A DNA stretch of 61,465 nt from an uncultured Lachnospiraceae bacterium (GTDB lineage: Bacteria; Bacillota; Clostridia; Lachnospirales; Lachnospiraceae): NCBI GenBank assembly GCA_900544445.1, contig UQVK01000013.1:1-61465 (forward strand). Direction: 5' to 3'. The position numbers and the translations under genes were made by a program. Of the stretch, positions 1-61,465 are shown piece by piece. Below the pieces are notes generated by a model. That model made no database searches. It was not told the origin of the DNA and saw nothing but the letters and a program-made list of their open reading frames with translations. Within the stretch, counting starts at the first letter, position 1, and every line of letters begins with the position of its first letter.

Positions 1-8
1 AGGGGAAA

Positions 9-1001
9 ATGAAAATGAATGGAAAAATTCATGTCAGGGATCTGCATACGAGGGATGTGTGCATTCTTCCCAGCAGGGAAGAACGGAAATATTTTCTGTA
101 CGACTGTTTTGCCAGGCCGGGACAGAAAGGGCGTGCGGTGAATGTCCGGGAGAGCGATGATCTGATCTGGTGGTCGGAAAGCTATCCCGTGTTTGAACCG
201 GATGAGGATTTCTGGGGGCCGCTTGATTTCTGGGCGCCGGAATGCCACTACTGGCGGGGAAAATATTACCTGATCAGTTCCTTTCGCGCGCCGGGCGGAT
301 ACCGGGGCTGTCAGTTTCTGGAGGCGGATACCCCGAGAGGCCCCTTTGTACCGAAGAAGAACGGCCCGGCCACCCCTGCGGACTGGCAGTGCCTGGATGG
401 AACCCTGTATGAGGACAGAAAAGGAAATCCCTGGATGCTGTTCTGTCATGAATGGCTTCAGGTACAGGACGGCCAGATCTGCGCCATCCGTATGAAGGAG
501 GATCTGTCAGACTCCGTCGGAGAGCCTGTCATTCTGTTCCGCGCTTCGGAAGCGCCCTGGAAGTTCACCGATCCGTCGGGCCTGTGGAAGCTGACCGAGC
601 CTCAGCCCCGGATGGGCTGGGCCAGGGTGACGGACGGCCCTTATCTGTACCGGGCGAAGAACGGAGAGCTTCTCATGGTCTGGAGCAGCTTTTCCAATAC
701 GGCCTACACCTGCGGCTATGCCCGTTCTCTGTCCGGGGAGATCACCGGGCCCTGGAAGCAGGAGCCGGAGCCCCTGTTCAGCCAGGACGGCGGCCATTCC
801 ATGCTTTTTACGGATTTTAAGGATAGGCTTTTGATGTGCCTGCATTCTCCCAACAGGAGCGGCCAGGAGCGGATGCTCCTGTTTGAGATGGAGGATGAGG
901 ACGGACATCTGCGCATCCGCAATGAGCTGACCGGAAACTGGATGTACAACAAATATACTCCGGACGGCGGGGATAAGTGGGAGCTGGAGGAAACGACTTA
1001 A
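9..1001 (+). CDS. GH43-type glycoside hydrolase (five-bladed beta-propeller)
   Basis: Likely intracellular arabinosidase/xylosidase-type hydrolase acting on oligosaccharides; no signal peptide is visible. The 330-residue protein has the repeating Trp/Gly/Asp-rich blade pattern of GH43/GH32-type propellers, with segments such as WAPECHYWRGKYYL, DGTLYEDRKGNPWMLF and VTDGPYLYRAKNGELLMVW. The length suits a single-domain GH43 without an accessory module. AGGGG at 1-5 precedes the ATG at 9, so the gene looks complete although it begins at the window edge. It is probably the last gene of a glycan operon that starts outside the window. Substrate cannot be read from sequence. The family call is good, the exact specificity unknown. 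Confidence 0.8.
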   Translation: MKMNGKIHVRDLHTRDVCILPSREERKYFLYDCFARPGQKGRAVNVRESDDLIWWSESYPVFEPDEDFWGPLDFWAPECHYWRGKYYLISSFRAPGGYRGCQFLEADTPRGPFVPKKNGPATPADWQCLDGTLYEDRKGNPWMLFCHEWLQVQDGQICAIRMKEDLSDSVGEPVILFRASEAPWKFTDPSGLWKLTEPQPRMGWARVTDGPYLYRAKNGELLMVWSSFSNTAYTCGYARSLSGEITGPWKQEPEPLFSQDGGHSMLFTDFKDRLLMCLHSPNRSGQERMLLFEMEDEDGHLRIRNELTGNWMYNKYTPDGGDKWELEETT

Positions 1002-1067
1002 ATGGTACTTTCTGTCCGATTCAGGTGTTCTGCTCATGGACAGGCGGTGTATTTATTGCCGATGACA

Positions 1068-1076
1068 TGATACAAT
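1068..1076 (+). promoter_or_regulatory. Extended -10 promoter element before the Fic gene
   Basis: TGATACAAT forms a TGn extended -10 with a TACAAT hexamer, 49 bases before the Fic start codon. No clear -35 hexamer is visible, as is usual for extended -10 promoters. It would separate Fic transcription from the GH43 gene upstream. Confidence 0.45.
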
Positions 1077-1124
1077 ATACATCAGAAAAGAAGAAACAAT
1101 TCTGAAAAAAGCGGAGGAAAGCAG

Positions 1125-2015
1125 ATGCGGTACCTTTCAGTGAAAGAAATGGCAGAGAAATGGGGCGTTTCGGAACGCAGCGTGAGAAATTACTGTGCAC
1201 AGGGCCGCGTCCCCGGCGCTTTTCTTACAGGAAAAATCTGGAATATCCCAGATAATGCCCAAAAGCCGGAGCGTTCCAATAAATGGGAAAAGAAGCCGGT
1301 TACCCTGCTTGATATTCTGAGGACGGAAAAAGCAGGCAGATATTCCGGCGGTATCTACCATAAAACACAGATTGAACTGACCTATAATTCCAATCATATC
1401 GAAGGAAGCCGTCTGACTCACGAGCAGACCAGATACATTTTTGAAACCAATACGATAGGTGTGGAAAGGGAAGCGATTAATGTAGATGATGTGATCGAAA
1501 CGGTAAATCACTTTCGCTGTATCGACAGAATCATTGACCGGGCAGAGATGGAACTGACGGAAAAAATGATCCGGGAACTTCATCTGATCCTGAAAAGCGG
1601 AACCAGTGATTCCAGAAAAGACTGGTTTGCTGTAGGCGCCTATAAAAAGCTGCCGAACGAAGTCGGCGGGATGGAGACGGCTCTTCCGGAAGAGGTTCCC
1701 GGAAAAATGAAAAGGCTGATAGCGGAGTATGGCTCAAAAAAAGAAAAGACGCTGGAAGACATTCTGGACTTCCATGTGAAATTTGAGAGAATCCATCCGT
1801 TTCAGGACGGCAACGGCCGGGTTGGAAGACTGATCCTGTTTAAGGAATGTCTGAAATATAAGATTGTTCCATTTATTATCGAAGATGACCTGAAGATGTT
1901 TTACTACCGCGGACTGAAAGAATGGGACAGGGAAAAAGGGTATCTGACCGATACCTGTCTGACGGCGCAGGACAGATATAAGGCGTATCTGGATTACTTC
2001 AGGATAAAATATTAG
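1125..2015 (+). CDS. Fic domain protein with N-terminal DNA-binding HTH
   Basis: Predicted protein AMP-transferase (or related nucleotide transferase) that modifies a hydroxyl side chain of a target protein. Residues 1-48 form an excisionase/MerR-like helix-turn-helix (SVKEMAEKWGVSERSVRNYC). Residues 224-235 carry the complete Fic motif HPFQDGNGRVGR with the catalytic His. Residues 89-94, SNHIEG, match the inhibitory (S/T)xxxE(G/N) motif placed N-terminal to the Fic core, as in class II Fic proteins, so activity is expected to be autoinhibited. A GGAGG site precedes the ATG. There is no antitoxin neighbour. The HTH suggests it may also control its own promoter, which is inference. Confidence 0.88.
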   Translation: MRYLSVKEMAEKWGVSERSVRNYCAQGRVPGAFLTGKIWNIPDNAQKPERSNKWEKKPVTLLDILRTEKAGRYSGGIYHKTQIELTYNSNHIEGSRLTHEQTRYIFETNTIGVEREAINVDDVIETVNHFRCIDRIIDRAEMELTEKMIRELHLILKSGTSDSRKDWFAVGAYKKLPNEVGGMETALPEEVPGKMKRLIAEYGSKKEKTLEDILDFHVKFERIHPFQDGNGRVGRLILFKECLKYKIVPFIIEDDLKMFYYRGLKEWDREKGYLTDTCLTAQDRYKAYLDYFRIKY

Positions 2016-2056
2016 CGGACAGCGAAGGAAAGCAGAACAGCAGGAGGGAGAGTGTT

Positions 2057-4555
2057 ATGCTTCAGGCATCCAGAAGAAAAAGCAGAGCAATTACAGAAGC
2101 AACCAGAGAGGAAAACGCCCTTTTCCTCACATCAGAAGCCGGAATCATCCGTCTGATTCCGCAGACGGACCGGGCGGTCCGGGTTTCCTGGACAGAAAAC
2201 GGAAGTTTTGGAAAGGAACAGGGGGACGAATATGCGGATCTGTCCGGCTCCTTTACATGTCCGGATACCCGGAACTGGAAATGGACGGAAAACGACCGGG
2301 AAATCCGGCTGGAAACGGCGCAGCTTCATCTGATCGTGGCGCGTGACACCGGCTCCATCCGGTATGAGCGCCCGGACGGGACGGCGCTTTTGGCGGAACG
2401 GGCATGGGAGAGCAAAACAACAGAAGAATACGATGCTTTCCGCCCGGTGATCAATGAAAATACCCGGGTGGAGGAAGTGGCAACGCCGGACGGGATCAAG
2501 AAGAGAATTAAGGAAGCGGACCGGGTATTCGACAGAAAGCTGTGCCGTACCAGACTGTATCTGGATTTTGTGCCGGGAGAGCGGTTGTACGGACTGGGGC
2601 AGGCGGAGGAAGGCGTATGGAATCTGCGGCATACCACCCAGTACCTGCACCAGGCCAATCTGAAGATCGCCATTCCTCTGCTCCTTTCCGGAAACGGCTA
2701 TGGTATCCTGCTGTCCACTCAGGGAACGGCGGTATTTAGCGATACGCAGTACGGCTCCTATCTTTACACGGAAGCGGATGAATATCTGGATTATTATTTT
2801 CTGGCGGGAAACCCGGATGAAGTGATCGGACAGTTCCGTGCTCTGACGGGGCGGGCGGCCATGCTTCCGAAGTGGGCGTTCGGCTATATCCAGTCCCAGG
2901 AGCGGTATGAGTCGGCGCAGGAGCTTGTGGAGACGGCGGAGGAATTCCGCAGGAGGGGCATCGGGCTGGACGCTCTGGTGCTGGACTGGATGTCCTGGAC
3001 AGGGGATCTGTGGGGCCAGAAAACCTTCGATCCGGAGCGCTTCCCCGATCCGGCGGCCATGACGGGCGCGCTGCATGAGAAGAATGTGCATTTCATGATC
3101 TCCATCTGGCCGAACATGAACGCGGAATGCGATAATTACCGGGAGTTTCAGGAGGCGGGACTGCTGCTGCCTGGCAGCGAGATCTATGACGCCTTCCGGG
3201 AGGAAGGACGGAAGCTGTACTGGAAGCAGACGGAGGAAGGGCTGTTCCGGTACGGGATCGACGCCTGGTGGTGCGATTCCTGCGAGCCGGTGACACCGGA
3301 ATGGAGCCGGAAGCTGAAACCGGAGCCGGGAGAGATGTATCACGAATATCTGGAAGCAGCGTCTGAGATCATGCCCCGTCAGAAGGCGAACGCTTACGGC
3401 ATGTATCATGCCAGAGCGGTTTATGAAGGACAGAGAGACTGCGCCGCACGTTTCCTGTCCGGCGCGCCGGAAGAGAATGCGGACAGCCGGCAGGATCAGT
3501 CCCCCATGCCTTTTCGTGAAAAGCGGGTGGTCAATCTGACCCGGAGCGGCTGGGCAGGAAGCCAGAGGTACGGAACGATCCTCTGGTCGGGTGACATCTC
3601 TGCCAGCTGGGAGACTCTGCGCCGCCAGATCGCTGCGGGACTGCATTTCTGCGCCAGCGGTATGCCCTACTGGACGCTGGACATCGGTGCCTTTTTTACG
3701 AAAAAGGGAAATACCTGGTTCTGGAATGGGGAATATGAGAGCGGCTGTCAGGATCCGGCGTACCGGGAGCTGTACGTGAGATGGTTTCAGTATGGCGCTT
3801 TTCTGCCTGTTTTCCGGAGCCATGGAACGGACTGCCGAAGGGAGCCATGGCAGTTTGCGTCAGGGCAGTTTGAGCCGGGGCAGTCCGGCGCGTCGGGAGA
3901 GCCCTTTTATGAAGCGATCCTTTCCGCCATCCGGGGAAGATACCGGCTGCTTCCCTACATCTATTCTCTGGCAGGAGCGGTCTGGAGAGAAAATGGCACC
4001 ATGATGCGCCCGCTGGTCTTTGATTTTCCGCAGGATGAGAAGGCGGCTGGCATCATGGATGCATATATGTTCGGGCCAAACCTTCTGATCTGCCCGATTA
4101 CGGAGTCCATGGAAGGGGAGGAATCCGTCCGGACGGTATATCTTCCGGCGGGGACGGACTGGTATGATTTTTATACGGAAGAACGTTATGAAGGAGGCCG
4201 GGAGATTGAGGCCCGTGCCGGGATCGATCACATTCCGGTTTATGTGAAGGCCGGTTCCATCCTGCCGGTGATGGAGCCGGGTGAGAGTACGGCAGAAATG
4301 GAAGGCAGGAAGATTTGGCTGCAGATTTACGCGGGAGCGGATGGAAGCTTTGCCCTGTATGAGGATGCGGGAGACGGTTATGGATACGAAAAGGGAGAAT
4401 ACTGCGTGACACAGATCCGCTATCAGGATGAGAGCGGGAAGGTGGAATGGGATTCCGAAGGGGATCTGGGATTCCGGAAGGGAGATTTTCTGATCCGCCA
4501 GATCGGGAAGAGGCGGACGAAAGCCGCGGCCTTTCGTCCTGGAAATATGTGCTGA
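2057..4555 (+). CDS. GH31 family alpha-glycosidase
   Basis: A cytoplasmic alpha-glucosidase/alpha-xylosidase-type enzyme of 832 residues. Visible GH31 marks are the barrel strand LDALVLDWMSWTGDLWG, the nucleophile region GIDAWWCDSCEP with Asp407, the proton-donor region LWSGDISASWETL with Asp513, and RSHGTD further on. The C-terminal part has the usual proximal and distal beta domains (SILPVMEPGES). The start is the ATG after GGAGGGAG. It is followed after about 40 bases by a second GH31, so the two are probably co-transcribed. The nucleophile loop WCDS differs from the KTDFGE of the neighbour, so the two likely prefer different linkages. Confidence 0.88.
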   Translation: MLQASRRKSRAITEATREENALFLTSEAGIIRLIPQTDRAVRVSWTENGSFGKEQGDEYADLSGSFTCPDTRNWKWTENDREIRLETAQLHLIVARDTGSIRYERPDGTALLAERAWESKTTEEYDAFRPVINENTRVEEVATPDGIKKRIKEADRVFDRKLCRTRLYLDFVPGERLYGLGQAEEGVWNLRHTTQYLHQANLKIAIPLLLSGNGYGILLSTQGTAVFSDTQYGSYLYTEADEYLDYYFLAGNPDEVIGQFRALTGRAAMLPKWAFGYIQSQERYESAQELVETAEEFRRRGIGLDALVLDWMSWTGDLWGQKTFDPERFPDPAAMTGALHEKNVHFMISIWPNMNAECDNYREFQEAGLLLPGSEIYDAFREEGRKLYWKQTEEGLFRYGIDAWWCDSCEPVTPEWSRKLKPEPGEMYHEYLEAASEIMPRQKANAYGMYHARAVYEGQRDCAARFLSGAPEENADSRQDQSPMPFREKRVVNLTRSGWAGSQRYGTILWSGDISASWETLRRQIAAGLHFCASGMPYWTLDIGAFFTKKGNTWFWNGEYESGCQDPAYRELYVRWFQYGAFLPVFRSHGTDCRREPWQFASGQFEPGQSGASGEPFYEAILSAIRGRYRLLPYIYSLAGAVWRENGTMMRPLVFDFPQDEKAAGIMDAYMFGPNLLICPITESMEGEESVRTVYLPAGTDWYDFYTEERYEGGREIEARAGIDHIPVYVKAGSILPVMEPGESTAEMEGRKIWLQIYAGADGSFALYEDAGDGYGYEKGEYCVTQIRYQDESGKVEWDSEGDLGFRKGDFLIRQIGKRRTKAAAFRPGNMC

Positions 4556-4593
4556 CAGAAAAAACTCCAGACTGGGAAAAGGAGAATACCGAC

Positions 4594-6843
4594 ATGAAAT
4601 TTACAGACGGATACTGGTGTGTAAAAAAGGAAATGACGCCGCTTTATGCCGTGGAATACGCAGACAGCAGAAGAAACGGAGAGGAGCTTACCATCTATGC
4701 GCCGGGGAAACATATCGCAAACCGGGGAGACTGTCTGAATCTGGGAATGCTGACCATCCGCCTTTCCAGTCCGATGGAGGATGTGATTAAGGTATCCATC
4801 TCCCATTTTGACGGAACGGCGTATAGGGGTCCTTTTGCGGAAATCAAAAATACGGCGCCCCATGTGAGGATTGAGGAAAACGAAGAGTTTCTGCTCTATC
4901 AGTCCGGCGAAACAAAAGCTGTGGTGGACAAGCGTCCTGATTCCTGGGGGATCCGTTTCCTGGACGGAGACAGGGAGCTGACCAGTACAGGGTTTCGGAA
5001 TATGGCAAATATCAGAAACAACGAAACCGGCAGAACCTATACGGTGGAAGCCCTCGCCATCGATGTGGATGAATCCATATACGGACTGGGCGAACGTTTT
5101 ACCCCTTTCGTCAAAAACGGACAGGTCGTGGAGATGTGGAACGAGGACGGCGGTACATCCAGCGAAATTGCCTATAAAAACATTCCCTTTTACATAACAA
5201 ATAAGGGCTATGGTGTTTTGGTGGATAACGAGGGAGACGTGTCCTTTGAGATCGCAAGTGAGAAGGTGGAGAGAGTCCAGTTCTCCGTGGAGGGGGAACG
5301 GCTGGATTACTATGTGATCAACGGAAAGACGCCGAAGGGAACCATTGAGAAGTATACGGAGCTTGCCGGAAAGCCGGCGCTTCCCCCGGCATGGTCCTTT
5401 GGACTCTGGCTCACGACTTCTTTTACCACCGATTATGATGAAGCGACCACCAGCAGCTTCATTCAGGGAATGGCGGACAGAGACATTCCCCTTCATGTAT
5501 TCCATTTTGACTGCTACTGGATGGAAGCCTTCGAGTGGTGTAATTTCACTTGGGATCCTGCGACCTTCCCGGACCCGGAGGGTATGCTGAAGCGGTATCA
5601 CGACAGGGGGCTGAAGATCTGCGTATGGATCAATCCCTATATCGGACAGAAATCCCCGCTGTTTCAGGAAGGAATGGAGCAGGGCTATCTTTTGAAAAAG
5701 ACGAACGGGGACGTGTGGCAGACGGATATGTGGCAGGCGGGAATGGGACTGGTGGACTTTACCAATCCGGATGCCGCCGCATGGTATCAGGGAAAGCTGA
5801 AAACCCTGCTCGACATGGGCGTGGACTGCTTCAAAACGGATTTCGGGGAAAGAATCCCGGTGAAGGACATCGCCTGGTTCGATGGATCGGACCCGGTGAA
5901 GATGCATAATTACTATACGTACCTGTACAATAAGGCCGTTTTTGAACTGCTGGAAAGAGAGCGGGGAGAGGGCGAGGCCGTGCTTTTCGCCCGCTCGGCG
6001 ACGGTGGGAGGACAGAAATTCCCGGCCCACTGGGGCGGAGACTGTTCTGCAACCTATCCATCCATGGCAGAAACGTTAAGAAGCGGACTGTCCCTTTCCT
6101 GCGCAGGCTTTGGATTCTGGAGCCATGACATCAGCGGATTTGAAAGCACGGCTCCGGCGGATATTTACAAAAGATGGTGCCAGTTCGGCCTGCTGAGCTC
6201 TCACAGCCGTCTGCACGGCTCCAGCTCCTACCGCGTACCCTGGCTTTTTGATGAAGAGGCCTGTGACGTGCTGCGAAAATTTGTGAAATTGAAGTGCAGC
6301 CTCATGCCCTATCTTTACCGACAGGCGGTTCTTTCCCATGAGCACGGAACGCCCGTGCTGCGCCCCATGTTTGTGGAATTTCCAGAGGACCGCAGCTGTG
6401 AAACCCTGGACCGACAGTATATGCTGGGAGACAGCCTGCTGGCGGCGCCCATTTTCAAATCGTCCGGCGAAGTGGAGTATTACGTGCCGGAGGGCAGGTG
6501 GTATAATATCCTTACGGAGGAGGAAGTGGCCGGAGGAAAATGGCACAAAGAGAGCTACGATTATTTTCATATGCCCCTGCTGCTTAAGCCCAATACCATT
6601 CTGGCCGTAGGCGCTGAGGACTCCAGGCCGGATTATGCCTATGCCGACGGAGTAACCCTGTATCTGAGCCTGTTTGAGGACGGTGCGGAGGCAGAAACTG
6701 AAGTTACCGATCTGAAAGGGAAAACGGTTCTTACCGCACGCGCGGTGAGGAGGGGCGGCGCCATCCGGGTACATACCGAAGGGGAAAACCGGAATATACG
6801 CATCCGGTCCCTGGAAGAAGAGCTGGAAGTCATAATAGAATAA
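4594..6843 (+). CDS. yicI: GH31 alpha-xylosidase, YicI type
   Basis: A cytoplasmic exo-alpha-xylosidase releasing xylose from isoprimeverose-like ends of xyloglucan oligosaccharides. With the ATG at 4594 (after AAAAGGAGA) the protein has 749 residues, close to the 772 of E. coli YicI. The nucleophile motif FKTDFGE places Asp at residue 416, and the acid/base motif HWGGDCSAT places Asp at 483; both positions agree almost exactly with YicI (416 and 482). An upstream in-frame ATG at 4447 lies inside the preceding gene and lacks a ribosome site, so it was not chosen. The family is clear; alpha-xylosidase specificity is by similarity of the motifs. Confidence 0.87.
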   Translation: MKFTDGYWCVKKEMTPLYAVEYADSRRNGEELTIYAPGKHIANRGDCLNLGMLTIRLSSPMEDVIKVSISHFDGTAYRGPFAEIKNTAPHVRIEENEEFLLYQSGETKAVVDKRPDSWGIRFLDGDRELTSTGFRNMANIRNNETGRTYTVEALAIDVDESIYGLGERFTPFVKNGQVVEMWNEDGGTSSEIAYKNIPFYITNKGYGVLVDNEGDVSFEIASEKVERVQFSVEGERLDYYVINGKTPKGTIEKYTELAGKPALPPAWSFGLWLTTSFTTDYDEATTSSFIQGMADRDIPLHVFHFDCYWMEAFEWCNFTWDPATFPDPEGMLKRYHDRGLKICVWINPYIGQKSPLFQEGMEQGYLLKKTNGDVWQTDMWQAGMGLVDFTNPDAAAWYQGKLKTLLDMGVDCFKTDFGERIPVKDIAWFDGSDPVKMHNYYTYLYNKAVFELLERERGEGEAVLFARSATVGGQKFPAHWGGDCSATYPSMAETLRSGLSLSCAGFGFWSHDISGFESTAPADIYKRWCQFGLLSSHSRLHGSSSYRVPWLFDEEACDVLRKFVKLKCSLMPYLYRQAVLSHEHGTPVLRPMFVEFPEDRSCETLDRQYMLGDSLLAAPIFKSSGEVEYYVPEGRWYNILTEEEVAGGKWHKESYDYFHMPLLLKPNTILAVGAEDSRPDYAYADGVTLYLSLFEDGAEAETEVTDLKGKTVLTARAVRRGGAIRVHTEGENRNIRIRSLEEELEVIIE

Positions 6844-6869
6844 AAAGAACGTTTGAAAGGGGAGATACC

Positions 6870-7574
6870 ATGCAATATACGATTCTGATCGCGGAGGATG
6901 ACGGGGATATCGTAGAGCTTCTGCGGCTGTATCTGGAAAACAGCGGCTACCGCGTCATATCCGCCGATAATGGAGAAAAGGCGCTGGAGCTGATGAAAAG
7001 GGAGCATGTGGATCTGGCGCTTCTGGATGTGATGATGCCTCAGATGGATGGATATGAGCTGACCAGACAGATCAGAAAAATCAGCAATATTCCCATTCTG
7101 ATTTTATCGGCAAGGGATCAGGACTACGACCGGATTCTGGGGCTGAATCTGGGAGCGGACGACTATCTGACCAAGCCCTTTAACCCCATGGAGGTGGCAG
7201 CCCGGATCAATTCCAATCTCCGGCGTTTCTATGAGCTGGGAGCGGCAGCAGGGGAGGCGGGACGGCCGGATCGGATCACGCTGGGCGAGCTGTGCCTGGA
7301 CGCTGGAGCGATGACGGTAACCAAAAACGGGGAGCAGATTTTCCTCACGCCGACGGAATATAAGATTCTGCTGAAGCTGATGCGCTCCCCGGGCCGGGTG
7401 TATACGAAGGCGCAGATCTACGAGAGCATCAACGGGGAATTTTTTGAAAATGACGATAAAACGATGATGGTTCACGTTTCAAAGCTTCGCGAAAAGATTG
7501 AGGACGATCCCAAAAATCCGCGGTATATCAAAACGGTAAGGGGGCTTGGATATAAAATTGAAGACCGGAAATAG
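6870..7574 (+). CDS. OmpR/PhoB-family response regulator
   Basis: DNA-binding response regulator of 234 residues. The receiver domain (about 1-120) has the acidic pair EDD at residues 9-11, the phosphoacceptor Asp53 in LLDVMMPQMDG and the KPF motif with Lys near 102. The C-terminal winged helix (about 135-232) ends in YIKTVRGLGYKIE, typical of OmpR/VanR-like proteins. The start follows GAAAGGGGAGA. Its 3' end overlaps the likely start of the histidine kinase gene, so the pair is translationally coupled. The signal and the regulon are unknown. Position after the GH31 genes does not prove a role in sugar sensing. Confidence 0.93.
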   Translation: MQYTILIAEDDGDIVELLRLYLENSGYRVISADNGEKALELMKREHVDLALLDVMMPQMDGYELTRQIRKISNIPILILSARDQDYDRILGLNLGADDYLTKPFNPMEVAARINSNLRRFYELGAAAGEAGRPDRITLGELCLDAGAMTVTKNGEQIFLTPTEYKILLKLMRSPGRVYTKAQIYESINGEFFENDDKTMMVHVSKLREKIEDDPKNPRYIKTVRGLGYKIEDRK

Positions 7575-9177
7575 AAGAAGGGAGGACCTGTTCCGTTTCC
7601 TGGCGGAAAACTATGCGTTTTTTACCATCATAAATCTGGTCATTCTGACAGGCATTTATCTGGTGATTACGGTATATGCGGATCATGTGGCGCCGACACC
7701 GAATGCGGCGGGGATGCTTGAGGTACTCGGAGATGTGGCGGATCAGGAGCTTGGGCGTCTGCCGGTAACCTCCTGGCTGGGGAAGGATTACGGATTCCTG
7801 GTTCTGGATGGAGAGGGAAACGTGATCTGCGAACAGGGAGATGCGCAGGGAAAAGCCTTTTCGAAAGAGGCGGTTTCCTGTATTCCGGTCTATGATGCGG
7901 AAAGCCGCATTCTGGTTGCAGAACTGCCGGAGGGAGCGGAGGGAGGAAGCTATCTGCTGACCCGTGCGGAGTATCTGGAGGATGGAAGTCTTGCCATTAC
8001 AGGATATGCCTTTCTGGATGAGAACCGGTTATGGAAATCGGGTACGATTCTAAAAAGGGAAACTCCGTTTACCGGGGAAGAGCTGGAATATCTGATGGGA
8101 CGTGACGGACGGGGACACAGTATATACAAGTACTCCTATGAAAATCCGGAGGGGCTTACGAGGCATGCCGTGTTCTGGATGCGGGAAGCCGGTTCGGAGG
8201 AATACCGTCTCTTCTATCGGGTGGTGGACGGGATCAAATGGTTTATCCTCCCGATCTATCTCGGCACGGCTGCCCTCTGCGTTTTCTGGCTGAGCCGGAG
8301 AGTGAAGCGGCTTCTTGCCCCGCTGAACGAAGCCGTGGCCAATCTGGCAGCCGACCGGCCCAGCGGGCTTGAGAGCTACAGCGGACCCGTGGAATTTAAG
8401 GAGCTTGCCGATAACTTTCTGCGCCTGGAGGAGGCGCTTCAGAAAAGCGAGGAGGAAAGGCAGCGGCTGGACGGAGAGCGGAGAAAGCTGCTTTCCGATA
8501 TTTCCCATGATCTGAAGACGCCCGTCACGGTGATTCAGGGCTATGCGGCCGCACTGAGGGATGGGCTGACGGCGCCGGAGGATCAGAAAAAATATCTGGA
8601 TACCATCTCCAGAAAAGCCGACCGGGTAAACGAACTGCTTCTGACCTTTCACGAGTACAGCAGGCTCGACCGCCCTGACATACCCGTCAGCAAAAGGCGG
8701 GAGGATCTCTGTGAGCTGGTTCAGGAATACTTTGCGGAGAGGTATCAGGAGCTGGAGCTTGCGGGGTTCGAGGTGGAAGCGTCCATTCCGGAGAAAAGCA
8801 TCTGGGCCTGTGTGGACCGGGCGCTTCTGCGGCGCGCCATGGAGAATATCGTGAACAATGCGGTTGCCTACAATCCGCCCGGAACGAAGCTGCTGGTGGA
8901 AGTGACAGAAGAGAAGGAACGCGCGAAAATCCGGATTGCGGATGACGGAAACGGAATTCCGGAGGAACTGAAGCGGGATCTGTTCCGGCCCTTCGTGACC
9001 GGAGACGCGGCGCGGGGGAGCGGGCATGGATCCGGACTGGGCCTTGCGATCACCGCAAAGATCCTGGAGCTTCATGGAGGAAGCGTGCGGCTGGACGAAA
9101 CCTCTCCTTTTGGAAAGGGGGCGGCGTTTGTCCTGTCCGTTCCCCTATTTGACAGGAATCCTTCCTCTGGCTTATAA
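7546..9177 (+). CDS. Membrane sensor histidine kinase
   Basis: Partner of the response regulator just upstream. It has two membrane segments, roughly residues 23-43 and 228-247, bracketing an extracytoplasmic sensing domain of about 185 residues. A HAMP-like linker follows, then HisKA with the phosphoacceptor His321 in SDISHDLKTPVTV, and HATPase_c with N box ENIVNNAVAYN, G1 DDGNGIP and G2 GSGHGSGLGLA. The start is uncertain: TTG at 7546 and TTG at 7558 both lie inside the regulator gene near AAGGGGG at 7538-7544, and no ATG is available before the first membrane segment. The promoter of the next gene lies inside its 3' end. Confidence 0.9.
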   Translation: MDIKLKTGNRRREDLFRFLAENYAFFTIINLVILTGIYLVITVYADHVAPTPNAAGMLEVLGDVADQELGRLPVTSWLGKDYGFLVLDGEGNVICEQGDAQGKAFSKEAVSCIPVYDAESRILVAELPEGAEGGSYLLTRAEYLEDGSLAITGYAFLDENRLWKSGTILKRETPFTGEELEYLMGRDGRGHSIYKYSYENPEGLTRHAVFWMREAGSEEYRLFYRVVDGIKWFILPIYLGTAALCVFWLSRRVKRLLAPLNEAVANLAADRPSGLESYSGPVEFKELADNFLRLEEALQKSEEERQRLDGERRKLLSDISHDLKTPVTVIQGYAAALRDGLTAPEDQKKYLDTISRKADRVNELLLTFHEYSRLDRPDIPVSKRREDLCELVQEYFAERYQELELAGFEVEASIPEKSIWACVDRALLRRAMENIVNNAVAYNPPGTKLLVEVTEEKERAKIRIADDGNGIPEELKRDLFRPFVTGDAARGSGHGSGLGLAITAKILELHGGSVRLDETSPFGKGAAFVLSVPLFDRNPSSGL

Positions 9178-9178
9178 T
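9149..9178 (+). promoter_or_regulatory. Promoter for the HicB-like gene
   Basis: A perfect TTGACA (9149-9154) and a perfect TATAAT (9173-9178) are separated by 18 bases, inside the end of the kinase gene and 33 bases before the HicB-like start. The small gene can therefore be transcribed alone. Confidence 0.7.
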
Positions 9179-9210
9179 GGGACGGAAATCATTCGGGAGG
9201 TTGTGAGATA

Positions 9211-9489
9211 ATGACATTTGTATATCCTGCTGTTTTTACCCCGCAGGCGGATGGAAGCGGATACCGCGCCAGTTTTCCGGATCTGGCCTGCTGTGAGGCG
9301 TTTGGAGCCGATATGGAGGATGCGATTGAAAACGCCATGGATGCGGCTTATAACTGGATCCTTTCCGAACTGGAGGAGGATGACTGCTTCCTGCCGAACC
9401 AGACGGCGATCGAAGATATTCCTCTGAAGGAGGGGGAAGTGGCCCGCAAGATCATGGTACGTGTGAAACTGCTTCCGGACAGTGAGTGA
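9211..9489 (+). CDS. HicB-like antitoxin-family protein (no HicA partner)
   Basis: A 92-residue protein with the HicB/UPF0150 fold signature: an opening beta strand (VYPAVFTPQADGSGYRASFPDL), then a segment rich in acid and Ala (AFGADMEDAIENAMDAAYNWI). In HicAB systems HicB binds and silences the HicA RNase. The usual small double-stranded-RNA-binding HicA is not seen on either side: the kinase ends upstream and about 250 bases of non-coding leader follow. It has no obvious C-terminal HTH or ribbon domain. It has its own strong promoter and a GGGAGG ribosome site. It may be an orphan regulator, or act on a HicA elsewhere. Confidence 0.8.
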   Translation: MTFVYPAVFTPQADGSGYRASFPDLACCEAFGADMEDAIENAMDAAYNWILSELEEDDCFLPNQTAIEDIPLKEGEVARKIMVRVKLLPDSE

Positions 9490-9517
9490 CGCCCTGAGCC
9501 TGAAAGGTTATAAAAAA

Positions 9518-9545
9518 TTTACACAAAATTTATTAAAATTATAAA
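9518..9545 (+). promoter_or_regulatory. Promoter of the phosphoribosyltransferase-ECF unit
   Basis: TTTACA (9518-9523) and TATAAA (9540-9545) are 16 bases apart in an AT-rich stretch. Transcription would start near 9552, giving a leader of about 190 bases before the first gene. Confidence 0.5.
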
Positions 9546-9589
9546 TACTTCGTGACAAGTGAAGGCAAATGGTGCATAATTGAATGGGA

Positions 9590-9719
9590 ACCGGCATGAG
9601 AGAATGCCGGTACAGTGCAGAACTGCAACAATGCAGAAGGGAGCTCCCCTTCTGCATTGTTGTGTCCGTAAAAATCCGGCCTGAACAGCGGCGAGGGAGG
9701 GCTTTGGCGGAAAACGGAC
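9590..9719 (+). ncRNA. Structured 5' leader, possible regulatory RNA of unknown class
   Basis: Three consecutive structures are visible. The first is an 8-bp perfect stem with a 6-base loop (9590-9611, ACCGGCAT/ATGCCGGT). The second is a 16-bp perfect stem with a 5-base loop (9626-9662). The third is a domain closed by GTCCGT/ACGGAC (9664-9669 with 9714-9719). No T-tract follows the 16-bp stem, so it is not a plain terminator. The conserved cores of FMN, TPP, cobalamin, purine and ZTP riboswitches were not recognised. Placement between a promoter and a transporter/salvage operon is what one expects of a riboswitch or attenuator, but this is inference. Confidence 0.4.
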
Positions 9720-9744
9720 CTATATCTAAGGAAAGGATGACGTT

Positions 9745-10302
9745 ATGGAGAACAGATATTATGAGATGAACATCGTCGGCTGCATCAGAAAACTGCCTAT
9801 CATCAGGATTTCAGATCATCTGGATATTGCGAGCTTTGTACTTCTGGGAGATGCGGAGCTGGTAGTGAAAGCGGCAGCGGCGTTGAAGGAGCGGGTGCCA
9901 GAGGTGGATTACCTGATCACGGCTGAGGCCAAGGGGATTCCGCTGGTGCAGGAAATGGCGCGCATTATGAATATGAAGCGTTATTTCGTTGCGAGAAAAA
10001 GCGTCAAGCCCTATATGCTGGAGCCCTTTGTGACAGAGGTCTATTCCATTACGACGCAGAAGAAGCAAATCCTTTGCCTGGACAGGGAGGAAAGTGAACT
10101 GATCCGCGGCAAAAGGATTCTTATCGTGGATGACGTGATCAGTACGGGAGAATCTCTGAAAGCCATGGAGACCCTGGTGGAAAAGGCAGGCGGAAAAGTG
10201 ACAGGAAAGGCGGCCATTCTGGCGGAAGGGGATGCGGCAAAGAGAAAGGATATCATTTATCTGGAATCCTTTCCCACATTCCCGGTTGGAAAATCCCGCT
10301 GA
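9745..10302 (+). CDS. Type I phosphoribosyltransferase, adenine/xanthine-PRT-like
   Basis: Transfers ribose 5-phosphate from PRPP to a base in a salvage reaction. The 185-residue protein has the PRPP-binding loop at about residues 124-137, RILIVDDVISTGES, which is diagnostic for the type I fold. Other marks are YLITAEAKGIPL and a flexible catalytic loop near MKRYFVARKS. Overall it resembles the Apt/Xpt group, but the base cannot be assigned. It is the first gene after the structured leader and is followed 28 bases later by the ECF ATPase. This suggests it traps the product of the imported compound. The start follows AAGGAAAGGATGACGTT. Confidence 0.82.
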   Translation: MENRYYEMNIVGCIRKLPIIRISDHLDIASFVLLGDAELVVKAAAALKERVPEVDYLITAEAKGIPLVQEMARIMNMKRYFVARKSVKPYMLEPFVTEVYSITTQKKQILCLDREESELIRGKRILIVDDVISTGESLKAMETLVEKAGGKVTGKAAILAEGDAAKRKDIIYLESFPTFPVGKSR

Positions 10303-10330
10303 TACATGATACATACGAGGAGAACGCCAA

Positions 10331-12070
10331 GTGGAATATAAAGTAAACAACATCAGTTATAAATATGCGCCGGATGGGAAAGAAGTGCTGAAGAATGTGA
10401 GCTTTTCCATTGAAAAGGGTAAGGTTACCGCGATTGTGGGGCCCAGCGGATGCGGAAAGTCTACGCTTGTGGAAATTTTTTCCGGAGTTATCCCCAAACT
10501 GATCTCCGGCGGAGTTCTGGAGGGAAGCTTTGACATGCCGGAGAATACCTTTGTCAGCGTGGTCAGCCAGACTCCGGAAAATCAGCTGTTCGGATACGGC
10601 GTGGAGGATGCGATCGCTTTCGGAATGGAAAATCTGGGGCTGGCACAGGAAGAAATCGCCGAGCGGATGGAATATGTGCTGGATCTTCTGAACCTGCAAT
10701 ACCTGAGAAACCGAAGTGTGGCGAATCTTTCCGGCGGACAGCGTCAGTCTGTCTGTATCGCTTCCGTCCTCGCCATGAATCCGGACATCCTGATCATGGA
10801 CGAGCCCGTGAGCTCTCTGGATCCGGGCGGAAAAGCCATGGTACAGGGCATTCTGAAGCAGCTTTCCGCAAACGGTGACACGACCGTCCTGGTGGACAAC
10901 AATCTGGTATGGTCGGCAGGAATTGTGGATCATGTCATCGGCCTTCTGGACGGCGAGGTAGTATTCGATGGAAGCAGGGATGAGTTTTTCCAGGATTTTG
11001 AACTGCAGAAACGGCTTGGCGTCATCATTCCGCAGGAGGTGGAGATTTACCGTGAACTTACCAGGCATTTCAGCGGACTGAAGCTGTTTTATACCGTGGA
11101 AGAGGCCCGGGAGCAGATCGGCAGGCTTTTTGACGAAAACGGGACGGTGTCCAGACGCGACGGTAAGGAGCGGGATCTGCCGCATGCAGAAGAGGATACG
11201 GCGCGGCCGGAGAAAGAAGCCGGTAGGGAACAGCTGTCAGGACAGTCGGCCCCTGTGATTACGGTGCATAATCTGGTGAAAACCTTCAGCGACGGTTTTC
11301 ATGCGCTGATTGATGTGAACGCGAATCTGCCCGAGGGGAAGGTGATTGCCGTACTGGGACAGAACGGTTCCGGAAAGACCACGTTTGTAAAACATCTGAA
11401 CGGTCTGTACAAGCCTACGGGAGGCGATGTGAGATACCGGGGCAGTTCCATCCTTTCCAAAACCGTGGCGCAGATATCCCGGAATATCATTCTGGTGTTC
11501 CAGCACCCCGAGCATATGCTGTTTGAGGAAACGGTAGAACGGGAGCTGACCTTCTGTGCGCGGATGCAGCAGGTGGACTTTTCCGCAGAGGAGATTACAG
11601 ACGTGCTTTCCCGCTATCATCTGGAGAAGGAAAGGGAGACGTTCCCTCTGAATCTTTCCATGGGGCAGAAGCATATGCTCACCATCCTTTCCGTCCTGTT
11701 TTCCTGTGCGGATGTGATCATTCTGGATGAACCCACACTCGGTATGGATGGTTTCCTGGTGCAGGATCTGGAAGAACTGATCCGCTCTCTGAAGGAGGCC
11801 GGAAAGACGGTCATTATGATCAGCCACGAGATCCCGCTGGTGTTTCGGACTGTGGACGCTGCGGTGATTCTGAACGCGGGAGAGAAAATTTTTGAAGGAA
11901 GCCGGGAAGAACTCGCGGAGAGAAGCGATATTTTTGAGCGGATCGGAATCGCGATGCCGCCGGTGGTGCGCCTGTCTCACAGCTTTGACCTGGATCAGAC
12001 CTGCTACACAGTGGAGTCATTCACGGAGCAGCTACTGAAACGGTATACAGAAAAGAGGGGAGGAAAATAA
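10331..12070 (+). CDS. ECF transporter ATPase, two EcfA domains fused
   Basis: Energises an energy-coupling-factor vitamin or base importer. Two ABC ATPase domains lie in one 579-residue chain. Domain 1 has Walker A GPSGCGKST (about residues 37-45), signature LSGGQRQSV and Walker B ILIMDEP. Domain 2 has Walker A GQNGSGKTT (about 343-351), signature LSMGQKHML and Walker B VIILDEPTLGMD. A linker of about 50 charged residues (near 265-310) joins them. Most Firmicutes encode EcfA1 and EcfA2 separately, so this is the fused form. The start is GTG at 10331, eight bases after GAGGAG. Its stop overlaps the ATG of EcfT by one base. Confidence 0.92.
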   Translation: MEYKVNNISYKYAPDGKEVLKNVSFSIEKGKVTAIVGPSGCGKSTLVEIFSGVIPKLISGGVLEGSFDMPENTFVSVVSQTPENQLFGYGVEDAIAFGMENLGLAQEEIAERMEYVLDLLNLQYLRNRSVANLSGGQRQSVCIASVLAMNPDILIMDEPVSSLDPGGKAMVQGILKQLSANGDTTVLVDNNLVWSAGIVDHVIGLLDGEVVFDGSRDEFFQDFELQKRLGVIIPQEVEIYRELTRHFSGLKLFYTVEEAREQIGRLFDENGTVSRRDGKERDLPHAEEDTARPEKEAGREQLSGQSAPVITVHNLVKTFSDGFHALIDVNANLPEGKVIAVLGQNGSGKTTFVKHLNGLYKPTGGDVRYRGSSILSKTVAQISRNIILVFQHPEHMLFEETVERELTFCARMQQVDFSAEEITDVLSRYHLEKERETFPLNLSMGQKHMLTILSVLFSCADVIILDEPTLGMDGFLVQDLEELIRSLKEAGKTVIMISHEIPLVFRTVDAAVILNAGEKIFEGSREELAERSDIFERIGIAMPPVVRLSHSFDLDQTCYTVESFTEQLLKRYTEKRGGK

Positions 12071-12891
12071 TGGATTACCTGAAATATGTGGATGGGGATT
12101 CTATCCTCCATAAGCTGGATCCCAGGACCAAGTTCGTCTTTTTCGTGGTCATGGCCGTCCTTACCAGCCTGATCAAATCCGGCGTGGCGCTGCTGTTTCT
12201 TTTTGCTTTTTTTATCGCTATGTGGTGTACCTGCGGCATTCAGAAATATATGCTGGTCCTGCTGTCAAAACTGAAGGTGCTGCTCCTGTTCATTTTCCTG
12301 CTGTGGCTGGTGCTGGGACTGTTTGAAACGCCGGTGGTGCAGGGCGGCCCTGTATTTTTTGAAACGGTATTTTCCTTTGCGGGACAGAACGTGAATTTCT
12401 GCTTTGACTGGTATGATTTTTACAAGGGAGCGGTCTATGCCCTGAGAATCTTTCTGATGATCTCCTCCTTCTATACGGTGCTGATTACCACCAATTTCAG
12501 TGAAATCATCCTGGGCCTTCAGAAATGGCATGTTTCCTATGCGATTGCCTTTGGAATCGGCCTGGTTTTCCAGATTATTCCCATGATTATTACGGAGCTG
12601 AACGCAATCATGGAGGCGCAGAGCTCAAGAGGTCTGGAGATTGAGGACTGCGGATGGGCAACGAAAATAAAGAATTATGTGACGTTTTCCCTGCCTCTGC
12701 TGTTCCGCGTGATCAGCAAAGGACAGGCCATTTCCCTTGCCATGCATTATTATCAGCTTGATTTTTCTGTAAAAAGAGGAACCTATAAGGCCATTAAAGC
12801 GAGCCGCTATGACGCGCTGTTTGTGCTTGTAAATGCGGCGGCAATCGCGATAACGGTTGTTCTGAGGATATTTTTCTATATCCCCGTATGA
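12070..12891 (+). CDS. ecfT: ECF transporter transmembrane component EcfT
   Basis: The membrane coupling subunit of the ECF importer, 273 residues with about five or six hydrophobic segments. The coupling-helix region carries Ala-Arg-Gly-like motifs: AQSSRGLEIED at about residues 180-190 matches the usual first motif, and a second one near YKAIKASRYDA is degenerate. These contact the EcfA ATPases. TAATG overlap with the ATPase gene indicates coupled translation. The substrate is set by the S component downstream. Confidence 0.9.
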   Translation: MDYLKYVDGDSILHKLDPRTKFVFFVVMAVLTSLIKSGVALLFLFAFFIAMWCTCGIQKYMLVLLSKLKVLLLFIFLLWLVLGLFETPVVQGGPVFFETVFSFAGQNVNFCFDWYDFYKGAVYALRIFLMISSFYTVLITTNFSEIILGLQKWHVSYAIAFGIGLVFQIIPMIITELNAIMEAQSSRGLEIEDCGWATKIKNYVTFSLPLLFRVISKGQAISLAMHYYQLDFSVKRGTYKAIKASRYDALFVLVNAAAIAITVVLRIFFYIPV

Positions 12892-12966
12892 TGAGCCGCG
12901 GACAGAATGGCCATGGAAACAGAAGAACGGCACGGGGCGCCAGTATGTGCCTTATATGATTCCAAC

Positions 12967-12996
12967 GCCGCCTGCGGCGGCAGAAAAGAGGTAGTT
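12967..12996 (+). promoter_or_regulatory. Start-proximal GC hairpin with ribosome site (family copy 1)
   Basis: GCCGCC-TGC-GGCGGC (12967-12981) forms a perfect 6-bp stem. The purine-rich AGAAAAGAGG then leads to the creatininase ATG at 12997, 15 bases after the stem. The same arrangement recurs before five other genes in this window. Confidence 0.6.
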
Positions 12997-13782
12997 ATGA
13001 TTAAAAGATGGGAAAATTTGACAAGAGATGAAATTGCGGCTCTGGACAAGGACAAAACAATTGTTATGCTGCCCACATCCGCGACAGAACAGCATGGACC
13101 GCATCTTCCTGTGGGAACGGACGCAATCATATTGTCCACGCTGATTGACCGGATTATTGCGCAGGGGGACGAAGCATTTCCCAAGGGGAATCTGATTTTC
13201 GCGCCGCAGCTTCCGATCGGAAAGAGCAATGAACATATGGGATTTGCCGGAACGATTACCTTCAGCGCGCAGACATACTATGCCCTGCTTCATGATATTG
13301 CGAAATCCGTTGCGGCCAGCGGTTTTAAAAAGCTGGTGCTGTTTAACAGCCATGGCGGCAATACCGATATGCTGAATCTGATCAGCAGGGATCTGAGGAT
13401 TGACCTGGGATTGGACGTTTTTGTGATAGACTGGTGGTTTACCGATTTCTGGGCAGATGGGCTGAAGGGAATTCAGCAGTCCGGAAAATACGGCGTGTTC
13501 CATGCCTGTGAGCTGGAAACCTCTCTGATGCTGGAGGCGAGGCCCGAAACGGTACATATGGAACTCGCTGTGGATGAGGATCCTGCGGAAGCTTTCCGCG
13601 GTGACAAGTATGTTACGGTTTTCGGCCCGGTAAATGCAGGCTGGAAGACTGCGGATGTGACGAAGAGCGGCGTGATCGGAGCGCCTACCTTTGCCACGGT
13701 GGAAAAAGGTCAAAAGCTTTTTGATTACGCGTGCGAAAAGCTTCTTGATATATTTGCAGAAATTGCAGATATCAGTTACTGA
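12997..13782 (+). CDS. Creatininase-family amidohydrolase
   Basis: A metal-dependent hydrolase of cyclic amides in the creatininase/FAPy-deformylase/MftE superfamily. The 261-residue protein has the N-terminal motif LPTSATEQHGPHLPVGTD, with Glu and His metal ligands. Further ligands are in NSHGGNTDML and in HACELETSLML (the Glu-Thr-Ser segment near the end of the core). The ATG at 12997 is preferred over one at 12907 because of the GAGGT site in front. It stands between EcfT and an ECF S component, so the imported compound is probably an amide, lactam or formamide-type molecule that this enzyme opens. Creatinine itself is not shown by the sequence. Confidence 0.85.
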   Translation: MIKRWENLTRDEIAALDKDKTIVMLPTSATEQHGPHLPVGTDAIILSTLIDRIIAQGDEAFPKGNLIFAPQLPIGKSNEHMGFAGTITFSAQTYYALLHDIAKSVAASGFKKLVLFNSHGGNTDMLNLISRDLRIDLGLDVFVIDWWFTDFWADGLKGIQQSGKYGVFHACELETSLMLEARPETVHMELAVDEDPAEAFRGDKYVTVFGPVNAGWKTADVTKSGVIGAPTFATVEKGQKLFDYACEKLLDIFAEIADISY

Positions 13783-13811
13783 TGAAAAGCTTCTTTTGAG
13801 GAGGAAAAAAC

Positions 13812-14381
13812 ATGAAGAAAAAATTATCTTTTGTCAACATCATTTTCTTTGTTGTGTTTGGTGTTCTGACCGGTGTGCTGTGGGCATATCTGTGCCCGAT
13901 TCCGCTGATTCCCGGCGCTGTTCACTTCCGGACATTCGCATTCATCATTGTGGTGATCGGATATCTGTTCGGGCCTGTGACAGGCTTTTTCTCCGGATAC
14001 ATTGGAACCATCGTATGGGCGCTTCTGTCAGGAAACTTCATCCCGCTGCATTCCCCTCTTGCTGACGGCATTACCGTAGGCCTGTCCGCTGCGCTTCCGG
14101 CGCTGATCCATCTGAAGGGCGGCAAGAAAGATCTGATCGAGCTGATCGATGAGGGCAAGGGAAAATTCATCGGCGTGAGCCTGTTCTGGAGCCTTCTGTT
14201 CGGCGTGCTGATGATCCTCACCACCAGCCTTTCTCTTTCCTACTTTGCAGGACTGGATTACGCATATTGTGTCATCTGGATTGGAATCGCGGATGTGGTG
14301 CCGATCGCGCTTACCCCTTTTGTAGTGCTTCTGCTTGCAAAGAGAATGAAGAACATCAGAAACATCGTCCCTTATATCTGA
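13812..14381 (+). CDS. ECF transporter substrate-binding S component
   Basis: A 189-residue integral membrane protein with about five to six hydrophobic helices (LSFVNIIFFVVFGVLTGVLW at the N terminus). Its FGPVTGFFSGYIGTIVW stretch is typical of ECF S subunits. It would bind the substrate and plug into EcfT and the fused EcfA encoded upstream. It does not show the family marks I would use to call RibU, ThiT, BioY or QueT with confidence. Neighbourhood with a phosphoribosyltransferase and a creatininase-type enzyme points to a nitrogenous heterocycle as substrate, by inference. A strong terminator follows. Confidence 0.78.
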   Translation: MKKKLSFVNIIFFVVFGVLTGVLWAYLCPIPLIPGAVHFRTFAFIIVVIGYLFGPVTGFFSGYIGTIVWALLSGNFIPLHSPLADGITVGLSAALPALIHLKGGKKDLIELIDEGKGKFIGVSLFWSLLFGVLMILTTSLSLSYFAGLDYAYCVIWIGIADVVPIALTPFVVLLLAKRMKNIRNIVPYI

Positions 14382-14404
14382 TTTTTTTATAATAATACGC
14401 GTAT

Positions 14405-14457
14405 GACGGGGCTGTGAAGAAATGGTTTGTCATTTTTCACAGCCCCGTCTTTTATTT
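14405..14457 (+). terminator. Rho-independent terminator after the ECF unit
   Basis: A 14-bp perfect stem GACGGGGCTGTGAA/TTCACAGCCCCGTC, followed by CTTTTATTTT on the plus strand. It also lies just beyond the 3' end of the convergent regulator gene. Confidence 0.85.
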
Positions 14458-14832
14458 TCCGATTGCCTTATTTCCGATATGCCTTTTGATTGCTTCAAAA
14501 CTTTCCGCGCTGATCACATGCTCGATGCGGCAGGCATCCTCTGCGGCTGTCTCCGGATCGACACCGAGCCGGGTGAGCCATTCTGAGAGAAGTTCGTGCC
14601 GTTCATAAATCATTTCCGCAATGTTCCGCCCGCTTTCCGTCAGGGTGATAAAGCCTTCCTTCGATACGACAATATGCTCCTTCTCCCTCAGGTTTTTCAT
14701 GGCGACGCTGACGCTGGACTTCTTAAAGCCAAGCTCCTCGGCAATATCCACGGAACGGACTACCGGATGCTTTTTGCTCAGAATAAGTATGGTTTCCAGA
14801 TAGTTTTCTGCTGATTCGTTTACATGTATCAT
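14452..14832 (-). CDS. DtxR/MntR-family metal-dependent repressor
   Basis: A 126-residue metalloregulator that represses metal uptake genes when loaded with Fe2+ or Mn2+. The winged HTH occupies about residues 1-65 (SVDIAEELGFKKSSVSVAMKNL is the reader helix region). The dimerisation domain follows, with His/Glu/Cys metal-ligand candidates (ERHELLSEWL, CRIEHVIS). There is no C-terminal SH3 domain, so it is the short MntR-like form. The gene lies next to the feo operon, which carries three matching palindromes, so it is the natural candidate regulator. The start follows AAGGGTGAGC. Confidence 0.88.
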   Translation of the reverse strand: MIHVNESAENYLETILILSKKHPVVRSVDIAEELGFKKSSVSVAMKNLREKEHIVVSKEGFITLTESGRNIAEMIYERHELLSEWLTRLGVDPETAAEDACRIEHVISAESFEAIKRHIGNKAIGK

Positions 14833-14925
14833 ATGCTCACCCTTGTTTACCCTTCCTGTCTTTCTTCTGGCGGGCTGTCCGTAAAGGGATGCCCGGATGT
14901 GATCGAGGCGGACCGGAAAACATTC

Positions 14926-14976
14926 CGGCCGGCAGATTTTGTATTTATATTACCTTAAAACCTGCCGGCTGGCAAG
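14926..14976. repeat. Inverted repeat between the repressor and the Cys-rich gene
   Basis: GCCGGCAGATTTT and AAAACCTGCCGGC form a 13-bp stem with one mismatch around an AT-rich loop containing TATAAA on the minus strand. It may be a terminator for the Cys-rich protein gene or part of the repressor's promoter region. Confidence 0.4.
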
Positions 14977-15021
14977 CCTGTTTCCGGGACGAGAGGGAAA
15001 GTCTGGGGAGCCGGTTACGGC

Positions 15022-15396
15022 TCAGGATATGGATGTGACATGATAGCCTGCTTTTTCCACGGCATTTTTGAGAATGGAATCATCAATCTCCCGATCACAG
15101 GAAACTATGGCTCTGCCTCTGGAGAGATTTACCTGTGCGCTGACGCCGTCGATCCGGTTCAGGCTTTGTGTCACACCCACCGCACAATGCTCACAGTGCA
15201 TACCGTCTATGGCCAGCGTCCTTTTACGAATGACGGGGCCGTCCAGCTTTTTCTTCGCAGGAGAATGGCTGCCGGAGCAGCTTCCTCCTGCGGGACAGCC
15301 GATACATTTCGCACCGCTTTTTTTCGCCCTGATGATATAGAAAACAGCGCCGCCGACGATCAACGCCAGAATGACAGTTGCGATCAGATTTGTCAT
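15022..15396 (-). CDS. FeoB-associated Cys-rich membrane protein fused to HMA domain
   Basis: A 124-residue small membrane protein downstream of feoB. Residues 1-22 form a membrane helix (LIATVILALIVGGAVFYII). Residues about 28-48 carry the Cys cluster KCIGCPAGGSCSG seen in FeoB-associated proteins that take the place of FeoC. Residues about 58-124 form a heavy-metal-associated domain with GMHCEHC, a CxxC copper/zinc-type site. It lies 21 bases after feoB and is probably in the same operon. The joining of the two modules is less usual; stand-alone FeoB-associated proteins end after the Cys cluster. Confidence 0.82.
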   Translation of the reverse strand: MTNLIATVILALIVGGAVFYIIRAKKSGAKCIGCPAGGSCSGSHSPAKKKLDGPVIRKRTLAIDGMHCEHCAVGVTQSLNRIDGVSAQVNLSRGRAIVSCDREIDDSILKNAVEKAGYHVTSIS

Positions 15397-15417
15397 AGCC
15401 GTTTTCCACCTTTCTGC

Positions 15418-17427
15418 TTACGCATGAGCGTTCAGTTTATATTCTGCTGCAAATTCATGATCGGATACACGGATTCTCCAGATGATGATTGCCGCGAAGA
15501 TGAGCACCGCGATCAGGCCGGGAACAAAGCCGGTTCCCAGAGCGCCGGTCGTCACAAGAGTTCCGATCTGATATACCAGGAAGGCCACCGTATAACCGGT
15601 TGCAAGCTGGAGGCAGATTCCGCCAAGCAGCCATTTTCCGCTCTTCATTTCAGAATTCATCGCTCCGAGCGCCGCAAAGCAGGGCGGCGTATAGAGGTTG
15701 AACATCAGATAGGCGAGAGCCGCAACGGAGGTAAGCCCCAGTACGGAAGCCACATCGCCGCCTGCGCCTACAAGCTCCAGCGCTTCCGTATCGATCAGGT
15801 TTGTAACGCCGTAAACAACAGCCAGCGTGCCGACCACGTTTTCCTTGGCGATAAAGCCGGTGATTGCTGCAGCGGCAAGCTGCCATACGCCAAAGCCGAG
15901 AGGAATGAACAGGATGGCGAAGGGATGGGCAACGCTTGCCAGAATGGAAGTATTTTCCGCACCTTCCTCCACAAGCTGGAACTGCCAGTTAAAGGTCTGC
16001 ATGATCTGTACTACGGTGTTGCATACCAGAATGATGGTTCCGGCTTTGATGATATATGCCTTGCCGCGTTCCAGCATGGAAATGACGGCTCTTTTCAGGC
16101 TGGGAACCTTATATTCCGGAAGCTCGATGATGAAAAAGGATTTCCGGTACTTCTGTCCGGTGATTCTCTTCACCAGAAGAGCACCGAGGAAAATCAGAAC
16201 GATACCCACCAGATACATGGTAGCGGATACCCAGGCGGCATTGGAGAAGAATGCGCCCGCGAACAGCGCGATGACCGGAATCTTGGCGCCGCAGGGCATG
16301 AAGGGCGTCAGCATGGCGGTGGTACGGCGCTCTCTTTCATTACGGATCGTGCGGCAGGCCATGATTCCGGGAATCGCGCAGCCAGTGCCGATTACCATGG
16401 GGATGATGGATTTGCCGGAAAGGCCGACCCGCTTGAAAATCGGATCAAGAACAACAGTTGCGCGGGCCATATATCCGCAGTCCTCCAGCAGGGCGATCAG
16501 GAAATACATCACCATAACCAGAGGGAGGAAACCCACTACCGCGCCGACACCGCCGATGATGCCGTCAACCAGAATCGCGTACAGGAGCGGATTCGCGTTT
16601 TCCATAAGGCCGCCGACCCAGCCCTGGAAGGTTTCAATCCAGGCGACCAGCCAGTCCGCGATGTAGGTCCCGATTGTGGACTGGGATATGTAGAATACCA
16701 GGAAGATGATCACGGCAAAAATCGGAATGCCGATGATCTTATGGGTGATCACGCTGTCGATTTTATCCTGAAAGTTTTTATCCTTTGTAAGAACCTTTCT
16801 TTTCTCCACTTCCGAAACGAGACCGTTGACAAACGTAAAACGCTTTCTGTCAGCGGCTTCTACCGCGGCGCGGTCCTTCAAATCAATATCTTCCTGGACG
16901 TAAGGCGCCTTCTGTTCTGTACCGTTTACGGAAACGGCAGCCTGTACGACCTCCTTCAGGCCGTCGTGTCCGGAAGAGGTGGAGACGGTTTTAACGACCG
17001 GACAGCCCAGCTTTTCGGACAAAAGCTTTTCATTGATTTTCGTCTGTTTCCTGTCCGTAAGATCACTCTTGTTCAGAGCGACCACGACCGGAACGCCAAG
17101 TTCCAGAAGCTGTGTGGTGAAAAACAGACTGCGGCTTAGGTTGGTCGCGTCAACGATGTTGACGATCACATCGGGACGTTCGTTCCTTACATAGCTGCTG
17201 GTGATGCTTTCCTCCGAAGTAAAGGGAGACATGGAATAGGCGCCCGGAAGGTCTACCGCCACGAGCTCTTCGCCTCCGTCATAATAAGCTTTTCTGATCA
17301 GGCTTTCCTTTCTTTCGACCGTAACACCGGCCCAGTTTCCGACGCGTTCATTTCTGCCTGTGAGCGCATTGTACATGGTTGTCTTTCCGCTGTTGGGATT
17401 ACCCGCAAAAGCGATTCTCATACACAT
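15418..17427 (-). CDS. feoB: Ferrous iron transporter B
   Basis: GTP-dependent Fe2+ importer in the cytoplasmic membrane, 669 residues. The N-terminal G domain has G1 GNPNSGKT, G3 DLPGAYS and G4 NKSD. The C-terminal half has the paired Gate regions with membrane helices (CGYMARATVVLDPIFKRVGLSGKS, GTGCAIPGIMACRT). ATG at 17427 or the ATG six bases later could be used; AAGGAGG suits the second slightly better. It is preceded by a third operator-like palindrome in the feoA-feoB gap. Confidence 0.96.
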   Translation of the reverse strand: MCMRIAFAGNPNSGKTTMYNALTGRNERVGNWAGVTVERKESLIRKAYYDGGEELVAVDLPGAYSMSPFTSEESITSSYVRNERPDVIVNIVDATNLSRSLFFTTQLLELGVPVVVALNKSDLTDRKQTKINEKLLSEKLGCPVVKTVSTSSGHDGLKEVVQAAVSVNGTEQKAPYVQEDIDLKDRAAVEAADRKRFTFVNGLVSEVEKRKVLTKDKNFQDKIDSVITHKIIGIPIFAVIIFLVFYISQSTIGTYIADWLVAWIETFQGWVGGLMENANPLLYAILVDGIIGGVGAVVGFLPLVMVMYFLIALLEDCGYMARATVVLDPIFKRVGLSGKSIIPMVIGTGCAIPGIMACRTIRNERERRTTAMLTPFMPCGAKIPVIALFAGAFFSNAAWVSATMYLVGIVLIFLGALLVKRITGQKYRKSFFIIELPEYKVPSLKRAVISMLERGKAYIIKAGTIILVCNTVVQIMQTFNWQFQLVEEGAENTSILASVAHPFAILFIPLGFGVWQLAAAAITGFIAKENVVGTLAVVYGVTNLIDTEALELVGAGGDVASVLGLTSVAALAYLMFNLYTPPCFAALGAMNSEMKSGKWLLGGICLQLATGYTVAFLVYQIGTLVTTGALGTGFVPGLIAVLIFAAIIIWRIRVSDHEFAAEYKLNAHA

Positions 17428-17443
17428 TTTCCTCCTTCATTTT

Positions 17444-17460
17444 GATTAGCATAAACTAAC
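17444..17460. promoter_or_regulatory. DtxR/MntR-type box between feoA and feoB
   Basis: GATTAGCATAAACTAAC resembles the two boxes before feoA and contains the dyad TTAG...CTAA. It would allow separate metal control of feoB. Confidence 0.5.
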
Positions 17461-17495
17461 CACATGGTAAAAAAAACAGCCGAAGCCATTTTTTC

Positions 17496-17708
17496 TTATA
17501 TTGAAATAGCCTGCGCTAAATCAGTATCAATATTGTAGCGCCCGTCCTTAATGGAAACCACGCAGCCGCCCTTTAAATGGGAAACTACGGTAATGGGTTC
17601 TCCGCTGTAGCAGCCCAGAGAAAACAGAAAGGCTTCCAGATCCTCATCATCCGTTGCGATTTTCTGAATGATATATTCTTCGCCTTCCCTAGCGTCCAGT
17701 AAAGTCAT
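17496..17708 (-). CDS. feoA: Ferrous iron transport protein A
   Basis: A 70-residue SH3-like cytosolic protein required for FeoB function. The pattern LLDAREGEEYIIQKI...LEAFLFSLGCYSGEPITVV...NIDTDLAQAI is typical of FeoA. It begins a feoA-feoB-Cys-rich operon. Its promoter, in the 90 bases upstream, overlaps an operator, so repression in metal-replete cells is expected. Confidence 0.92.
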   Translation of the reverse strand: MTLLDAREGEEYIIQKIATDDEDLEAFLFSLGCYSGEPITVVSHLKGGCVVSIKDGRYNIDTDLAQAISI

Positions 17709-17744
17709 AAGAGCAGATAACCTCCTCTCATAAGATGATTTTCA

Positions 17745-17760
17745 GATAGTTTGAACTAAC
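17745..17760. promoter_or_regulatory. DtxR/MntR-type operator, proximal feoA box
   Basis: GATAGTTTGAACTAAC, a near-palindrome with core TAGTTTGAACTA, lies in the feoA leader. Its start is 29 bases from that of the distal box. Confidence 0.65.
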
Positions 17761-17773
17761 TGATCGATTCGTA

Positions 17774-17789
17774 GATAGTCTAAACTAAC
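17774..17789. promoter_or_regulatory. DtxR/MntR-type operator overlapping the feoA -10
   Basis: GATAGTCTAAACTAAC differs from the proximal box at three positions and covers the -10 hexamer of feoA. A bound metalloregulator here would block RNA polymerase. Confidence 0.68.
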
Positions 17790-17805
17790 AGGATGAATTT
17801 GTCAA
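17777..17805 (-). promoter_or_regulatory. feoA promoter
   Basis: On the minus strand, a perfect TTGACA (17805-17800) and TAGACT (17782-17777) are 17 bases apart. The -10 lies inside the distal operator box. Confidence 0.65.
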
Positions 17806-17820
17806 TCCCTTTTTCATTTG

Positions 17821-17849
17821 TTGTGGAATGGTTCCAAAAAGTTTATAAT
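17821..17849 (+). promoter_or_regulatory. Promoter of the YkgJ-family gene
   Basis: TTGTGG (17821-17826) and a perfect TATAAT (17844-17849) are 17 bases apart. Transcription would start near 17856, so both 30-base repeat copies lie in the leader. Confidence 0.6.
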
Positions 17850-17866
17850 GACAGAAAAGAAAAATG

Positions 17867-17896
17867 AAATGCCGCCTGACGGCGGCGGAAATGAGG
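17867..17896 (+). repeat. 30-base hairpin repeat, tandem copy A
   Basis: The unit AAATGCCGCCTGACGGCGGC, continued by GGAAATGAGG, is identical to copy B 88 bases downstream. It holds the 6-bp stem GCCGCC/GGCGGC and a ribosome-site-like tail. A 13-codon reading frame (GTG 17909 to TGA 17950) follows this copy. Within it is a separate 9-bp hairpin, GGAGAAAAC/GTTTTCTCC (17898-17920). Confidence 0.7.
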
Positions 17897-17954
17897 CGGA
17901 GAAAACCTGTGGTTTTCTCCTGGGGATTGTCCTTCGGCCAATTCCTCTGAAATA

Positions 17955-17984
17955 AAATGCCGCCTGACGGCGGCGGAAATGAGG
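17955..17984 (+). repeat. 30-base hairpin repeat, tandem copy B (start-proximal hairpin)
   Basis: An exact duplicate of copy A. Its stem ends at 17974, 15 bases before the ATG at 17990, and its tail GGAAATGAGGTAAGG supplies the ribosome site of the YkgJ-family gene. It belongs to the dispersed start-proximal hairpin family of this window. Confidence 0.7.
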
Positions 17985-17989
17985 TAAGG

Positions 17990-18658
17990 ATGGAGCGGGA
18001 AATTGATCTGGCGGAAGTATCTGATGGAAAGTTGTATGGCGCGGAGGATCTGGTGAAGGTTGGCTGCGGGGACTGCGCGGGCTGTTCGTCCTGCTGCAGG
18101 GAGACGGGAGACACAATCATTCTGGACCCTTACGATATCTGGGAGCTTGGCTGCGGCCTGAAAACGACATTTGCCGCCCTGCTGGAGGAAGGCAGAATCG
18201 AACTGAACATGGCGGACGGCGTAATTCTTCCGAACCTGAAGCTGAGAGAAAATGGAGAAGGCTGCAGCTTTCTGAATGAAGAAGGCAGATGTTCCATTCA
18301 TGCGTTCCGTCCCGGTCTCTGCAGGCTGTTTCCCCTGGGAAGAGTGTATGAAGAGGACGGCTTCCATTATTTCCTTCAGATTCATGAGTGTCATAAGGAA
18401 AACCGGTCCAAAGTGAAGGTGAAGAAATGGATCGGAATTCCGGAAATCAAACGTTATGAGGCATTTGTGCTTGCCTGGCATGATTATCTGAAACGGGTGG
18501 GCGATGAGGTGAAGCATGCGCAGGAGGAAGCGCGGATGAAGGAATTGACGATGTCCGTGCTGAAACTTTTTTATCTGCAGCCATATGAAGAGAAGGATTT
18601 CTACAGTCAGTTTTATGAGCGCCTTGCACGGGAAAAGAACAGCGGCGGTCAGTCTTAG
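17990..18658 (+). CDS. YkgJ-family cysteine cluster protein
   Basis: A zinc/iron-chelating cysteine cluster protein of unknown biochemical function. Residues about 23-33 carry CGDCAGCSSCC and residues about 92-118 carry CSFLNEEGRCSIHAFRPGLCRLFP; together they are the diagnostic Cys spacing of the family. The ATG at 17990 is preferred to the one at 17957, which lies inside the repeat hairpin; only the former has GAGGTAAGG in front. It is divergent from feoA across a gap holding the feo operators, so a link with metal status is possible but unproven. Confidence 0.85.
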   Translation: MEREIDLAEVSDGKLYGAEDLVKVGCGDCAGCSSCCRETGDTIILDPYDIWELGCGLKTTFAALLEEGRIELNMADGVILPNLKLRENGEGCSFLNEEGRCSIHAFRPGLCRLFPLGRVYEEDGFHYFLQIHECHKENRSKVKVKKWIGIPEIKRYEAFVLAWHDYLKRVGDEVKHAQEEARMKELTMSVLKLFYLQPYEEKDFYSQFYERLAREKNSGGQS

Positions 18659-18793
18659 AAAAAACTTAAGAAATTTTGTTCTTGACGAGGATTCTCTGTG
18701 GGGTTAATCTGTTAAAGAGACATTAAGAAATTATTACATATTCTGAAATCTTTTCTGAAAATTCGACAAAGGAAAATAAGGAGCAGGTTCCCC

Positions 18794-20347
18794 ATGAAAT
18801 ATAGATGCAGGCTTACGATAACGGCTGTCTGCCTGACAGCGGCTTTTTTTACGGCTTCTGCGCCGGTGCGGTCTTTTGCGGCGGAGGTTTCATCCAGTGC
18901 GGCTCTGGAGAGCGGGATGGAGACAGCGCCGGAAGAAACGGTGGAGACAGCACCGGAAGAAACAGTAGAAACGACAGCGGAAGCAATGACGGAAGAAACG
19001 ATGGAGGAAACAGGAGAGGATTGGCCGGCAGAGCCATCCATTGTGGCGCCGTCCGGGGTTCTGATGGAGGCGTCCACCGGAACCGTTCTGTATGATAAGA
19101 ACATGCATGAGCAGCATTATCCCGCCAGCATCACCAAGATCATGACGGCGCTGCTTGCCATTGAGAACTGCGAGCTGGATGAGATGGTAACCGTCCCTCA
19201 TGAGGCTGTGTACATGGAGGATAAAGGTTCCCATATCGCTCTTGACGAGGGAGAAGAGCTGACGGTGGAAGACTGCCTGTACGCCATCATGCTGGCCTCC
19301 GCCAACGATGCGGCATATGCGCTTGCGATTCATGTGGGAGGAACCATTGAAAACTTTGCGGACATGATGAACCAGAGAGCGGAGGAGCTTGGCTGTGAGG
19401 ATACTCATTTTACGAATCCGCACGGCCTTCCGGATGAAAACCATGTGACCAGTGCCTACGATATGGCGCTGATTACCAGAGAAGCGCTGAAGCACGACAT
19501 TTTCCGCACGATTGCCGGAACCACCTTTTATGAAATACAGCCTTCCGCGAATCAGCCGGACCTGATTCCCATGTCCCATCATCACAAGATGCTGTTTAAT
19601 GGAAAGTTCCATTATGACGGAGTATTCGCGGGAAAGAACGGCTATACGACAGTGGCGCAGAATACGCTGGTCACCTGTGCGGAACGGGATGGCATGGATC
19701 TGATCTGTGTCACCATGGAAACACAGGGACAGCAGGTATATACGGATGCGGCGACGCTGTTTGATTATGGATTCGATCATTTTAATCTGGTAGATATCGG
19801 CGGAAGCGTTTCCGGCAGTACGACAGCTTCCATTCATGCAAGAACGAACGGCGTGGAGAGCGGTTCCGTGGTAACGGAAGAGATTCCGGTTCAGATGAAG
19901 GAAGACGGCTGTGTGGTGCTTCCGTACAGTGTCACGCTGGGGGATCTGGATGCTGACCTGTACTACGATACAGAGAATGCGCAGGAAGGGGAAAGCGCTA
20001 CTCTGGAGTACAGCTACGCAGGCCGTGTGGTGGGACAGGCGCAGATCGTACTGCCGTCGTCCCTGGTGATTCCGGTGGAGACGGAGACTCCGGTGGAAAC
20101 GGAAAGTCCGGAGGAGCCGGTGAAGCAGAGGGGAAATGGATTTCCCTGGCTGTATCTGTTGATTGGAATTGCTGCTGCCGGCGCTCTTGGTGGAGGAGGT
20201 TATCTGTTTGTCAGACGCCAGATCTGGAAATCCAGATGGCGTAAAAGAAAATACGGAGCGAAGGATCCGGTTTACCGGCGCAGCGTAAGAAGGAGCAACG
20301 TCTATCACATTCAGGCGAGAAAACGCCGGTGGTGGAAAAGGAGGTAA
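18794..20347 (+). CDS. D-alanyl-D-alanine carboxypeptidase (DacA/PBP5-like, S11)
   Basis: Trims the terminal D-Ala of peptidoglycan stem peptides outside the membrane. It has a signal peptide (about 1-29), an acidic Glu/Thr-rich linker (about 35-75), then the S11 domain with SxxK as Ser112-Lys115 and SxN as Ser169-Asn171. The third box reads KNG (Lys281-Asn282-Gly283) where the family normally has KTG. A beta-rich PBP5 C-terminal domain follows, then a C-terminal membrane helix (LYLLIGIAAAGALGGGGYLFV) and a strongly basic tail of about 45 residues. The start follows AAGGAG. The next gene starts 5 bases on and is probably co-transcribed. Confidence 0.9.
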   Translation: MKYRCRLTITAVCLTAAFFTASAPVRSFAAEVSSSAALESGMETAPEETVETAPEETVETTAEAMTEETMEETGEDWPAEPSIVAPSGVLMEASTGTVLYDKNMHEQHYPASITKIMTALLAIENCELDEMVTVPHEAVYMEDKGSHIALDEGEELTVEDCLYAIMLASANDAAYALAIHVGGTIENFADMMNQRAEELGCEDTHFTNPHGLPDENHVTSAYDMALITREALKHDIFRTIAGTTFYEIQPSANQPDLIPMSHHHKMLFNGKFHYDGVFAGKNGYTTVAQNTLVTCAERDGMDLICVTMETQGQQVYTDAATLFDYGFDHFNLVDIGGSVSGSTTASIHARTNGVESGSVVTEEIPVQMKEDGCVVLPYSVTLGDLDADLYYDTENAQEGESATLEYSYAGRVVGQAQIVLPSSLVIPVETETPVETESPEEPVKQRGNGFPWLYLLIGIAAAGALGGGGYLFVRRQIWKSRWRKRKYGAKDPVYRRSVRRSNVYHIQARKRRWWKRR

Positions 20348-20351
20348 GATT

Positions 20352-21059
20352 ATGAGGGCTTTACGATGGTTGAAGGCAGCGGCCGCTGCGGCGGCAGTGA
20401 TGCTGTGTGTGCTTCCGCTGAAGGCGGATGCGGCTGAACTGATCCAGTCGCCCGTTTACGGACAGGTGTATGTGATGGATGAGAATGGAGTGAACGGCCT
20501 GATGTTCACGCAGGAAAGCGATGCCATCACGCAGTTCATGAGAGAGACGGCGTCCGATCCGTATTTCGTCAGGTATAATCGTTTTGATAACGTTCTGGCA
20601 AAGCTGAAAGCGACGGCCACATCCAGCATTGTGCTGGATGAGAACGGAAACGTGGTTTCCGTGAAGGATGCGGCGACGCTGGCACAGGAAACGGCGGCGC
20701 ATCTGAATAACGTGGCGGCAATGGATGCAATGAGCGAAGAGGAGAAGCTGGCTCTGGAAAATCAGCAGCTGGCACAGCTGAATGAGCAGGCCGTTATGGT
20801 GGCTGCAATGGCTCAGCAGGCGGCGCTTCTTAAACAGCTTGCGGCATCTTCCGCTTCTCCCGAGGAAGCCGCTGTGATTCAGACCTATGTGGATATGTGT
20901 GCGCAGCTTCAGGCGCTGATTGCAGCCAAGCAGCAGGTTGTGCTGCTTTATCAGCAGCAGGCTGATCCGGCTGTCTGCCAGCAGGCGCTTCTGAACGTAC
21001 AGAACCTTGCGGCAGCGGTACAGCAGTCAACCGCGCAGCTTGCGCTCTATGAATCATAA
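20352..21059 (+). CDS. Secreted Ala/Gln-rich coiled-coil protein, unknown function
   Basis: A 235-residue protein with a clear signal peptide (LKAAAAAAAVMLCVLPLKADAA, cleavage near residue 27). A short globular region (about 28-105) is followed by a long helical region rich in Ala, Gln and Leu (about 110-233) with heptad-like spacing, predicted to form a coiled coil. I do not recognise a named family. It starts 5 bases after the carboxypeptidase gene, after GGAGG, and ends at a terminator. A cell-wall-associated or structural role is inference from this context. Confidence 0.7.
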   Translation: MRALRWLKAAAAAAAVMLCVLPLKADAAELIQSPVYGQVYVMDENGVNGLMFTQESDAITQFMRETASDPYFVRYNRFDNVLAKLKATATSSIVLDENGNVVSVKDAATLAQETAAHLNNVAAMDAMSEEEKLALENQQLAQLNEQAVMVAAMAQQAALLKQLAASSASPEEAAVIQTYVDMCAQLQALIAAKQQVVLLYQQQADPAVCQQALLNVQNLAAAVQQSTAQLALYES

Positions 21060-21073
21060 AGAAAAATGAAAAA

Positions 21074-21107
21074 ACGGGGCCGGACAGTTGCCGGCTCCGT
21101 TTTTTTA
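21074..21107 (+). terminator. Rho-independent terminator after the coiled-coil gene
   Basis: The stem ACGGGGCCGG/CCGGCTCCGT with a 7-base loop is followed by seven Ts. Confidence 0.85.
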
Positions 21108-21128
21108 CAGGCATTCGGAAACGGCGGA

Positions 21129-21365
21129 CTATTTCCTCATTTCTTTCAGTTCCTGAAAAAGCTGAAGATCTTCGGCGGTCAGTTTCAGGTTGGTGCCAAT
21201 CTGTCCGCCGTCCGGAGAAGTAATTGTCACGTCTATGATGGTTCCCTCTTTCAGGTTAATTCCGGCCGCGGCGTTCAGAAAAGCCGGAAATTTGGGATGG
21301 CGGATCTGAAACTGTTCCCAGGCGCCCTTCAATTGAAGCAGTTTGAGTGGATTGATACCGTTCAT
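21129..21365 (-). CDS. Small conserved protein of unknown function
   Basis: A 78-residue cytosolic protein: an N-terminal helix (LKLLQLKGAWEQFQIRHPKFPAFLNA), then a beta region (LKEGTIIDVTITSPDGGQIGTNLKL) and a C-terminal helix (AEDLQLFQELKEMRK). There is no signal peptide and no Cys. I do not recognise a functional domain. It is convergent with the coiled-coil gene and divergent from the zinc-ribbon gene. The regular composition and an upstream promoter-like sequence support it being real. Confidence 0.7.
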   Translation of the reverse strand: MNGINPLKLLQLKGAWEQFQIRHPKFPAFLNAAAGINLKEGTIIDVTITSPDGGQIGTNLKLTAEDLQLFQELKEMRK

Positions 21366-21403
21366 ATGATATTTGTTTCCTTTCCGTATTTGTGCGGATA
21401 CAG

Positions 21404-21430
21404 TTTATACGAAGAAGAGCGTGTTGTCAA
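21404..21430 (-). promoter_or_regulatory. Possible promoter of the small protein gene
   Basis: On the minus strand, TTGACA (21430-21425) and TATAAA (21409-21404) are present but only 15 bases apart, shorter than ideal. Confidence 0.35.
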
Positions 21431-21464
21431 ATGTTGTTAAATTGTCAAAACTTATCAAAAACGG

Positions 21465-21494
21465 TTGAAAAGGAAAGGATATTTACGGTATAAT
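21465..21494 (+). promoter_or_regulatory. Promoter of the zinc-ribbon/TPM/MBL unit
   Basis: TTGAAA (21465-21470) and a perfect TATAAT (21489-21494) are 18 bases apart, about 80 bases before the zinc-ribbon start. Confidence 0.65.
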
Positions 21495-21573
21495 TGACCA
21501 AAAGGTTTTCATTGACGGAACGAAAAAGGATTGCTTATTCACTTTGCTCCAGACATTTAAGGAGATAGAATCC

Positions 21574-22557
21574 ATGATTTTCAAGTGCAGAAACTGCGGT
21601 GGAAATGTGGTATATGATCCGGAACGGGGAAGGATGCACTGTCCATACTGTGACGGCGTAGATACACAGGAACAGGAGGAGGGGGACGGGCAGCCGGTCT
21701 GTAAAAACTGCGGCGCGCCTCTGGAAACGGAAAGGTTCGCCTCTGCTGTGAAGTGCGCTTACTGCGGACAATATACGATTCTGGACGAACGGGTTAAAGA
21801 TGCATATCTTCCCCGTTTCATTCTGCCATTTCGGATCGGAAAGAAGGAAGCCTCCGAGCGGCTTCAGGGAGAATTTAAGAACAGAATTTTCGCGCCGGAT
21901 TCCTTTCTGTCGGAAGCGACGCTGTCCCGGATGGAAGGGAGCTATGTTCCGTTCTGGCTGTATGATATGTCGGCGGACTGCCATTATGACGGAACGGGAA
22001 CCAGAGTGCGGGTCTGGAGAAGCGGGGATACGGAATATACGGAAACCTCATGGTTTCATGTGCTTCGTGACATGGAGGTACAGTTTGAGAAAGTCCCGGC
22101 TGATGCCTCGGAAAAGTTTCCGGATGAGATTATGGATCTGATGGAACCTTATGAGTATGATGGCCTTCAGAATTTTACGCCGGAATATATGTCCGGCTTC
22201 CTGGGAGAGGTGTATAACGGACCGAGCGGGGAGTATGTATCCAGGGCGCAGGAGAAAGCGGAAACGGATGCGAAGAGCCTGCTGATGCAGACCGTCTCAG
22301 GATATTCTACAGTCATTCCGGAGCATGAGACGGTGGAGATCAGGCAGCAGGATGCCCGGTATGCCCTCCTTCCGGTCTGGTGTTACCGCTACCGCTACCG
22401 GGACAGGGATTATGACTGTTTTGTAAACGGGCAGACGGGAAAGATGGCGGGAGAGCTTCCTTTGTCCATTCCGTGTATGCTGCTTTACGGAGGCACGTTT
22501 TTTGGTTGTCTTACGGCGGTGCTGATGCTGGTGTGGGCGTGTATTTCGCTTCTGTAG
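21574..22557 (+). CDS. Double zinc-ribbon membrane protein, unknown function
   Basis: A 327-residue protein starting with two zinc ribbons, CRNCGG...CPYCDG and CKNCGAP...CAYCGQY, at about residues 5-65. The middle region has no recognised enzymatic motif and resembles family members annotated only as zinc-ribbon proteins. A C-terminal membrane helix (PCMLLYGGTFFGCLTAVLMLVWACISLL) anchors it. ATG at 21574 with AAGGAG is chosen over the one at 21544. It is followed 12 bases later by the TPM-domain gene, and such zinc-ribbon and TPM proteins plausibly act together at the membrane. Confidence 0.75.
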   Translation: MIFKCRNCGGNVVYDPERGRMHCPYCDGVDTQEQEEGDGQPVCKNCGAPLETERFASAVKCAYCGQYTILDERVKDAYLPRFILPFRIGKKEASERLQGEFKNRIFAPDSFLSEATLSRMEGSYVPFWLYDMSADCHYDGTGTRVRVWRSGDTEYTETSWFHVLRDMEVQFEKVPADASEKFPDEIMDLMEPYEYDGLQNFTPEYMSGFLGEVYNGPSGEYVSRAQEKAETDAKSLLMQTVSGYSTVIPEHETVEIRQQDARYALLPVWCYRYRYRDRDYDCFVNGQTGKMAGELPLSIPCMLLYGGTFFGCLTAVLMLVWACISLL

Positions 22558-22569
22558 GAGAGGAAGAAA

Positions 22570-23472
22570 GTGGACAGCAGGGATATTAACTGGAAAAAAT
22601 ACATTTCTTACTTTAAATTCTGGTTTCTTGCCATACTTCTGCTTGCCGTGCTGCTTGTGGTTCTGCTTGCGGTCCGCGGAAGGGAAAGCGCGGCAGAACG
22701 GACGAATCAGGAATGCGATACGCAGGAAAGAGTGTTTGATTATGCGGATGTGCTCACCGCCGATCAGGAGGAGGCTCTGAGAGCGCTGATTGCGGAACAG
22801 GAGAAAAGAACCGCCTGTGATATTGTTCTGGTTACGCTGAATGAATCTCTTGCAGATTATGCGGCAGCCTATGAGGAAGAACTGGGGTATCTCACCCCTG
22901 ACCGGTATACGATGGTATATGCGGATAATTTTTATGATGAACATCAATTTGGCTATGACAGGCCATACGGAGACGGCGTCCTGCTGCTGGACAACTGGTA
23001 TCGGGAAGCGGACGGAGGCGTTTATTCCTGGCTGAGTACCTGCGGCAGGGCGGAGGACCGTTTTTCCTCCTCCATGATTGACTCTCTTCTTACGGAGGCG
23101 CTTGCAAATGCGGATCAGGACCCGTATGGGGCCTATGTAAAATATGTAAATCTGTTTGCGGAGATGATGACGGAAAGCGGCGGCATACCTGATATTCCGG
23201 TGTTTGCTCCCCTTGTGCTGGCGGTCCTCGGAACGGTACTGTTCGTGGAAAGTGCGCTGAGAAACCATCGGGGCAGTAAAACCGTGAATCTTACCACTTA
23301 TGTGGAGGGTGGAAAACCTGAACTGAAGCGGCAGGAGGATATTTTCTTAAGGAAGACTGTGACAAAAAGACATATTGAAAGAAATACCGGAAGCGGCGGA
23401 GGCGGCGGGGGCGGCGGCCACCACACCTCATCCCGGGGCGTTTCCCACGGGGGCGGCGGTCACAGAAGGTAG
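22570..23472 (+). CDS. TPM-domain membrane protein with Gly/His-rich tail
   Basis: A 300-residue protein. An N-terminal membrane helix (about 14-38) is followed by a TPM domain (about 57-190), recognised by VFDYADVLTADQEEALRALI and YGDGVLLLDNWYREADGGVYSW. A second hydrophobic segment lies near 217-230. The tail (about 275-300) is nearly all Gly, His and Ser, with a run of eight Gly. TPM domains are found in phosphatase-like and photosystem repair proteins; function in Firmicutes is unclear. The start is GTG after GAGAGGAAGAAA. It is probably translated with the zinc-ribbon gene. Confidence 0.8.
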   Translation: MDSRDINWKKYISYFKFWFLAILLLAVLLVVLLAVRGRESAAERTNQECDTQERVFDYADVLTADQEEALRALIAEQEKRTACDIVLVTLNESLADYAAAYEEELGYLTPDRYTMVYADNFYDEHQFGYDRPYGDGVLLLDNWYREADGGVYSWLSTCGRAEDRFSSSMIDSLLTEALANADQDPYGAYVKYVNLFAEMMTESGGIPDIPVFAPLVLAVLGTVLFVESALRNHRGSKTVNLTTYVEGGKPELKRQEDIFLRKTVTKRHIERNTGSGGGGGGGGHHTSSRGVSHGGGGHRR

Positions 23473-23492
23473 AGAGGAAAGGGGCTATCACA

Positions 23493-24176
23493 ATGAAACT
23501 GCAGTATCTGGGACATTCCTGCTTCAAACTGGAGGCAGAGGGGTATGAAATCGTACTGGATCCATATGAGAAGGATTCAGTGCCGGGACTGAAAACGCTG
23601 GAAGTAGAGGCGGATCAGTGTCTGTGCAGCCACGGGCATGGAGACCACTGCGGCCTGGAGTGGATCAGGCTGAAGAACAGGGGAGTGGAAAGCCCGTTTA
23701 AGATTGAACGGCTGGAAAGCTGGCATGATGATGAAAAGGGGGCGCTCCGCGGAAGCAACGCCATCCACATCCTTCAGGCGGATGGACTGAAGGTTATCCA
23801 TCTGGGAGATATCGGATGTATACCGGAAAAATGGCAGATGGAACGGATGGAGAACGCGGATGTGATCATGGCGCCGGTAGGAGGCTATTATACGGCGGAA
23901 CCGGAGGTGATCCGGGAACTGATCAGCAGGCTGTCTCCGGCGGTTATGATTCCCATGCACTACCGGACAGAGAAAAGCGGCTTCCCGGTTTTGAAAACCT
24001 GTGAAGAGTATCTGAAGGATTGTGAAAATGTGACGAAGTATGACACGGACAGCATTCTGCTGGAGCCTGGAGATGGAAGGGGGGAGACGACAGAAGCGGC
24101 GTCTCCTGCGGTGCATGCGGAGCATTCCGCTTCAACAGAAATCGTGGTGCTGAAACAGTGGGCGCTTGATCCTTAA
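23493..24176 (+). CDS. MBL-fold metal-dependent hydrolase (UlaG-like)
   Basis: A 227-residue metallo-beta-lactamase-fold hydrolase. The metal-binding motif is CSHGHGDHCG (about residues 44-53), with a later Asp in HLGDIG and His in MIPMHYRT. Length and arrangement resemble YtnP/UlaG-like proteins that hydrolyse esters, lactones or cyclic phosphates; the substrate is unknown. It starts after GAGAGGAAAGGGG, 20 bases after the TPM gene, and closes the unit at a terminator. Confidence 0.85.
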   Translation: MKLQYLGHSCFKLEAEGYEIVLDPYEKDSVPGLKTLEVEADQCLCSHGHGDHCGLEWIRLKNRGVESPFKIERLESWHDDEKGALRGSNAIHILQADGLKVIHLGDIGCIPEKWQMERMENADVIMAPVGGYYTAEPEVIRELISRLSPAVMIPMHYRTEKSGFPVLKTCEEYLKDCENVTKYDTDSILLEPGDGRGETTEAASPAVHAEHSASTEIVVLKQWALDP

Positions 24177-24180
24177 ACAT

Positions 24181-24220
24181 AAGGGGTGTCACATGAAATT
24201 TGTGTGACATCCCTTCTTTT
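24181..24220. terminator. Bidirectional terminator between MBL and MATE genes
   Basis: The stem AAGGGGTGTCACA/TGTGTGACATCCCTT, with a loop of about 7 bases, is followed by CTTTTATT. It serves the convergent genes on both sides. Confidence 0.8.
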
Positions 24221-24252
24221 ATTATCGGATGCCGTTTTGCAGTATGTTGAAT

Positions 24253-25602
24253 TCAGGCTCTGTTTTCAAATCCATGCAGCCAGTCCGCTTTCAGAAAGTA
24301 GATCAGAAAGACGATGGAGCTTAAGCACCAGGTGATGGGATAGGCCCAGAATATCACACGGATGGAAGGTATGAAGCGCACGGCAACGGTGATATAGCTG
24401 ATCCGGATGACACACCAGCAGCAGAGCATGACAAGCATGGGAACGGCAGCCCGCCCGGCGCCTCTGAGAATGCCGGCCACACAGTGGGAGAAGGACAACA
24501 GGAAGTAGAACAGGGTGACGGTTCTCGCCTGAGCAACGCCGTAGGAAACAACCTGGGGATCACTGTTGAAGGCGGCAATAAGAAGGGGCGCGGCAAGATT
24601 GATGGCAAGGCCGACCAGTTCTGCCATGATAACGGAGCACAGAATCCCGAAACGCGCTCCCTTTTTTGCACGTTCATACTGCCCGGCTCCCAGATTCTGA
24701 CTGATGAAGGTGGTCAGAGACATGGCGAAGCAGGTGATGGGGAGAAAGCCGAAACCTTCGATCTTGGAGTAAGCGCCACATCCGGCCATGGCCAGCGCGC
24801 CGAAGCTGTTGATGTTGGCCTGTACCACCACGTTAGCCACGGATATGATGGAATTCTGAAAGCCGGAGGGAAGACCGTTCTGAATGATCTGCTTCAGATA
24901 GAAACCGTGAAAACGGATCTTTTCCGGGTGAAGTCTGTAGTCCTCAGGACTTTTCAGAAGCTGGATCAGGCAGAGGATGGCGCTGACAAACTGAGAGATA
25001 ATGGTCGCAAGGGCAGCGCTCCCCACACCCATATGGAATCCTCCTACAAACAGAAGATCCAGAACCACGTTTACCACGGAAGAAATAATCAGGTAAATCA
25101 GCGGGTGTGTGCTGTCTCCCACGGATTGCAGAATGCCTACGAAGACATTGTAAAGTACAAATGCAATGGAGCCACAGAAATAAATGCGGAAATAGGTAGT
25201 GGAATTTGGAAGCACATTTTCCGGTGTCCCCATCCATACCAGCAGAACGGGAGCGAGCAGAAGGCCGATTACAGTGAGCAGTACGCCTGCTATCAGTCCG
25301 AATGCTACCGTGGTGTGGATGGCCTTCTGTACCTTATCGATCTGTCTGGCCCCATAGTATCTGGCAATGACGACGCCTGCGCCGATGGAAATGCCGTTGA
25401 AAAAGCCTACCATCAGGAAAATGAGGCTTCCGGAGGAGCTGACGGCCGCCAGGGCCTCGCTTCCCAGAAAATTTCCAACGATCAGGGAATCCGCCGTATT
25501 ATAAAGCTGCTGGAACAGATTCCCGAGAAAAAGCGGGATGGCAAAGGCGGTAAGCTTTCTGGCAATGGACCCTTCGGTCATGAGTGTAGACTGACTTTTC
25601 AT
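24253..25602 (-). CDS. MATE-family multidrug/cation exporter
   Basis: A 449-residue exporter with about 12 membrane helices, using a Na+ or H+ gradient to export organic cations or drugs. It opens with IARKLTAFAIPLFLGNLFQQLYNTADSLIVG, the typical first MATE repeat, and has the equivalent half from about residue 230 (NGLPSGFQNSIISVANVVVQANINSFG). The short leader of about 43 bases consists almost entirely of a start-proximal hairpin and ribosome site. The substrate is not predictable. Confidence 0.93.
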   Translation of the reverse strand: MKSQSTLMTEGSIARKLTAFAIPLFLGNLFQQLYNTADSLIVGNFLGSEALAAVSSSGSLIFLMVGFFNGISIGAGVVIARYYGARQIDKVQKAIHTTVAFGLIAGVLLTVIGLLLAPVLLVWMGTPENVLPNSTTYFRIYFCGSIAFVLYNVFVGILQSVGDSTHPLIYLIISSVVNVVLDLLFVGGFHMGVGSAALATIISQFVSAILCLIQLLKSPEDYRLHPEKIRFHGFYLKQIIQNGLPSGFQNSIISVANVVVQANINSFGALAMAGCGAYSKIEGFGFLPITCFAMSLTTFISQNLGAGQYERAKKGARFGILCSVIMAELVGLAINLAAPLLIAAFNSDPQVVSYGVAQARTVTLFYFLLSFSHCVAGILRGAGRAAVPMLVMLCCWCVIRISYITVAVRFIPSIRVIFWAYPITWCLSSIVFLIYFLKADWLHGFENRA

Positions 25603-25633
25603 AATTTCCTCTTTTCCTGCCGCACAGGCGGCA
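25603..25633 (-). promoter_or_regulatory. Start-proximal GC hairpin with ribosome site of the MATE gene
   Basis: On the minus strand, TGCCGC-CTGT-GCGGCA (25633-25618) forms a perfect stem. GGAAAAGAGGAAATT then leads to the ATG at 25602, 15 bases after the stem. It is a member of the dispersed hairpin family. Confidence 0.6.
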
Positions 25634-25651
25634 ACGTAATTCCAACTTTTT

Positions 25652-25660
25652 ATTATAACA
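25652..25660 (-). promoter_or_regulatory. Extended -10 promoter of the MATE gene
   Basis: TGTTATAAT on the minus strand is a perfect extended -10. Transcription would start near 25645. Confidence 0.65.
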
Positions 25661-25700
25661 CGGAAATGGGAAATGCAAATCCTTTTGCGTAAAAAAATCG

Positions 25701-25813
25701 GTTGGGATGTTACTGCTCAGCCAGGTCTGCGCATTTACTGCGCAGACCGTACGAAAACAGAACGGCCGGATGCCGTTGCCGCGCTGCCGAAGGCTGAGCT
25801 GTAACGTTGGTAT
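25701..25813. repeat. MITE-like inverted-repeat element with nested hairpins
   Basis: The ends GTTACTGCTCAGCC (25709-25722) and GGCTGAGCTGTAAC (25792-25805) are inverted with 13 of 14 matches. Inside are a 9-bp hairpin with a 7-base loop (25724-25748) and ACGGC/GCCGT (25762-25776). The flanks GTTGGGAT (25701-25708) and GTTGGTAT (25806-25813) are direct repeats differing at one base, like an aged target-site duplication. There is no coding capacity. It could be a non-autonomous mobile element or a structured RNA. Confidence 0.5.
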
Positions 25814-26123
25814 GGTGGCTCTGAATGACTGCCCGTTAAAGCTCCTGTGAGAGAAAAACAAAATATGCAATATTTTTTGCGCGGAAAAACAATTTTCAGG
25901 TAGCCAATTCATTTTCAGAAAAGTACACTGCATATATAAAAAAGAATCCCGCTTGCGGGATTCTTCGCCTGCGGCGGGCCGCGTAAGCGACATCTTCCAT
26001 TCCGCCGCAGTGCGATCCACCGGAGGTTTTTATACGATAGGAAATGAAATTTCCTATTGTATAAGAAATGAGCCCTCGGTATCCGGAAGATTCCGAAGGG
26101 CTTCCTTTCAGGACGACGGCCGT
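25814..26123. other. Hairpin-rich non-coding stretch
   Basis: There is no plausible gene here. It contains the terminator at 25934-25965, an inverted repeat at 26032-26062 (ATACGATAGGAAAT with ATTTCCTATTGTAT, 13 of 14) and GCCCTCGG/CCGAAGGGC at 26073-26103. The motif TGCAATATTTT occurs at 25866-25876 and again upstream of the AraC gene (27223-27233). Confidence 0.5.
25934..25965 (-). terminator. Rho-independent terminator downstream of the AraC gene
   Basis: AAGAATCCCGC-AA-GCGGGATTCTT on the minus strand is followed by a T-run. It separates the AraC gene from the MATE promoter. Confidence 0.75.
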
Positions 26124-27101
26124 TTAGCTCTGGAGTTTGGCAGAAACGGGATCCTGTCCGTCTGCCGGAGTCTGTCTGGCTTCTGATCCGGAAGCGTCTG
26201 CTTCCGTGCTGGGAAAGCGGCTTTTCCGATAATCGGAAGGAGATTCTCCACAGAACTTGCGGAAGACCCGGTTGAACTGGGAAAAGCTGGTGAAGCCGCA
26301 GTCAGCCGCGATTTCCGTGATTTTCTTCCGGCTGTTGATCAGAAGAAACTGGCAGTTGCGGATGCGGACCAGATGTACATAATGGGTGATCGTATAGCCC
26401 GTTACCCGCTTGAACTGGTGAGAAAGGTAGTAGGGGCTCATCCAGGCCTCCTTCGCCAGGTCATCCAGGGTCAGCTCCTCCATGTAGTGCGTATGGATAT
26501 AGTTGGAAACCGCATAGATCCGTTCTGAAACTGTATCCTCCACATGCTCCTTACGGTAAATATTTTTGTCCCTGAAAAGATTCAGGCAGAAAAGAAATTC
26601 CGTAAAAATGCTGTGCAGCGTAAGTTCATATGCGCCGGTCAGTTCCTGGGTTCCTGCGAGCCTGGAAAGCTCCACGATCTGGTTGATCAGGCCGGCGAGT
26701 ACCGACTGCTGTTCATCCGGAAAACGGTAGATTGGCAGAGGCGCATGAAAGGGAGCCAGAATTTCCTCATAGGAATCTGCAAAACCGTATCCGTCCTTGC
26801 GGTACATGAAGGTGATGACGAGACGCTTTGACGGTTCTCCTTCCGGGTAGCTGGTTTTATGCAGCAGGGATGGCGGAAGAAGGACGAAGTCGTTCATCTG
26901 GATATGGTAAGGAATCCCTTTGATGAAATGAAGGGCATTGGAACTCAACAGGATATGGATTTCATAGTAGGAGTGAAAATGTTCGAATTCCATATGCCTG
27001 GAATTGGAACGGGTATCGAAGTCGAAAAAATAAAACAGCGTTTTGGAGATATCATTTACAATAATGAAACGTTTTTCTTCATAGTTAATCGGGTTTACCA
27101 T
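26124..27101 (-). CDS. AraC-family transcriptional regulator
   Basis: A 325-residue sugar-type AraC regulator. An N-terminal cupin sensor domain (about 25-130) has FDFDTRSNSRHMEFEHFHSYYEIH. The C-terminal double HTH (about 195-300) has LTLDDLAKEAWMSPYYLSHQFKRVTG and ITEIAADCGFTSFSQFNRVF, followed by KFCGESPSDYRKS. A short Ser/Ala-rich tail follows. It is divergent from the GH105 fusion gene across 178 bases containing direct repeats, so it likely controls that catabolic run. Confidence 0.9.
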   Translation of the reverse strand: MVNPINYEEKRFIIVNDISKTLFYFFDFDTRSNSRHMEFEHFHSYYEIHILLSSNALHFIKGIPYHIQMNDFVLLPPSLLHKTSYPEGEPSKRLVITFMYRKDGYGFADSYEEILAPFHAPLPIYRFPDEQQSVLAGLINQIVELSRLAGTQELTGAYELTLHSIFTEFLFCLNLFRDKNIYRKEHVEDTVSERIYAVSNYIHTHYMEELTLDDLAKEAWMSPYYLSHQFKRVTGYTITHYVHLVRIRNCQFLLINSRKKITEIAADCGFTSFSQFNRVFRKFCGESPSDYRKSRFPSTEADASGSEARQTPADGQDPVSAKLQS

Positions 27102-27188
27102 GACGGTACCTGCTTTCTAAAAGGATTGTGCCGTCCTTCCGGCTCAGGCGGACAGAAGTCGGGCAGGGAATGAGGCGGAATGTTTTAC

Positions 27189-27217
27189 AATATATCAAGT
27201 ATACTGAAAAAACGCAA
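27189..27217 (-). promoter_or_regulatory. Promoter of the AraC gene
   Basis: On the minus strand, TTGCGT and TATATT are 17 bases apart. The region overlaps the AACGCAAAAAATGC repeat. Confidence 0.4.
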
Positions 27218-27253
27218 AAAATGCAATATTTTCGTTGAAACGCAAAAAAATGC
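27211..27253. promoter_or_regulatory. Direct repeats, probable AraC-type operator
   Basis: AACGCAAAAAATGC (27211-27224) recurs as AACGCAAAAAAATGC (27239-27253), 28 bases apart from start to start. The repeats lie between the divergent AraC and GH105 fusion genes, as expected for an AraC-family site. Confidence 0.45.
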
Positions 27254-27279
27254 GCGATGGCGCAGATGGGAGTGACAGG

Positions 27280-28905
27280 ATGAGTAAACAGAAAAAAATC
27301 ATCATTTTTACCGACAGCGGGGATACGATTATCGATGAGTCGACCCAGCAGTACAGGGATGACGGGATCGTCGTTACGGCGGATTTCATTGAGGATGCAG
27401 GAGAAGTCCTGAAGCAGATGGATGAAGCGGGTTATACAATCGCTCTCGTTGCGGATGGAGAGGAAGAGTCCTTCCAGAATGTTTATCGGGAGAACGGCCT
27501 GAAGGGCTGTTTCGACGCCTGGGTGGTATCCGAGACCGTAGGACAGCAGAAGCCCGCGCAGATCATGTTTCAGACGGCGATGGATCAGCTTGGCCTTACG
27601 GATGCGGACAAGCCGAGAATCGTCATGATCGGAAACAATCTGAAGAAGGATGTGGCCGGTGCAAACCGTTTCGGGCTGACATCCATCTGGCTGGACTGGT
27701 CACCCCGGTATTTCCACGAATTTGAAGAGGAGGACTGGAAACCGGATTACACGGTAAAACATCCTTCCGAGCTGCTCCCTCTGCTGGAGAAGCTGGAGAA
27801 GGAATGGGATGAGGAGGATGAGATGGTAGAAGAGGCAAAAAGAAAACTGGATCTCCTGGTGGATGCGTTCGTTCCGATTCTGTATGAGGATGACGAGCAG
27901 TTCATGAAGAACATGAGAGAAAAGAAGCATATCTCCGAAGAAGAGCTTCAGAAATATGCGCACTGGGAATGGACGCAGGGCGTGGGGCTGGTCGGTATCT
28001 GGAAGCTGTTTGCCGCAACCGGAAAGCAGGAATATCTGGATATCCTGATCAGGTATTACGACAATCAGAAGAAGGTGGGATTCCCGCCGTCAAACGTGAA
28101 CACCATGGCGCCCTATCTGGTGATGTCCTATCTTGCGGAATACTTAAAGAGCGAGGAGTACATGGAGCCCTGCCGCCAGGCAGCGGAATGGATTATGACG
28201 GAGATGCCGAGAACTGAGGAGGGAGGCATTCAGCATCAGACCTCGGATGACTGGAATGAAGGAGAAATCTGGGATGATACCCTGTTCATGACGGTTCTGT
28301 TCCTTGCCAATATGGGACGCATCCTTGACAGAAAGGATTATCAGGAGGAGGCGCAGTATCAGTTCCTCCTTCACATGAAATATCTGCAGGATAAGCAGAC
28401 GGGCTTCTGGTATCATGGATGGACCTTCCTGGAGCGCAACAACTTTGCAGGCGCATTCTGGGGAAGAGGAAACTGCTGGATCACCATTGCCATTCCGGAA
28501 TTTCTGGATACGCTCAAATGTCCGGAGCCGGTGGAACGGATCCTGAAGGGCGCTCTGGAGAACCAGGTCAGCGCTCTGGCAGACTGCCAGACGGAGAGCG
28601 GCATGTGGCATACGCTTCTGGATGATCCGGATTCCTATGAGGAAGCGAGTGCGACCTGCGGTTTTGCCTATGGCATTTTAAGAGGCGTTCATGCAGGGAT
28701 TCTGGATGCAAAATGGGAAAGCGTCGCCAGAAAGGCGCTCCGTCCGATCCTCTCTCTGATCTCGGATGAGGGAGTGGTGGAACAGGTGTCCTACGGCACG
28801 CCAATGGGCAGAATTTCCAAAGACTTTTACAAGACGATTCCGATCCAGCCCATGCCTTACGGGCAGGCGCTTGCGATCCTGTTTTTGATAGAAATTGGAA
28901 TGTGA
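27280..28905 (+). CDS. HAD-like domain fused to GH105 unsaturated uronyl hydrolase
   Basis: A 541-residue two-part protein. Residues about 5-185 are HAD-like, with IIFTDSGDTIIDEST (the DxGxT loop with Ser where many have Gly or Asn) and the late motif MIGNNLKKDVAGANRFG. Residues about 190-541 are a GH88/GH105 alpha/alpha barrel (WTQGVGLVGIWKLF, SDDWNEGEIWDDTLFMTVLFLANMGR, FWGRGNCWITIAIPEFL), as in YteR-type enzymes. These remove the unsaturated galacturonyl residue left by rhamnogalacturonan lyases. No signal peptide is present, so it works in the cytosol. ATG at 27280 is preferred over 27235. It opens a co-oriented run with GH38 and iol genes. Confidence 0.85.
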   Translation: MSKQKKIIIFTDSGDTIIDESTQQYRDDGIVVTADFIEDAGEVLKQMDEAGYTIALVADGEEESFQNVYRENGLKGCFDAWVVSETVGQQKPAQIMFQTAMDQLGLTDADKPRIVMIGNNLKKDVAGANRFGLTSIWLDWSPRYFHEFEEEDWKPDYTVKHPSELLPLLEKLEKEWDEEDEMVEEAKRKLDLLVDAFVPILYEDDEQFMKNMREKKHISEEELQKYAHWEWTQGVGLVGIWKLFAATGKQEYLDILIRYYDNQKKVGFPPSNVNTMAPYLVMSYLAEYLKSEEYMEPCRQAAEWIMTEMPRTEEGGIQHQTSDDWNEGEIWDDTLFMTVLFLANMGRILDRKDYQEEAQYQFLLHMKYLQDKQTGFWYHGWTFLERNNFAGAFWGRGNCWITIAIPEFLDTLKCPEPVERILKGALENQVSALADCQTESGMWHTLLDDPDSYEEASATCGFAYGILRGVHAGILDAKWESVARKALRPILSLISDEGVVEQVSYGTPMGRISKDFYKTIPIQPMPYGQALAILFLIEIGM

Positions 28906-28912
28906 GGCAGCA

Positions 28913-31900
28913 ATGAGTAATCGCAGAATTTATCCCGGGAGACAGTGGAAGGACCGGCTTGCCATGTGGGCGGAGGAATTTCCCAGGCATTATATGGTCC
29001 CGGCAGAAGAACTGAAGATCACCGGATTTTTTACGAAGGAAAGATTAAGCATGGGCCAGGCGCTCGAAAGAGCAGGACAGGAAGCAAAGCCTGTTCCTGC
29101 CGGAACTGCCTGGGGAAACTACTGGGAGTACGGATGGTTTTTTGCGGAAATGACGGTTCCGGAAAGCCTTGCCGGGAAACGGCTGGTCTTCGTACCCGGC
29201 TTCGGTGAAGAGATGCTGGTCTGGGTAAACGGAAAAGAGAGCGGCGCAGTGGACAAAAAGCATTCCCATGTGATGCTGGCTAAAGAGGCGGAAGCCGGAC
29301 AGCATTTTCAGATCGTGGCCGAGTGTTATGCGGGACACGGCCCGAGGATGGAAAGCGGATGCTTCTGCAGGAAAGGGGAAAAGCCCTTTTCGGATGAGGA
29401 CGGCCCGCAGCAGGTGACGGCGCCGTCCTGTGTCGCGGTATGGCAGGAAGAAATTTTCCAGACGGCCATGGATTTCCTGACCCTCTATTCCCTCCTGGCC
29501 CGCCTGCCCGAAGGATCGCTTCGGGCCATGAAGGTGACGGAGGGGCTGAAGAAATTCACCTGCCTTACGGATTTTGAACTTCCGCAGGAGGAGCTTGCGG
29601 CTTCTCTTTCAAAGGCAGATGAAGTCTTAAAGCCTCTGCTTGCCTGCACCAATGGCTCCACTGCGCCGGAATTCACCGTTTTCGGCCAGTCCCATCTGGA
29701 TCTGGCATGGCTTTGGACACTGGAGGAGACCAGACGCAAGGCGGCGAGGACCTACAGCAATCAGCTGGCGCTGATGGAGGAATATCCGGATTATCAGTTC
29801 CTGCTGTGCGAGCCTCCGATTCTGGAATATCTGAAGGAATCCTATCCGGAGCTCTGGGAGCGGGTGAAGGAGAAAGCGGCGGAAGGGAAAATGATTCCCG
29901 ACGGAGCCTTCTATGTGGAAAGCGACACGAACATGCCCTGCGGAGAAAGTCTTGTAAGACAGCTTCTCTATGGAAAGCAGTGGTTCAAAAAGGAGATGGA
30001 TACGGACAGCCTTGTGGGCTGGCTGCCGGACTGCTTCGGGTTTTCACCCGCTCTGCCGCAGATTCTGGCCAAGAGCAGGGTCCCTTACTTCGCCACGCAG
30101 AAAATGATCCGTCAGGATCCGGAATGCGAGCCGTTTCCCTATAACGATTTCTGGTGGCAGGGAATTGATGGTACGAAAATCCTGGCGCATACTTATAAGG
30201 AGAATAACGCACCGTTTTCTCCCGGAGACATGATCCGCCGGTGGGAGGATGACCGGGTTCAGGACGAAGGAATAGAAGGAATGATCTATTCCTACGGCTA
30301 TGGAGACGGAGGAGGCGGACCGACCAGGGAACTGGTGGAGACGGCGGAACGCTGTAAGGATCTGGAAGGTGCGCCCCGTGCGGCATTCGAAGGCCCTGCT
30401 TCCTATTTTGAAAAGCTTGAGAAACGCGGCTGTGAGAATGTATTTGCCGGAGAGCTGTATCTGGCCTGGCACCGGGGAACCTATACGGCGCAGGCGAAAA
30501 CAAAGCTGGGCGTACGCCGGGCGGAATGCCTGCTGAAGGAAGCGGAATACTGGAATACTCTCAGCATTGCTTCGGACCGGGCAGGAGCGCTGGAGCGGAC
30601 AGAAGCGCTGCGTACGCTCTGGAAACGGCTGCTCATGCAGGAATTTCACGATGTGCTTCCCGGAACGGGAATCGCTCGTGTGCATGAAGAAGCGGAAAAG
30701 GAGCTGTTTGATGTCTGTGAGGCGTGCGAGGGCCTGCTGGATGAAATCTTCACAGAGCTGGAGAAGACTGCGGGCGAAAACGGAGAGCCGGAGCGTACTG
30801 CAGCGAAGAGCAGAGCAGAACGGCTGCGCGAAGGAGAGGATTTCCTGCTGAAGAGTGATTCTCTCGTCGTCCGTCTGAATCACGCGGGACAGGTGGTCAG
30901 CCTGCAGGCGGTTCGCGGCGGGAAGGAAGAAGCGGCGGAGAGCTGGGAAGCCGCTGGAGAGCCCATGAATACTTTCCGGCTGTACCGGAATGTGAACTCC
31001 TACTATGATGCCTGGGAGATCGGCAGCATGTACGAACAGGAGGAAGAGATTCTGGATCCGGACGGCTGGCACATGACGGAGGATGCGTTTGAAGGACGTC
31101 CCGCATGGCGCCTGGAAGGCAGAATTCAGGATTCTTTGCTGTCGCAGCTCATCTGTCTGAGCGAAGACGGACGCATGGTAGAGTTTCATACCAGAATCGA
31201 CTGGAAGGAGCGGCACCGGATGCTGAAGGTGGATTTTCCTGCCTCTGTCCGTTCCGATCATGTGACGGGCGAAGTGGCGTTCGGCGCTTATGCCAGACCC
31301 ACAACCCGTTCCTATCAGTGGGAAAAGGACCGTTATGAGGTCTGCGGCCACCGTTACAGCGTGTTGGAGGACGGCAGATATGGCATTGAACTGATCAATG
31401 ACTGTAAATACGGCTACAGCGCGAAGGAAGACCGGATCAGCCTGACGCTGCTGCGTTCGCCTCTGATGCCGGATATGTATGCGGATCAGGGCGTTCAGGA
31501 GTTTTCCTATGCCTGCTTCCCGTATGAGGGTTCCTTCCGGGAACAGGATGCGGCGGGACGTGCGGAACGGTTTAACCTGAATTCCCACATGAGCGCACGG
31601 CTTCGCGCGAGACGCGGGCGGCTTGCCGCTCAGGTTTCTTCCTTCTGCATTACAGCCAGCCCGGAGGAAAAGGCGGCCTGTCATGTCCGCATGGAGGCAG
31701 TCAAGCTTTCGGAGGACGGAACCGGAAAACCGGTGCTTCGTCTGTACGAGGCCGCCGGAGTTCCCCAGCGGGTGCGCCTGCAGCTGCCGGAGGGAATGGA
31801 AAACGCCTGCGCGGAGGAAACCAATCTTCTGGAAGAAGTGCAGCAGGAGCTTGCGGTAAAAGACGGTTCTTTGACAATGGAATTTAAGGCGTTTGAGATC

Positions 31901-31924
31901 AGAACGGTGGTCCTTGATTTTTGA
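28913..31924 (+). CDS. GH38 alpha-mannosidase
   Basis: Cytoplasmic alpha-mannosidase of 1003 residues, the normal size for bacterial GH38. Metal-binding HxD is His261-Leu-Asp263 in GQSHLDLAWLW. The nucleophile is Asp373 in LPDCFGFSPALPQIL. The middle helical domain (QEFHDVLPGTGIARVHEEAE) and the C-terminal beta domains are complete. ATG at 28913 follows GAGGCAG; an alternative at 28895 lies inside the previous gene. It overlaps no gene but follows the HAD-GH105 fusion by 7 bases, so the two are co-transcribed. Confidence 0.93.
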   Translation: MSNRRIYPGRQWKDRLAMWAEEFPRHYMVPAEELKITGFFTKERLSMGQALERAGQEAKPVPAGTAWGNYWEYGWFFAEMTVPESLAGKRLVFVPGFGEEMLVWVNGKESGAVDKKHSHVMLAKEAEAGQHFQIVAECYAGHGPRMESGCFCRKGEKPFSDEDGPQQVTAPSCVAVWQEEIFQTAMDFLTLYSLLARLPEGSLRAMKVTEGLKKFTCLTDFELPQEELAASLSKADEVLKPLLACTNGSTAPEFTVFGQSHLDLAWLWTLEETRRKAARTYSNQLALMEEYPDYQFLLCEPPILEYLKESYPELWERVKEKAAEGKMIPDGAFYVESDTNMPCGESLVRQLLYGKQWFKKEMDTDSLVGWLPDCFGFSPALPQILAKSRVPYFATQKMIRQDPECEPFPYNDFWWQGIDGTKILAHTYKENNAPFSPGDMIRRWEDDRVQDEGIEGMIYSYGYGDGGGGPTRELVETAERCKDLEGAPRAAFEGPASYFEKLEKRGCENVFAGELYLAWHRGTYTAQAKTKLGVRRAECLLKEAEYWNTLSIASDRAGALERTEALRTLWKRLLMQEFHDVLPGTGIARVHEEAEKELFDVCEACEGLLDEIFTELEKTAGENGEPERTAAKSRAERLREGEDFLLKSDSLVVRLNHAGQVVSLQAVRGGKEEAAESWEAAGEPMNTFRLYRNVNSYYDAWEIGSMYEQEEEILDPDGWHMTEDAFEGRPAWRLEGRIQDSLLSQLICLSEDGRMVEFHTRIDWKERHRMLKVDFPASVRSDHVTGEVAFGAYARPTTRSYQWEKDRYEVCGHRYSVLEDGRYGIELINDCKYGYSAKEDRISLTLLRSPLMPDMYADQGVQEFSYACFPYEGSFREQDAAGRAERFNLNSHMSARLRARRGRLAAQVSSFCITASPEEKAACHVRMEAVKLSEDGTGKPVLRLYEAAGVPQRVRLQLPEGMENACAEETNLLEEVQQELAVKDGSLTMEFKAFEIRTVVLDF

Positions 31925-31930
31925 TTGAAA

Positions 31931-31974
31931 TGCCGCCGGTCAGACGGCAACGGAAGCCGGCTGTGCCGGCTTTT
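31931..31974 (+). repeat. Paired hairpins before the alcohol dehydrogenase gene
   Basis: TGCCG/CGGCA (31931-31949) is a loose relative of the start-proximal hairpin family. A 7-bp perfect hairpin AGCCGGC-TGT-GCCGGCT follows directly. The gap holds no gene. The second hairpin has TTTT after it and may attenuate read-through from GH38. Confidence 0.45.
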
Positions 31975-32006
31975 CGCGGATTTTATTTGGAGGAAGGAGA
32001 ACGGAA

Positions 32007-33161
32007 ATGGCAAACGGATTTATTATGCCCGGCAAGATCATCAGCGGCAGCGGCGCACTGGATCAGGCGGGGGAACAGTTTCAGAAGATGGGAAGCCGCG
32101 CGCTGATCGTAACGGATCAGATGATGAGACAGCTGGGAACGCTGGATAAGGTGACGGCGGTTCTGGAAAAGAACGGTGTTGCGTACAGCGTATTTGACGG
32201 CGTGAGCGGAGAACCCACGGACGTGATGGTAAACGAAGGACTTCAGGCTTATAAAAAGGACGGCTGTGATTTCCTGATCGCTCTGGGCGGCGGAAGTCCC
32301 ATCGATTCCATGAAGGCGGTTGCGGCTCTGTCCGTGACGGATGAGGAGATCAGTGATTTCTTTGGAAAAGAGATCGAAGGAAATCTGCCTCCCATGGCAG
32401 CGATTCCCACCACTGCCGGCACCGGTTCGGAGGCGACCCGCTTTACCATCATCACGGATACGAAAAAGGATGTGAAGATGCTTTTAAGAGGGGACGTGCT
32501 GATGCCCGATCTGGCGATCGTTGATCCCCAGTTCACGATCACCGCGCCTCCGAAGACCACGGCGGCAACGGGCCTGGATGCCCTGACCCATGCGGTGGAA
32601 TCCTATACCTCCGTCAAGGCGCAGCCGCTTACGGATGTGTTCGCGCTTTCCGCAGTGCAGAGAATCTTTAAGAATCTGCCCGTCGCTTTCCATGACGGCG
32701 GGAACGTGGCGGCAAGGGAGGAAATGTCCCTGGCGGCGCTGGAAGCGGGAATCGCTTTCAACAACGCTTCCGTTACCATCGTACACGGCATGAGTCGTCC
32801 CATCGGCGCTCTGTTCCATGTGGCGCACGGCATCTCCAACGCCATGCTCTTAAAGGAGTGCCTGACCTTTGCGCTGGACGGCGCTTATGACCGCTTTGCC
32901 CGCCTGGGAGAAGCGATCGGCGTCGCGAAGGACGGACAGAGCGATCAGGAAAAGGCGGAGGCCTTCCTGGATGCCGTGGTAAAGCTCTGTGAGGAGCTGG
33001 AGATTCCGACCCTTGCCGGATACGGTATTGACAAGGAGCAGTTCTTTGCCGTGATGGACAAAATGGCGGATGACGCCCTTGCCAGCGGAAGTCCTGCGAA
33101 TACCAGAAAGGCAGTGGCGAAGGAGGATATCCTCAACATTTACGCGAATCTCTGGAAATAA
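32007..33161 (+). CDS. Iron-containing alcohol dehydrogenase
   Basis: A 384-residue group III (Fe-dependent) NAD(P)-linked alcohol dehydrogenase. Visible motifs are the nucleotide-binding GGGSPIDSMKA, TTAGTGSEATRF and the metal ligands in LDALTHAVESY and HGMSRPIGALFHVAHGISNAM. The start follows GGAGGAAGGAGAACGGAA. It sits between GH38 and an MgtC-like gene at the head of the iol run. The substrate is unknown; it could reduce aldehydes formed during sugar or inositol breakdown. Confidence 0.9.
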   Translation: MANGFIMPGKIISGSGALDQAGEQFQKMGSRALIVTDQMMRQLGTLDKVTAVLEKNGVAYSVFDGVSGEPTDVMVNEGLQAYKKDGCDFLIALGGGSPIDSMKAVAALSVTDEEISDFFGKEIEGNLPPMAAIPTTAGTGSEATRFTIITDTKKDVKMLLRGDVLMPDLAIVDPQFTITAPPKTTAATGLDALTHAVESYTSVKAQPLTDVFALSAVQRIFKNLPVAFHDGGNVAAREEMSLAALEAGIAFNNASVTIVHGMSRPIGALFHVAHGISNAMLLKECLTFALDGAYDRFARLGEAIGVAKDGQSDQEKAEAFLDAVVKLCEELEIPTLAGYGIDKEQFFAVMDKMADDALASGSPANTRKAVAKEDILNIYANLWK

Positions 33162-33230
33162 TAAAACGATCAGACGTATAGTTTGCAGGAGCGGATAACG
33201 TCAGACAGGAAAGAGAGTGAGAATTTTTCG

Positions 33231-33929
33231 TTGGAAGGATTGTTGTGGGGCGCTTTTCGGGGAACAGACAGTTCTGATATCGCATTGAAACTGGTTCTAT
33301 GCGTCATCTGCGGAGGAATCATCGGACTGGAAAGAGGCGCGAAGGGACAGGCGGCGGGCTTTCGGACGCATATTCTGGTGTGTATGGGAGCCAGTGTCGC
33401 CATGATGACCGGCCAGTACATTTACGAATATTTTGATACCAATGCGGATCCGGCCAGACTGGGAGCGCAGGTGATCAGCGGCATCGGTTTTCTGGGCGCC
33501 GGTACGATCATCAGCACGCAGGCAAGCCGTGTGCGCGGGCTGACCACAGCGGCGGGACTCTGGGCAGCGGCCTGTATCGGCCTTGCCATTGGAATCGGCT
33601 TTTTTGAGGCCGCAATCGGGGCAACCGTGGTCGTCATGCTGACGATCGTGGTTTTTCAGCGGGTGGACCACTTTTTCTATACCAGATCCCCGATTCTCCG
33701 GGTTTATCTGGAAATGGAGAGCATTGATTATGTAAAGGGGCTGATCCGCACCATCCGGTCAAACGGAATGCGGGTCTCCGGAATGGAACTGCAGAAGCCC
33801 AAAAGCGGGATGCAGAATGCGGTGGGAATTGCGCTGGTGGTGAAGAAAAATACCAGGAGAAACCCGGTGGATATGCTGGATGTGATCAGCAGAACAGAAG
33901 GCTTGACTTTTATAGAAGAAACGCTGTAA
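33231..33929 (+). CDS. MgtC/SapB-family membrane protein
   Basis: An inner-membrane protein with about four helices and the MgtC marks GGIIGLERGAKGQAAGFRTHILVCMGA and GIGFLGAGTII. A cytosolic ACT-like tail follows (about 160-232). MgtC proteins modulate ATP synthase or Mg2+ response; function in gut Firmicutes is unclear. No ATG precedes the first helix: TTG at 33231 after GGAAAGAGAG gives 232 residues, and a TTG at 33183 without a ribosome site would add 16. Its presence inside a sugar catabolic run is unusual. Confidence 0.82.
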   Translation: MEGLLWGAFRGTDSSDIALKLVLCVICGGIIGLERGAKGQAAGFRTHILVCMGASVAMMTGQYIYEYFDTNADPARLGAQVISGIGFLGAGTIISTQASRVRGLTTAAGLWAAACIGLAIGIGFFEAAIGATVVVMLTIVVFQRVDHFFYTRSPILRVYLEMESIDYVKGLIRTIRSNGMRVSGMELQKPKSGMQNAVGIALVVKKNTRRNPVDMLDVISRTEGLTFIEETL

Positions 33930-33971
33930 GCATGCAAAATGCGGATGAGCATGAAAAAGGAGGAAGCAGGA

Positions 33972-34988
33972 GTGAAATATATCACCTTTGATGAAACAAG
34001 ACCAATGGATCTGGTGCTTCTTGGAAGAATTGCGGTTGATTTTAATCCCGTGGATTATTTTCAGCCGCTGGAGGACTGCACCACCTTTAAGAAGTATGTG
34101 GGCGGATCTCCGGCCAATATCGCGGTAGGCGTATCCCGGCACGGGCTGAAGGCCGGATTCTTTGCCCGCGTATCCGATGACCAGTTCGGCGATTTCGTCA
34201 CTCACTTTTTTGAAAAGGAGGGAATCGATGTTTCCCGTGTCCGCCGCTGTGAGCACGGCGAAAAAATCGGGCTGACCTTCACGGAGATCCTTTCCCGTGA
34301 TGAATCCAGCATTCTTATGTACCGCAACTGTATCGCGGATCTGCAGCTGTGTCCGGCGGATATCGATGAGGAGTACATCCGCAATGCGAAGGCGCTCCTG
34401 ATTTCCGGAACTGCTCTGGCCGCGAGCCCTTCCAGAGAAGCTGCCCTGAAGGCGGTGATGATTGCAAAGCGCGTTGGAACGAAGGTGATTTTCGACATCG
34501 ACTACCGCGCCTACAACTGGACCTGTGACGATGAGATTTCCATCTATTACTCCATGGTGGCGAGAGATGCGGACATCATCATGGGATCCCGTGAGGAATT
34601 TGATTTGACCGAGCGCCTGATCGAGCCCGGCAGGGACGACTGGCAGACCGCCAGGGCCTGGCATGCGTGCGGCGCGAAAATCGTGATCATCAAGCACGGA
34701 AAGGAAGGCTCCACCGCATATACCAACGATGGAGAAAGCTATTCCATCAAGCCCTTCCCGGTCAATGCCCTGAAGTCCTTCGGCGGCGGCGATGGATACG
34801 GCTCCGGCTTCCTGTATGGCCTGTTTTCGGGCTGGGACATCATCGACTGCCTGGAGTTCGGCAGCGCGGAGGCAGCCATGATGGTTGCTGCCCATTCCTG
34901 CTCTCAGGATCTGCCCGGTACCCGGCAGGTGAAGGACTTCATTAAGGAATGCAAGGATAAATACGGCGAGATGGTTGCCAGAAAATAA
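33972..34988 (+). CDS. iolC: 5-dehydro-2-deoxygluconokinase
   Basis: PfkB-family kinase that phosphorylates 2-deoxy-5-keto-D-gluconate in inositol degradation. The 338-residue protein has DLVLLGRIAVDFNP and YVGGSPANIAVGVSRHGL at the N terminus. The PfkB C-terminal anion-hole/catalytic-base region reads SFGGGDGYGSGFLYGL, where most sugar kinases have GAGDxFxxG. GTG at 33972, eight bases after AAAGGAGG, is chosen over ATG at 33939. It is followed 15 bases later by iolD. Confidence 0.9.
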   Translation: MKYITFDETRPMDLVLLGRIAVDFNPVDYFQPLEDCTTFKKYVGGSPANIAVGVSRHGLKAGFFARVSDDQFGDFVTHFFEKEGIDVSRVRRCEHGEKIGLTFTEILSRDESSILMYRNCIADLQLCPADIDEEYIRNAKALLISGTALAASPSREAALKAVMIAKRVGTKVIFDIDYRAYNWTCDDEISIYYSMVARDADIIMGSREEFDLTERLIEPGRDDWQTARAWHACGAKIVIIKHGKEGSTAYTNDGESYSIKPFPVNALKSFGGGDGYGSGFLYGLFSGWDIIDCLEFGSAEAAMMVAAHSCSQDLPGTRQVKDFIKECKDKYGEMVARK

Positions 34989-35003
34989 AAAATGGAGGTC
35001 ATT

Positions 35004-36932
35004 ATGAAAACAACAAGAATGACGACTGCCCAGGCGCTTGTGAAGTTCCTGGACAACCAGTATGTTGAATTTGATGGAAAAGAAACCAAATTTGTGGACG
35101 GAATTTTCACCATATTCGGACACGGCATCGTGGTGGGACTGGGACAGGCCCTGGATGAAAATCCCGGTGGATTAAAGGTATATCAGGGACGCAACGAACA
35201 GGGCATGGCTCACGTGGCGACCGGCTTTGCCAGACAGAGCAACCGCCGCAGGATCATCGCCTGCGCTTCCTCCATCGGACCTGGCGCGGCGAACATGGTG
35301 ACGGCGGCCGCATGCGCAACGGTGAACCGTATCCCGCTGCTTCTGTTCCCCGGAGATACCTATGCCAGCAGACAGCCCGACCCGGTGCTTCAGCAGGTGG
35401 AAAGAATGGATGCGCTTTCCGTTACGACGAATGATGCGTTCCGTCCTGTCTGCCGTTTCTGGGAAAGAATCCTCCGTCCGGAACAGCTTATGCCCGCCAT
35501 GGTACAGGCCATGCGTGTGCTGACCGATCCGGAGCAGACCGGCGCGGTATGTATCGCTCTGTCCCAGGATGTGGAAGGCGAGTCCTATGATTTCCCGGAG
35601 TATTTCTTCCAGAAGAGAGTGCACAGAATCCGCAGACCCCTTCCTGTGAAGGAGGATCTGGATCAGCTGGTAGAGATGATTTCCGAAAGCAGACGGCCGC
35701 TGGTGATCTGCGGCGGCGGCGTACGCTACTCCGAAGCCGGAGAGGTGCTGGAAGCCTTCTGTGAAAAGTTCGGCATTCCGTTCGCAGAGACTCAGGCCGG
35801 AAAGAGTGCCTGCCATTCCAGCCATCCCATGAACGTCGGCGGCATTGGTGTGACCGGAAATCTGTCGGCGAATACCGTCGCGCAGGAAGCGGATCTGGTC
35901 ATCGCTGTGGGAAGCCGTCTGACCGACTTCACCACCGGCTCCAAACTGCTTTTCACCGGAGAAGGTGTGAAGCTGGTATCCATCAATCTTTCCGGTTTCG
36001 ATGCATGCAAGATGGATGCGGTTTCCGTGATCGGAGATGCCAGGGAGACCGTGAAGCTGGCGGATGCTGCGCTTTCTGAAAAAGGCTATCAGAGCGGATG
36101 GGGAACGGCCGTCGCGGAAGCGAAGAAGAGCTGGGACGACGAATATGCCCGTCTGGCTGCCTATTCCTTCGATGAGAGCTTCAAGCCTCTGATCGCGGCA
36201 GGAAATCCTGACACCATTCCGGAATTCCATGAGCTTACCGGTTCGGAGCTGACCCAGACTTCAGCCATCGCCCTGATCAGAGAGACCATTGATCCCGATT
36301 CCATCATCGTCGGCGCTTCCGGAAGCCTGCCGGGAGATCTGCAGAGGATGTGGACCACGGATTGCATCGACAGCTATCAGATGGAGTACGGCTATTCCTG
36401 CATGGGCTATGAAATCGCGGCGGCCCTCGGCGCAAAAATGGCTTTCCCGGAGCAGGAGGTATATTCCATGGTTGGCGACGGCGCATTCCTGATGATGCAC
36501 AGCGAGCTGGTGACCTCCCTGCAGGAAGGAAAGAAGATCAATGTGCTGCTCTTTGATAACTGCGGTTTCGGCTGCATCAACAATCTGCAGATGTCGAACG
36601 GCATCGGAAACCTGGCCACCGAGTTCCGTTATCGGGATGAAAAGGGCGGCCTGAACGGCGGCCTGATTCCCATCGATTTCGCGGCTGTCGCAGCCGGCTA
36701 CGGTGCGAAGACCTATACGGCAAGAACGCTTGCGGAACTGAAGGAAGCGCTTCTGGATGCGCAGAAGCAGACCGTTTCCACGCTGATCGATATCAAGGCG
36801 CTTCCCAAGACCATGACGGACGGTTACAAATCCTGGTGGAATGTGGGACTTGCCAGCACCACCGGTGTGAAGGCGCAGCAGGAAGCCTGGGAGAAGCTGA
36901 TGGACAACCGGGCAAAGGCCAGGAAATATTAA
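35004..36932 (+). CDS. iolD: 3D-(3,5/4)-trihydroxycyclohexane-1,2-dione hydrolase
   Basis: ThDP-dependent hydrolase that opens the ring of the diketone made by IolE. The 642-residue protein has the three-domain ThDP enzyme order: Pyr domain ([17 protein letters not shown] with the catalytic Glu), central domain, and PP domain with the Mg-binding [14 protein letters not shown] and NNCGFGC-like segment [14 protein letters not shown] at 35004 follows TGGAGGTCATT. It is between iolC and iolE. Confidence 0.93.
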
Positions 36933-36954
36933 AAAAACGGGAGGAAAAGTGAAA

Positions 36955-37854
36955 ATGCTTGACAAAACGAAAGTAAAGCTTGGGATCGCGCCCATCGCGT
37001 GGACCAACGATGATCTGCCGGATCTGGGCGGAGAAAACACCTTTGAACAGTGCGTCAGTGAAATGGCGCTGGCCGGATTTACCGGTTCCGAAGTGGGAAA
37101 CAAATATCCGAAGAATCCGGAAGTCCTGAAGAAGGCCCTTTCTCTGCGCGGAATTGAAATCTGCAACGCCTGGTTCTCCACCTTCCTCATCAGCAGGCCC
37201 TATGAGGAAACGGAGAAGGCCTTTGAAGAGCATGTGGCATTTCTTGCGGAAATGGGCGCGAAGGTTGTGGGCGTTTCCGAACAGAGCTACAGCACTCAGG
37301 GCATTCAGGATCAGCCGATTTTCGAAGGAAAGCATGTGATGAACGACGAGGAGTGGAAGCTGCTTACGGAAGGACTGAACCGCCTTGGAAAGCTTTCCCT
37401 GGAAAAATACGGCGTCTCTCTCACCTTCCATCATCATATGGGAACCGTGGTGCAGACCGCTGCGGAGACGGACCGTCTGATGGCGGAGACGGACCCCGCC
37501 TATGTAAGCCTTCTTTATGACAGCGGCCATTTCGCTTACTGCGGAGAGGACCCAGTGGAACTGGTAAAGCGCTATGCTGCCCGTATTAAGCATGTACATT
37601 TAAAGGATATCCGTCCTGAGGTAGTGGAACAGGTGAAGAAGGAGCATATGAGCTTCCTGGATGGCGTCCGTGCCGGAGCGTTTACCATTCCGGGCGACGG
37701 CTGCATCGATTTCACCCCTATTTTCCAGGTGCTTGAAGAGACCGGCTATACCGGATACATGGTGGTGGAAGCGGAACAGGATCCGGCAAAGGCGAATCCG
37801 CTGGAATATGCCATCCGCGCAAGAAAGTACATTGCGGAGAAGACTGGACTGTAA
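36955..37854 (+). CDS. iolE: Myo-inosose-2 dehydratase
   Basis: Removes water from 2-keto-myo-inositol. The 299-residue TIM-barrel protein opens with [20 protein letters not shown], a hallmark of IolE, with metal-ligand candidates in [26 protein letters not shown] and [12 protein letters not shown] at 36955 is nine bases after GGAGG; a GTG six bases earlier is too close. It follows iolD by 22 bases. Confidence 0.93.
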
Positions 37855-37899
37855 GACCGGATTCATAAACCGCATAAAAGGAAAGGAGAAAATAAATTT

Positions 37900-38913
37900 A
37901 TGGTAACAGTAGGAATTATCGGAGCCGGAAGAATCGGCAAGGTGCATACCAGAAGCATCTGCAACTTTGTACACAACGCAAAGCTGAAAACCGTTGCCGA
38001 TCCCTTCATGAATGAGGAAACGGAAAAGTGGCTGAAGGAGATGGGGGCGGAGCACACCACGAAGGATTATCATGAGATTCTGAATGATCCCGAGATCCAG
38101 GCTGTTCTGATCTGTTCCTCCACGGACACCCATTCGCCGATCTCTCTGGAGGCAATCGCTGCCGGAAAGCATGTATTCTGTGAAAAGCCCATCGATCATG
38201 ACCTGGGCAGAATCCGTGAGGTGATGAAGGCGCTGGAAGGCAGCAGCCTGAAATACCAGGTAGGCTTCAACCGCCGTTTTGACCATAACTTCGCTGCTGT
38301 AAAGCAGGCAGTGGTGGACGGGAAGGTGGGAGATCCCCACATCATCCGCATAACCTCCAGGGATCCTGAGCCGCCGAGCCCCGCTTATGTTGCCGTATCC
38401 GGCGGTATGTTCCTGGATATGACCATCCATGATTTCGATATGGTCCGCTTCCTCGCCGGCTGCGATGCGGAGGAAATTTATGTACAGTCCGCAGTTCTTG
38501 TGGATCCCGGCATTGGTGAAGCGGGAGATGTGGATACCGCGGTTATCACCCTGAAGATGGCAAACGGCGCTATCGCGGTGATCGACAATTCCAGACGTGC
38601 GGCATACGGCTATGACCAGAGAGCAGAGGTGTTCGGTTCTAAGGGAATGGCGGCAACCTCCAATGATACCGCTTCCAGTCTGGTGCTTTCCACTGCAGAC
38701 GGCATTACGGGCGAGAAGCCTCTGTATTTCTTCCTGGAGCGCTATACCGAGTCCTTCGCGAAGGAAATCACCTGCTTCATCGATTCCATTGAGAACGATA
38801 CTCCTACCCTGGTGGGAGCGGAGGACGGCCTGAAGCCCGTGCTGATGGGAATTGCCGCGAAGAAGTCCGTGGAAGAACATCGTCCGGTGAAGCTTTCCGA
38901 AATCGTGTATTGA
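37900..38913 (+). CDS. iolG: Inositol 2-dehydrogenase
   Basis: NAD-dependent oxidation of myo-inositol to 2-keto-myo-inositol. The 337-residue Gfo/Idh/MocA protein has the Rossmann start VGIIGAGRIGKVHTRSI, the catalytic HVFCEKPIDHD (Lys) and the C-terminal DMTIHDFDMVRFL with the His of the active site. It follows IolE by 45 bases with an AAAGGAG site. Confidence 0.9.
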   Translation: MVTVGIIGAGRIGKVHTRSICNFVHNAKLKTVADPFMNEETEKWLKEMGAEHTTKDYHEILNDPEIQAVLICSSTDTHSPISLEAIAAGKHVFCEKPIDHDLGRIREVMKALEGSSLKYQVGFNRRFDHNFAAVKQAVVDGKVGDPHIIRITSRDPEPPSPAYVAVSGGMFLDMTIHDFDMVRFLAGCDAEEIYVQSAVLVDPGIGEAGDVDTAVITLKMANGAIAVIDNSRRAAYGYDQRAEVFGSKGMAATSNDTASSLVLSTADGITGEKPLYFFLERYTESFAKEITCFIDSIENDTPTLVGAEDGLKPVLMGIAAKKSVEEHRPVKLSEIVY

Positions 38914-38933
38914 TTTTCACACCACGCTTTGTG

Positions 38934-39011
38934 CCGGAGCGTCACAAAGTGTCCAGATGGCAGAAGAGAAATCGCATCCGTGATTTCTCTTCGCCCCGTC
39001 GAACGCTCCGG
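38934..39011 (+). repeat. Nested hairpins in the iolG-iolB gap
   Basis: An outer 9-bp stem CCGGAGCGT/ACGCTCCGG (38934-38942 with 39003-39011) encloses a 10-bp stem AAGAGAAATC/GATTTCTCTT (38964-38991). The outer stem ends just before the iolB ribosome site AAAGGAG. It may stabilise the mRNA segment or tune iolB translation. Confidence 0.55.
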
Positions 39012-39022
39012 AAAGGAGAATC

Positions 39023-39796
39023 ATGAGCCAGTTATTCAGTTACCCTGCGTTCGATGAACAGGGTGTGAAGGTATTGAGCCGTGCGGGAGAAGGGGAAGGC
39101 CCGGACGACATGATGATGAACATCACCGTTTACCGTATGAAAGCGGGAGAGGAGAGAAGCTTCTGCCTTCCCGGAGAGGAGATGGCGGTCCTTCTGGTGA
39201 AGGGGGACATCACCTTCCGCTGGAACGGAGAAGAAAGAAGCGGAAAGAGAGACAGCTTCATCGAGGAAGGTCCTTACTGTCTGCATGTGAGCAAAGGCGT
39301 TTCCGTGACCGTAAAGGCGGAGGCGGACAGCGAGGTGCTGGTGCAGAGCACCGAAAATGAGAAAGATTTTGCGCCGGTATTCTATACGCCTGCAGACTGC
39401 CGGGATGATATTTTCGGCGACGGCGTGTGGGACAACAAGATGAAGCGCACGGTCCGCACCGTCTTTGACTACAGTAACGCCCCCTATTCCAACATGGTGA
39501 ACGGAGAGGTGATCAATCATCAGGGCGGCTGGTCCAGCTATGCGCCTCATCATCACCCGCAGCCGGAAGTTTACTATTATCGCTATGAGCGTCCGGAAGG
39601 CTTTGGCGCATGCTATATCGGCGAGGAGGTGTTCCGTATTGAGGACGGAAGCTGCGCGCACATCCGCTGCGGCAAGACGCATCCTCAGGTGACGGCGCCC
39701 GGATATCCCATGTATTACTGCTGGATGATCCGCCATCTGCCGGGCGACCCCTGGACAGACCGCATTGTGGATCCCAGATATGACTGGATTCAGTAA
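39023..39796 (+). CDS. iolB: 5-deoxy-glucuronate isomerase
   Basis: Converts 5-deoxy-glucuronate to 2-deoxy-5-keto-gluconate. The 257-residue bicupin has the cupin metal motif SYAPHHHPQPEVYYYRYE and the terminal YPMYYCWMIRHLPGDPW typical of IolB. It completes the C-D-E-G-B set; iolA and iolJ are not in the window. The start follows AAAGGAGAATC. Confidence 0.93.
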   Translation: MSQLFSYPAFDEQGVKVLSRAGEGEGPDDMMMNITVYRMKAGEERSFCLPGEEMAVLLVKGDITFRWNGEERSGKRDSFIEEGPYCLHVSKGVSVTVKAEADSEVLVQSTENEKDFAPVFYTPADCRDDIFGDGVWDNKMKRTVRTVFDYSNAPYSNMVNGEVINHQGGWSSYAPHHHPQPEVYYYRYERPEGFGACYIGEEVFRIEDGSCAHIRCGKTHPQVTAPGYPMYYCWMIRHLPGDPWTDRIVDPRYDWIQ

Positions 39797-39952
39797 GAAA
39801 TTCAACCAGAAAGCAAAATATGCGATATATATGTGCTCAGAAAAGCAAATGATGAGTGGATATAGCGTATGATGTGCGATTAAAATAAGTATAGGATTTA
39901 GAGAACGGAGAAATGACAAAAAATGAAGTAATGTAAAAGTGGGGAAAGTAAT

Positions 39953-40885
39953 ATGGCGAAACAACAAACAGTCGTGAAAGAGAAAAGAAATGTCAAAACC
40001 TATCTGAAAAACAGCTGGCAGTTGTATGTCATGCTGATTATCCCGGTCGTTTATATGATTCTGTTTAAGTATAAACCGATGTTGGGAGTTGTAGTAGCAT
40101 TCAAGAAGTTCAATGTATTCCAGGGAATCTGGAACAGCCCGTGGATCGGTCTGGCAAACTTCGAGGAAGCCTTTTCTTCCAGAGATTTCTGGAATGCGCT
40201 GGCGAACACTCTGATCCTGAATATCGGTGACCTGATCATCGGTTTCCCGATCCCGATTTTCCTGGCGATTTTCCTGAATGAGCTGAGAAGCAGCAAGATC
40301 AGAAAGACGACCCAGACCCTTCTGTATCTGCCCAACTTCCTGTCCTGGGTTATTATCGCCGGTATCAGCACACAGCTGTTCTCCTCCAGCGGACTGGTGA
40401 ACAACCTTCTCAACGCGCTGGGATTTGGCACTGTAAACTTCCTGACCAATTCCTTTATCTGGAGAATCGTATACTGGTTCTTCGGCGTATGGCAGGGGGC
40501 AGGCTATTCCCTGATTGTTTATCTGGCAGCCCTGATGGCGACAGATGCATCCCTCGGCGAAGCGGCCTACATAGATGGTGCAACCAGGCTTCAGAGAATC
40601 TGGTATGTGACCTTACCTCAGATTTCTTCCACCATCACGGTTCTTCTTATCATGCAGGTCGGAAAACTGGTAAGCATCAGCTTCGATCGTCCTTACATGA
40701 TGGGTAACTCTCTGGTGAGAGACGCATCGGACGTTATTAGTACCTACGTTTATTCCATCGGTCTTGCGGCCGGCCGTTTCGACTTCGCAACGGCAGTTGG
40801 TCTGTTCCAGACAGTGGTCGGCGTTGTCCTGGTACTTTCCGCAAATGCGGTCATTAAGAAAATGGGACAGGAGGGAATCGTATAA
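39953..40885 (+). CDS. Carbohydrate ABC transporter permease, LplB type
   Basis: First permease of an oligosaccharide importer, 310 residues with six membrane helices. The EAA loop reads EAAYIDGATRLQRIWYVTLPQI (EAA---G--------I-LP), which docks the shared ATPase. The N terminus KNSWQLYVMLIIPVVYMILFKYKPMLGVVVAFKKF is typical of LplB/YteP-like proteins that import pectin or rhamnogalacturonan fragments. The stop overlaps the ATG of the second permease by one base. Confidence 0.92.
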   Translation: MAKQQTVVKEKRNVKTYLKNSWQLYVMLIIPVVYMILFKYKPMLGVVVAFKKFNVFQGIWNSPWIGLANFEEAFSSRDFWNALANTLILNIGDLIIGFPIPIFLAIFLNELRSSKIRKTTQTLLYLPNFLSWVIIAGISTQLFSSSGLVNNLLNALGFGTVNFLTNSFIWRIVYWFFGVWQGAGYSLIVYLAALMATDASLGEAAYIDGATRLQRIWYVTLPQISSTITVLLIMQVGKLVSISFDRPYMMGNSLVRDASDVISTYVYSIGLAAGRFDFATAVGLFQTVVGVVLVLSANAVIKKMGQEGIV

Positions 40886-41754
40886 TGGGAAGCAATATTA
40901 ACAGTAGAACAGAGAAGTTATTCCAGTTTTTCTGGTCAGCATTTTTTGTCATCATTACGGTGATTGCCATGGTTCCGATTCTTCGGGTTATTTCCATGTC
41001 CTTCAGTACCAAAGAGGCCATTCTGGCCGGTAAGGTTATGGTATGGCCGGTTGGATTCACCATGGAAGCCTACGAGAGAGCGCTAAACAGCGGAAGTTTT
41101 GTAAGAGCCTTCGGTTATTCCATTGTCCTGATGATTGGTTCTACAGCGCTGAGCCTGATTATGACGGTGCTTGCGGCCTATCCGCTTTCCAAAAAGCATC
41201 TGGTAGGCGGCGGACTGATCATGACGCTGTTCGTTCTGACCATGTACTTAAATCCCGGCGTTATCCCGGAATACCTGAATGTCAGAGATTTCGGCATGAT
41301 CGATACCGTATGGTCTCTGCTGATTCCCGGCGCGCTGAGCGCTTATAACATGATCATCATGTGCAATGCCTTTAAGGGAATTGACTCGGCCATCTATGAT
41401 GCGGCAAAGATAGACGGATGCGGAGAGACACGAACGCTGTTGAGCGTGGCGCTTCCGCTGGTATATCCCACCATCGCAACGCTGGGTCTGTTCTACGCGG
41501 TCGGCAGATGGAACGGCATCAGCGACGTTCTGTACTATATCAACTCCTCCGAGCTGTTCACCGTGCAGATGGTTCTGAAGCAGTTCATTGAATCCATTAA
41601 TGTAACGGCTGAGGAAGGTATTCAGACCAACCTTGTTGCGGACAACATCAAGGCGGCAAGTATTGTGATTTCCATGCTGCCCATGCTGATTGTATATCCT
41701 TTCGTGCAGAAGTTCTTCACCAAGGGTATCATGATCGGTGCGGTAAAGGGCTAA
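40885..41754 (+). CDS. Carbohydrate ABC transporter permease, YtcP/LplC type
   Basis: Second permease of the importer, 289 residues and six helices. The EAA loop is DAAKIDGCGETRTLLSVALPLVYP. The ending KFFTKGIMIGAVKG is the characteristic C terminus of the YtcP/LplC subgroup. No ATPase is encoded near; a shared MsmX-type ATPase elsewhere is expected. The TAATG overlap with the upstream permease shows coupled translation. Confidence 0.93.
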   Translation: MGSNINSRTEKLFQFFWSAFFVIITVIAMVPILRVISMSFSTKEAILAGKVMVWPVGFTMEAYERALNSGSFVRAFGYSIVLMIGSTALSLIMTVLAAYPLSKKHLVGGGLIMTLFVLTMYLNPGVIPEYLNVRDFGMIDTVWSLLIPGALSAYNMIIMCNAFKGIDSAIYDAAKIDGCGETRTLLSVALPLVYPTIATLGLFYAVGRWNGISDVLYYINSSELFTVQMVLKQFIESINVTAEEGIQTNLVADNIKAASIVISMLPMLIVYPFVQKFFTKGIMIGAVKG

Positions 41755-41845
41755 GGATCCGACATGTGGTAAAGATTAATTTATCCTCTTCAGGATGTTT
41801 ATCCAGAGGGATATGTTAATAAAATTTTAATAGGAGGTAACCTAA

Positions 41846-43519
41846 ATGAAGAGAAAAAGTCTACTCAAAAGGTCACTGGCTGTACTGCTTGCAGCGGCTA
41901 TGGCAGTGATGGGGGGGGCATGTGGAAGCTCTACTTCTACCACATCCTCCGAACCTGCGGCAGAAAGCGCTGCTTCCACGGAAGAAGCCGCTTCTACCGA
42001 TGCTGCTGCAGCTGAGACTGAGGCTGGCACCGAAGCGGCTCAGTCTGACCTGTACGGCGATGAAGTAACCATCAACGTAATGGTTTGGGACAGAGGTAAC
42101 GCTGCACCCGGAACCACCACTGAGGACAACAACCTTACCAAGTGGATTCAGGAACAGGTGAAGGAACTGTACAACATCAATGTGGAGTATACCGCTGTTC
42201 CCAGATCCGAGTCTGATGATAAGGTTAATATCATGCTGAGCGGCGGCACTGCTCCTGATATCATTATGACCTATGACCAGGCACTGTTCTATAACTATGC
42301 GAGCAGCGGAGCCCTGAAGGATCTGACCGATCTGTATGCGCAGTACGGCGGAGACATCGAGGCAAATTGTACGGAGGCTGAGCCTGCAGGCGTGATTGAC
42401 GGTGTGAGATATGCCGTTATGAAGCAGAGAGGAACGGAAGAGCCCCGTCATACCGCTTACATCCGTCAGGACTGGCTGGATGAGCTGGGAATGGAAATTC
42501 CTACCACCAAGGCAGAACTGGAAGAGTATCTGTATGCCGTAAAGGAGAACAATCTGGGCGGCGATAACACCATTCCGTGGGCAATGAGCGGACGTACCGA
42601 TACGGAGAAGATGTACCTGAACTTCGTTGGTTCCTATGTGGATCTGGCAAGCGACCGCGACGCTTATATGTATGCAGAAAGCTACATGGCTGTTGCACCC
42701 GGTTCTGAAGAAGGCTTAAGAAAGCTGAATCAGTGGTATAACGACGGCCTGATCAGTGCCGACTTCCCGACTGACTCCGCAGAGGATGTTTATAAGGCTG
42801 CCATCGCAAACGGAAATGCCGGCTTTGTTCTGGATGATGTTTACAATCCGCACGCAAGCTTCGAAGTTCTGAACAACACGCTTGGTACCCAGGATGTTTT
42901 CGTTCCCGTACAGTGCTTCGACCTTCCGGACGGCTCCTACAGAAATCCTTTCGAGTACAGATATGCCATGTATGTCATGATTCCTTCCACCACCAGTGAT
43001 GAGAAGGCAGCTGCATGCATGAAGTACCTCAACTGGATGTCTGATCCTGAAGTTGCCATGAACATTTATTATACGCCTGATTACACCACGAATGATCTGG
43101 GTGTTGCGGTTGCTCCTTCCACCACCGAGCTGCAGGAACTGGGATATCCCGGAACTCCTGATGACCTTTCCATCGTGAACCAGAACTACAGCTGGGTAAA
43201 CGATTATGAGGTTATGGCTGCTACCAGCTATGAGAACAGAACCTCTGACTGGGTAACCGAGGAGTGGTATCAGAATCTGTATGAAGTGAAGGAAATCGGT
43301 AAGTATCGTTTCCCGACCTATGCATACATTTCTCCTGATGAGCAGACCTATGGCGCTGACATCAAGACCAGAATGATTGAGTTTGTTTACAACTGCATCT
43401 GCTGCCCGACTGATCAGTTTGACTCCACCTATGAGTCCGGATATCAGGAGCTGGTAAATGCCGGCCTGCAGAAGATCCTGGATGCAAGAGGAGCATACTA
43501 CGACAGCGTAAACGGCTGA
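41846..43519 (+). CDS. Extracellular sugar-binding lipoprotein
   Basis: Solute-binding protein of the importer, 557 residues. It has a lipoprotein signal (LAVLLAAAMAVMGGAC, acylated Cys27) followed by a Ser/Thr/Ala/Glu-rich linker and a large two-lobe binding domain. The size fits the LplA/YtcQ group that binds uronic acid or other oligosaccharides. TAGGAGGTAACC precedes the ATG. A DNA run of eight Gs encodes part of the lipobox (about 41910-41917). A hairpin follows the gene and may lower read-through to the enzymes downstream. Confidence 0.92.
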   Translation: MKRKSLLKRSLAVLLAAAMAVMGGACGSSTSTTSSEPAAESAASTEEAASTDAAAAETEAGTEAAQSDLYGDEVTINVMVWDRGNAAPGTTTEDNNLTKWIQEQVKELYNINVEYTAVPRSESDDKVNIMLSGGTAPDIIMTYDQALFYNYASSGALKDLTDLYAQYGGDIEANCTEAEPAGVIDGVRYAVMKQRGTEEPRHTAYIRQDWLDELGMEIPTTKAELEEYLYAVKENNLGGDNTIPWAMSGRTDTEKMYLNFVGSYVDLASDRDAYMYAESYMAVAPGSEEGLRKLNQWYNDGLISADFPTDSAEDVYKAAIANGNAGFVLDDVYNPHASFEVLNNTLGTQDVFVPVQCFDLPDGSYRNPFEYRYAMYVMIPSTTSDEKAAACMKYLNWMSDPEVAMNIYYTPDYTTNDLGVAVAPSTTELQELGYPGTPDDLSIVNQNYSWVNDYEVMAATSYENRTSDWVTEEWYQNLYEVKEIGKYRFPTYAYISPDEQTYGADIKTRMIEFVYNCICCPTDQFDSTYESGYQELVNAGLQKILDARGAYYDSVNG

Positions 43520-43591
43520 TGAGCGAAACAAAAAATACAGCAGGACAACCTGTTGCATAAAGGGCCTGCGGATAAATGTCCGCGGCTGGAT

Positions 43592-43629
43592 AAATATGAC
43601 CGTCCTGGTAAAACGGGGCGGTCATATTT
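43592..43629. terminator. Hairpin after the binding protein gene
   Basis: AAATATGACCGTCC pairs with GGGCGGTCATATTT over a 10-base loop. There is no long T-run, so it may be a partial terminator or a 3' stabiliser. A second GC-rich hairpin, GGCCTTCTG/CAGAAGGGGCC, lies at about 43660-43684. Confidence 0.5.
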
Positions 43630-43719
43630 GTGAAAAAGCAGACTGCAGAGAGCCGGCAGGGCCTTCTGTTTTGCAGAAGGGGCCGCGCTCTGTGCAGAAT
43701 GCGCATATTCAGCAAGGAA

Positions 43720-43747
43720 TGCCGCTTGCGGCAGAATGGAGATTATG
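43720..43747 (+). promoter_or_regulatory. Start-proximal GC hairpin with ribosome site (family copy)
   Basis: TGCCGC-TT-GCGGCA (43720-43733) forms a perfect 6-bp stem ending 14 bases before the ATG at 43748, with GAATGGAG between them. Confidence 0.55.
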
Positions 43748-45469
43748 ATGAAAAGATACTGGCCTCACATTGTAAAATCCACAGAAAAGACAGTAGAGGA
43801 TTATCTGGCAAAGCAGGTAAAGGACGCCTCCCGTCCGGACGACGGAAGGATGCCGAGCGAAATTGTGGAGGGAAAGCTCACCATTTACCTGCTGACGGAT
43901 GCGGTATGTCTGTATTTCTGTAAAGAAAGCAAATATTACAAGGATGAAAAGCTGTTTGAAGCCATTAAAAGGGGATTGAGCTTTATCGAGAGATGGCAGA
44001 GGGATGACGGAAGTCTGGATTATCCGAGCTGCAATTTTTATTCCGCGCCTGACACATCCTTCTGCTTCCGCAGACTGTACGGCGCATGGAACATCCTGGG
44101 AAAGCATGCGGAAACGGAAGAGGAGAAGGAGCTGCAGAACAGATATCTGGTTCTGATGCTTCGCTGTATCCCGATTCTGTTATACGGTGGCTTTCATACC
44201 CCGAACCACCGCTGGGCGGTGATGTCCGTGCTTTTCACCCTCGCAAATGTGGTGGAGAAGCATGGAGACCTTGCTCTGGAAGTTCCCCGCTATCCGAAGG
44301 AGTATTTCACTGAGGATCAGATTCCCAAAACAGCGGAGGAACTGACCGCAAAGCTGAAAGCGCGCGCCAATCAGTATCTGGCGGAGGGAATTGACGGAGA
44401 TGAGGACGGGGAGTATGCGGAGCGTTCCACCGGAAACTATAACGGCGTGGTGGACAAATCTCTGATTTCCGCCTATGAGGCAACAGGAAACGAGGAATTC
44501 CTGGGCTATGTGGAAAGAAATCTGGATATGATGCTCTACTATATTGATGGAGATGATACCATCTTCACCCAGAATTCCACCAGACAGGATCACGGAACGA
44601 AGCTTTATCCGGACAAATATTTTTATCTCTATACCTATATGGCGGCAAAGACGGGAAACCCTCTGTTCGATGCGGCGGCGCACAAGAGCATTAAGGACAA
44701 CATGGACCGGGCAGAGCTGGCCCCTGACTGTATGTACATTTTCATGATGTACGACTGGCTGCTGGATTATGAGTTTAAGGGCTACGGCTATCTTCCCGAA
44801 TACCGCAGGTTCTTCCGCGGCTCTCAGGTGCTGCGTGTGAAAAAGGAGAACTATGTCTACAGCGTGCTGAATAACAAGGCTGCGTTCCTGTTCCTGAAAT
44901 TTGGAACTCTTCCCATCGGCCTGCGCATTGGAGAATCCTACTGCGATATTCGAAATTTCATTCCGAAGTCCATCGAGGTGAAGGATAACGGATGCGTGCT
45001 GAAGGCGGAGGCGGGAGGCTGGTACTATCAGCCCTTCAAAGAAGACCAGGGTACCAGCGACTGGTGGGCAATGGACCACACCAGACGGGATAAGGTCTAT
45101 ACCAGCACGGTTGCCATTACCGTAACCATTTCCGAACTGGAAAACGGACTGGAATGCAATGTGAAGGCGGAAGGCATGAGCGGTCTGCCGCTTCGTGTGG
45201 AGCTGGATGTTCCCGCCGGAGTGATTCTGGAGAATGATACCATGTGCCTCACGGCCGGAAAGGGCGAGAGCATGATCCTGAGAGGTGGAGATCTCAATCT
45301 GCATGATGATGCGAAAAAGATTGTGATCGGTCCCGGATACGGTACCCATGCATTTAAAGGCCATTACTCCGGAGAAGAACGCAACGAGGCGGGATACAGC
45401 ATCTTCCTGAATGATTATACGCCTTATGACCGCACCTTCCGTATTGTGGAGGAAAAGGGCGGCGAGTGA
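43748..45469 (+). CDS. Probable carbohydrate-active enzyme of unrecognised family
   Basis: A 573-residue cytosolic protein without signal peptide. The first about 350 residues are alpha-helical with Trp/Tyr-rich stretches like those of (alpha/alpha)6 toroid glycosidases and lyases (GLSFIERWQRDDGSLDYPSCNFYSAPDT, LYGGFHTPNHRWAVMSVLFTLANV, TGNYNGVVDKSLISAYEATG). The last about 200 residues are beta-rich. That layout matches polysaccharide lyases and some uronic-acid glycosidases, but I cannot name the family. Its place after a pectin-type ABC importer suggests it works on the imported oligosaccharide. ATG at 43748 is chosen; 43745 is equally possible. Confidence 0.6.
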   Translation: MKRYWPHIVKSTEKTVEDYLAKQVKDASRPDDGRMPSEIVEGKLTIYLLTDAVCLYFCKESKYYKDEKLFEAIKRGLSFIERWQRDDGSLDYPSCNFYSAPDTSFCFRRLYGAWNILGKHAETEEEKELQNRYLVLMLRCIPILLYGGFHTPNHRWAVMSVLFTLANVVEKHGDLALEVPRYPKEYFTEDQIPKTAEELTAKLKARANQYLAEGIDGDEDGEYAERSTGNYNGVVDKSLISAYEATGNEEFLGYVERNLDMMLYYIDGDDTIFTQNSTRQDHGTKLYPDKYFYLYTYMAAKTGNPLFDAAAHKSIKDNMDRAELAPDCMYIFMMYDWLLDYEFKGYGYLPEYRRFFRGSQVLRVKKENYVYSVLNNKAAFLFLKFGTLPIGLRIGESYCDIRNFIPKSIEVKDNGCVLKAEAGGWYYQPFKEDQGTSDWWAMDHTRRDKVYTSTVAITVTISELENGLECNVKAEGMSGLPLRVELDVPAGVILENDTMCLTAGKGESMILRGGDLNLHDDAKKIVIGPGYGTHAFKGHYSGEERNEAGYSIFLNDYTPYDRTFRIVEEKGGE

Positions 45470-45546
45470 GCGGAAAGGGCTTCCATGTCAGAAAAGGGCG
45501 GGAAGCCTTCTTCCTTTATAGAGAATGAAGAAGGAGCATGTGTTTT

Positions 45547-46242
45547 ATGAGCACGGAAAAAGACCTTGCCGGACGATATCTTCCGGTCTTCATGCTGGAC
45601 GAAAGAGAGCCCTTTGACATGAAGGCGATTGGCTATACGGTTTTCACAGAGAACCTTCGCAGCGATTCCTTTCCGAAGCGCGTGATTGGCGCGGACTGGG
45701 AAAGGACGGCCTGCGTGATCGAATATGAGATCTGGTTTGACTATGACATCCAGCACCTCTACGAGCTGGAGCATGTCTGGATCTACCTGGGAAAGGACGG
45801 AAGTGTGCAGAGGGTGGAAGGCAGCTTCCACGGAAAGTACCTGAACGAAGTGAACCTGGATACGGGAGAGCCGCCTCTTGACGAAAACGGACGGGTCCGC
45901 CTGTACCTGCAGCCCGGCAAACACGCCGTCCTGCCCGATCCTCGCCTGGTCCGCCTGGTCCCTCAGTGGATGGAAAGCTGCGGGGAGCTTGCCGGAGCGG
46001 ACGGTGTGCCGCTCCCCGAGATGTTTCAGGAAGCGATGCCGGTCCCGGATCAGAAAACTCAGGATCTGGTACGCCGCTACATCCGCAGAAGCTTTTCCTT
46101 CGAGCCATCCCTGAGGTTTCAGCCCTTCCTTCCGGAGAAGGAGCTTCCGGCGGAGGAGCTGCTCATTCCATGGGAACAGCTGAAATCCAGCGTGCCGGGA
46201 CGTCTTAAAAAGGAGCTTGAAAAGATCCGGGAAGCGGAGTAA
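45547..46242 (+). CDS. Protein of unknown function in the sugar ABC unit
   Basis: A 231-residue cytosolic protein with no signal peptide or membrane helix. It is rich in acidic and aromatic residues. Visible segments are YDIQHLYELEHVWIYLG and VEGSFHGKYLNEV, whose two His and nearby acids could bind metal, and QPGKHAVLPDP. I do not recognise a family. ATG at 45547 fits the AAGGAG site better than 45538. It follows the toroid-type enzyme by 77 bases and ends before a terminator, so it is the last gene of the importer unit and probably assists in breakdown of its substrate. Confidence 0.6.
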   Translation: MSTEKDLAGRYLPVFMLDEREPFDMKAIGYTVFTENLRSDSFPKRVIGADWERTACVIEYEIWFDYDIQHLYELEHVWIYLGKDGSVQRVEGSFHGKYLNEVNLDTGEPPLDENGRVRLYLQPGKHAVLPDPRLVRLVPQWMESCGELAGADGVPLPEMFQEAMPVPDQKTQDLVRRYIRRSFSFEPSLRFQPFLPEKELPAEELLIPWEQLKSSVPGRLKKELEKIREAE

Positions 46243-46281
46243 AACGGGCCTGAATGGCCGGAACGGAATAAAAAAGTAGGA

Positions 46282-46322
46282 AAGCAGCGTCCTGTTTTTG
46301 TTGTAGCAGGACGCTGTTTTCC
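46282..46322 (+). terminator. Rho-independent terminator after the sugar ABC unit
   Basis: CAGCGTCCTG/CAGGACGCTG, a perfect 10-bp stem with a 12-base loop, is followed by TTTT. Confidence 0.8.
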
Positions 46323-46344
46323 TGTTCGGCTCTGAAAATCCGGG

Positions 46345-46373
46345 TTGACAGGGGTCTCTGCCAGCCGTATACT
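46345..46373 (+). promoter_or_regulatory. Promoter of the Rpn-type gene
   Basis: A perfect TTGACA (46345-46350) and TATACT (46368-46373) are exactly 17 bases apart. The leader to the start codon is about 195 bases, long for a gene of this type; its last 30 bases hold a start-proximal hairpin. Confidence 0.75.
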
Positions 46374-46545
46374 AAATGCATACTTACATAAAGGCATTTC
46401 AAATCAGCCTTTGTCATTTCTTTATGATTTGTGCGTTCGCACATTCTTTTGGGCAGTTTCTGCCAGACACTCATTATCACATCGAATACGGGCAGGAACA
46501 GATGAAAAACGATTCTGTTTTTGACCTCTTTCTGCCGAAGAAAAA

Positions 46546-46576
46546 TGCCGCCATACGGCAGCGGAAGAGGAGGAAA
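46546..46576 (+). promoter_or_regulatory. Start-proximal GC hairpin with ribosome site (family copy)
   Basis: TGCCG-CCATA-CGGCA (46546-46560), then GCGGAAGAGGAGGAAA up to the ATG at 46577, 16 bases after the stem. Confidence 0.55.
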
Positions 46577-47548
46577 ATGGAACGGAATACCATATTTTAT
46601 GAAGCGCTGGAAACGGCAGGCCTGAAGGCCCAGTACGATGGACATGTGAAGAAGCTTCTCAGCTTCCGGCAGGTCATTTCTCAAATCCTGACGAAAACAT
46701 TGACGGAATATGAAGGCTGTACGCCTCAGGAGGCCGCACATTGGATCGAACCGGAGACCATTCCCGATTCGGAGAAAAAACAGGAATGTTCGGAAGCGGA
46801 AGAGGATTTTATGGTCGGAAGGTCAGAGGTGAGCACAGAACCGGGAGAAGGGAGTACGATTTACGATCTTCGTTTCCAGATTCAGACGCCGGAGCCTGAA
46901 GGGAGAAGGTCAGAGCTCCTTGTGAATCTGGAGGCCCAGAAGAAATTCTGGATGCAGTATCGGATTGTTACCCGCGGAATTTTTTATGCGGCGAAGATGA
47001 TTACAGAACAGTATGGAAGATATTTCAGCAATTCCAATTATCAGAAGCTGAGGAAGGTCTACAGCATCTGGATCTGCATGAACAGCCCGAATTATGTTGG
47101 AAACGCGATGGTGGAATATAAAATCTGTAAAACTGACAGAGTCGGGAGCGTTCCGGAAGAGGAGAAAAGCTATGATAAGCTTTCGGTGATTCTCATCTGT
47201 CTCAATACGAAAAAAGGACTGGGAGAGGAGGGCAGCCTGCACCATTTTCTGAACGTATTGCTGTCGCCGGTGCTGAAGCCTGAAGAAAAGGTAGAAATAT
47301 TTTCTCAGGTTTATGGAATCAGAATGGAAAAGGAGATTAGAAAGGAGCTGGAAGGTATGTGCAATCTGAGCGAAGCGATTGAGGAGAAAGCCCTGAGGCG
47401 AGGAAGAAAAGAGGGCAGAGCAGAAAGCCTTGTCAAAAGCGTGGAATCCGCAATGAAAAGCTTTCATGTGGATCTGAGGACAGCCTGTGAGGGGCTGGGA
47501 TTTACGCTGAAGGAATATTACAGGGCGGCAGAGCTGCTGAAAAAATAA
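46577..47548 (+). CDS. Rpn/PD-(D/E)XK nuclease-type transposase-family protein
   Basis: A 323-residue protein of the group annotated as Rpn-family recombination-promoting nuclease or PD-(D/E)XK transposase. The core contains DLRFQIQTPE and LLVNLEAQKKFWMQYRIVTRGIFYAAKMI, where Asp, Glu and Gln are the expected active-site positions (ExQ variant). The C terminus has the characteristic RRGRKEGRAESLVKSVESAMKSF helix. ATG at 46577 with GAGGAGG is preferred over 46376. These proteins are often multicopy in Lachnospiraceae genomes. No terminal repeats of an insertion sequence are visible, so it is listed as a gene. Confidence 0.8.
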   Translation: MERNTIFYEALETAGLKAQYDGHVKKLLSFRQVISQILTKTLTEYEGCTPQEAAHWIEPETIPDSEKKQECSEAEEDFMVGRSEVSTEPGEGSTIYDLRFQIQTPEPEGRRSELLVNLEAQKKFWMQYRIVTRGIFYAAKMITEQYGRYFSNSNYQKLRKVYSIWICMNSPNYVGNAMVEYKICKTDRVGSVPEEEKSYDKLSVILICLNTKKGLGEEGSLHHFLNVLLSPVLKPEEKVEIFSQVYGIRMEKEIRKELEGMCNLSEAIEEKALRRGRKEGRAESLVKSVESAMKSFHVDLRTACEGLGFTLKEYYRAAELLKK

Positions 47549-47664
47549 AAATGCTGGAGAGATTTGTGCAGAATCTGCATGATAAAGGAAAAGAAAAGAC
47601 GTGCGGGAATCCGTTTTTTGAGGTATACTGTTAATACCATATGGCAGAAGAGGAGGAAAAACCA

Positions 47665-48306
47665 ATGAAAATCGCATTAATCAATGAAAACAGCCAGGCT
47701 GCGAAGAATGAGCTTGTGGAAAGCGTCCTGAAGAAGGTTGTGGAGCCCATGGGGCATGAGGTTGTCAACTATGGCATGTACAGCGCGGATGATGAAAATC
47801 AGCTCACCTACGTGCAGAATGGCATTCTGGCGGCTATCCTGCTGAATTCCGGAGCGGCTGACTATGTGGTAACGGGCTGCGGTACCGGAGAGGGCGCGAT
47901 GCTTGCCTGCAATTCCTTCCCCGGCGTGCTGTGCGGACATATCGAGGATCCTTCTGACGCTTATATGTTTGCTCAGATCAACGACGGCAATGCCATCGCT
48001 CTGCCTTTTGCAAAGGGCTTTGGCTGGGGCGCTGAGCTGAATCTTCAGTACATCTTTGAGAAGCTGTTTGAGGGCGAGAGCGGACAGGGCTATCCCAAGG
48101 AGAGAGTAATTCCCGAACAGCGCAACAAGAAGATCCTGGACGAGGTGAAGAAGATCACCCATAATGACCTGGTTACGATTCTGAAGAACCTGGACAGAGA
48201 TCTGGTAAAGGGCGCAATCAGTGGAAAGCATTTCCAGGAATATTTCTTCGCAAGCTGCAAGGATGAGAAAATTGCGGCATGTGTGAAGGAACTGCTTGAG
48301 GCATGA
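47665..48306 (+). CDS. RpiB/LacA/LacB-family sugar-phosphate isomerase
   Basis: A 213-residue ketose-aldose isomerase of the RpiB/LacAB fold. MKIALINENSQ opens the Rossmann-like fold, and VVTGCGTGEGAMLACNSFPGVLCG matches the substrate-binding and catalytic-Cys region. It is longer than RpiB (about 150 residues) because of a C-terminal helical extension. ATG at 47665 follows GAGGAGG. Proximity to uxaB and uxaA, which run towards it on the opposite strand, suggests a role in uronate or pentose metabolism; the exact substrate is not known. Confidence 0.85.
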   Translation: MKIALINENSQAAKNELVESVLKKVVEPMGHEVVNYGMYSADDENQLTYVQNGILAAILLNSGAADYVVTGCGTGEGAMLACNSFPGVLCGHIEDPSDAYMFAQINDGNAIALPFAKGFGWGAELNLQYIFEKLFEGESGQGYPKERVIPEQRNKKILDEVKKITHNDLVTILKNLDRDLVKGAISGKHFQEYFFASCKDEKIAACVKELLEA

Positions 48307-48335
48307 GCGTCACTGGAAACGGATAAATTTCAGAA

Positions 48336-48398
48336 AAGCAGAAATGGAAGCGGCAGGAAACGGAAAAGAATTTCGTTTCCTGCCGCTGTTTCTGCTTT
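48336..48398. terminator. Bidirectional terminator between the isomerase and uxaB genes
   Basis: The perfect 14-bp stem AGCGGCAGGAAACG/CGTTTCCTGCCGCT is extended by AAGCAGAAA/TTTCTGCTT. It separates convergent genes. Confidence 0.8.
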
Positions 48399-48419
48399 CC
48401 TGGATAAAACGGGAAAGCC

Positions 48420-49925
48420 TTACGCCAGCGTCCGCTTCATCATTTCATAAGCGCCCTTTTCCTGGATCAGCTTCAGGTCTTCACAGACGGCAGCTTCCAG
48501 GCCGGGGATGGCGGTCAGATCCATGCCCCAGTAGTCAGTCCGGGAGAGGACAGCATGGGTCAGTGTGTCGGCACTGTCATCCTTGTGGACATAGAAGAAT
48601 TCCAGAACTTCTTTTGTATCGTTGATGGTGTACTCATTTCCCTTCGGGCGGGTTCCGATGAGTCCGGCATCTGTGAGCTTCGTTCCATGATAGAAGGCAA
48701 TGTAGAAGGCCAGGGAAGCCGTCAGGCAGACGGGCAGGGTTCCGGTTTTTTCCACGTAGCCCTTCAGGGAAGGAAGGACTCTTGCTTTCCACTTGGAGGT
48801 GGAGTTTAAGGAGATGGAAAGGAGAGCGTGGTCGATGAAGGGATTGCGGAACCGTTCCGTTACGGAAGCCGCAAAGTCTTTCAGCTCCGTCTCCGGCAGA
48901 GTGAGGGTGGGGATGATTTCCTCATAAATGGCCTTGTTCATGAAGCCGCGGATCACATCGTCTGCCATGCAGTCGCGCACGATATCCTGTCCGGCCAGAT
49001 AGGCGCCGAGCACCATAGAGGTGTGCGCTCCGTTCAGAATACGCACCTTGCGCTGTTTGTAGGGCTTGTGATCGTCCGTAACCAGAATGGGAAGGCCGGC
49101 TTTTTCAAAAGGCAGTTCGGCCTTGATGGACTGTGGTCCTTCGATGACCCAGAAGCCAAAGACCTCTCCGGTATCCATGACGTTATCGATGTAGCCGTTT
49201 TCTTCGTTGAGGGCGTCTGCTTCCGCTCTGGGAAAGCCGGTTACAATGCGGTCCACCAGCGTGGAGCAGAAAATGTTTTCCTTCTCGAGCCAGGTGAGGA
49301 AATCTGAGCCGAGACTCCACTGTTCGGCGTACTTTTTCACGCATTTTTCCAGCTCTTTTCCGTTGTCGTCGATCAGCTCGCAGGCCAGAATGATGAAGCC
49401 CTTTCCCGGCTCGTTACCAAAGGTCTGGAAGCGCTTATAAAGAAACTGAGTGAGTTTGCCCGGATAGCTTGCCGCCGGACGGTCGGTGAACTGGCAGGAG
49501 GCGTCGTAGGTGATTCCGGCCTCCGTGGTGTTGCAGGAGATGAAGCGAAGCTCGGGATTTTCCGCACATTTTAAAACTTCGTCAAAATCGGTATAGGAAT
49601 TCAGGCAGCGGCTTACGCAGGAGATGATCCGTTTCCGATTCACCTTCTGACCGTCCTCGCTGCCGCGCAGATACAGGGTGTAGAGGCCTTCCTGTTCGTT
49701 GACGGCATCTTTCAGGTCGAAGGCGCCAGGGATGGGAGCAATGGGCTGAACCAGGACGACCTTGCTGTTGAAGCCGGCTTCCTCATTCATCCGGTCGATA
49801 AAATAATCCACGAAGGCGCGCATGAAATTGCCTTCGCCAAACTGAATGACACGCTCCGGGGCATTTTTAAGAAGATAGCCGTCATAGCCATTTTCCTGCA
49901 GGGTCTGATAACATAATTTTTTCAT
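48420..49925 (-). CDS. uxaB: Tagaturonate reductase (altronate oxidoreductase)
   Basis: NADH-dependent reduction of D-tagaturonate to D-altronate in galacturonate catabolism. The 501-residue protein of the mannitol dehydrogenase superfamily has the nucleotide-binding start RVIQFGEGNFMRAFVDYFID and the family motif KVRILNGAHTSMVLGAYLAG with the catalytic Lys-Asn-His region. ATG at 49925 is nine bases after GGAGGAAAG. It lies 37 bases after uxaA in the same orientation. Confidence 0.93.
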   Translation of the reverse strand: MKKLCYQTLQENGYDGYLLKNAPERVIQFGEGNFMRAFVDYFIDRMNEEAGFNSKVVLVQPIAPIPGAFDLKDAVNEQEGLYTLYLRGSEDGQKVNRKRIISCVSRCLNSYTDFDEVLKCAENPELRFISCNTTEAGITYDASCQFTDRPAASYPGKLTQFLYKRFQTFGNEPGKGFIILACELIDDNGKELEKCVKKYAEQWSLGSDFLTWLEKENIFCSTLVDRIVTGFPRAEADALNEENGYIDNVMDTGEVFGFWVIEGPQSIKAELPFEKAGLPILVTDDHKPYKQRKVRILNGAHTSMVLGAYLAGQDIVRDCMADDVIRGFMNKAIYEEIIPTLTLPETELKDFAASVTERFRNPFIDHALLSISLNSTSKWKARVLPSLKGYVEKTGTLPVCLTASLAFYIAFYHGTKLTDAGLIGTRPKGNEYTINDTKEVLEFFYVHKDDSADTLTHAVLSRTDYWGMDLTAIPGLEAAVCEDLKLIQEKGAYEMMKRTLA

Positions 49926-49962
49926 TTTCCTTTCCTCCAATTTGCCTTTATCAGATTTTCTG

Positions 49963-51474
49963 TCACAGGGTTACGCCCTGTTTGAAGATCGCCATATCAT
50001 GGAAGCCTGCCGCCTCCGATTTTACCTGTTCCCCGTTCGCAACGCGGAGAACATAGTCGAACAGCTGCTCCGAGAGCTCGGAGAGGGATGTCCCTTCCAG
50101 CAGTGCGCCGCAGTTGAAGTCGATCCAGTTTTTCTTCTTTTCATAAAGCGGCGTGTTGCTGGAAATCTTCACTGTGGGGACCGGGGAGGCGAAGGGCGTT
50201 CCCCGTCCGGTGGTGAACAGGACGATCTGTGCGCCCGACGCGGCGAGGGCGGTGGAGGCCACCAGATCGTTGCCGGGAGCGGACAGCAGGTTCAGGCCGC
50301 GGTTTTTCACGGGCTCTCCGTAGGAAAGCACGCCTTTTACCGGAGCGGAACCGGATTTCTGGGTGCAGCCGAGGGACTTGTCCTCCAGGGTGGAGATGCC
50401 GCCTTTTTTGTTGCCGGGAGACGGATTCTCATAAATGCTCTGGCCGTGGGAGGTGAAATAGTTCTTGAAATCGTTGATCAGCTTTACGGTCTGGTCAAAC
50501 AGCTCTTCATTTTCACAGCGGTTCATGAGAAGGGTTTCCGCGCCGAACATTTCAGGAACTTCGGTCAGGATGGTGGTGCCGCCCTTGCTGATGAGAAGGT
50601 CGGAAAAGCCGCCCACCGTGGGATTCGCCGTGATGCCGGAAAGTCCGTCTGAGCCGCCGCATTTCATGCCGATGACCAGCTCGCTGCAGGAGATGGGTTC
50701 CCGCTTCGCTTTTCCGGCATATTCCGCCAGGGAGCGGAGGATGGAGACGCCTTCTTCGATCTCGTCGTCACATTCCTGAGCCACCAGAAAACGGATCCGC
50801 TCGGGATCGTAGTCGCCGATATATTTTTTCAGTTCGCCGATGTTGCTGTTCTCACAGCCGAGCCCCAGCACCAGCACGCCGCCCGCATTGGGATGATGGA
50901 TCAGGTCGGCAAGGATCTGCCGCGTGTTGTCCTGATCTTCGCCCATCTGGGAGCAGCCGTAGGGATGGGAGAAGGAAACGACGGCGTCAATGCTGCCGCT
51001 GACCAGATCCTGAGCCTGTCTCGCGATTGCTGCGGCGACATCGTTCACGCAGCCTACGGTAGGGATGATCCACAGCTCATTGCGCACGCCTGCCTTTCCG
51101 TCTGAACGGCGATAGCCCTGGAAAAAAGCTTCTCCGGTGGCAGCCACCGACGGATGGGTGGGATGATAGGTATAGGAAAGTACCCCGTCCAGCGCAGTTT
51201 TCAGATTATGGGTATGTACGTGCGCGCCCTGCGGGATATCCGCGCAGGCAGTTCCGATGGGTTCTCCGTATTTGATGACGGGGGAACCGGCCGGGATATC
51301 CATAAGGGCAAACTTATGCCCGGCGGGGATATCCTCCTTCAGAAGAAAACTGGGTTCCCCATCGGTTTCGCTTGCCTGACCGGGATTGCTTTCGGAAATC
51401 CATGTCCCGGCTGACAGCGGCTGAAGCGCTACGGCAACGCTGTCCTTCGGATGGATTCGGATGCAGGTCTGCAT
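49963..51474 (-). CDS. uxaA: Altronate dehydratase
   Basis: Converts D-altronate to 2-keto-3-deoxygluconate. The 503-residue protein has an N-terminal SAF domain (about 1-95) and the C-terminal GD/altronate dehydratase domain (VGCVNDVAAAIARQA, SHPYGCSQMGEDQDNTRQIL, GMKCGGSDGLSGITANP with the Fe-binding Cys/His). Start follows AGGAGGAGGTAC. It is the first gene of the uxaA-uxaB operon, divergent from uxaC across a gap with LacI-type operators. Confidence 0.95.
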   Translation of the reverse strand: MQTCIRIHPKDSVAVALQPLSAGTWISESNPGQASETDGEPSFLLKEDIPAGHKFALMDIPAGSPVIKYGEPIGTACADIPQGAHVHTHNLKTALDGVLSYTYHPTHPSVAATGEAFFQGYRRSDGKAGVRNELWIIPTVGCVNDVAAAIARQAQDLVSGSIDAVVSFSHPYGCSQMGEDQDNTRQILADLIHHPNAGGVLVLGLGCENSNIGELKKYIGDYDPERIRFLVAQECDDEIEEGVSILRSLAEYAGKAKREPISCSELVIGMKCGGSDGLSGITANPTVGGFSDLLISKGGTTILTEVPEMFGAETLLMNRCENEELFDQTVKLINDFKNYFTSHGQSIYENPSPGNKKGGISTLEDKSLGCTQKSGSAPVKGVLSYGEPVKNRGLNLLSAPGNDLVASTALAASGAQIVLFTTGRGTPFASPVPTVKISSNTPLYEKKKNWIDFNCGALLEGTSLSELSEQLFDYVLRVANGEQVKSEAAGFHDMAIFKQGVTL

Positions 51475-51611
51475 GGTTTGTACCTCCTCCTGATATATAA
51501 TAAATGCAGGGATGTCAGATGCTGTCAGGCGGCATGAAATTTCAGATACGAACCAGCGGTTCGTGCCGTCCTCTTTTCAGCACGACAATCATTCATACCG
51601 TCTCTTTCTTG

Positions 51612-51625
51612 TGTAAGCCCTTACA
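51612..51625. promoter_or_regulatory. LacI-type operator before uxaA
   Basis: TGTAAGCCCTTACA is a 14-base near-palindrome matching the uxaC-side operator at 12 of 14 positions. It lies just downstream of the putative uxaA -10. Confidence 0.7.
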
Positions 51626-51628
51626 TCA

Positions 51629-51657
51629 AAGGTACACCCGTTTGTTCGTGAAGTCAA
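51629..51657 (-). promoter_or_regulatory. Candidate uxaAB promoter
   Basis: On the minus strand, TTGACT and TACCTT are 17 bases apart, directly followed by the uxaA-side operator. The -10 is weak. Confidence 0.45.
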
Positions 51658-51665
51658 GTCTTTCA

Positions 51666-51694
51666 TTGACTTTTTTATTTATATGGAATATAAT
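51666..51694 (+). promoter_or_regulatory. uxaC promoter
   Basis: TTGACT (51666-51671) and a perfect TATAAT (51689-51694) are 17 bases apart. The operator begins 14 bases after the -10, ideal for repression. Confidence 0.75.
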
Positions 51695-51707
51695 GTAGAA
51701 AAAGCCT

Positions 51708-51721
51708 TGTAAGCGTTTACA
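51708..51721. promoter_or_regulatory. LacI-type operator before uxaC
   Basis: TGTAAGCGTTTACA, a symmetric operator of the LacI/CcpA type with central CpG, overlaps the expected uxaC transcription start. The LacI regulator encoded at 53.3-54.4 kb is the likely ligand-dependent repressor. Confidence 0.75.
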
Positions 51722-51747
51722 TTAAATTAAGAAAGGGAGAGGCAGAT

Positions 51748-53163
51748 ATGAAAGCATTTATGGACAGGGACTTTTTACTGAGTACGGAAACGGCGAAGAA
51801 GCTTTTCCACACATATGCGGAAACCATGCCGATTCTGGACTATCACTGTCACATCAATCCGCAGGAGATCGCGGAGGACAGGAAATTCGACAACATCACA
51901 CAGGTATGGCTGGGAGGGGACCATTATAAATGGCGTGCCATGCGTTCCAATGGTGTGGAGGAGTATTATATCACCGGAAACGCGCCTGACAGGGAGAAGT
52001 TTCAGAAGTGGGCGGAAACGCTGGAGCTCGCCATCGGCAATCCGCTCTTTCACTGGAGCCACCTGGAGCTGCAGCGCTTTTTCGGCTATACCGGTGTGCT
52101 GAACGGTGAGACCGCCGGGGAAGTCTGGAATCTCTGCAATGAGAAGCTTCATGAGGACAGCATGAGCGTCCGCAATCTGATTCGTCAGTCCGGTGTGACG
52201 CTGGTGTGCACCACGGATGATCCGGCCGATGACCTGAGATGGCATAAGCAGATCGCAGAGGATAAGAGCTTTGAGGTACAGGTGCTTCCCGCCTGGAGAC
52301 CGGACAAGGCCATGAACCTGGAAAAGCCGGATTACGCAGATTATCTGAAAAAGCTGGGCGAAGCGGCAGAAATGGAAATCGGAAGCTTTGCCGGGCTGAA
52401 GGAAGCGCTGAAGAAGAGGATGGCCTTCTTTGCGGAAATGGGCTGCCGCGCCAGCGACCATGCCCTGGAATATGTAATGTGCGTTCCGGAGACGGATGAA
52501 AATCTGGAGAAAATTTTTGCGAAGCGTCTTCGCGGGGAGCGGATCAGCAGGGAAGAGGAGATAAAGTTCAAGACCGCCTTCATGCTGTTCGTGGCCGGCG
52601 AATATGCCCGCCTTGGCTGGACGATGCAGCTTCATTACGGCTGTAAGCGGGATAACAATACGGCGATGTATCATCTTCTTGGGCCGGATACAGGCTTTGA
52701 CTGCATCAACAACTATGCGCCGTCCGCACAGCTTGCGGATTTTCTGGATCTTTTGAACAGGGAAGGAAGCCTGCCGAAGACGATCATTTACAGCCTGAAC
52801 CCCAACGACGATGAGTCGATCGGAAGCATCATCGGCTGCTTCCAGAATTCGGATGCGGTGGGCAAGATTCAGCAGGGCTCCGCATGGTGGTTCAATGACA
52901 ACAAGACGGGAATGATGAAGCAGATGACTTCCCTGGCGAACCTGGGACTGCTCGGAAATTTCGTCGGCATGCTGACGGATTCCAGAAGCTTCCTTTCCTA
53001 TCCCAGACATGAATACTTCCGCAGAATCCTCTGCGAACTGGTTGGAGGCTGGGTGGAAAACGGCGAGTTCCCGGACGATGAGAGAATGCTTTCCCGTATT
53101 ATTAAGGGAATTTCCTATAATAATGCGGTGCGCTATTTTGGATTTGATCTGGAAGAAAAGTAA
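51748..53163 (+). CDS. uxaC: Uronate isomerase (glucuronate/galacturonate isomerase)
   Basis: Converts glucuronate to fructuronate and galacturonate to tagaturonate, feeding UxaB. The 471-residue amidohydrolase-superfamily protein has PILDYHCHINPQEIAEDRKFDNITQVWLGGDHYKWRAMR (HxH metal motif) and MQLHYGCKRDNN. The ATG follows AAAGGGAGAGGC. It is divergent from uxaA-uxaB and controlled from the same gap. Confidence 0.95.
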   Translation: MKAFMDRDFLLSTETAKKLFHTYAETMPILDYHCHINPQEIAEDRKFDNITQVWLGGDHYKWRAMRSNGVEEYYITGNAPDREKFQKWAETLELAIGNPLFHWSHLELQRFFGYTGVLNGETAGEVWNLCNEKLHEDSMSVRNLIRQSGVTLVCTTDDPADDLRWHKQIAEDKSFEVQVLPAWRPDKAMNLEKPDYADYLKKLGEAAEMEIGSFAGLKEALKKRMAFFAEMGCRASDHALEYVMCVPETDENLEKIFAKRLRGERISREEEIKFKTAFMLFVAGEYARLGWTMQLHYGCKRDNNTAMYHLLGPDTGFDCINNYAPSAQLADFLDLLNREGSLPKTIIYSLNPNDDESIGSIIGCFQNSDAVGKIQQGSAWWFNDNKTGMMKQMTSLANLGLLGNFVGMLTDSRSFLSYPRHEYFRRILCELVGGWVENGEFPDDERMLSRIIKGISYNNAVRYFGFDLEEK

Positions 53164-53190
53164 GCCGGACGCGGCATGAGAGTTAAAATG

Positions 53191-53262
53191 GCCGGGAGGC
53201 AGGTGAGAACAATCGTTTTTGGTTACGCTGTGACCAAAAACTGAAAATCACCGCTTCCCGGC
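53191..53262. repeat. Nested inverted repeats between uxaC and the LacI gene
   Basis: The inner 12-bp stem GTTTTTGGTTAC/GTGACCAAAAAC (53215-53241) is flanked by GCCGGGAG/CTTCCCGGC. The genes are convergent here, so it is probably a terminator without a long T-run. Confidence 0.5.
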
Positions 53263-53295
53263 TGTTTCATATGTGTGCCTGACGGCGTCTGCTTT

Positions 53296-54372
53296 TTAAG
53301 GCTGAGGTTCCCTGCATTTTGTGGTTGCCCTGCGGATCAGGTTGGCGGAATACATGGTGCGTTCCGGTACATCCTTTCCTTCCAGAACCTGCATGAGCAG
53401 AGAAACGGCGGTGGTGCATAAGAATTCCACCCGGTTGTCTGCCGTGGTGATTTCCGGAGTGCTGCAGATGGAGAGCAGGGAATTGTTGTAGCCGGTGATC
53501 TGAATGTCCTCCGGAATCCGTTTCCCCGCGCCGAGCGCGTATTTGACGGCACCGGCGGCAAGCTCGTCATCGGTCGCAAGACAGGCGTCAAAGGAAACGC
53601 CGCGCGCTTCCAGATCCCGCAGAAAACGGGCGGTCTCCGGAATGCCTGCCGGGCAGAGAAAGGCGCGTTCGTCTTCCGGATTTCCACCTTCCACGAGAGC
53701 ATGCTTTGAAGAAGTATGCTGTTCCGAAGAATCCGGCCCTTTTGGCGCATGCTCTGTAAGCGCGCGGCAGAAACCGGAAAGCTTCTGTTTTCCGCTGTAG
53801 CTTAAGGAACGGTAGAGAAAAATCGGACGTTTACAGCCAAGCTCAAGCAGCTCTTCCGTCATCTCCTTTACAGCGAGAGCGTCGTCGCAGACAACGGAGT
53901 AGGCGCCGCTTCCGGAAAGGACGCCGTTCAGGAGAAATACCGGAACCTTTTTTGCCGCGTCATACAGATAGGCGTTGTCCTCAGCCTTTTCCTCGATGAA
54001 CTGGGAGCCTGCCAGAATCAGGGCATCCACGTTTCGGGACATAAGAAGCTGAAGGTATTTTTCCTTTTCCTCCTGATTGTAGCCGGTGCAGCAGAGCATG
54101 GAGGCATAGGAATTTTTCCAGAGCTCCCGCTCCAGCAGGTAAATGACCCGTGCCAGATAGATGTCAGAGGAGTCGGCGCAGAGAATGCCAACGGTGCGCA
54201 TGGTATTCAGCCCGAGTCCGCGGGCGAAGGCATTTGGTGTATAGCCATTTTGCTCCATGACTTCAAGCACCTTCTGCCTGGTGGTTTCGCTGACCTTGTC
54301 ACTTCCGTTCAGGACCCGGGAAACCGTAGCGATGGACACGCCTGCCAGTTTGGATATATCGTAAATATTCGT
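53296..54372 (-). CDS. LacI-family repressor, probable uronate regulator
   Basis: A LacI/GalR repressor of about 359 residues. The full HTH reads NIYDISKLAGVSIATVSRVLNGSDKVS, but its first half precedes the first ordinary start codon (GTG at 54339). With GTG the protein would lack HTH helix 1. The ribosome site AAGGGAGG lies seven bases before an ACG codon at 54372, where a standard LacI protein would begin with Met-Asn-Ile-Tyr-Asp-Ile. ACG is therefore either a rare start or a mutated ATG. The ligand domain contains FDACLATDDELAAGAVKYAL. It probably binds the two TGTAAGC-type operators in the uxa gap. Confidence 0.82.
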   Translation of the reverse strand, partial: TNIYDISKLAGVSIATVSRVLNGSDKVSETTRQKVLEVMEQNGYTPNAFARGLGLNTMRTVGILCADSSDIYLARVIYLLERELWKNSYASMLCCTGYNQEEKEKYLQLLMSRNVDALILAGSQFIEEKAEDNAYLYDAAKKVPVFLLNGVLSGSGAYSVVCDDALAVKEMTEELLELGCKRPIFLYRSLSYSGKQKLSGFCRALTEHAPKGPDSSEQHTSSKHALVEGGNPEDERAFLCPAGIPETARFLRDLEARGVSFDACLATDDELAAGAVKYALGAGKRIPEDIQITGYNNSLLSICSTPEITTADNRVEFLCTTAVSLLMQVLEGKDVPERTMYSANLIRRATTKCREPQP

Positions 54373-54426
54373 AAGAAGTCCTCCCTTCAGGGGCTGATGC
54401 CAATGATAATCGAATAAGCTGGCTTT

Positions 54427-54455
54427 ATTATAGCAGGCTTTTTCAGGATTGTCAT
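54427..54455 (-). promoter_or_regulatory. Promoter of the LacI gene
   Basis: On the minus strand, ATGACA and a perfect TATAAT are 17 bases apart, about 55 bases before the ACG codon. Between this -10 and 54339 there is no in-frame ATG, GTG or TTG. Confidence 0.65.
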
Positions 54456-54505
54456 TCGAATTCCGGGAAGGGAGCGCGCATACTATTTAGAAATCGGAGG
54501 AAATT

Positions 54506-55465
54506 ATGGAAACATTTCGTTTTGCAGTTATGGGAGCGGGTAATATCGGGAGAAAATTCTGTGAGGCAGCGCGCATGGCCGGTTATGAGGCTGCGGCTGT
54601 GGCGAGCAGATCCGTGGAGAGAGCCGAAAAATGGGCGGCTGAGAATAAGGTGAAGAGCGCATACGGAGACTATGAACAGATGCTGGAAAAAGAAAAGCCG
54701 GACTGCGTTTACATCGCCACGACGCCGGATTCCCATTACGAGCTCGCCATGCTGTGCCTGGATCATGGCGTTCCGGTTCTGTGTGAAAAAGCAGCCTTTT
54801 TAAACAGCGCGCAGGCACGGGAGGTGTTTTCCAGATCGGAAAAGGAAGGAATCTTTGTGATGGAAGCGCTCTGGAGCCGGTTTCTTCCGGCAGTGAAGCA
54901 GGCGGGGGAGTGGATTGCCCGGGGGTATGTGGGAAAGCCTTCCTTTGCGCAGATCGATATCGGCTTTCTTGCCCCTCCGGAGGCCGGAAACCGTTACCGG
55001 AACCCGAAGCTGGGCGGCGGCGCGGCCTTTGACATCACTGTTTATGCCTATGAGATTGCAAGATTTCTCCTGGGACGGGAAGAAAGCCTTGCGGCATCCG
55101 CAGTCTGGGGGCCCACAGGGGTGGATGTGACGGATCATGTGGTTCTTCATTTCCCGGAAATGTGCGCTTCCCTTACCACAAGCTTCGATGCGGCTCTGGA
55201 GGAAAAGGCGGTGATCTACGGAGACCGCGGGCGGATTGTGCTTCCTCATCCGCATTATGCGTCGGAGGCCTTTTTCTATCCGCAGGATGGAGGAGCTATG
55301 ATTTCCTTCCGTGATACGGAGACGAAAAACGGCTTTCTCTATGAAATTCAGGAGACCGTTTCCTGCATCCGCGAGGGCCGGACGGAAAGCCGGGTGGTGC
55401 CCCACTCGCTCACATTGTCCTGCGCAGAGCTGTTTGACCGGATTATGGAAACGAAGCCGGTCTGA
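54506..55465 (+). CDS. Gfo/Idh/MocA oxidoreductase, DHDH/xylose dehydrogenase-like
   Basis: A 319-residue NAD(P)-dependent sugar oxidoreductase. The Rossmann start is FRFAVMGAGNIGRKFCEAARM, and the catalytic Lys is in PVLCEKAAFLNS, with Ala in place of the common Pro of the EKP motif. FVMEALWSRFLPA and GAAFDITVYAYEIARFL match the dihydrodiol/D-xylose dehydrogenase branch. The start follows GGAGGAAATT. It is divergent from the LacI gene and may share its regulation. Confidence 0.87.
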   Translation: METFRFAVMGAGNIGRKFCEAARMAGYEAAAVASRSVERAEKWAAENKVKSAYGDYEQMLEKEKPDCVYIATTPDSHYELAMLCLDHGVPVLCEKAAFLNSAQAREVFSRSEKEGIFVMEALWSRFLPAVKQAGEWIARGYVGKPSFAQIDIGFLAPPEAGNRYRNPKLGGGAAFDITVYAYEIARFLLGREESLAASAVWGPTGVDVTDHVVLHFPEMCASLTTSFDAALEEKAVIYGDRGRIVLPHPHYASEAFFYPQDGGAMISFRDTETKNGFLYEIQETVSCIREGRTESRVVPHSLTLSCAELFDRIMETKPV

Positions 55466-55468
55466 AAA

Positions 55469-56158
55469 TCAAAGGGGAGGCCTGCGGCCAAAGAAGCTGT
55501 CCTCCGGTACCTCCCGTTCCTCGTAACCGCGCCGGAAGGAGGTGCGGGAGGGATTTGCGGAACAACCTGCTCCCGAACAGCCCGTTCCTGTGTAGCCTGT
55601 TCTGGAGTAATCCGTTCCGGGAACGCCTGTTCCGGAGTAGCCGGATGAATATCCGCTTCCCGAATAGCCTGTGTCCGGATTTCCTGTTCCTGTACGGGCA
55701 TTTCCCAAACGGCCGGCTCCGGCCGCCATACGCGGGGCGTTTTTCGCGTCTGTACGACGGTTTTCCTGTTCCTGAGAGGAAAGCCCATGCAGCAGGCAGA
55801 AAACGCCGCCGATGAGCAGGCCGAGAAAGAAGAAGCAAAGCGCGATGCCGATGGAAAAGGCGATGCCGGAGCGGGAGGGGCTGAAAGAGGTGAGAAAGGC
55901 GGAAATCACAAGGAAGCCACCTCCGGCAGCCGACAGACTGACACAGCAGGAAACGGAACGCAGGGACCTCCGGGCGGCAGACAGCGAGCCGAGGAGCAGA
56001 GCGGAAAGCAGGACGCAGGAAAAGGCGATCAGCAGACCGAAAATGCGGGAGGATGTATCAAGAACGAGAATGCCGCCCGCAGACAGGGTAAAAATGACGA
56101 AAGCCAGCAGCATGCTCAGAACGAGGGTAAGGATGCAGAAGCGGGTACTATTTTTCAC
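55469..56158 (-). CDS. Membrane protein with Gly/Thr/Ser/Tyr repeat tail
   Basis: A 229-residue protein with four hydrophobic segments in the first about 130 residues (FCILTLVLSMLLAFVIFTLSAGGILV and three more). It then has a cytosolic or extracellular tail of about 95 residues built from short Tyr/Gly/Ser/Thr repeats such as GYSGSGYSSGYSGTG and GYTGTGCSGAGCS. I do not recognise a family. Its 3' end lies 3 bases from the end of the convergent Gfo/Idh gene. The repeat tail resembles low-complexity linkers rather than an enzyme. Confidence 0.65.
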   Translation of the reverse strand: MKNSTRFCILTLVLSMLLAFVIFTLSAGGILVLDTSSRIFGLLIAFSCVLLSALLLGSLSAARRSLRSVSCCVSLSAAGGGFLVISAFLTSFSPSRSGIAFSIGIALCFFFLGLLIGGVFCLLHGLSSQEQENRRTDAKNAPRMAAGAGRLGNARTGTGNPDTGYSGSGYSSGYSGTGVPGTDYSRTGYTGTGCSGAGCSANPSRTSFRRGYEEREVPEDSFFGRRPPL

Positions 56159-56249
56159 AGGGTTCTCCTCTCTTGAAAATGGCAGTCAGGAAATCCTTCT
56201 TGCCTTATTCTATTCAGGAGGGGAGAGGAGGGTTACAGGCAACATATAT

Positions 56250-57167
56250 TCACCCTTCCCCGAAACGTACATGCTCCAGCTTTTTTGGCCCCCCGGCGTT
56301 GAAGGAAGGCAGCACGCCCCGGTCCTTCAGGGGGGAATGGCCCAGGATGCGGCGGTAGCTGCGGTAGAAGGAGGAGTAATCCCCAAAGCCTGCGCGGACG
56401 GCGGCTTCCTGGGCGCTTAGGCCTCCTGTGAGCAGCTCCTGGGCGAGGATCACCCGCTTATGGAGCAGGTAATCGAAGACCGTGGTCCCGGTGGCCCTGC
56501 GGAACACCTTGTTCAGGTGATGCTTGCTGATGTAGAAGCGTTCGGAAAGCTGATCCAGCGTGACCGGTTCTCCAACATGGCGGTTCAGGTAGAGAAGGAT
56601 GTCGGAAACGGTGTCGGCGCTGCCGGTTTCCGTAGAAGGGACGGAGACCTCCCGGGACATGGAAACGATTCGTGCAAGCAGAGCCTCCACGTAGATGGGA
56701 AGGAGGCGGGTCCGCAGGGCTTCCGCCTGATCCGCGCAGTCGGCGAGCGCCTCGAAGCAGCTTACGATACCATGCTTCTCCACCTGTTCAAAGTAGATGT
56801 CCGCGTTCCGCCTGTCCGGCGAAGGAAAGGCGGACAGAAGAAAAGACCTCCTTTCAGCGGAAAGGATATCCGGATGAAAATGGATGGAATATCTCCGGTA
56901 GGGCATGTCGCTATTAACCCGCACGCCGTGAAAACAGTGCGGGGAAAGAAGCAGCAGGCTGCCCGGCGTGGGGCGGTACTGCTTTCCTTCCACCAGATAG
57001 TCCGCATCCCCTTCCAGAAAGAGATAGACCTCATAAAAATTGTGGCAATGCAGGGAATAGGATTCCATTGCCTCCCGGGTGGTGCTGTAGCTGAAGCTGA
57101 CCTGGTCCGTGTTGATATGTGCACTCGTTGTGGCCTTTCTGCCATCTTTTTTCTCGTCAGAGCCCAT
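56250..57167 (-). CDS. AraC-family regulator with cupin domain
   Basis: A 305-residue regulator. The cupin sensor (about 30-120) has YSLHCHNFYEVYLFLEGDADYLVEG. The double HTH (about 195-290) has VTLDQLSERFYISKHHLNKVFRRATG and SAQEAAVRAGFGDYSSFYRSYRRILGHSP. ATG at 57167, five bases after TGGAGG, is preferred over 57212. It is divergent from the isomerase/oxidoreductase cluster starting at 57392, which it probably activates. A perfect 6-bp hairpin (57192-57205) lies upstream of its ribosome site. Confidence 0.88.
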   Translation of the reverse strand: MGSDEKKDGRKATTSAHINTDQVSFSYSTTREAMESYSLHCHNFYEVYLFLEGDADYLVEGKQYRPTPGSLLLLSPHCFHGVRVNSDMPYRRYSIHFHPDILSAERRSFLLSAFPSPDRRNADIYFEQVEKHGIVSCFEALADCADQAEALRTRLLPIYVEALLARIVSMSREVSVPSTETGSADTVSDILLYLNRHVGEPVTLDQLSERFYISKHHLNKVFRRATGTTVFDYLLHKRVILAQELLTGGLSAQEAAVRAGFGDYSSFYRSYRRILGHSPLKDRGVLPSFNAGGPKKLEHVRFGEG

Positions 57168-57361
57168 TTCTGCCTCCATTCTGCCGCCTAAGGCTGCGCG
57201 CAGCCCTGACATACAAAAGCTGCTGCTGTCTTTCGGACATTTTTCCCTAAGAAACGGCTTATTATCAGCTTACTTCACGATCGCTATATTTGCAATAAAA
57301 AAGTGCACATCTGCAATGGCTTTTTACAGAATGACAGGCTATAGTAACAATAAAAGGAAAA

Positions 57362-57391
57362 GCCGCCTGTCGGCGGCGAAAGGAGAGGAAG
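57362..57391 (+). promoter_or_regulatory. Start-proximal GC hairpin with ribosome site (family copy)
   Basis: GCCGCC-TGTC-GGCGGC (57362-57377), then GAAAGGAGAGGAAG up to the ATG at 57392, 14 bases after the stem. Upstream are TTTACA (57326-57331) and two TGCAAT motifs that may be AraC sites. Confidence 0.6.
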
Positions 57392-58168
57392 ATGAAAACA
57401 GGAGCACAGCTTTACACAATCAGGGCCTATACGCAGACGGAGAGGGATTTTGCGCGGTCAATGAAGAAAATTGCAGATATGGGCTACACCACCGTGCAGG
57501 TTTCCGCGATCGGAAAGGAGATCCGTCCGGAGCGGGTGCGCGAGATCTGCGATGAAAACGGCCTGAAAATCGTGCTGACACACAGCGACGTAAACCGGAT
57601 CCTGAACGATACGGACAGGCTCATCGAGGAGCACAATATTCTGGGCTGCGACCACATCGGACTTGGCGCAATGCCGGACAAATATCGTACGCCGGAGTGG
57701 ATCCGCTATTTTGTGGAGGACTTTAAGGAGCCTGCGAAGAAAATCGCGGCGGCGGGAAAACGGTTCATGTACCACAATCACAATTTTGAATTTCAGAAAA
57801 TTTCCATTCCGGGCTATGAGAAGCCGGTCCGGATCATCGAATATCTGATGGACAGTTTTACGCCCGAGGAGCTGGGCTTTACGCTGGATACCTACTGGGT
57901 GGCCGCAGCGGGCGGAGATGTGTGCGACTGGATCGCGAAGCTCTCCGGAAGGATTCCCTGCGTGCACCTGAAGGATATGGCAGTAGAAGGCTTCCAGCCT
58001 GTGATGGCGCCGGTGATGGAAGGCAACCTGAACTTCTCCGCCATTCTCAGCCTGCTGAAAAAGACGGACTGCGAATATCTGCTGGTGGAGCAGGACACCT
58101 GCCAGGGCAGCCCCTTCGACTGCCTGAAGACGAGCTATGACAATCTGGCAGCGGCCGGATACCGTTGA
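57392..58168 (+). CDS. TIM-barrel sugar isomerase/epimerase family protein
   Basis: A 258-residue xylose-isomerase-like TIM barrel (AP endonuclease 2 superfamily), in which divalent-metal enzymes isomerise, epimerise or dehydrate sugars. Metal-ligand candidates are in MYHNHNFEFQK, GFTLDTYWVAAAGG, PCVHLKDMAVEG and LLVEQDTCQG. This is the first gene of a four-gene cluster with two Gfo/Idh/MocA proteins and a second TIM-barrel protein. The substrate is probably a keto-sugar or keto-glycoside made by these oxidoreductases, by inference. Confidence 0.85.
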   Translation: MKTGAQLYTIRAYTQTERDFARSMKKIADMGYTTVQVSAIGKEIRPERVREICDENGLKIVLTHSDVNRILNDTDRLIEEHNILGCDHIGLGAMPDKYRTPEWIRYFVEDFKEPAKKIAAAGKRFMYHNHNFEFQKISIPGYEKPVRIIEYLMDSFTPEELGFTLDTYWVAAAGGDVCDWIAKLSGRIPCVHLKDMAVEGFQPVMAPVMEGNLNFSAILSLLKKTDCEYLLVEQDTCQGSPFDCLKTSYDNLAAAGYR

Positions 58169-58236
58169 CGTGGCCGGCTGAAGATAAATGGCCGGTGATA
58201 CGGCCGGAGATATCAGGAGTGGAAAGGGAAAATAAC

Positions 58237-59412
58237 ATGGAACAGGTAAAGCTTGGAATCATTGGAATCGGAAATATGGGAAGCGGCCACTGCAGGACGA
58301 TCCTGGACGGACAGGTGCCGGAGCTGAAGCTCGCCGCGGTGGCGGATCTTCGGGAAACGAGGAGACAATGGGCGAAGGAAAACCTTCCTGAGGATGTGGT
58401 CATTTTTGAGGACGGAGACGCTCTGATCGAATCCGGCGTCTGCGACGCGGTTCTGGTCGCCACGCCGCATTACGATCACCCCAGGCTGGTGATCTCCGCC
58501 CTGGAGCACGGTCTGCACGCTCTGTGCGAGAAGCCCGCCGGAGTCTATACAAAGCAGGTCCGCGAGATGAACGAGGCGGCGGAAAAATCGGATAAGGTGT
58601 TCGCCATGATGTTCAATCAGCGTACCAACTGTGTTTACAGGAAAATGTATGAAATCGTCCACAGCGGCGAATACGGACAGATCAAACGGGTGAACTGGAT
58701 CATCACGGACTGGTACCGCACTCAGGCCTATTACAATTCCGGCGGATGGCGGGCAACCTGGGCCGGAGAGGGCGGCGGCGTGCTTTTGAACCAGTGTCCT
58801 CACAACCTCGACCTGCTTCAGTGGATCTGCGGCCTTCCGGTGAAGGTACAGGCCTTCTGCCACAACGGAAAGTGGCATGACATCGAGGTAGAGGACGATG
58901 TGACCGCCTATCTGGAATTTGAAAACGGCGCGACCGGCGTCTTTGTGACCACCACGGCGGATGCGCCCGGAACCAACCGCTTCGAGATCACGCTGGAAAA
59001 GGCAAAGCTGGTCTGCGAGGATAATAAGCTGTATTTTTACGTGCTGGACGTGAGCGAGCGGGAATACTGCTTTACCGCGACGGAGGGCTTCGCAAAGCCG
59101 GAAGGCCATGTGGTGGAGCTTGAAACGGACGGAGAAAACCCGCAGCATGCAGGAGTGCTGCGCGCCTTCGCCGCAAAGATCCTCAGAGATGAACCTCTGG
59201 TGGCGGATGGAAAAGAGGGGATCCGCGGACTGATGCTTTCCAATGCCATGCATCTGTCCAGCTGGCTCAGAAAGCCCGTTACCCTTCCCATCGACGAGGA
59301 CCTTTTCCTGGAGAAGCTGAATGAGCTGCGGAAAAACTCCAGGGTGAAGGAAAACGTCCAGGAGGTTACCTTCCAGACGGAGGGCTCCTACGGAAGCAAA
59401 CAGACAAAATAG
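58237..59412 (+). CDS. Gfo/Idh/MocA oxidoreductase, probable sugar/glycoside dehydrogenase
   Basis: A 391-residue NAD-dependent oxidoreductase. The Rossmann start is KLGIIGIGNMGSGHC and the catalytic Lys is in HALCEKPAGVYTK. WRATWAGEGGGVLLNQCPHNLDLLQW contains the conserved Gly-rich loop and active-site His of the branch that oxidises glycosides at C3. ATG at 58237 follows GGAAAGGGAAAATAAC; an upstream ATG at 58165 overlaps the previous gene. It follows the TIM-barrel gene by 68 bases. Confidence 0.88.
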   Translation: MEQVKLGIIGIGNMGSGHCRTILDGQVPELKLAAVADLRETRRQWAKENLPEDVVIFEDGDALIESGVCDAVLVATPHYDHPRLVISALEHGLHALCEKPAGVYTKQVREMNEAAEKSDKVFAMMFNQRTNCVYRKMYEIVHSGEYGQIKRVNWIITDWYRTQAYYNSGGWRATWAGEGGGVLLNQCPHNLDLLQWICGLPVKVQAFCHNGKWHDIEVEDDVTAYLEFENGATGVFVTTTADAPGTNRFEITLEKAKLVCEDNKLYFYVLDVSEREYCFTATEGFAKPEGHVVELETDGENPQHAGVLRAFAAKILRDEPLVADGKEGIRGLMLSNAMHLSSWLRKPVTLPIDEDLFLEKLNELRKNSRVKENVQEVTFQTEGSYGSKQTK

Positions 59413-59432
59413 AGTCGGAGGCCAGACAGAAT

Positions 59433-60458
59433 ATGAAAGCTGCAATCGTTGGCTGCGGGAACATCGCAGCCGTGCATGCAAAGAGCATCAGCCTGCTGGA
59501 GGGTGTGGAGCTTGCAGCCGCCGCAGACATCAGAAGGGACCGGGCCGAAAAATACGAAAGAGAGTATGGCTGCCATGCATATGATTCCCTGGAGAGCATG
59601 CTGGAAGCGGAGCGCCCGGACGTGCTTCACATCTGCACGCCCCATTATCTGCATGTACCCATGGCGCAGTATGCGCTGCAAAGAGGAATTCATGTGTTCT
59701 GTGAAAAGCCGCCCGTGATTTCGTCCGGGCAGCTTGCAGAACTGGAAAAGGCCGTGGCGGAAGGACCCGGCCGCGCGGGCTTCTGCTTTCAGAACCGCTA
59801 TAATCCGAGCATCCTTTATGTAAAGGAACTGCTCGTTTCCGGAAAGGCCGGAAAAGTGAAGGGAGCCAGAGGCATCGTCACCTGGCACCGGGACGCCGCC
59901 TATTATACACAGAGCGGCTGGAGAGGCAGGCTGGAAACGGAGGGTGGAGGAGCGTTGATCAATCAGTCCATCCATACCATGGATCTGCTTGGCGTTTTGC
60001 TGGGAAAGCCCGTTTCCGTGGAAGCGCAGACGGCCAATCATCACCTTCCGGGCATCATCGAGGTGGAGGACACGATGGAGGCCTACATCCGCTATGAGAA
60101 CGCGGAGGCCTGTTTCTATGCCACCACCGCCTACACAGAGGACGCGCCGCCCCTCATTGAGATTTCCTGTGAAAATGTGGTCATCCGTATCGAGGATCTG
60201 GATGTGACGCTTTTCTGGAAGGACGGATGCGGGGGAAGCGGGCGTATCGAACGTCCGGAAATCGTCAGAAAACAGGCCCTTGGAAAGAGCTACTGGGGAA
60301 CCGGGCATCTGGACTGTATTTCTGATTTTTACCGCTGCCTGAAAACGGGCGGACGCTTTGCACAGGATCTGAACGGCGTCCGGGATACGGTACGGCTGAT
60401 GCTCGGTGCATATGAGTCAGCCGGATGTGCGGGTAAAGAGATCAGATTAAAATTGTGA
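59433..60458 (+). CDS. Gfo/Idh/MocA oxidoreductase, second copy
   Basis: A 341-residue paralogue of the preceding enzyme, starting KAAIVGCGNIAAVHAKSI, with catalytic HVFCEKPPVISS and WRGRLETEGGGALINQSIHTMDLLGVLL. The two share the Gly-rich loop and His but are clearly different sequences, so they likely act on different substrates or steps. It is 20 bases after the previous gene. Confidence 0.88.
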   Translation: MKAAIVGCGNIAAVHAKSISLLEGVELAAAADIRRDRAEKYEREYGCHAYDSLESMLEAERPDVLHICTPHYLHVPMAQYALQRGIHVFCEKPPVISSGQLAELEKAVAEGPGRAGFCFQNRYNPSILYVKELLVSGKAGKVKGARGIVTWHRDAAYYTQSGWRGRLETEGGGALINQSIHTMDLLGVLLGKPVSVEAQTANHHLPGIIEVEDTMEAYIRYENAEACFYATTAYTEDAPPLIEISCENVVIRIEDLDVTLFWKDGCGGSGRIERPEIVRKQALGKSYWGTGHLDCISDFYRCLKTGGRFAQDLNGVRDTVRLMLGAYESAGCAGKEIRLKL

Positions 60459-60478
60459 GGACGAAAGGGAAATAAAAA

Positions 60479-61342
60479 ATGAGTGACGATAGAAGGATAT
60501 TGAAGAATTGTCCTGTCAGCTGCTTCGCGGATGAAATCGACAGTTCCGTGGACAGACAGATGGCGCTTATGGAAGAACTCGGCATCGGCTGGGTGGAGTT
60601 CAGAAGCGGAGACGGCAAGGGCGTGGCGGACTATACCGAAGCGGAAGCGGAAACGCTCATGCGCCGTCTGGAAGAAAAGAAAATCCGCGTATCCGCGGTT
60701 GGCTCGCCTATCGGAAAGATCAACATATCAGATGATTTTGAGCCCCATCTTGCGAGTCTTGAACACGTCGCAAAGCTGGCGAAAATCTGGAATACGCCCT
60801 ATATCCGCTGCTTCAGCTTCTTCCTTCCGGAAGGGGAGAAGCCGGAGAAGTTCCGTGACGAGGTTTTCCGCAGGATGGACCGGATGGTGGAGCTTGCGGC
60901 GAAGGAGAATCTTATTCTGCTTCATGAAAATGAAAAGGAGATTTACGGAGATATCGCTTCCCGCTGCCTGGACCTGATGGAGAACTTCGGCGGCGCAAAT
61001 CTGAAGGCAACCTTTGACTTCGCCAATTTCGTCCAGTGCGGCCAGAATACCCTGGAGGCCTACGACATGCTGAAAGACCATATCGCCTATGTGCATGTAA
61101 AGGACGCCCTCTTTGATGGAGGACGTGTGGTACCTGCGGGGCAGGGAGACGGAAATCTGAAAGCGATTCTTGCCCGGCTCGATGGGAAAGGATATGAAGG
61201 CTTCCTGAGTCTGGAACCTCATCTTGCTGATTTTGCAGGCCTTTCCGGTCTGGAAAAGAATGCTGCGGTACGCGGACGTACCGATACGGAGGCGGCGTTT
61301 GTTACCGCTTACGAAGCGCTTCAGGCGCTCCTGCACGGATAA
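60479..61342 (+). CDS. TIM-barrel sugar isomerase/epimerase family protein, second
   Basis: A 287-residue TIM-barrel protein, a distant paralogue of the one at 57.4 kb. Metal-ligand candidates are in ILLHENEKEIYGD, KATFDFANFVQCG, YVHVKDALFDGG and FLSLEPHL. It opens with PVSCFADEIDSSVDRQMALMEELGIGWVEFR. It follows the second oxidoreductase by 20 bases and is the last gene of the cluster before a terminator. Confidence 0.87.
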   Translation: MSDDRRILKNCPVSCFADEIDSSVDRQMALMEELGIGWVEFRSGDGKGVADYTEAEAETLMRRLEEKKIRVSAVGSPIGKINISDDFEPHLASLEHVAKLAKIWNTPYIRCFSFFLPEGEKPEKFRDEVFRRMDRMVELAAKENLILLHENEKEIYGDIASRCLDLMENFGGANLKATFDFANFVQCGQNTLEAYDMLKDHIAYVHVKDALFDGGRVVPAGQGDGNLKAILARLDGKGYEGFLSLEPHLADFAGLSGLEKNAAVRGRTDTEAAFVTAYEALQALLHG

Positions 61343-61420
61343 GGAGAAGGCGGCCGAAGAAGGCCGATGCCGGACTGCTTTCCCAAATGGGATGGCTGTT
61401 TCTGAGTTCACTTCCATATA

Positions 61421-61465
61421 AAAATCCCCTGGATGCTTTAAATGAAAAGTATCCGGGGGATTTTT
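61421..61465 (+). terminator. Rho-independent terminator at the window end
   Basis: AAAATCCCC...GGATGCTT pairs with AAGTATCCGGGGGATTTT, followed by Ts up to the window end. Confidence 0.8.

Follow-up and report, generated by a model that had tools for sequence, protein, structure and literature searches.

Two families of hairpin-rich interspersed repeats, probably of mobile type, at translation-initiation regions of Lachnospiraceae

Introduction

It is usually assumed that the small repeats of bacterial genomes are excluded from functional sequence. REP and REPIN elements (RAYT transposases) are palindromic sequences bearing a short, conserved foot, and occur both dispersed and clustered; REPs lie mostly away from start codons. 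In Streptococcus pneumoniae, the short non-coding interspersed repeats BOX, RUP and SPRITE have strong predicted RNA structure, and BOX is modular; the authors judge all three to be parasitic and likely to affect co-transcribed genes (PMC3049150). In the Beggiatoaceae, more than 100 dispersed sets of TAACTGA direct repeats lie, mostly in forward orientation, just before the starts of functionally unconnected genes (PMC4679880).

Here, we describe two unrelated repeat families, F1 and F2, from a 61,465-nucleotide contig of an uncultured Lachnospiraceae bacterium (hereafter, the window) and its relatives. The part of the pneumococcal report considered here describes neither anchoring to a Shine-Dalgarno (SD) sequence or start codon nor a carried SD, and it likens the terminal inverted repeats of BOX to those of an insertion sequence (PMC3049150); no such repeats were seen by eye in the ends aligned here. 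The TAACTGA repeats, in the corresponding part of their description, are 7-nt direct repeats over the expected SD position, rarely accompanied by an SD (PMC4679880), whereas F1 and F2 are structured units of ~86–180 bp that end in one.

Results

A first-pass annotation of the window had pointed to a hairpin, a purine-rich tract and a near-constant spacing ahead of six start codons. All three features were confirmed at each of the six leaders, with spacings of 15, 15, 15, 14, 16 and 14 nt. The hairpin belongs to a dispersed repeat, F1, of which it forms the final module; in Eisenbergiella, the unit runs from hairpin B through hairpin C, an AT-rich linker and hairpin A (GCCGCC/GGCGGC) to a purine-rich SD and the start codon. 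Searches used a covariance model, R1, built from 48 training copies. A script chose 45 of these by their perfect hairpin and purine-rich tail, the start codon not being a criterion, and the other three were short-stem copies from the first-pass annotation. The F1 features of the window are as follows, all R1 scores being those of training copies:

12967–12996, + strand: hairpin A and purine-rich SD in the creatininase leader (Pfam Creatininase); hairpin 12967–12981, 15 nt to ATG 12997; 39.4 bits
17857–17900, + strand: tandem hairpin A and SD-like tract, upstream copy of the YkgJ-like leader; 43.6 bits
17898–17920, + strand: hairpin B, GGAGAAAACC TGT GGTTTTCTCC
17922–17947, + strand: hairpin C, imperfect, GGGGATTG..CCAATTCCTC
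17945–17989, + strand: linker, hairpin A and SD in the leader of a CxxCxxCC (YkgJ-like) gene; hairpin 17959–17974, 15 nt to start 17990; 48.6 bits
25603–25646, − strand: hairpin A and SD in the MATE leader; hairpin 25633–25618, 15 nt to start 25602; 31.1 bits
43707–43747, + strand: short hairpin A and SD in the leader of gene 43748; hairpin 43720–43733, 14 nt to the start; 25.9 bits
46533–46576, + strand: hairpin A and SD in the leader of a PDDEXK_2-like gene; hairpin 46546–46560, 16 nt to start 46577; 36.1 bits
51512–51546, − strand: possible decayed F1 copy, weak and without an R1 match, ATGCCGCCTGACAGCA; ~38 nt ahead of a gene starting at 51474 (minus strand)
57348–57391, + strand: hairpin A and SD in the leader of a TIM-barrel gene; hairpin 57362–57377, 14 nt to start 57392; 38.4 bits

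An extra hairpin A at 17871–17886, 88 bp ahead of the second YkgJ hairpin, was absent from the first-pass list. The window genes downstream of the elements belong to unrelated Pfam families; a Pfam search with gene 43748 gave no match, and for gene 46577 the PDDEXK_2 score lies under the family cut-off and our purpose-written gene caller set the start at 46502.

How far does this arrangement extend beyond the window? In the closest genome (G001), the pattern GCCGCCN2-6GGCGGC occurs 149 times as compared to 10 for its reversed control, placing the hairpin beyond chance. Five other Eisenbergiella genomes gave 178/19, 139/30, 74/19, 91/19 and 66/15 for pattern and control, and two Butyrivibrio genomes 1/0 and 0/0. 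Among G001 and 60 relatives, F1 was abundant in 10 of 61 genomes (74 to at least 104 matches), seven had 1–3 matches and 44 had none. Run on the window and 754 kb of G001 (815 kb in total), R1 returned 73 matches at E<0.01, training copies included by construction. Upon inspection, 54 of these lead to a credible start (50 called, and four where the gene caller chose an in-frame start further upstream), 16 to another unit, two are cut by fragment ends, and one, which may be false, is intragenic (L076 7911). Outside the window, the 66 matches divide into 48, 15, two and one, respectively; the cassette is real and tied to start codons far beyond the leaders in which it was noticed. With starts from the same simple gene caller, 50 of the 73 matches end within 15 nt of a called start, as opposed to 1.15% of random positions. 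An open-frame test (≥50 codons) was passed by 57 of 73, yet this test is lenient because 20% of random positions and 21 of 73 reverse-strand cases pass as well. The 3′ ends of hairpins in 649 leaders have maxima near −16, at −48 to −35 and near −72, with 53 ends observed at −20 to −13 versus ~3 in shuffles.

Like BOX, F1 is modular, its B-C-A units occurring as single, double and triple arrays, and like REP/REPIN it includes dispersed palindromes of ~20–30 nt. Tandem copies are spaced by ~80–111 bp, hairpin A loops are often identical inside one array, and identical B hairpins recur at unrelated loci. An SD-like motif marks the 5′ end of 17 of 25 B-C-A units (10% expected), with eight lacking one by the pattern used; in G006, the first unit before gene 35004 has no SD at its left end. 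As judged by these comparisons, it is established that the elements are modular and anchored at start codons, and that many units have an SD-like tract at either end. That structure is conserved over sequence holds only in part: stem variants of hairpin A occur (e.g., GCTGCC/GGCAGC and GCGGCC/GGCCGC), but double changes are few (9 of 591 cells, two of six pairs), rendering the compensatory signal weak. The MAFFT alignment of B-C-A units lost the stem register and was left out of the pair counts, and the stem variety of these units is not independent evidence because they were chosen for perfect stems.

A further suggestion, that the hairpin is a general initiation insulator, found no support. 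If it held the SD open, accessibility should differ; predicted SD unpairedness, however, was 0.485 with F1 (n = 49), 0.489 without (n = 467) and 0.479 with positions −45 to −15 shuffled (n = 48), the difference having a p value of 0.94 for F1 and 0.22 for F2 in a fold model that cannot show pseudoknots.

The second family, F2, is unrelated to F1 and consists of three hairpins and a pseudoknot, formed by covarying loop-tail pairing, that ends ~3 nt before the SD. Its copy in the window, which the first-pass annotation had missed, is one of the 15 copies used to build the corresponding model, R2:

38884–39025, + strand: F2 element ending in the SD and ATG of gene 39023 (KduI/IolB family, Pfam); R2 97.2 bits, E 4.5e-26

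Here, hairpin 1 is truncated, and hairpins 2 and 3 and the loop-tail pairing CCGGAGCGT/ACGCTCCGG are present. In the alignment of the 15 copies, 97.4% of cells are paired and 22 of 43 pairs show double changes (shuffle mean 13.9); the loop-tail helix is 100% paired, five of its nine pairs being invariant and three showing double changes. Among 70 distinct copies, loop-tail complementarity averages 7.7 nt within a copy's own sequence versus 5.8 nt after permutation. Compensatory changes thus extend to the pairing that adjoins the SD, as in cis-regulatory RNAs. F2 resembles translation-controlling riboswitches and leader RNAs in that its hairpins are conserved and the 3′ strand of its loop-tail pairing adjoins the SD; unlike them, it occurs in many copies per genome ahead of unrelated genes and has no Rfam match in the loci scanned.

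F2 was present in 48 of 299 sampled Lachnospiraceae genomes. Located by the hairpin-2 signature alone, F2 sites have a called start 60–180 nt downstream in 11 of 13 cases from the gene-called set (18% of intergenic positions), and an SD-like motif just upstream in 11 of 18 (15% expected; seven without). The ends of R2 span the SD and ATG columns, which biases R2-found copies toward both; in 29 other genomes, such copies precede a start with ≥40 open codons in 68 of 70 distinct cases, and carry a 5′ SD-like motif in 63 of 70 (17% of intergenic windows) and a 3′ SD in 63 of 70. The 5′ end could be read as a start-stop mini-ORF (GTG TGA), but many Eisenbergiella copies do not preserve it, and this reading was dropped. 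A known RNA family was likewise rejected for F1 and F2 in the loci scanned: Rfam gave no match over gathering score in the window and none for seven F2-bearing loci, 6S RNA was the sole match in six G001 loci, and a permissive scan of window positions 17700–18100 yielded two lncRNA matches at chance level.

Orthologous leaders differ in their content. The window itself provides an empty site:

54424–54505, + strand: empty leader of a MocA-family gene (ATG 54506), with a promoter-like TATTAT (by eye) followed by CGGAGG

The G001 ortholog carries F2 and retains the promoter-like DNA upstream. The leader of gene 35004 has no unit in the window, one in G003 and two in G006; that of gene 48420 none in the window or G005 and three in G013; that of gene 20352 none in the window and two A hairpins in G001; and that of the L049 gene one unit in G001 and none in G013. 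In the nearest relative, the YkgJ-like leader (17990) has a single hairpin A and neither B nor C, and in other species the MATE leader has GCCCC/GGGGC-type stems or no stem. At orthologs of the TIM-barrel gene 57392, G013 reads hairpin A, SD, then F2, and G001 hairpin A, then B. F2 is hence positioned after the SD of F1 at orthologous genes. Such stacking of F2 after hairpin A and SD is clear at L143 and involves a weak F1 match (23.1 bits) at L074; at L070, F1 follows a short F2-like end and not a full F2, so that the evidence is clear in one direction and partial for F1 on F2. By sequence comparison, then, it is established that orthologous leaders may be filled or empty, that F2 can lie behind the SD of F1, that only one set of relatives has F1 in abundance, and that F2 shows covariation. 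The first-pass annotation would have given way to copies without preference for start codons or to stems absent from orthologous leaders: copies do favour start codons, while the stem is often missing or replaced by another element. This, together with F1 being abundant in just 10 of 61 genomes, points to a lineage-specific repeat expansion rather than an ancient initiation device.

Within one F2 copy, the 5′ and 3′ SD tracts are more alike than between copies of the same genome (p ~0.001; 38 of 70 copies, hand-picked), and few copies have flanking repeats that match exactly. No enzyme mobilising F1 or F2 emerged, Y1 being the transposase searched. The Y1 profile (PF01797) had no match in seven of 10 F1-rich genomes and two in each of the other three, an absence that is not firm because the assemblies are drafts; the control search was positive in five of 14 named genomes. 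This sets F1 apart from REP/REPIN-RAYT systems and speaks against a RAYT or IS200-IS605 origin. A phage origin was also dropped: one exact F2 and one F1 pattern, the only two used, had no match in viral contigs.

Discussion

What are these elements? We consider F1 and F2 to be, with fair probability, short non-coding, hairpin-rich interspersed repeats of the mobile type, located in the regions where translation is initiated. Each unit would enter at a ribosome-binding site, leaving an SD-like tract, probably the old SD, at its 5′ end; at its 3′ end, a terminal structure of its own would be followed by an SD and the start codon of the gene. Since the unit ends in its own SD before the start codon, initiation spacing would be kept, and more units could then stack, in tandem or on one another. 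We infer that the units move, rather than merely duplicate or delete, and that the SD region is the actual insertion target; they may survive because insertion at the SD is nearly harmless, or because it tunes translation or mRNA stability. Against mobility, some filled/empty differences could reflect deletion or leader exchange, and slippage can account for tandem F1 copies.

Alternatively, the elements may be cis-regulatory leader RNAs under selection for translation or mRNA-stability control, their dispersal being secondary. The F2 covariation, its own-copy loop-tail complementarity and the fixed distances between hairpins and starts all fit, and F2 could even work like a switch, its pre-SD segment leaving the SD free by pairing with the hairpin-2 loop, or masking it by pairing, as CUCC/CUUC, with the SD itself. 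Yet the downstream window genes fall into unrelated families, orthologs often lack the element and predicted SD accessibility is unchanged; palindrome-repairing replication could likewise yield paired changes. We therefore regard this alternative as unlikely. Less probable still is that F1 is a tandem palindromic DNA repeat spread between leaders by slippage and gene conversion, without dedicated mobility, its near-SD position being what selection tolerates. The tandem arrays with their often identical A loops, and leader lengths that differ among close relatives, would be accounted for, but not F2 at sites whose orthologs in relatives are empty or F1-only, the same B hairpins at unrelated loci, or a −16 peak that is sharp in place of a broad intergenic spread. 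A last possibility is that the hairpins near start codons arose by chance or are GC-rich terminators. A number of GC hairpins is to be expected in any case, and the open-frame test is easily passed; the excess over the reversed control, the start proximity and the hairpin-end counts refute this reading, and by eye no T tract follows the stems, leaving it hardly any credence.

Beyond the mobile-type reading that we prefer, a bolder version is tentative at present and would have to be called doubtful rather than probable: that these are mobile structured RNA elements which target the ribosome-binding site itself, insertion duplicating or re-supplying the SD and thereby creating a portable translation-control leader with initiation kept, and that two unrelated families, F1 and F2, converged on this in the Lachnospiraceae. 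A literature search of titles and abstract openings found no description of either family, which is weak evidence of novelty as subscription journals were little covered.

By virtue of their own terminal SD, F1 and F2 occupy the SD-to-start interval, where the non-coding part of a gene is at its most sensitive. F2 adds an RNA structure that matched nothing in the Rfam copy searched and was found in 48 of the 299 family genomes sampled. If true, parasitic repeats can be nearly harmless at ribosome-binding sites and may rewire the translation of many genes together.

A dispersed hairpin repeat in front of start codons

The six hairpins that the first-pass annotation had placed, each with a Shine-Dalgarno (SD) site, 14–16 nt before the start codons of the creatininase, YkgJ, MATE, toroid-type, Rpn-type and TIM-barrel genes are present with the spacings described. 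A seventh copy lies in tandem at 17871-17886; over the 35 bases around it, identity to the copy at 17959 is 97%. The window belongs to Eisenbergiella (Lachnospiraceae), as judged from a scan with the YkgJ-like protein that was confirmed by tblastn and gave eight loci. The nearest relative is the uncultured Eisenbergiella MAG Chicken_7 (99% protein identity), followed by five Candidatus Eisenbergiella MAGs (77–85%) and two Butyrivibrio (51–53%); these eight genomes are denoted G001–G008, with G001 the closest. G001 is close to the window yet mosaic (81–99% DNA identity in long blocks), and genome-wide statements are based on 40 of its stretches (753,669 bases out of ~3.3 Mb), amounting to 815,134 bases with the window.

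The genome search suggested for the stem pattern bears the repeat out: GCCGCCN2-6GGCGGC occurs 149 times in G001 versus 10 for the reversed control. Five other Eisenbergiella genomes have a similar excess (66–178 versus 15–30), and the two Butyrivibrio genomes hold 1 or 0 copies. Among the matches listed, G001 copies are frequently paired or in triplets, 80–111 bp apart. Oriented like the gene that they precede, copies of this family (F1) share one order: an SD-like tract comes first, then CGG or CCGG, hairpins B and C, a linker resembling TCTGAAATAAAAT, and hairpin A, with the stem GCCGCC/GGCGGC, followed by a purine tract resembling GGAAAGAGG before the start codon. In many copies, hairpin A stands alone.

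Is the repeat tied to start codons? In a metagene of 649 leaders, hairpin 3′ ends cluster at -20 to -13 (53 versus ~3 in block shuffles), -48 to -35 (48 versus ~4) and -74 to -67 (26 versus ~2). A covariance model of F1 (R1), trained on 48 copies, of which a script selected 45 by their hairpin and purine tail and three came from the first-pass list, gave 73 matches at E<0.01 in the window and G001 stretches, training copies among them. The proposed preference for start codons holds: 50 of the 73 end within 15 nt of a called start, versus 1.15% of random positions. An open-frame test was passed by 57, and also by 20% of random positions. Seven of these lack a called start. In four, an ATG right there opens a long frame (260–471 codons); the other three are an upstream tandem unit, a copy leading into the second family described below and a copy inside a gene. 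On inspection, 54 of the 73 run into a credible start and 16 into another unit, two are cut by fragment ends and one is doubtful; outside the window (n=66), these numbers are 48, 15, 2 and 1. The distance to a same-strand upstream gene (median 142 nt for F1 genes, n=33, versus 53.5 nt for other genes, n=456) is what inserted units would give.

A second family with a predicted loop-tail helix

Sorting the leaders revealed an element unrelated to F1 in the same position (F2), represented in the window by one copy.

38884-39025: F2 copy before gene 39023 (KduI/IolB family)

The predicted F2 fold, which 15 copies fit, comprises three hairpins and a helix of nine pairs in which the hairpin-2 loop joins a segment ~3 nt before the SD. 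Across these copies 97.4% of cells are paired and 22 of 43 pairs changed on both sides, although one of the 15 rows was itself the source of the structure, which favours it over slid controls. The loop-tail helix is 100% paired, with five of nine pairs invariant and three doubly changed. Loop and tail covary in 70 distinct copies from 29 genomes, none in the 15-copy alignment, with variants including CCGGAGCGT/ACGCTCCGG, CCGCAGGCGT/GCGTCTGCGG, CCGAGAACGT/ACGTTCTCGG and TCTGAGCAA/TTGCTCAGA. A copy's own loop and tail are complementary over 7.7 nt, versus 5.8 when permuted (maximum 6.4 over 150 permutations). Complementarity is at most 6 nt in 15 of the 70, including all five from genome G039 and three whose tail was misplaced by the script. 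A fully paired nine-nucleotide loop would be strained, so the helix may form in part or alternate with hairpin 2. G039 carries a shortened variant ending like GGTGCTAAAGCACCGGAATCGAGGTTAATATG (L159, L164, L171, L176, L181), with 29 matches in this one genome at E <= 0.001; the five read are without loop-tail pairing.

A search with only the hairpin-2 signature, requiring neither SD nor ATG, gave 18 sites. An SD-like motif directly precedes the element in 11 of them (15% expected), and a called start lies 60–180 nt downstream at 11 of the 13 in the gene-called set, versus 18% of intergenic positions. The 70 copies, distinct among 79 matches after nine repeat fetches of the same places were dropped, came from best-match loci and 40 stretches chosen from match lists, and are thus strong copies rather than a random draw. 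Of these, 68 run up to a start codon that opens a frame of 40 codons or more; the F2 model (R2) contains SD and ATG columns and so favours their presence, but not that of an open frame. A 5′ SD-like motif is found in 63 of the 70, versus 17% of intergenic windows in the window and G001 set. In 38 of the 70, taken by hand from multi-copy genomes, the SD tracts at the 5′ and 3′ ends are more alike within a copy than between copies (p 0.0012 over 8 bases and 0.0019 over 11).

Gain, loss and stacking

Element content varies between orthologous leaders. The YkgJ leader of the window has two A hairpins and that of G001 has one; the stems are altered in G003 and G004 and absent from G002. Stems before MATE are TGCCG/GCCGC in the window, G001 and G002, of GCCCC/GGGGC type in G003–G005, and absent from G006 and G013; the creatininase stem is intact in G005 and G006, but not in G002 and G013, where it is disrupted or absent. 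Gene 35004 has no unit in the window (a 15-nt gap), one in G003 and two in G006, while gene 48420 has three in G013 and none in the window or G005. The SD of gene 20352 lies within the upstream gene in the window; G001 has two A hairpins there. One further leader (L049) has a unit in G001 and none in G013. The leader of gene 54506 (MocA family) extends in the window from a promoter-like TATTAT through to CGGAGGAAATT ATG; the G001 ortholog keeps the promoter-like DNA and carries F2, flanked by an upstream GGAGG and by a new GGAGG that precedes the ATG.

The families also stack. The TIM-barrel leader reads A, SD, ATG in the window, A then B in G001, and A, SD, F2, SD, ATG in G013. F2 after F1 hairpin A and SD is clear at locus L143 and weaker at L074 (F1 match 23.1 bits); at L070, F1 follows a short F2-like end, full F2 being absent. 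Decayed hairpins (TGCCGCCGGTCAGACGGCA, AAGCCGGCTGTGCCGGCTT) lie at window 31930-31972, ahead of gene 32007; at this position a complete F1 unit is present in G006 and an F2-like end in G003.

Distribution and neighbouring repeats

Under stricter filters, which lose weak matches, F1 is abundant in ten members of a set made up of G001 and 60 relatives (74 to at least 104 R1 matches each), six of the ten being the named Eisenbergiella; seven genomes have 1–3 matches and 44 have none. Filtered likewise, F2 occurs in 22 of the same 61 genomes and in 48 of 299 drawn from Lachnospiraceae, with at least 10 copies in 20 of those 48. This pattern suggests an expansion confined to one clade for F1 and a broader, patchy spread for F2. 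Just upstream of F2 in the left flank of L197 (G217, a 7.4-Mb genome) is an F1-like hairpin with an SD-like tract (GTGCCGCCAGCGTCAGCGGCGGAATGGGTGA); F1-like stems may therefore occur beyond the F1-rich genomes.

Other repeats were seen nearby. G001 has a dispersed long palindrome, like TTTTTTATACGATAGGAAA..TTTCCTATCGTATAAAAAA, with stems of ~19–20 bp, which in one instance directly abuts an F1-like hairpin A. By eye, two G001 loci share a third repeat that has ACAGTTCACTC and GTGAACTGTAA at its ends and looks like a classical inverted-repeat element.

L050 14532: long palindrome
L065 212: long palindrome
L067 8070 and 16865: long palindrome
L041 ~11026-11280: third repeat
L047 ~11850-11990: third repeat

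An identical hairpin, GGTCTGCGCAGTAAATGCGCAGACC or its complement, occurs at three unrelated places (window 25723, 121 nt before the MATE start; L068 11659; L057 204). G001 also encodes 6S RNA (RF00013, 62.1 bits; L040 11848-12033).

What are these elements?

The idea that the hairpins act as an initiation insulator finds no support: predicted SD accessibility is alike with and without elements (F1 leaders 0.485, F2 leaders 0.409, others 0.489; p 0.94 for F1, 0.22 for F2), in folds of 120-nt pieces in which pseudoknots cannot appear. Among known systems, the F1 and F2 repeats failed the test for RAYT membership, and the loci scanned gave no Rfam match to either. BOX elements (PMC3049150) are similarly modular, and the placement of TAACTGA repeats (PMC4679880) recalls that seen here. 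Mobility, a target rule and any regulatory effect are inferences for the two families; the SD region may be a genuine target or simply the sole place that tolerates insertion. The simplest account is that F1 and F2 are two families of non-coding, mobile-type repeats that are anchored at ribosome-binding sites and themselves end in an SD.
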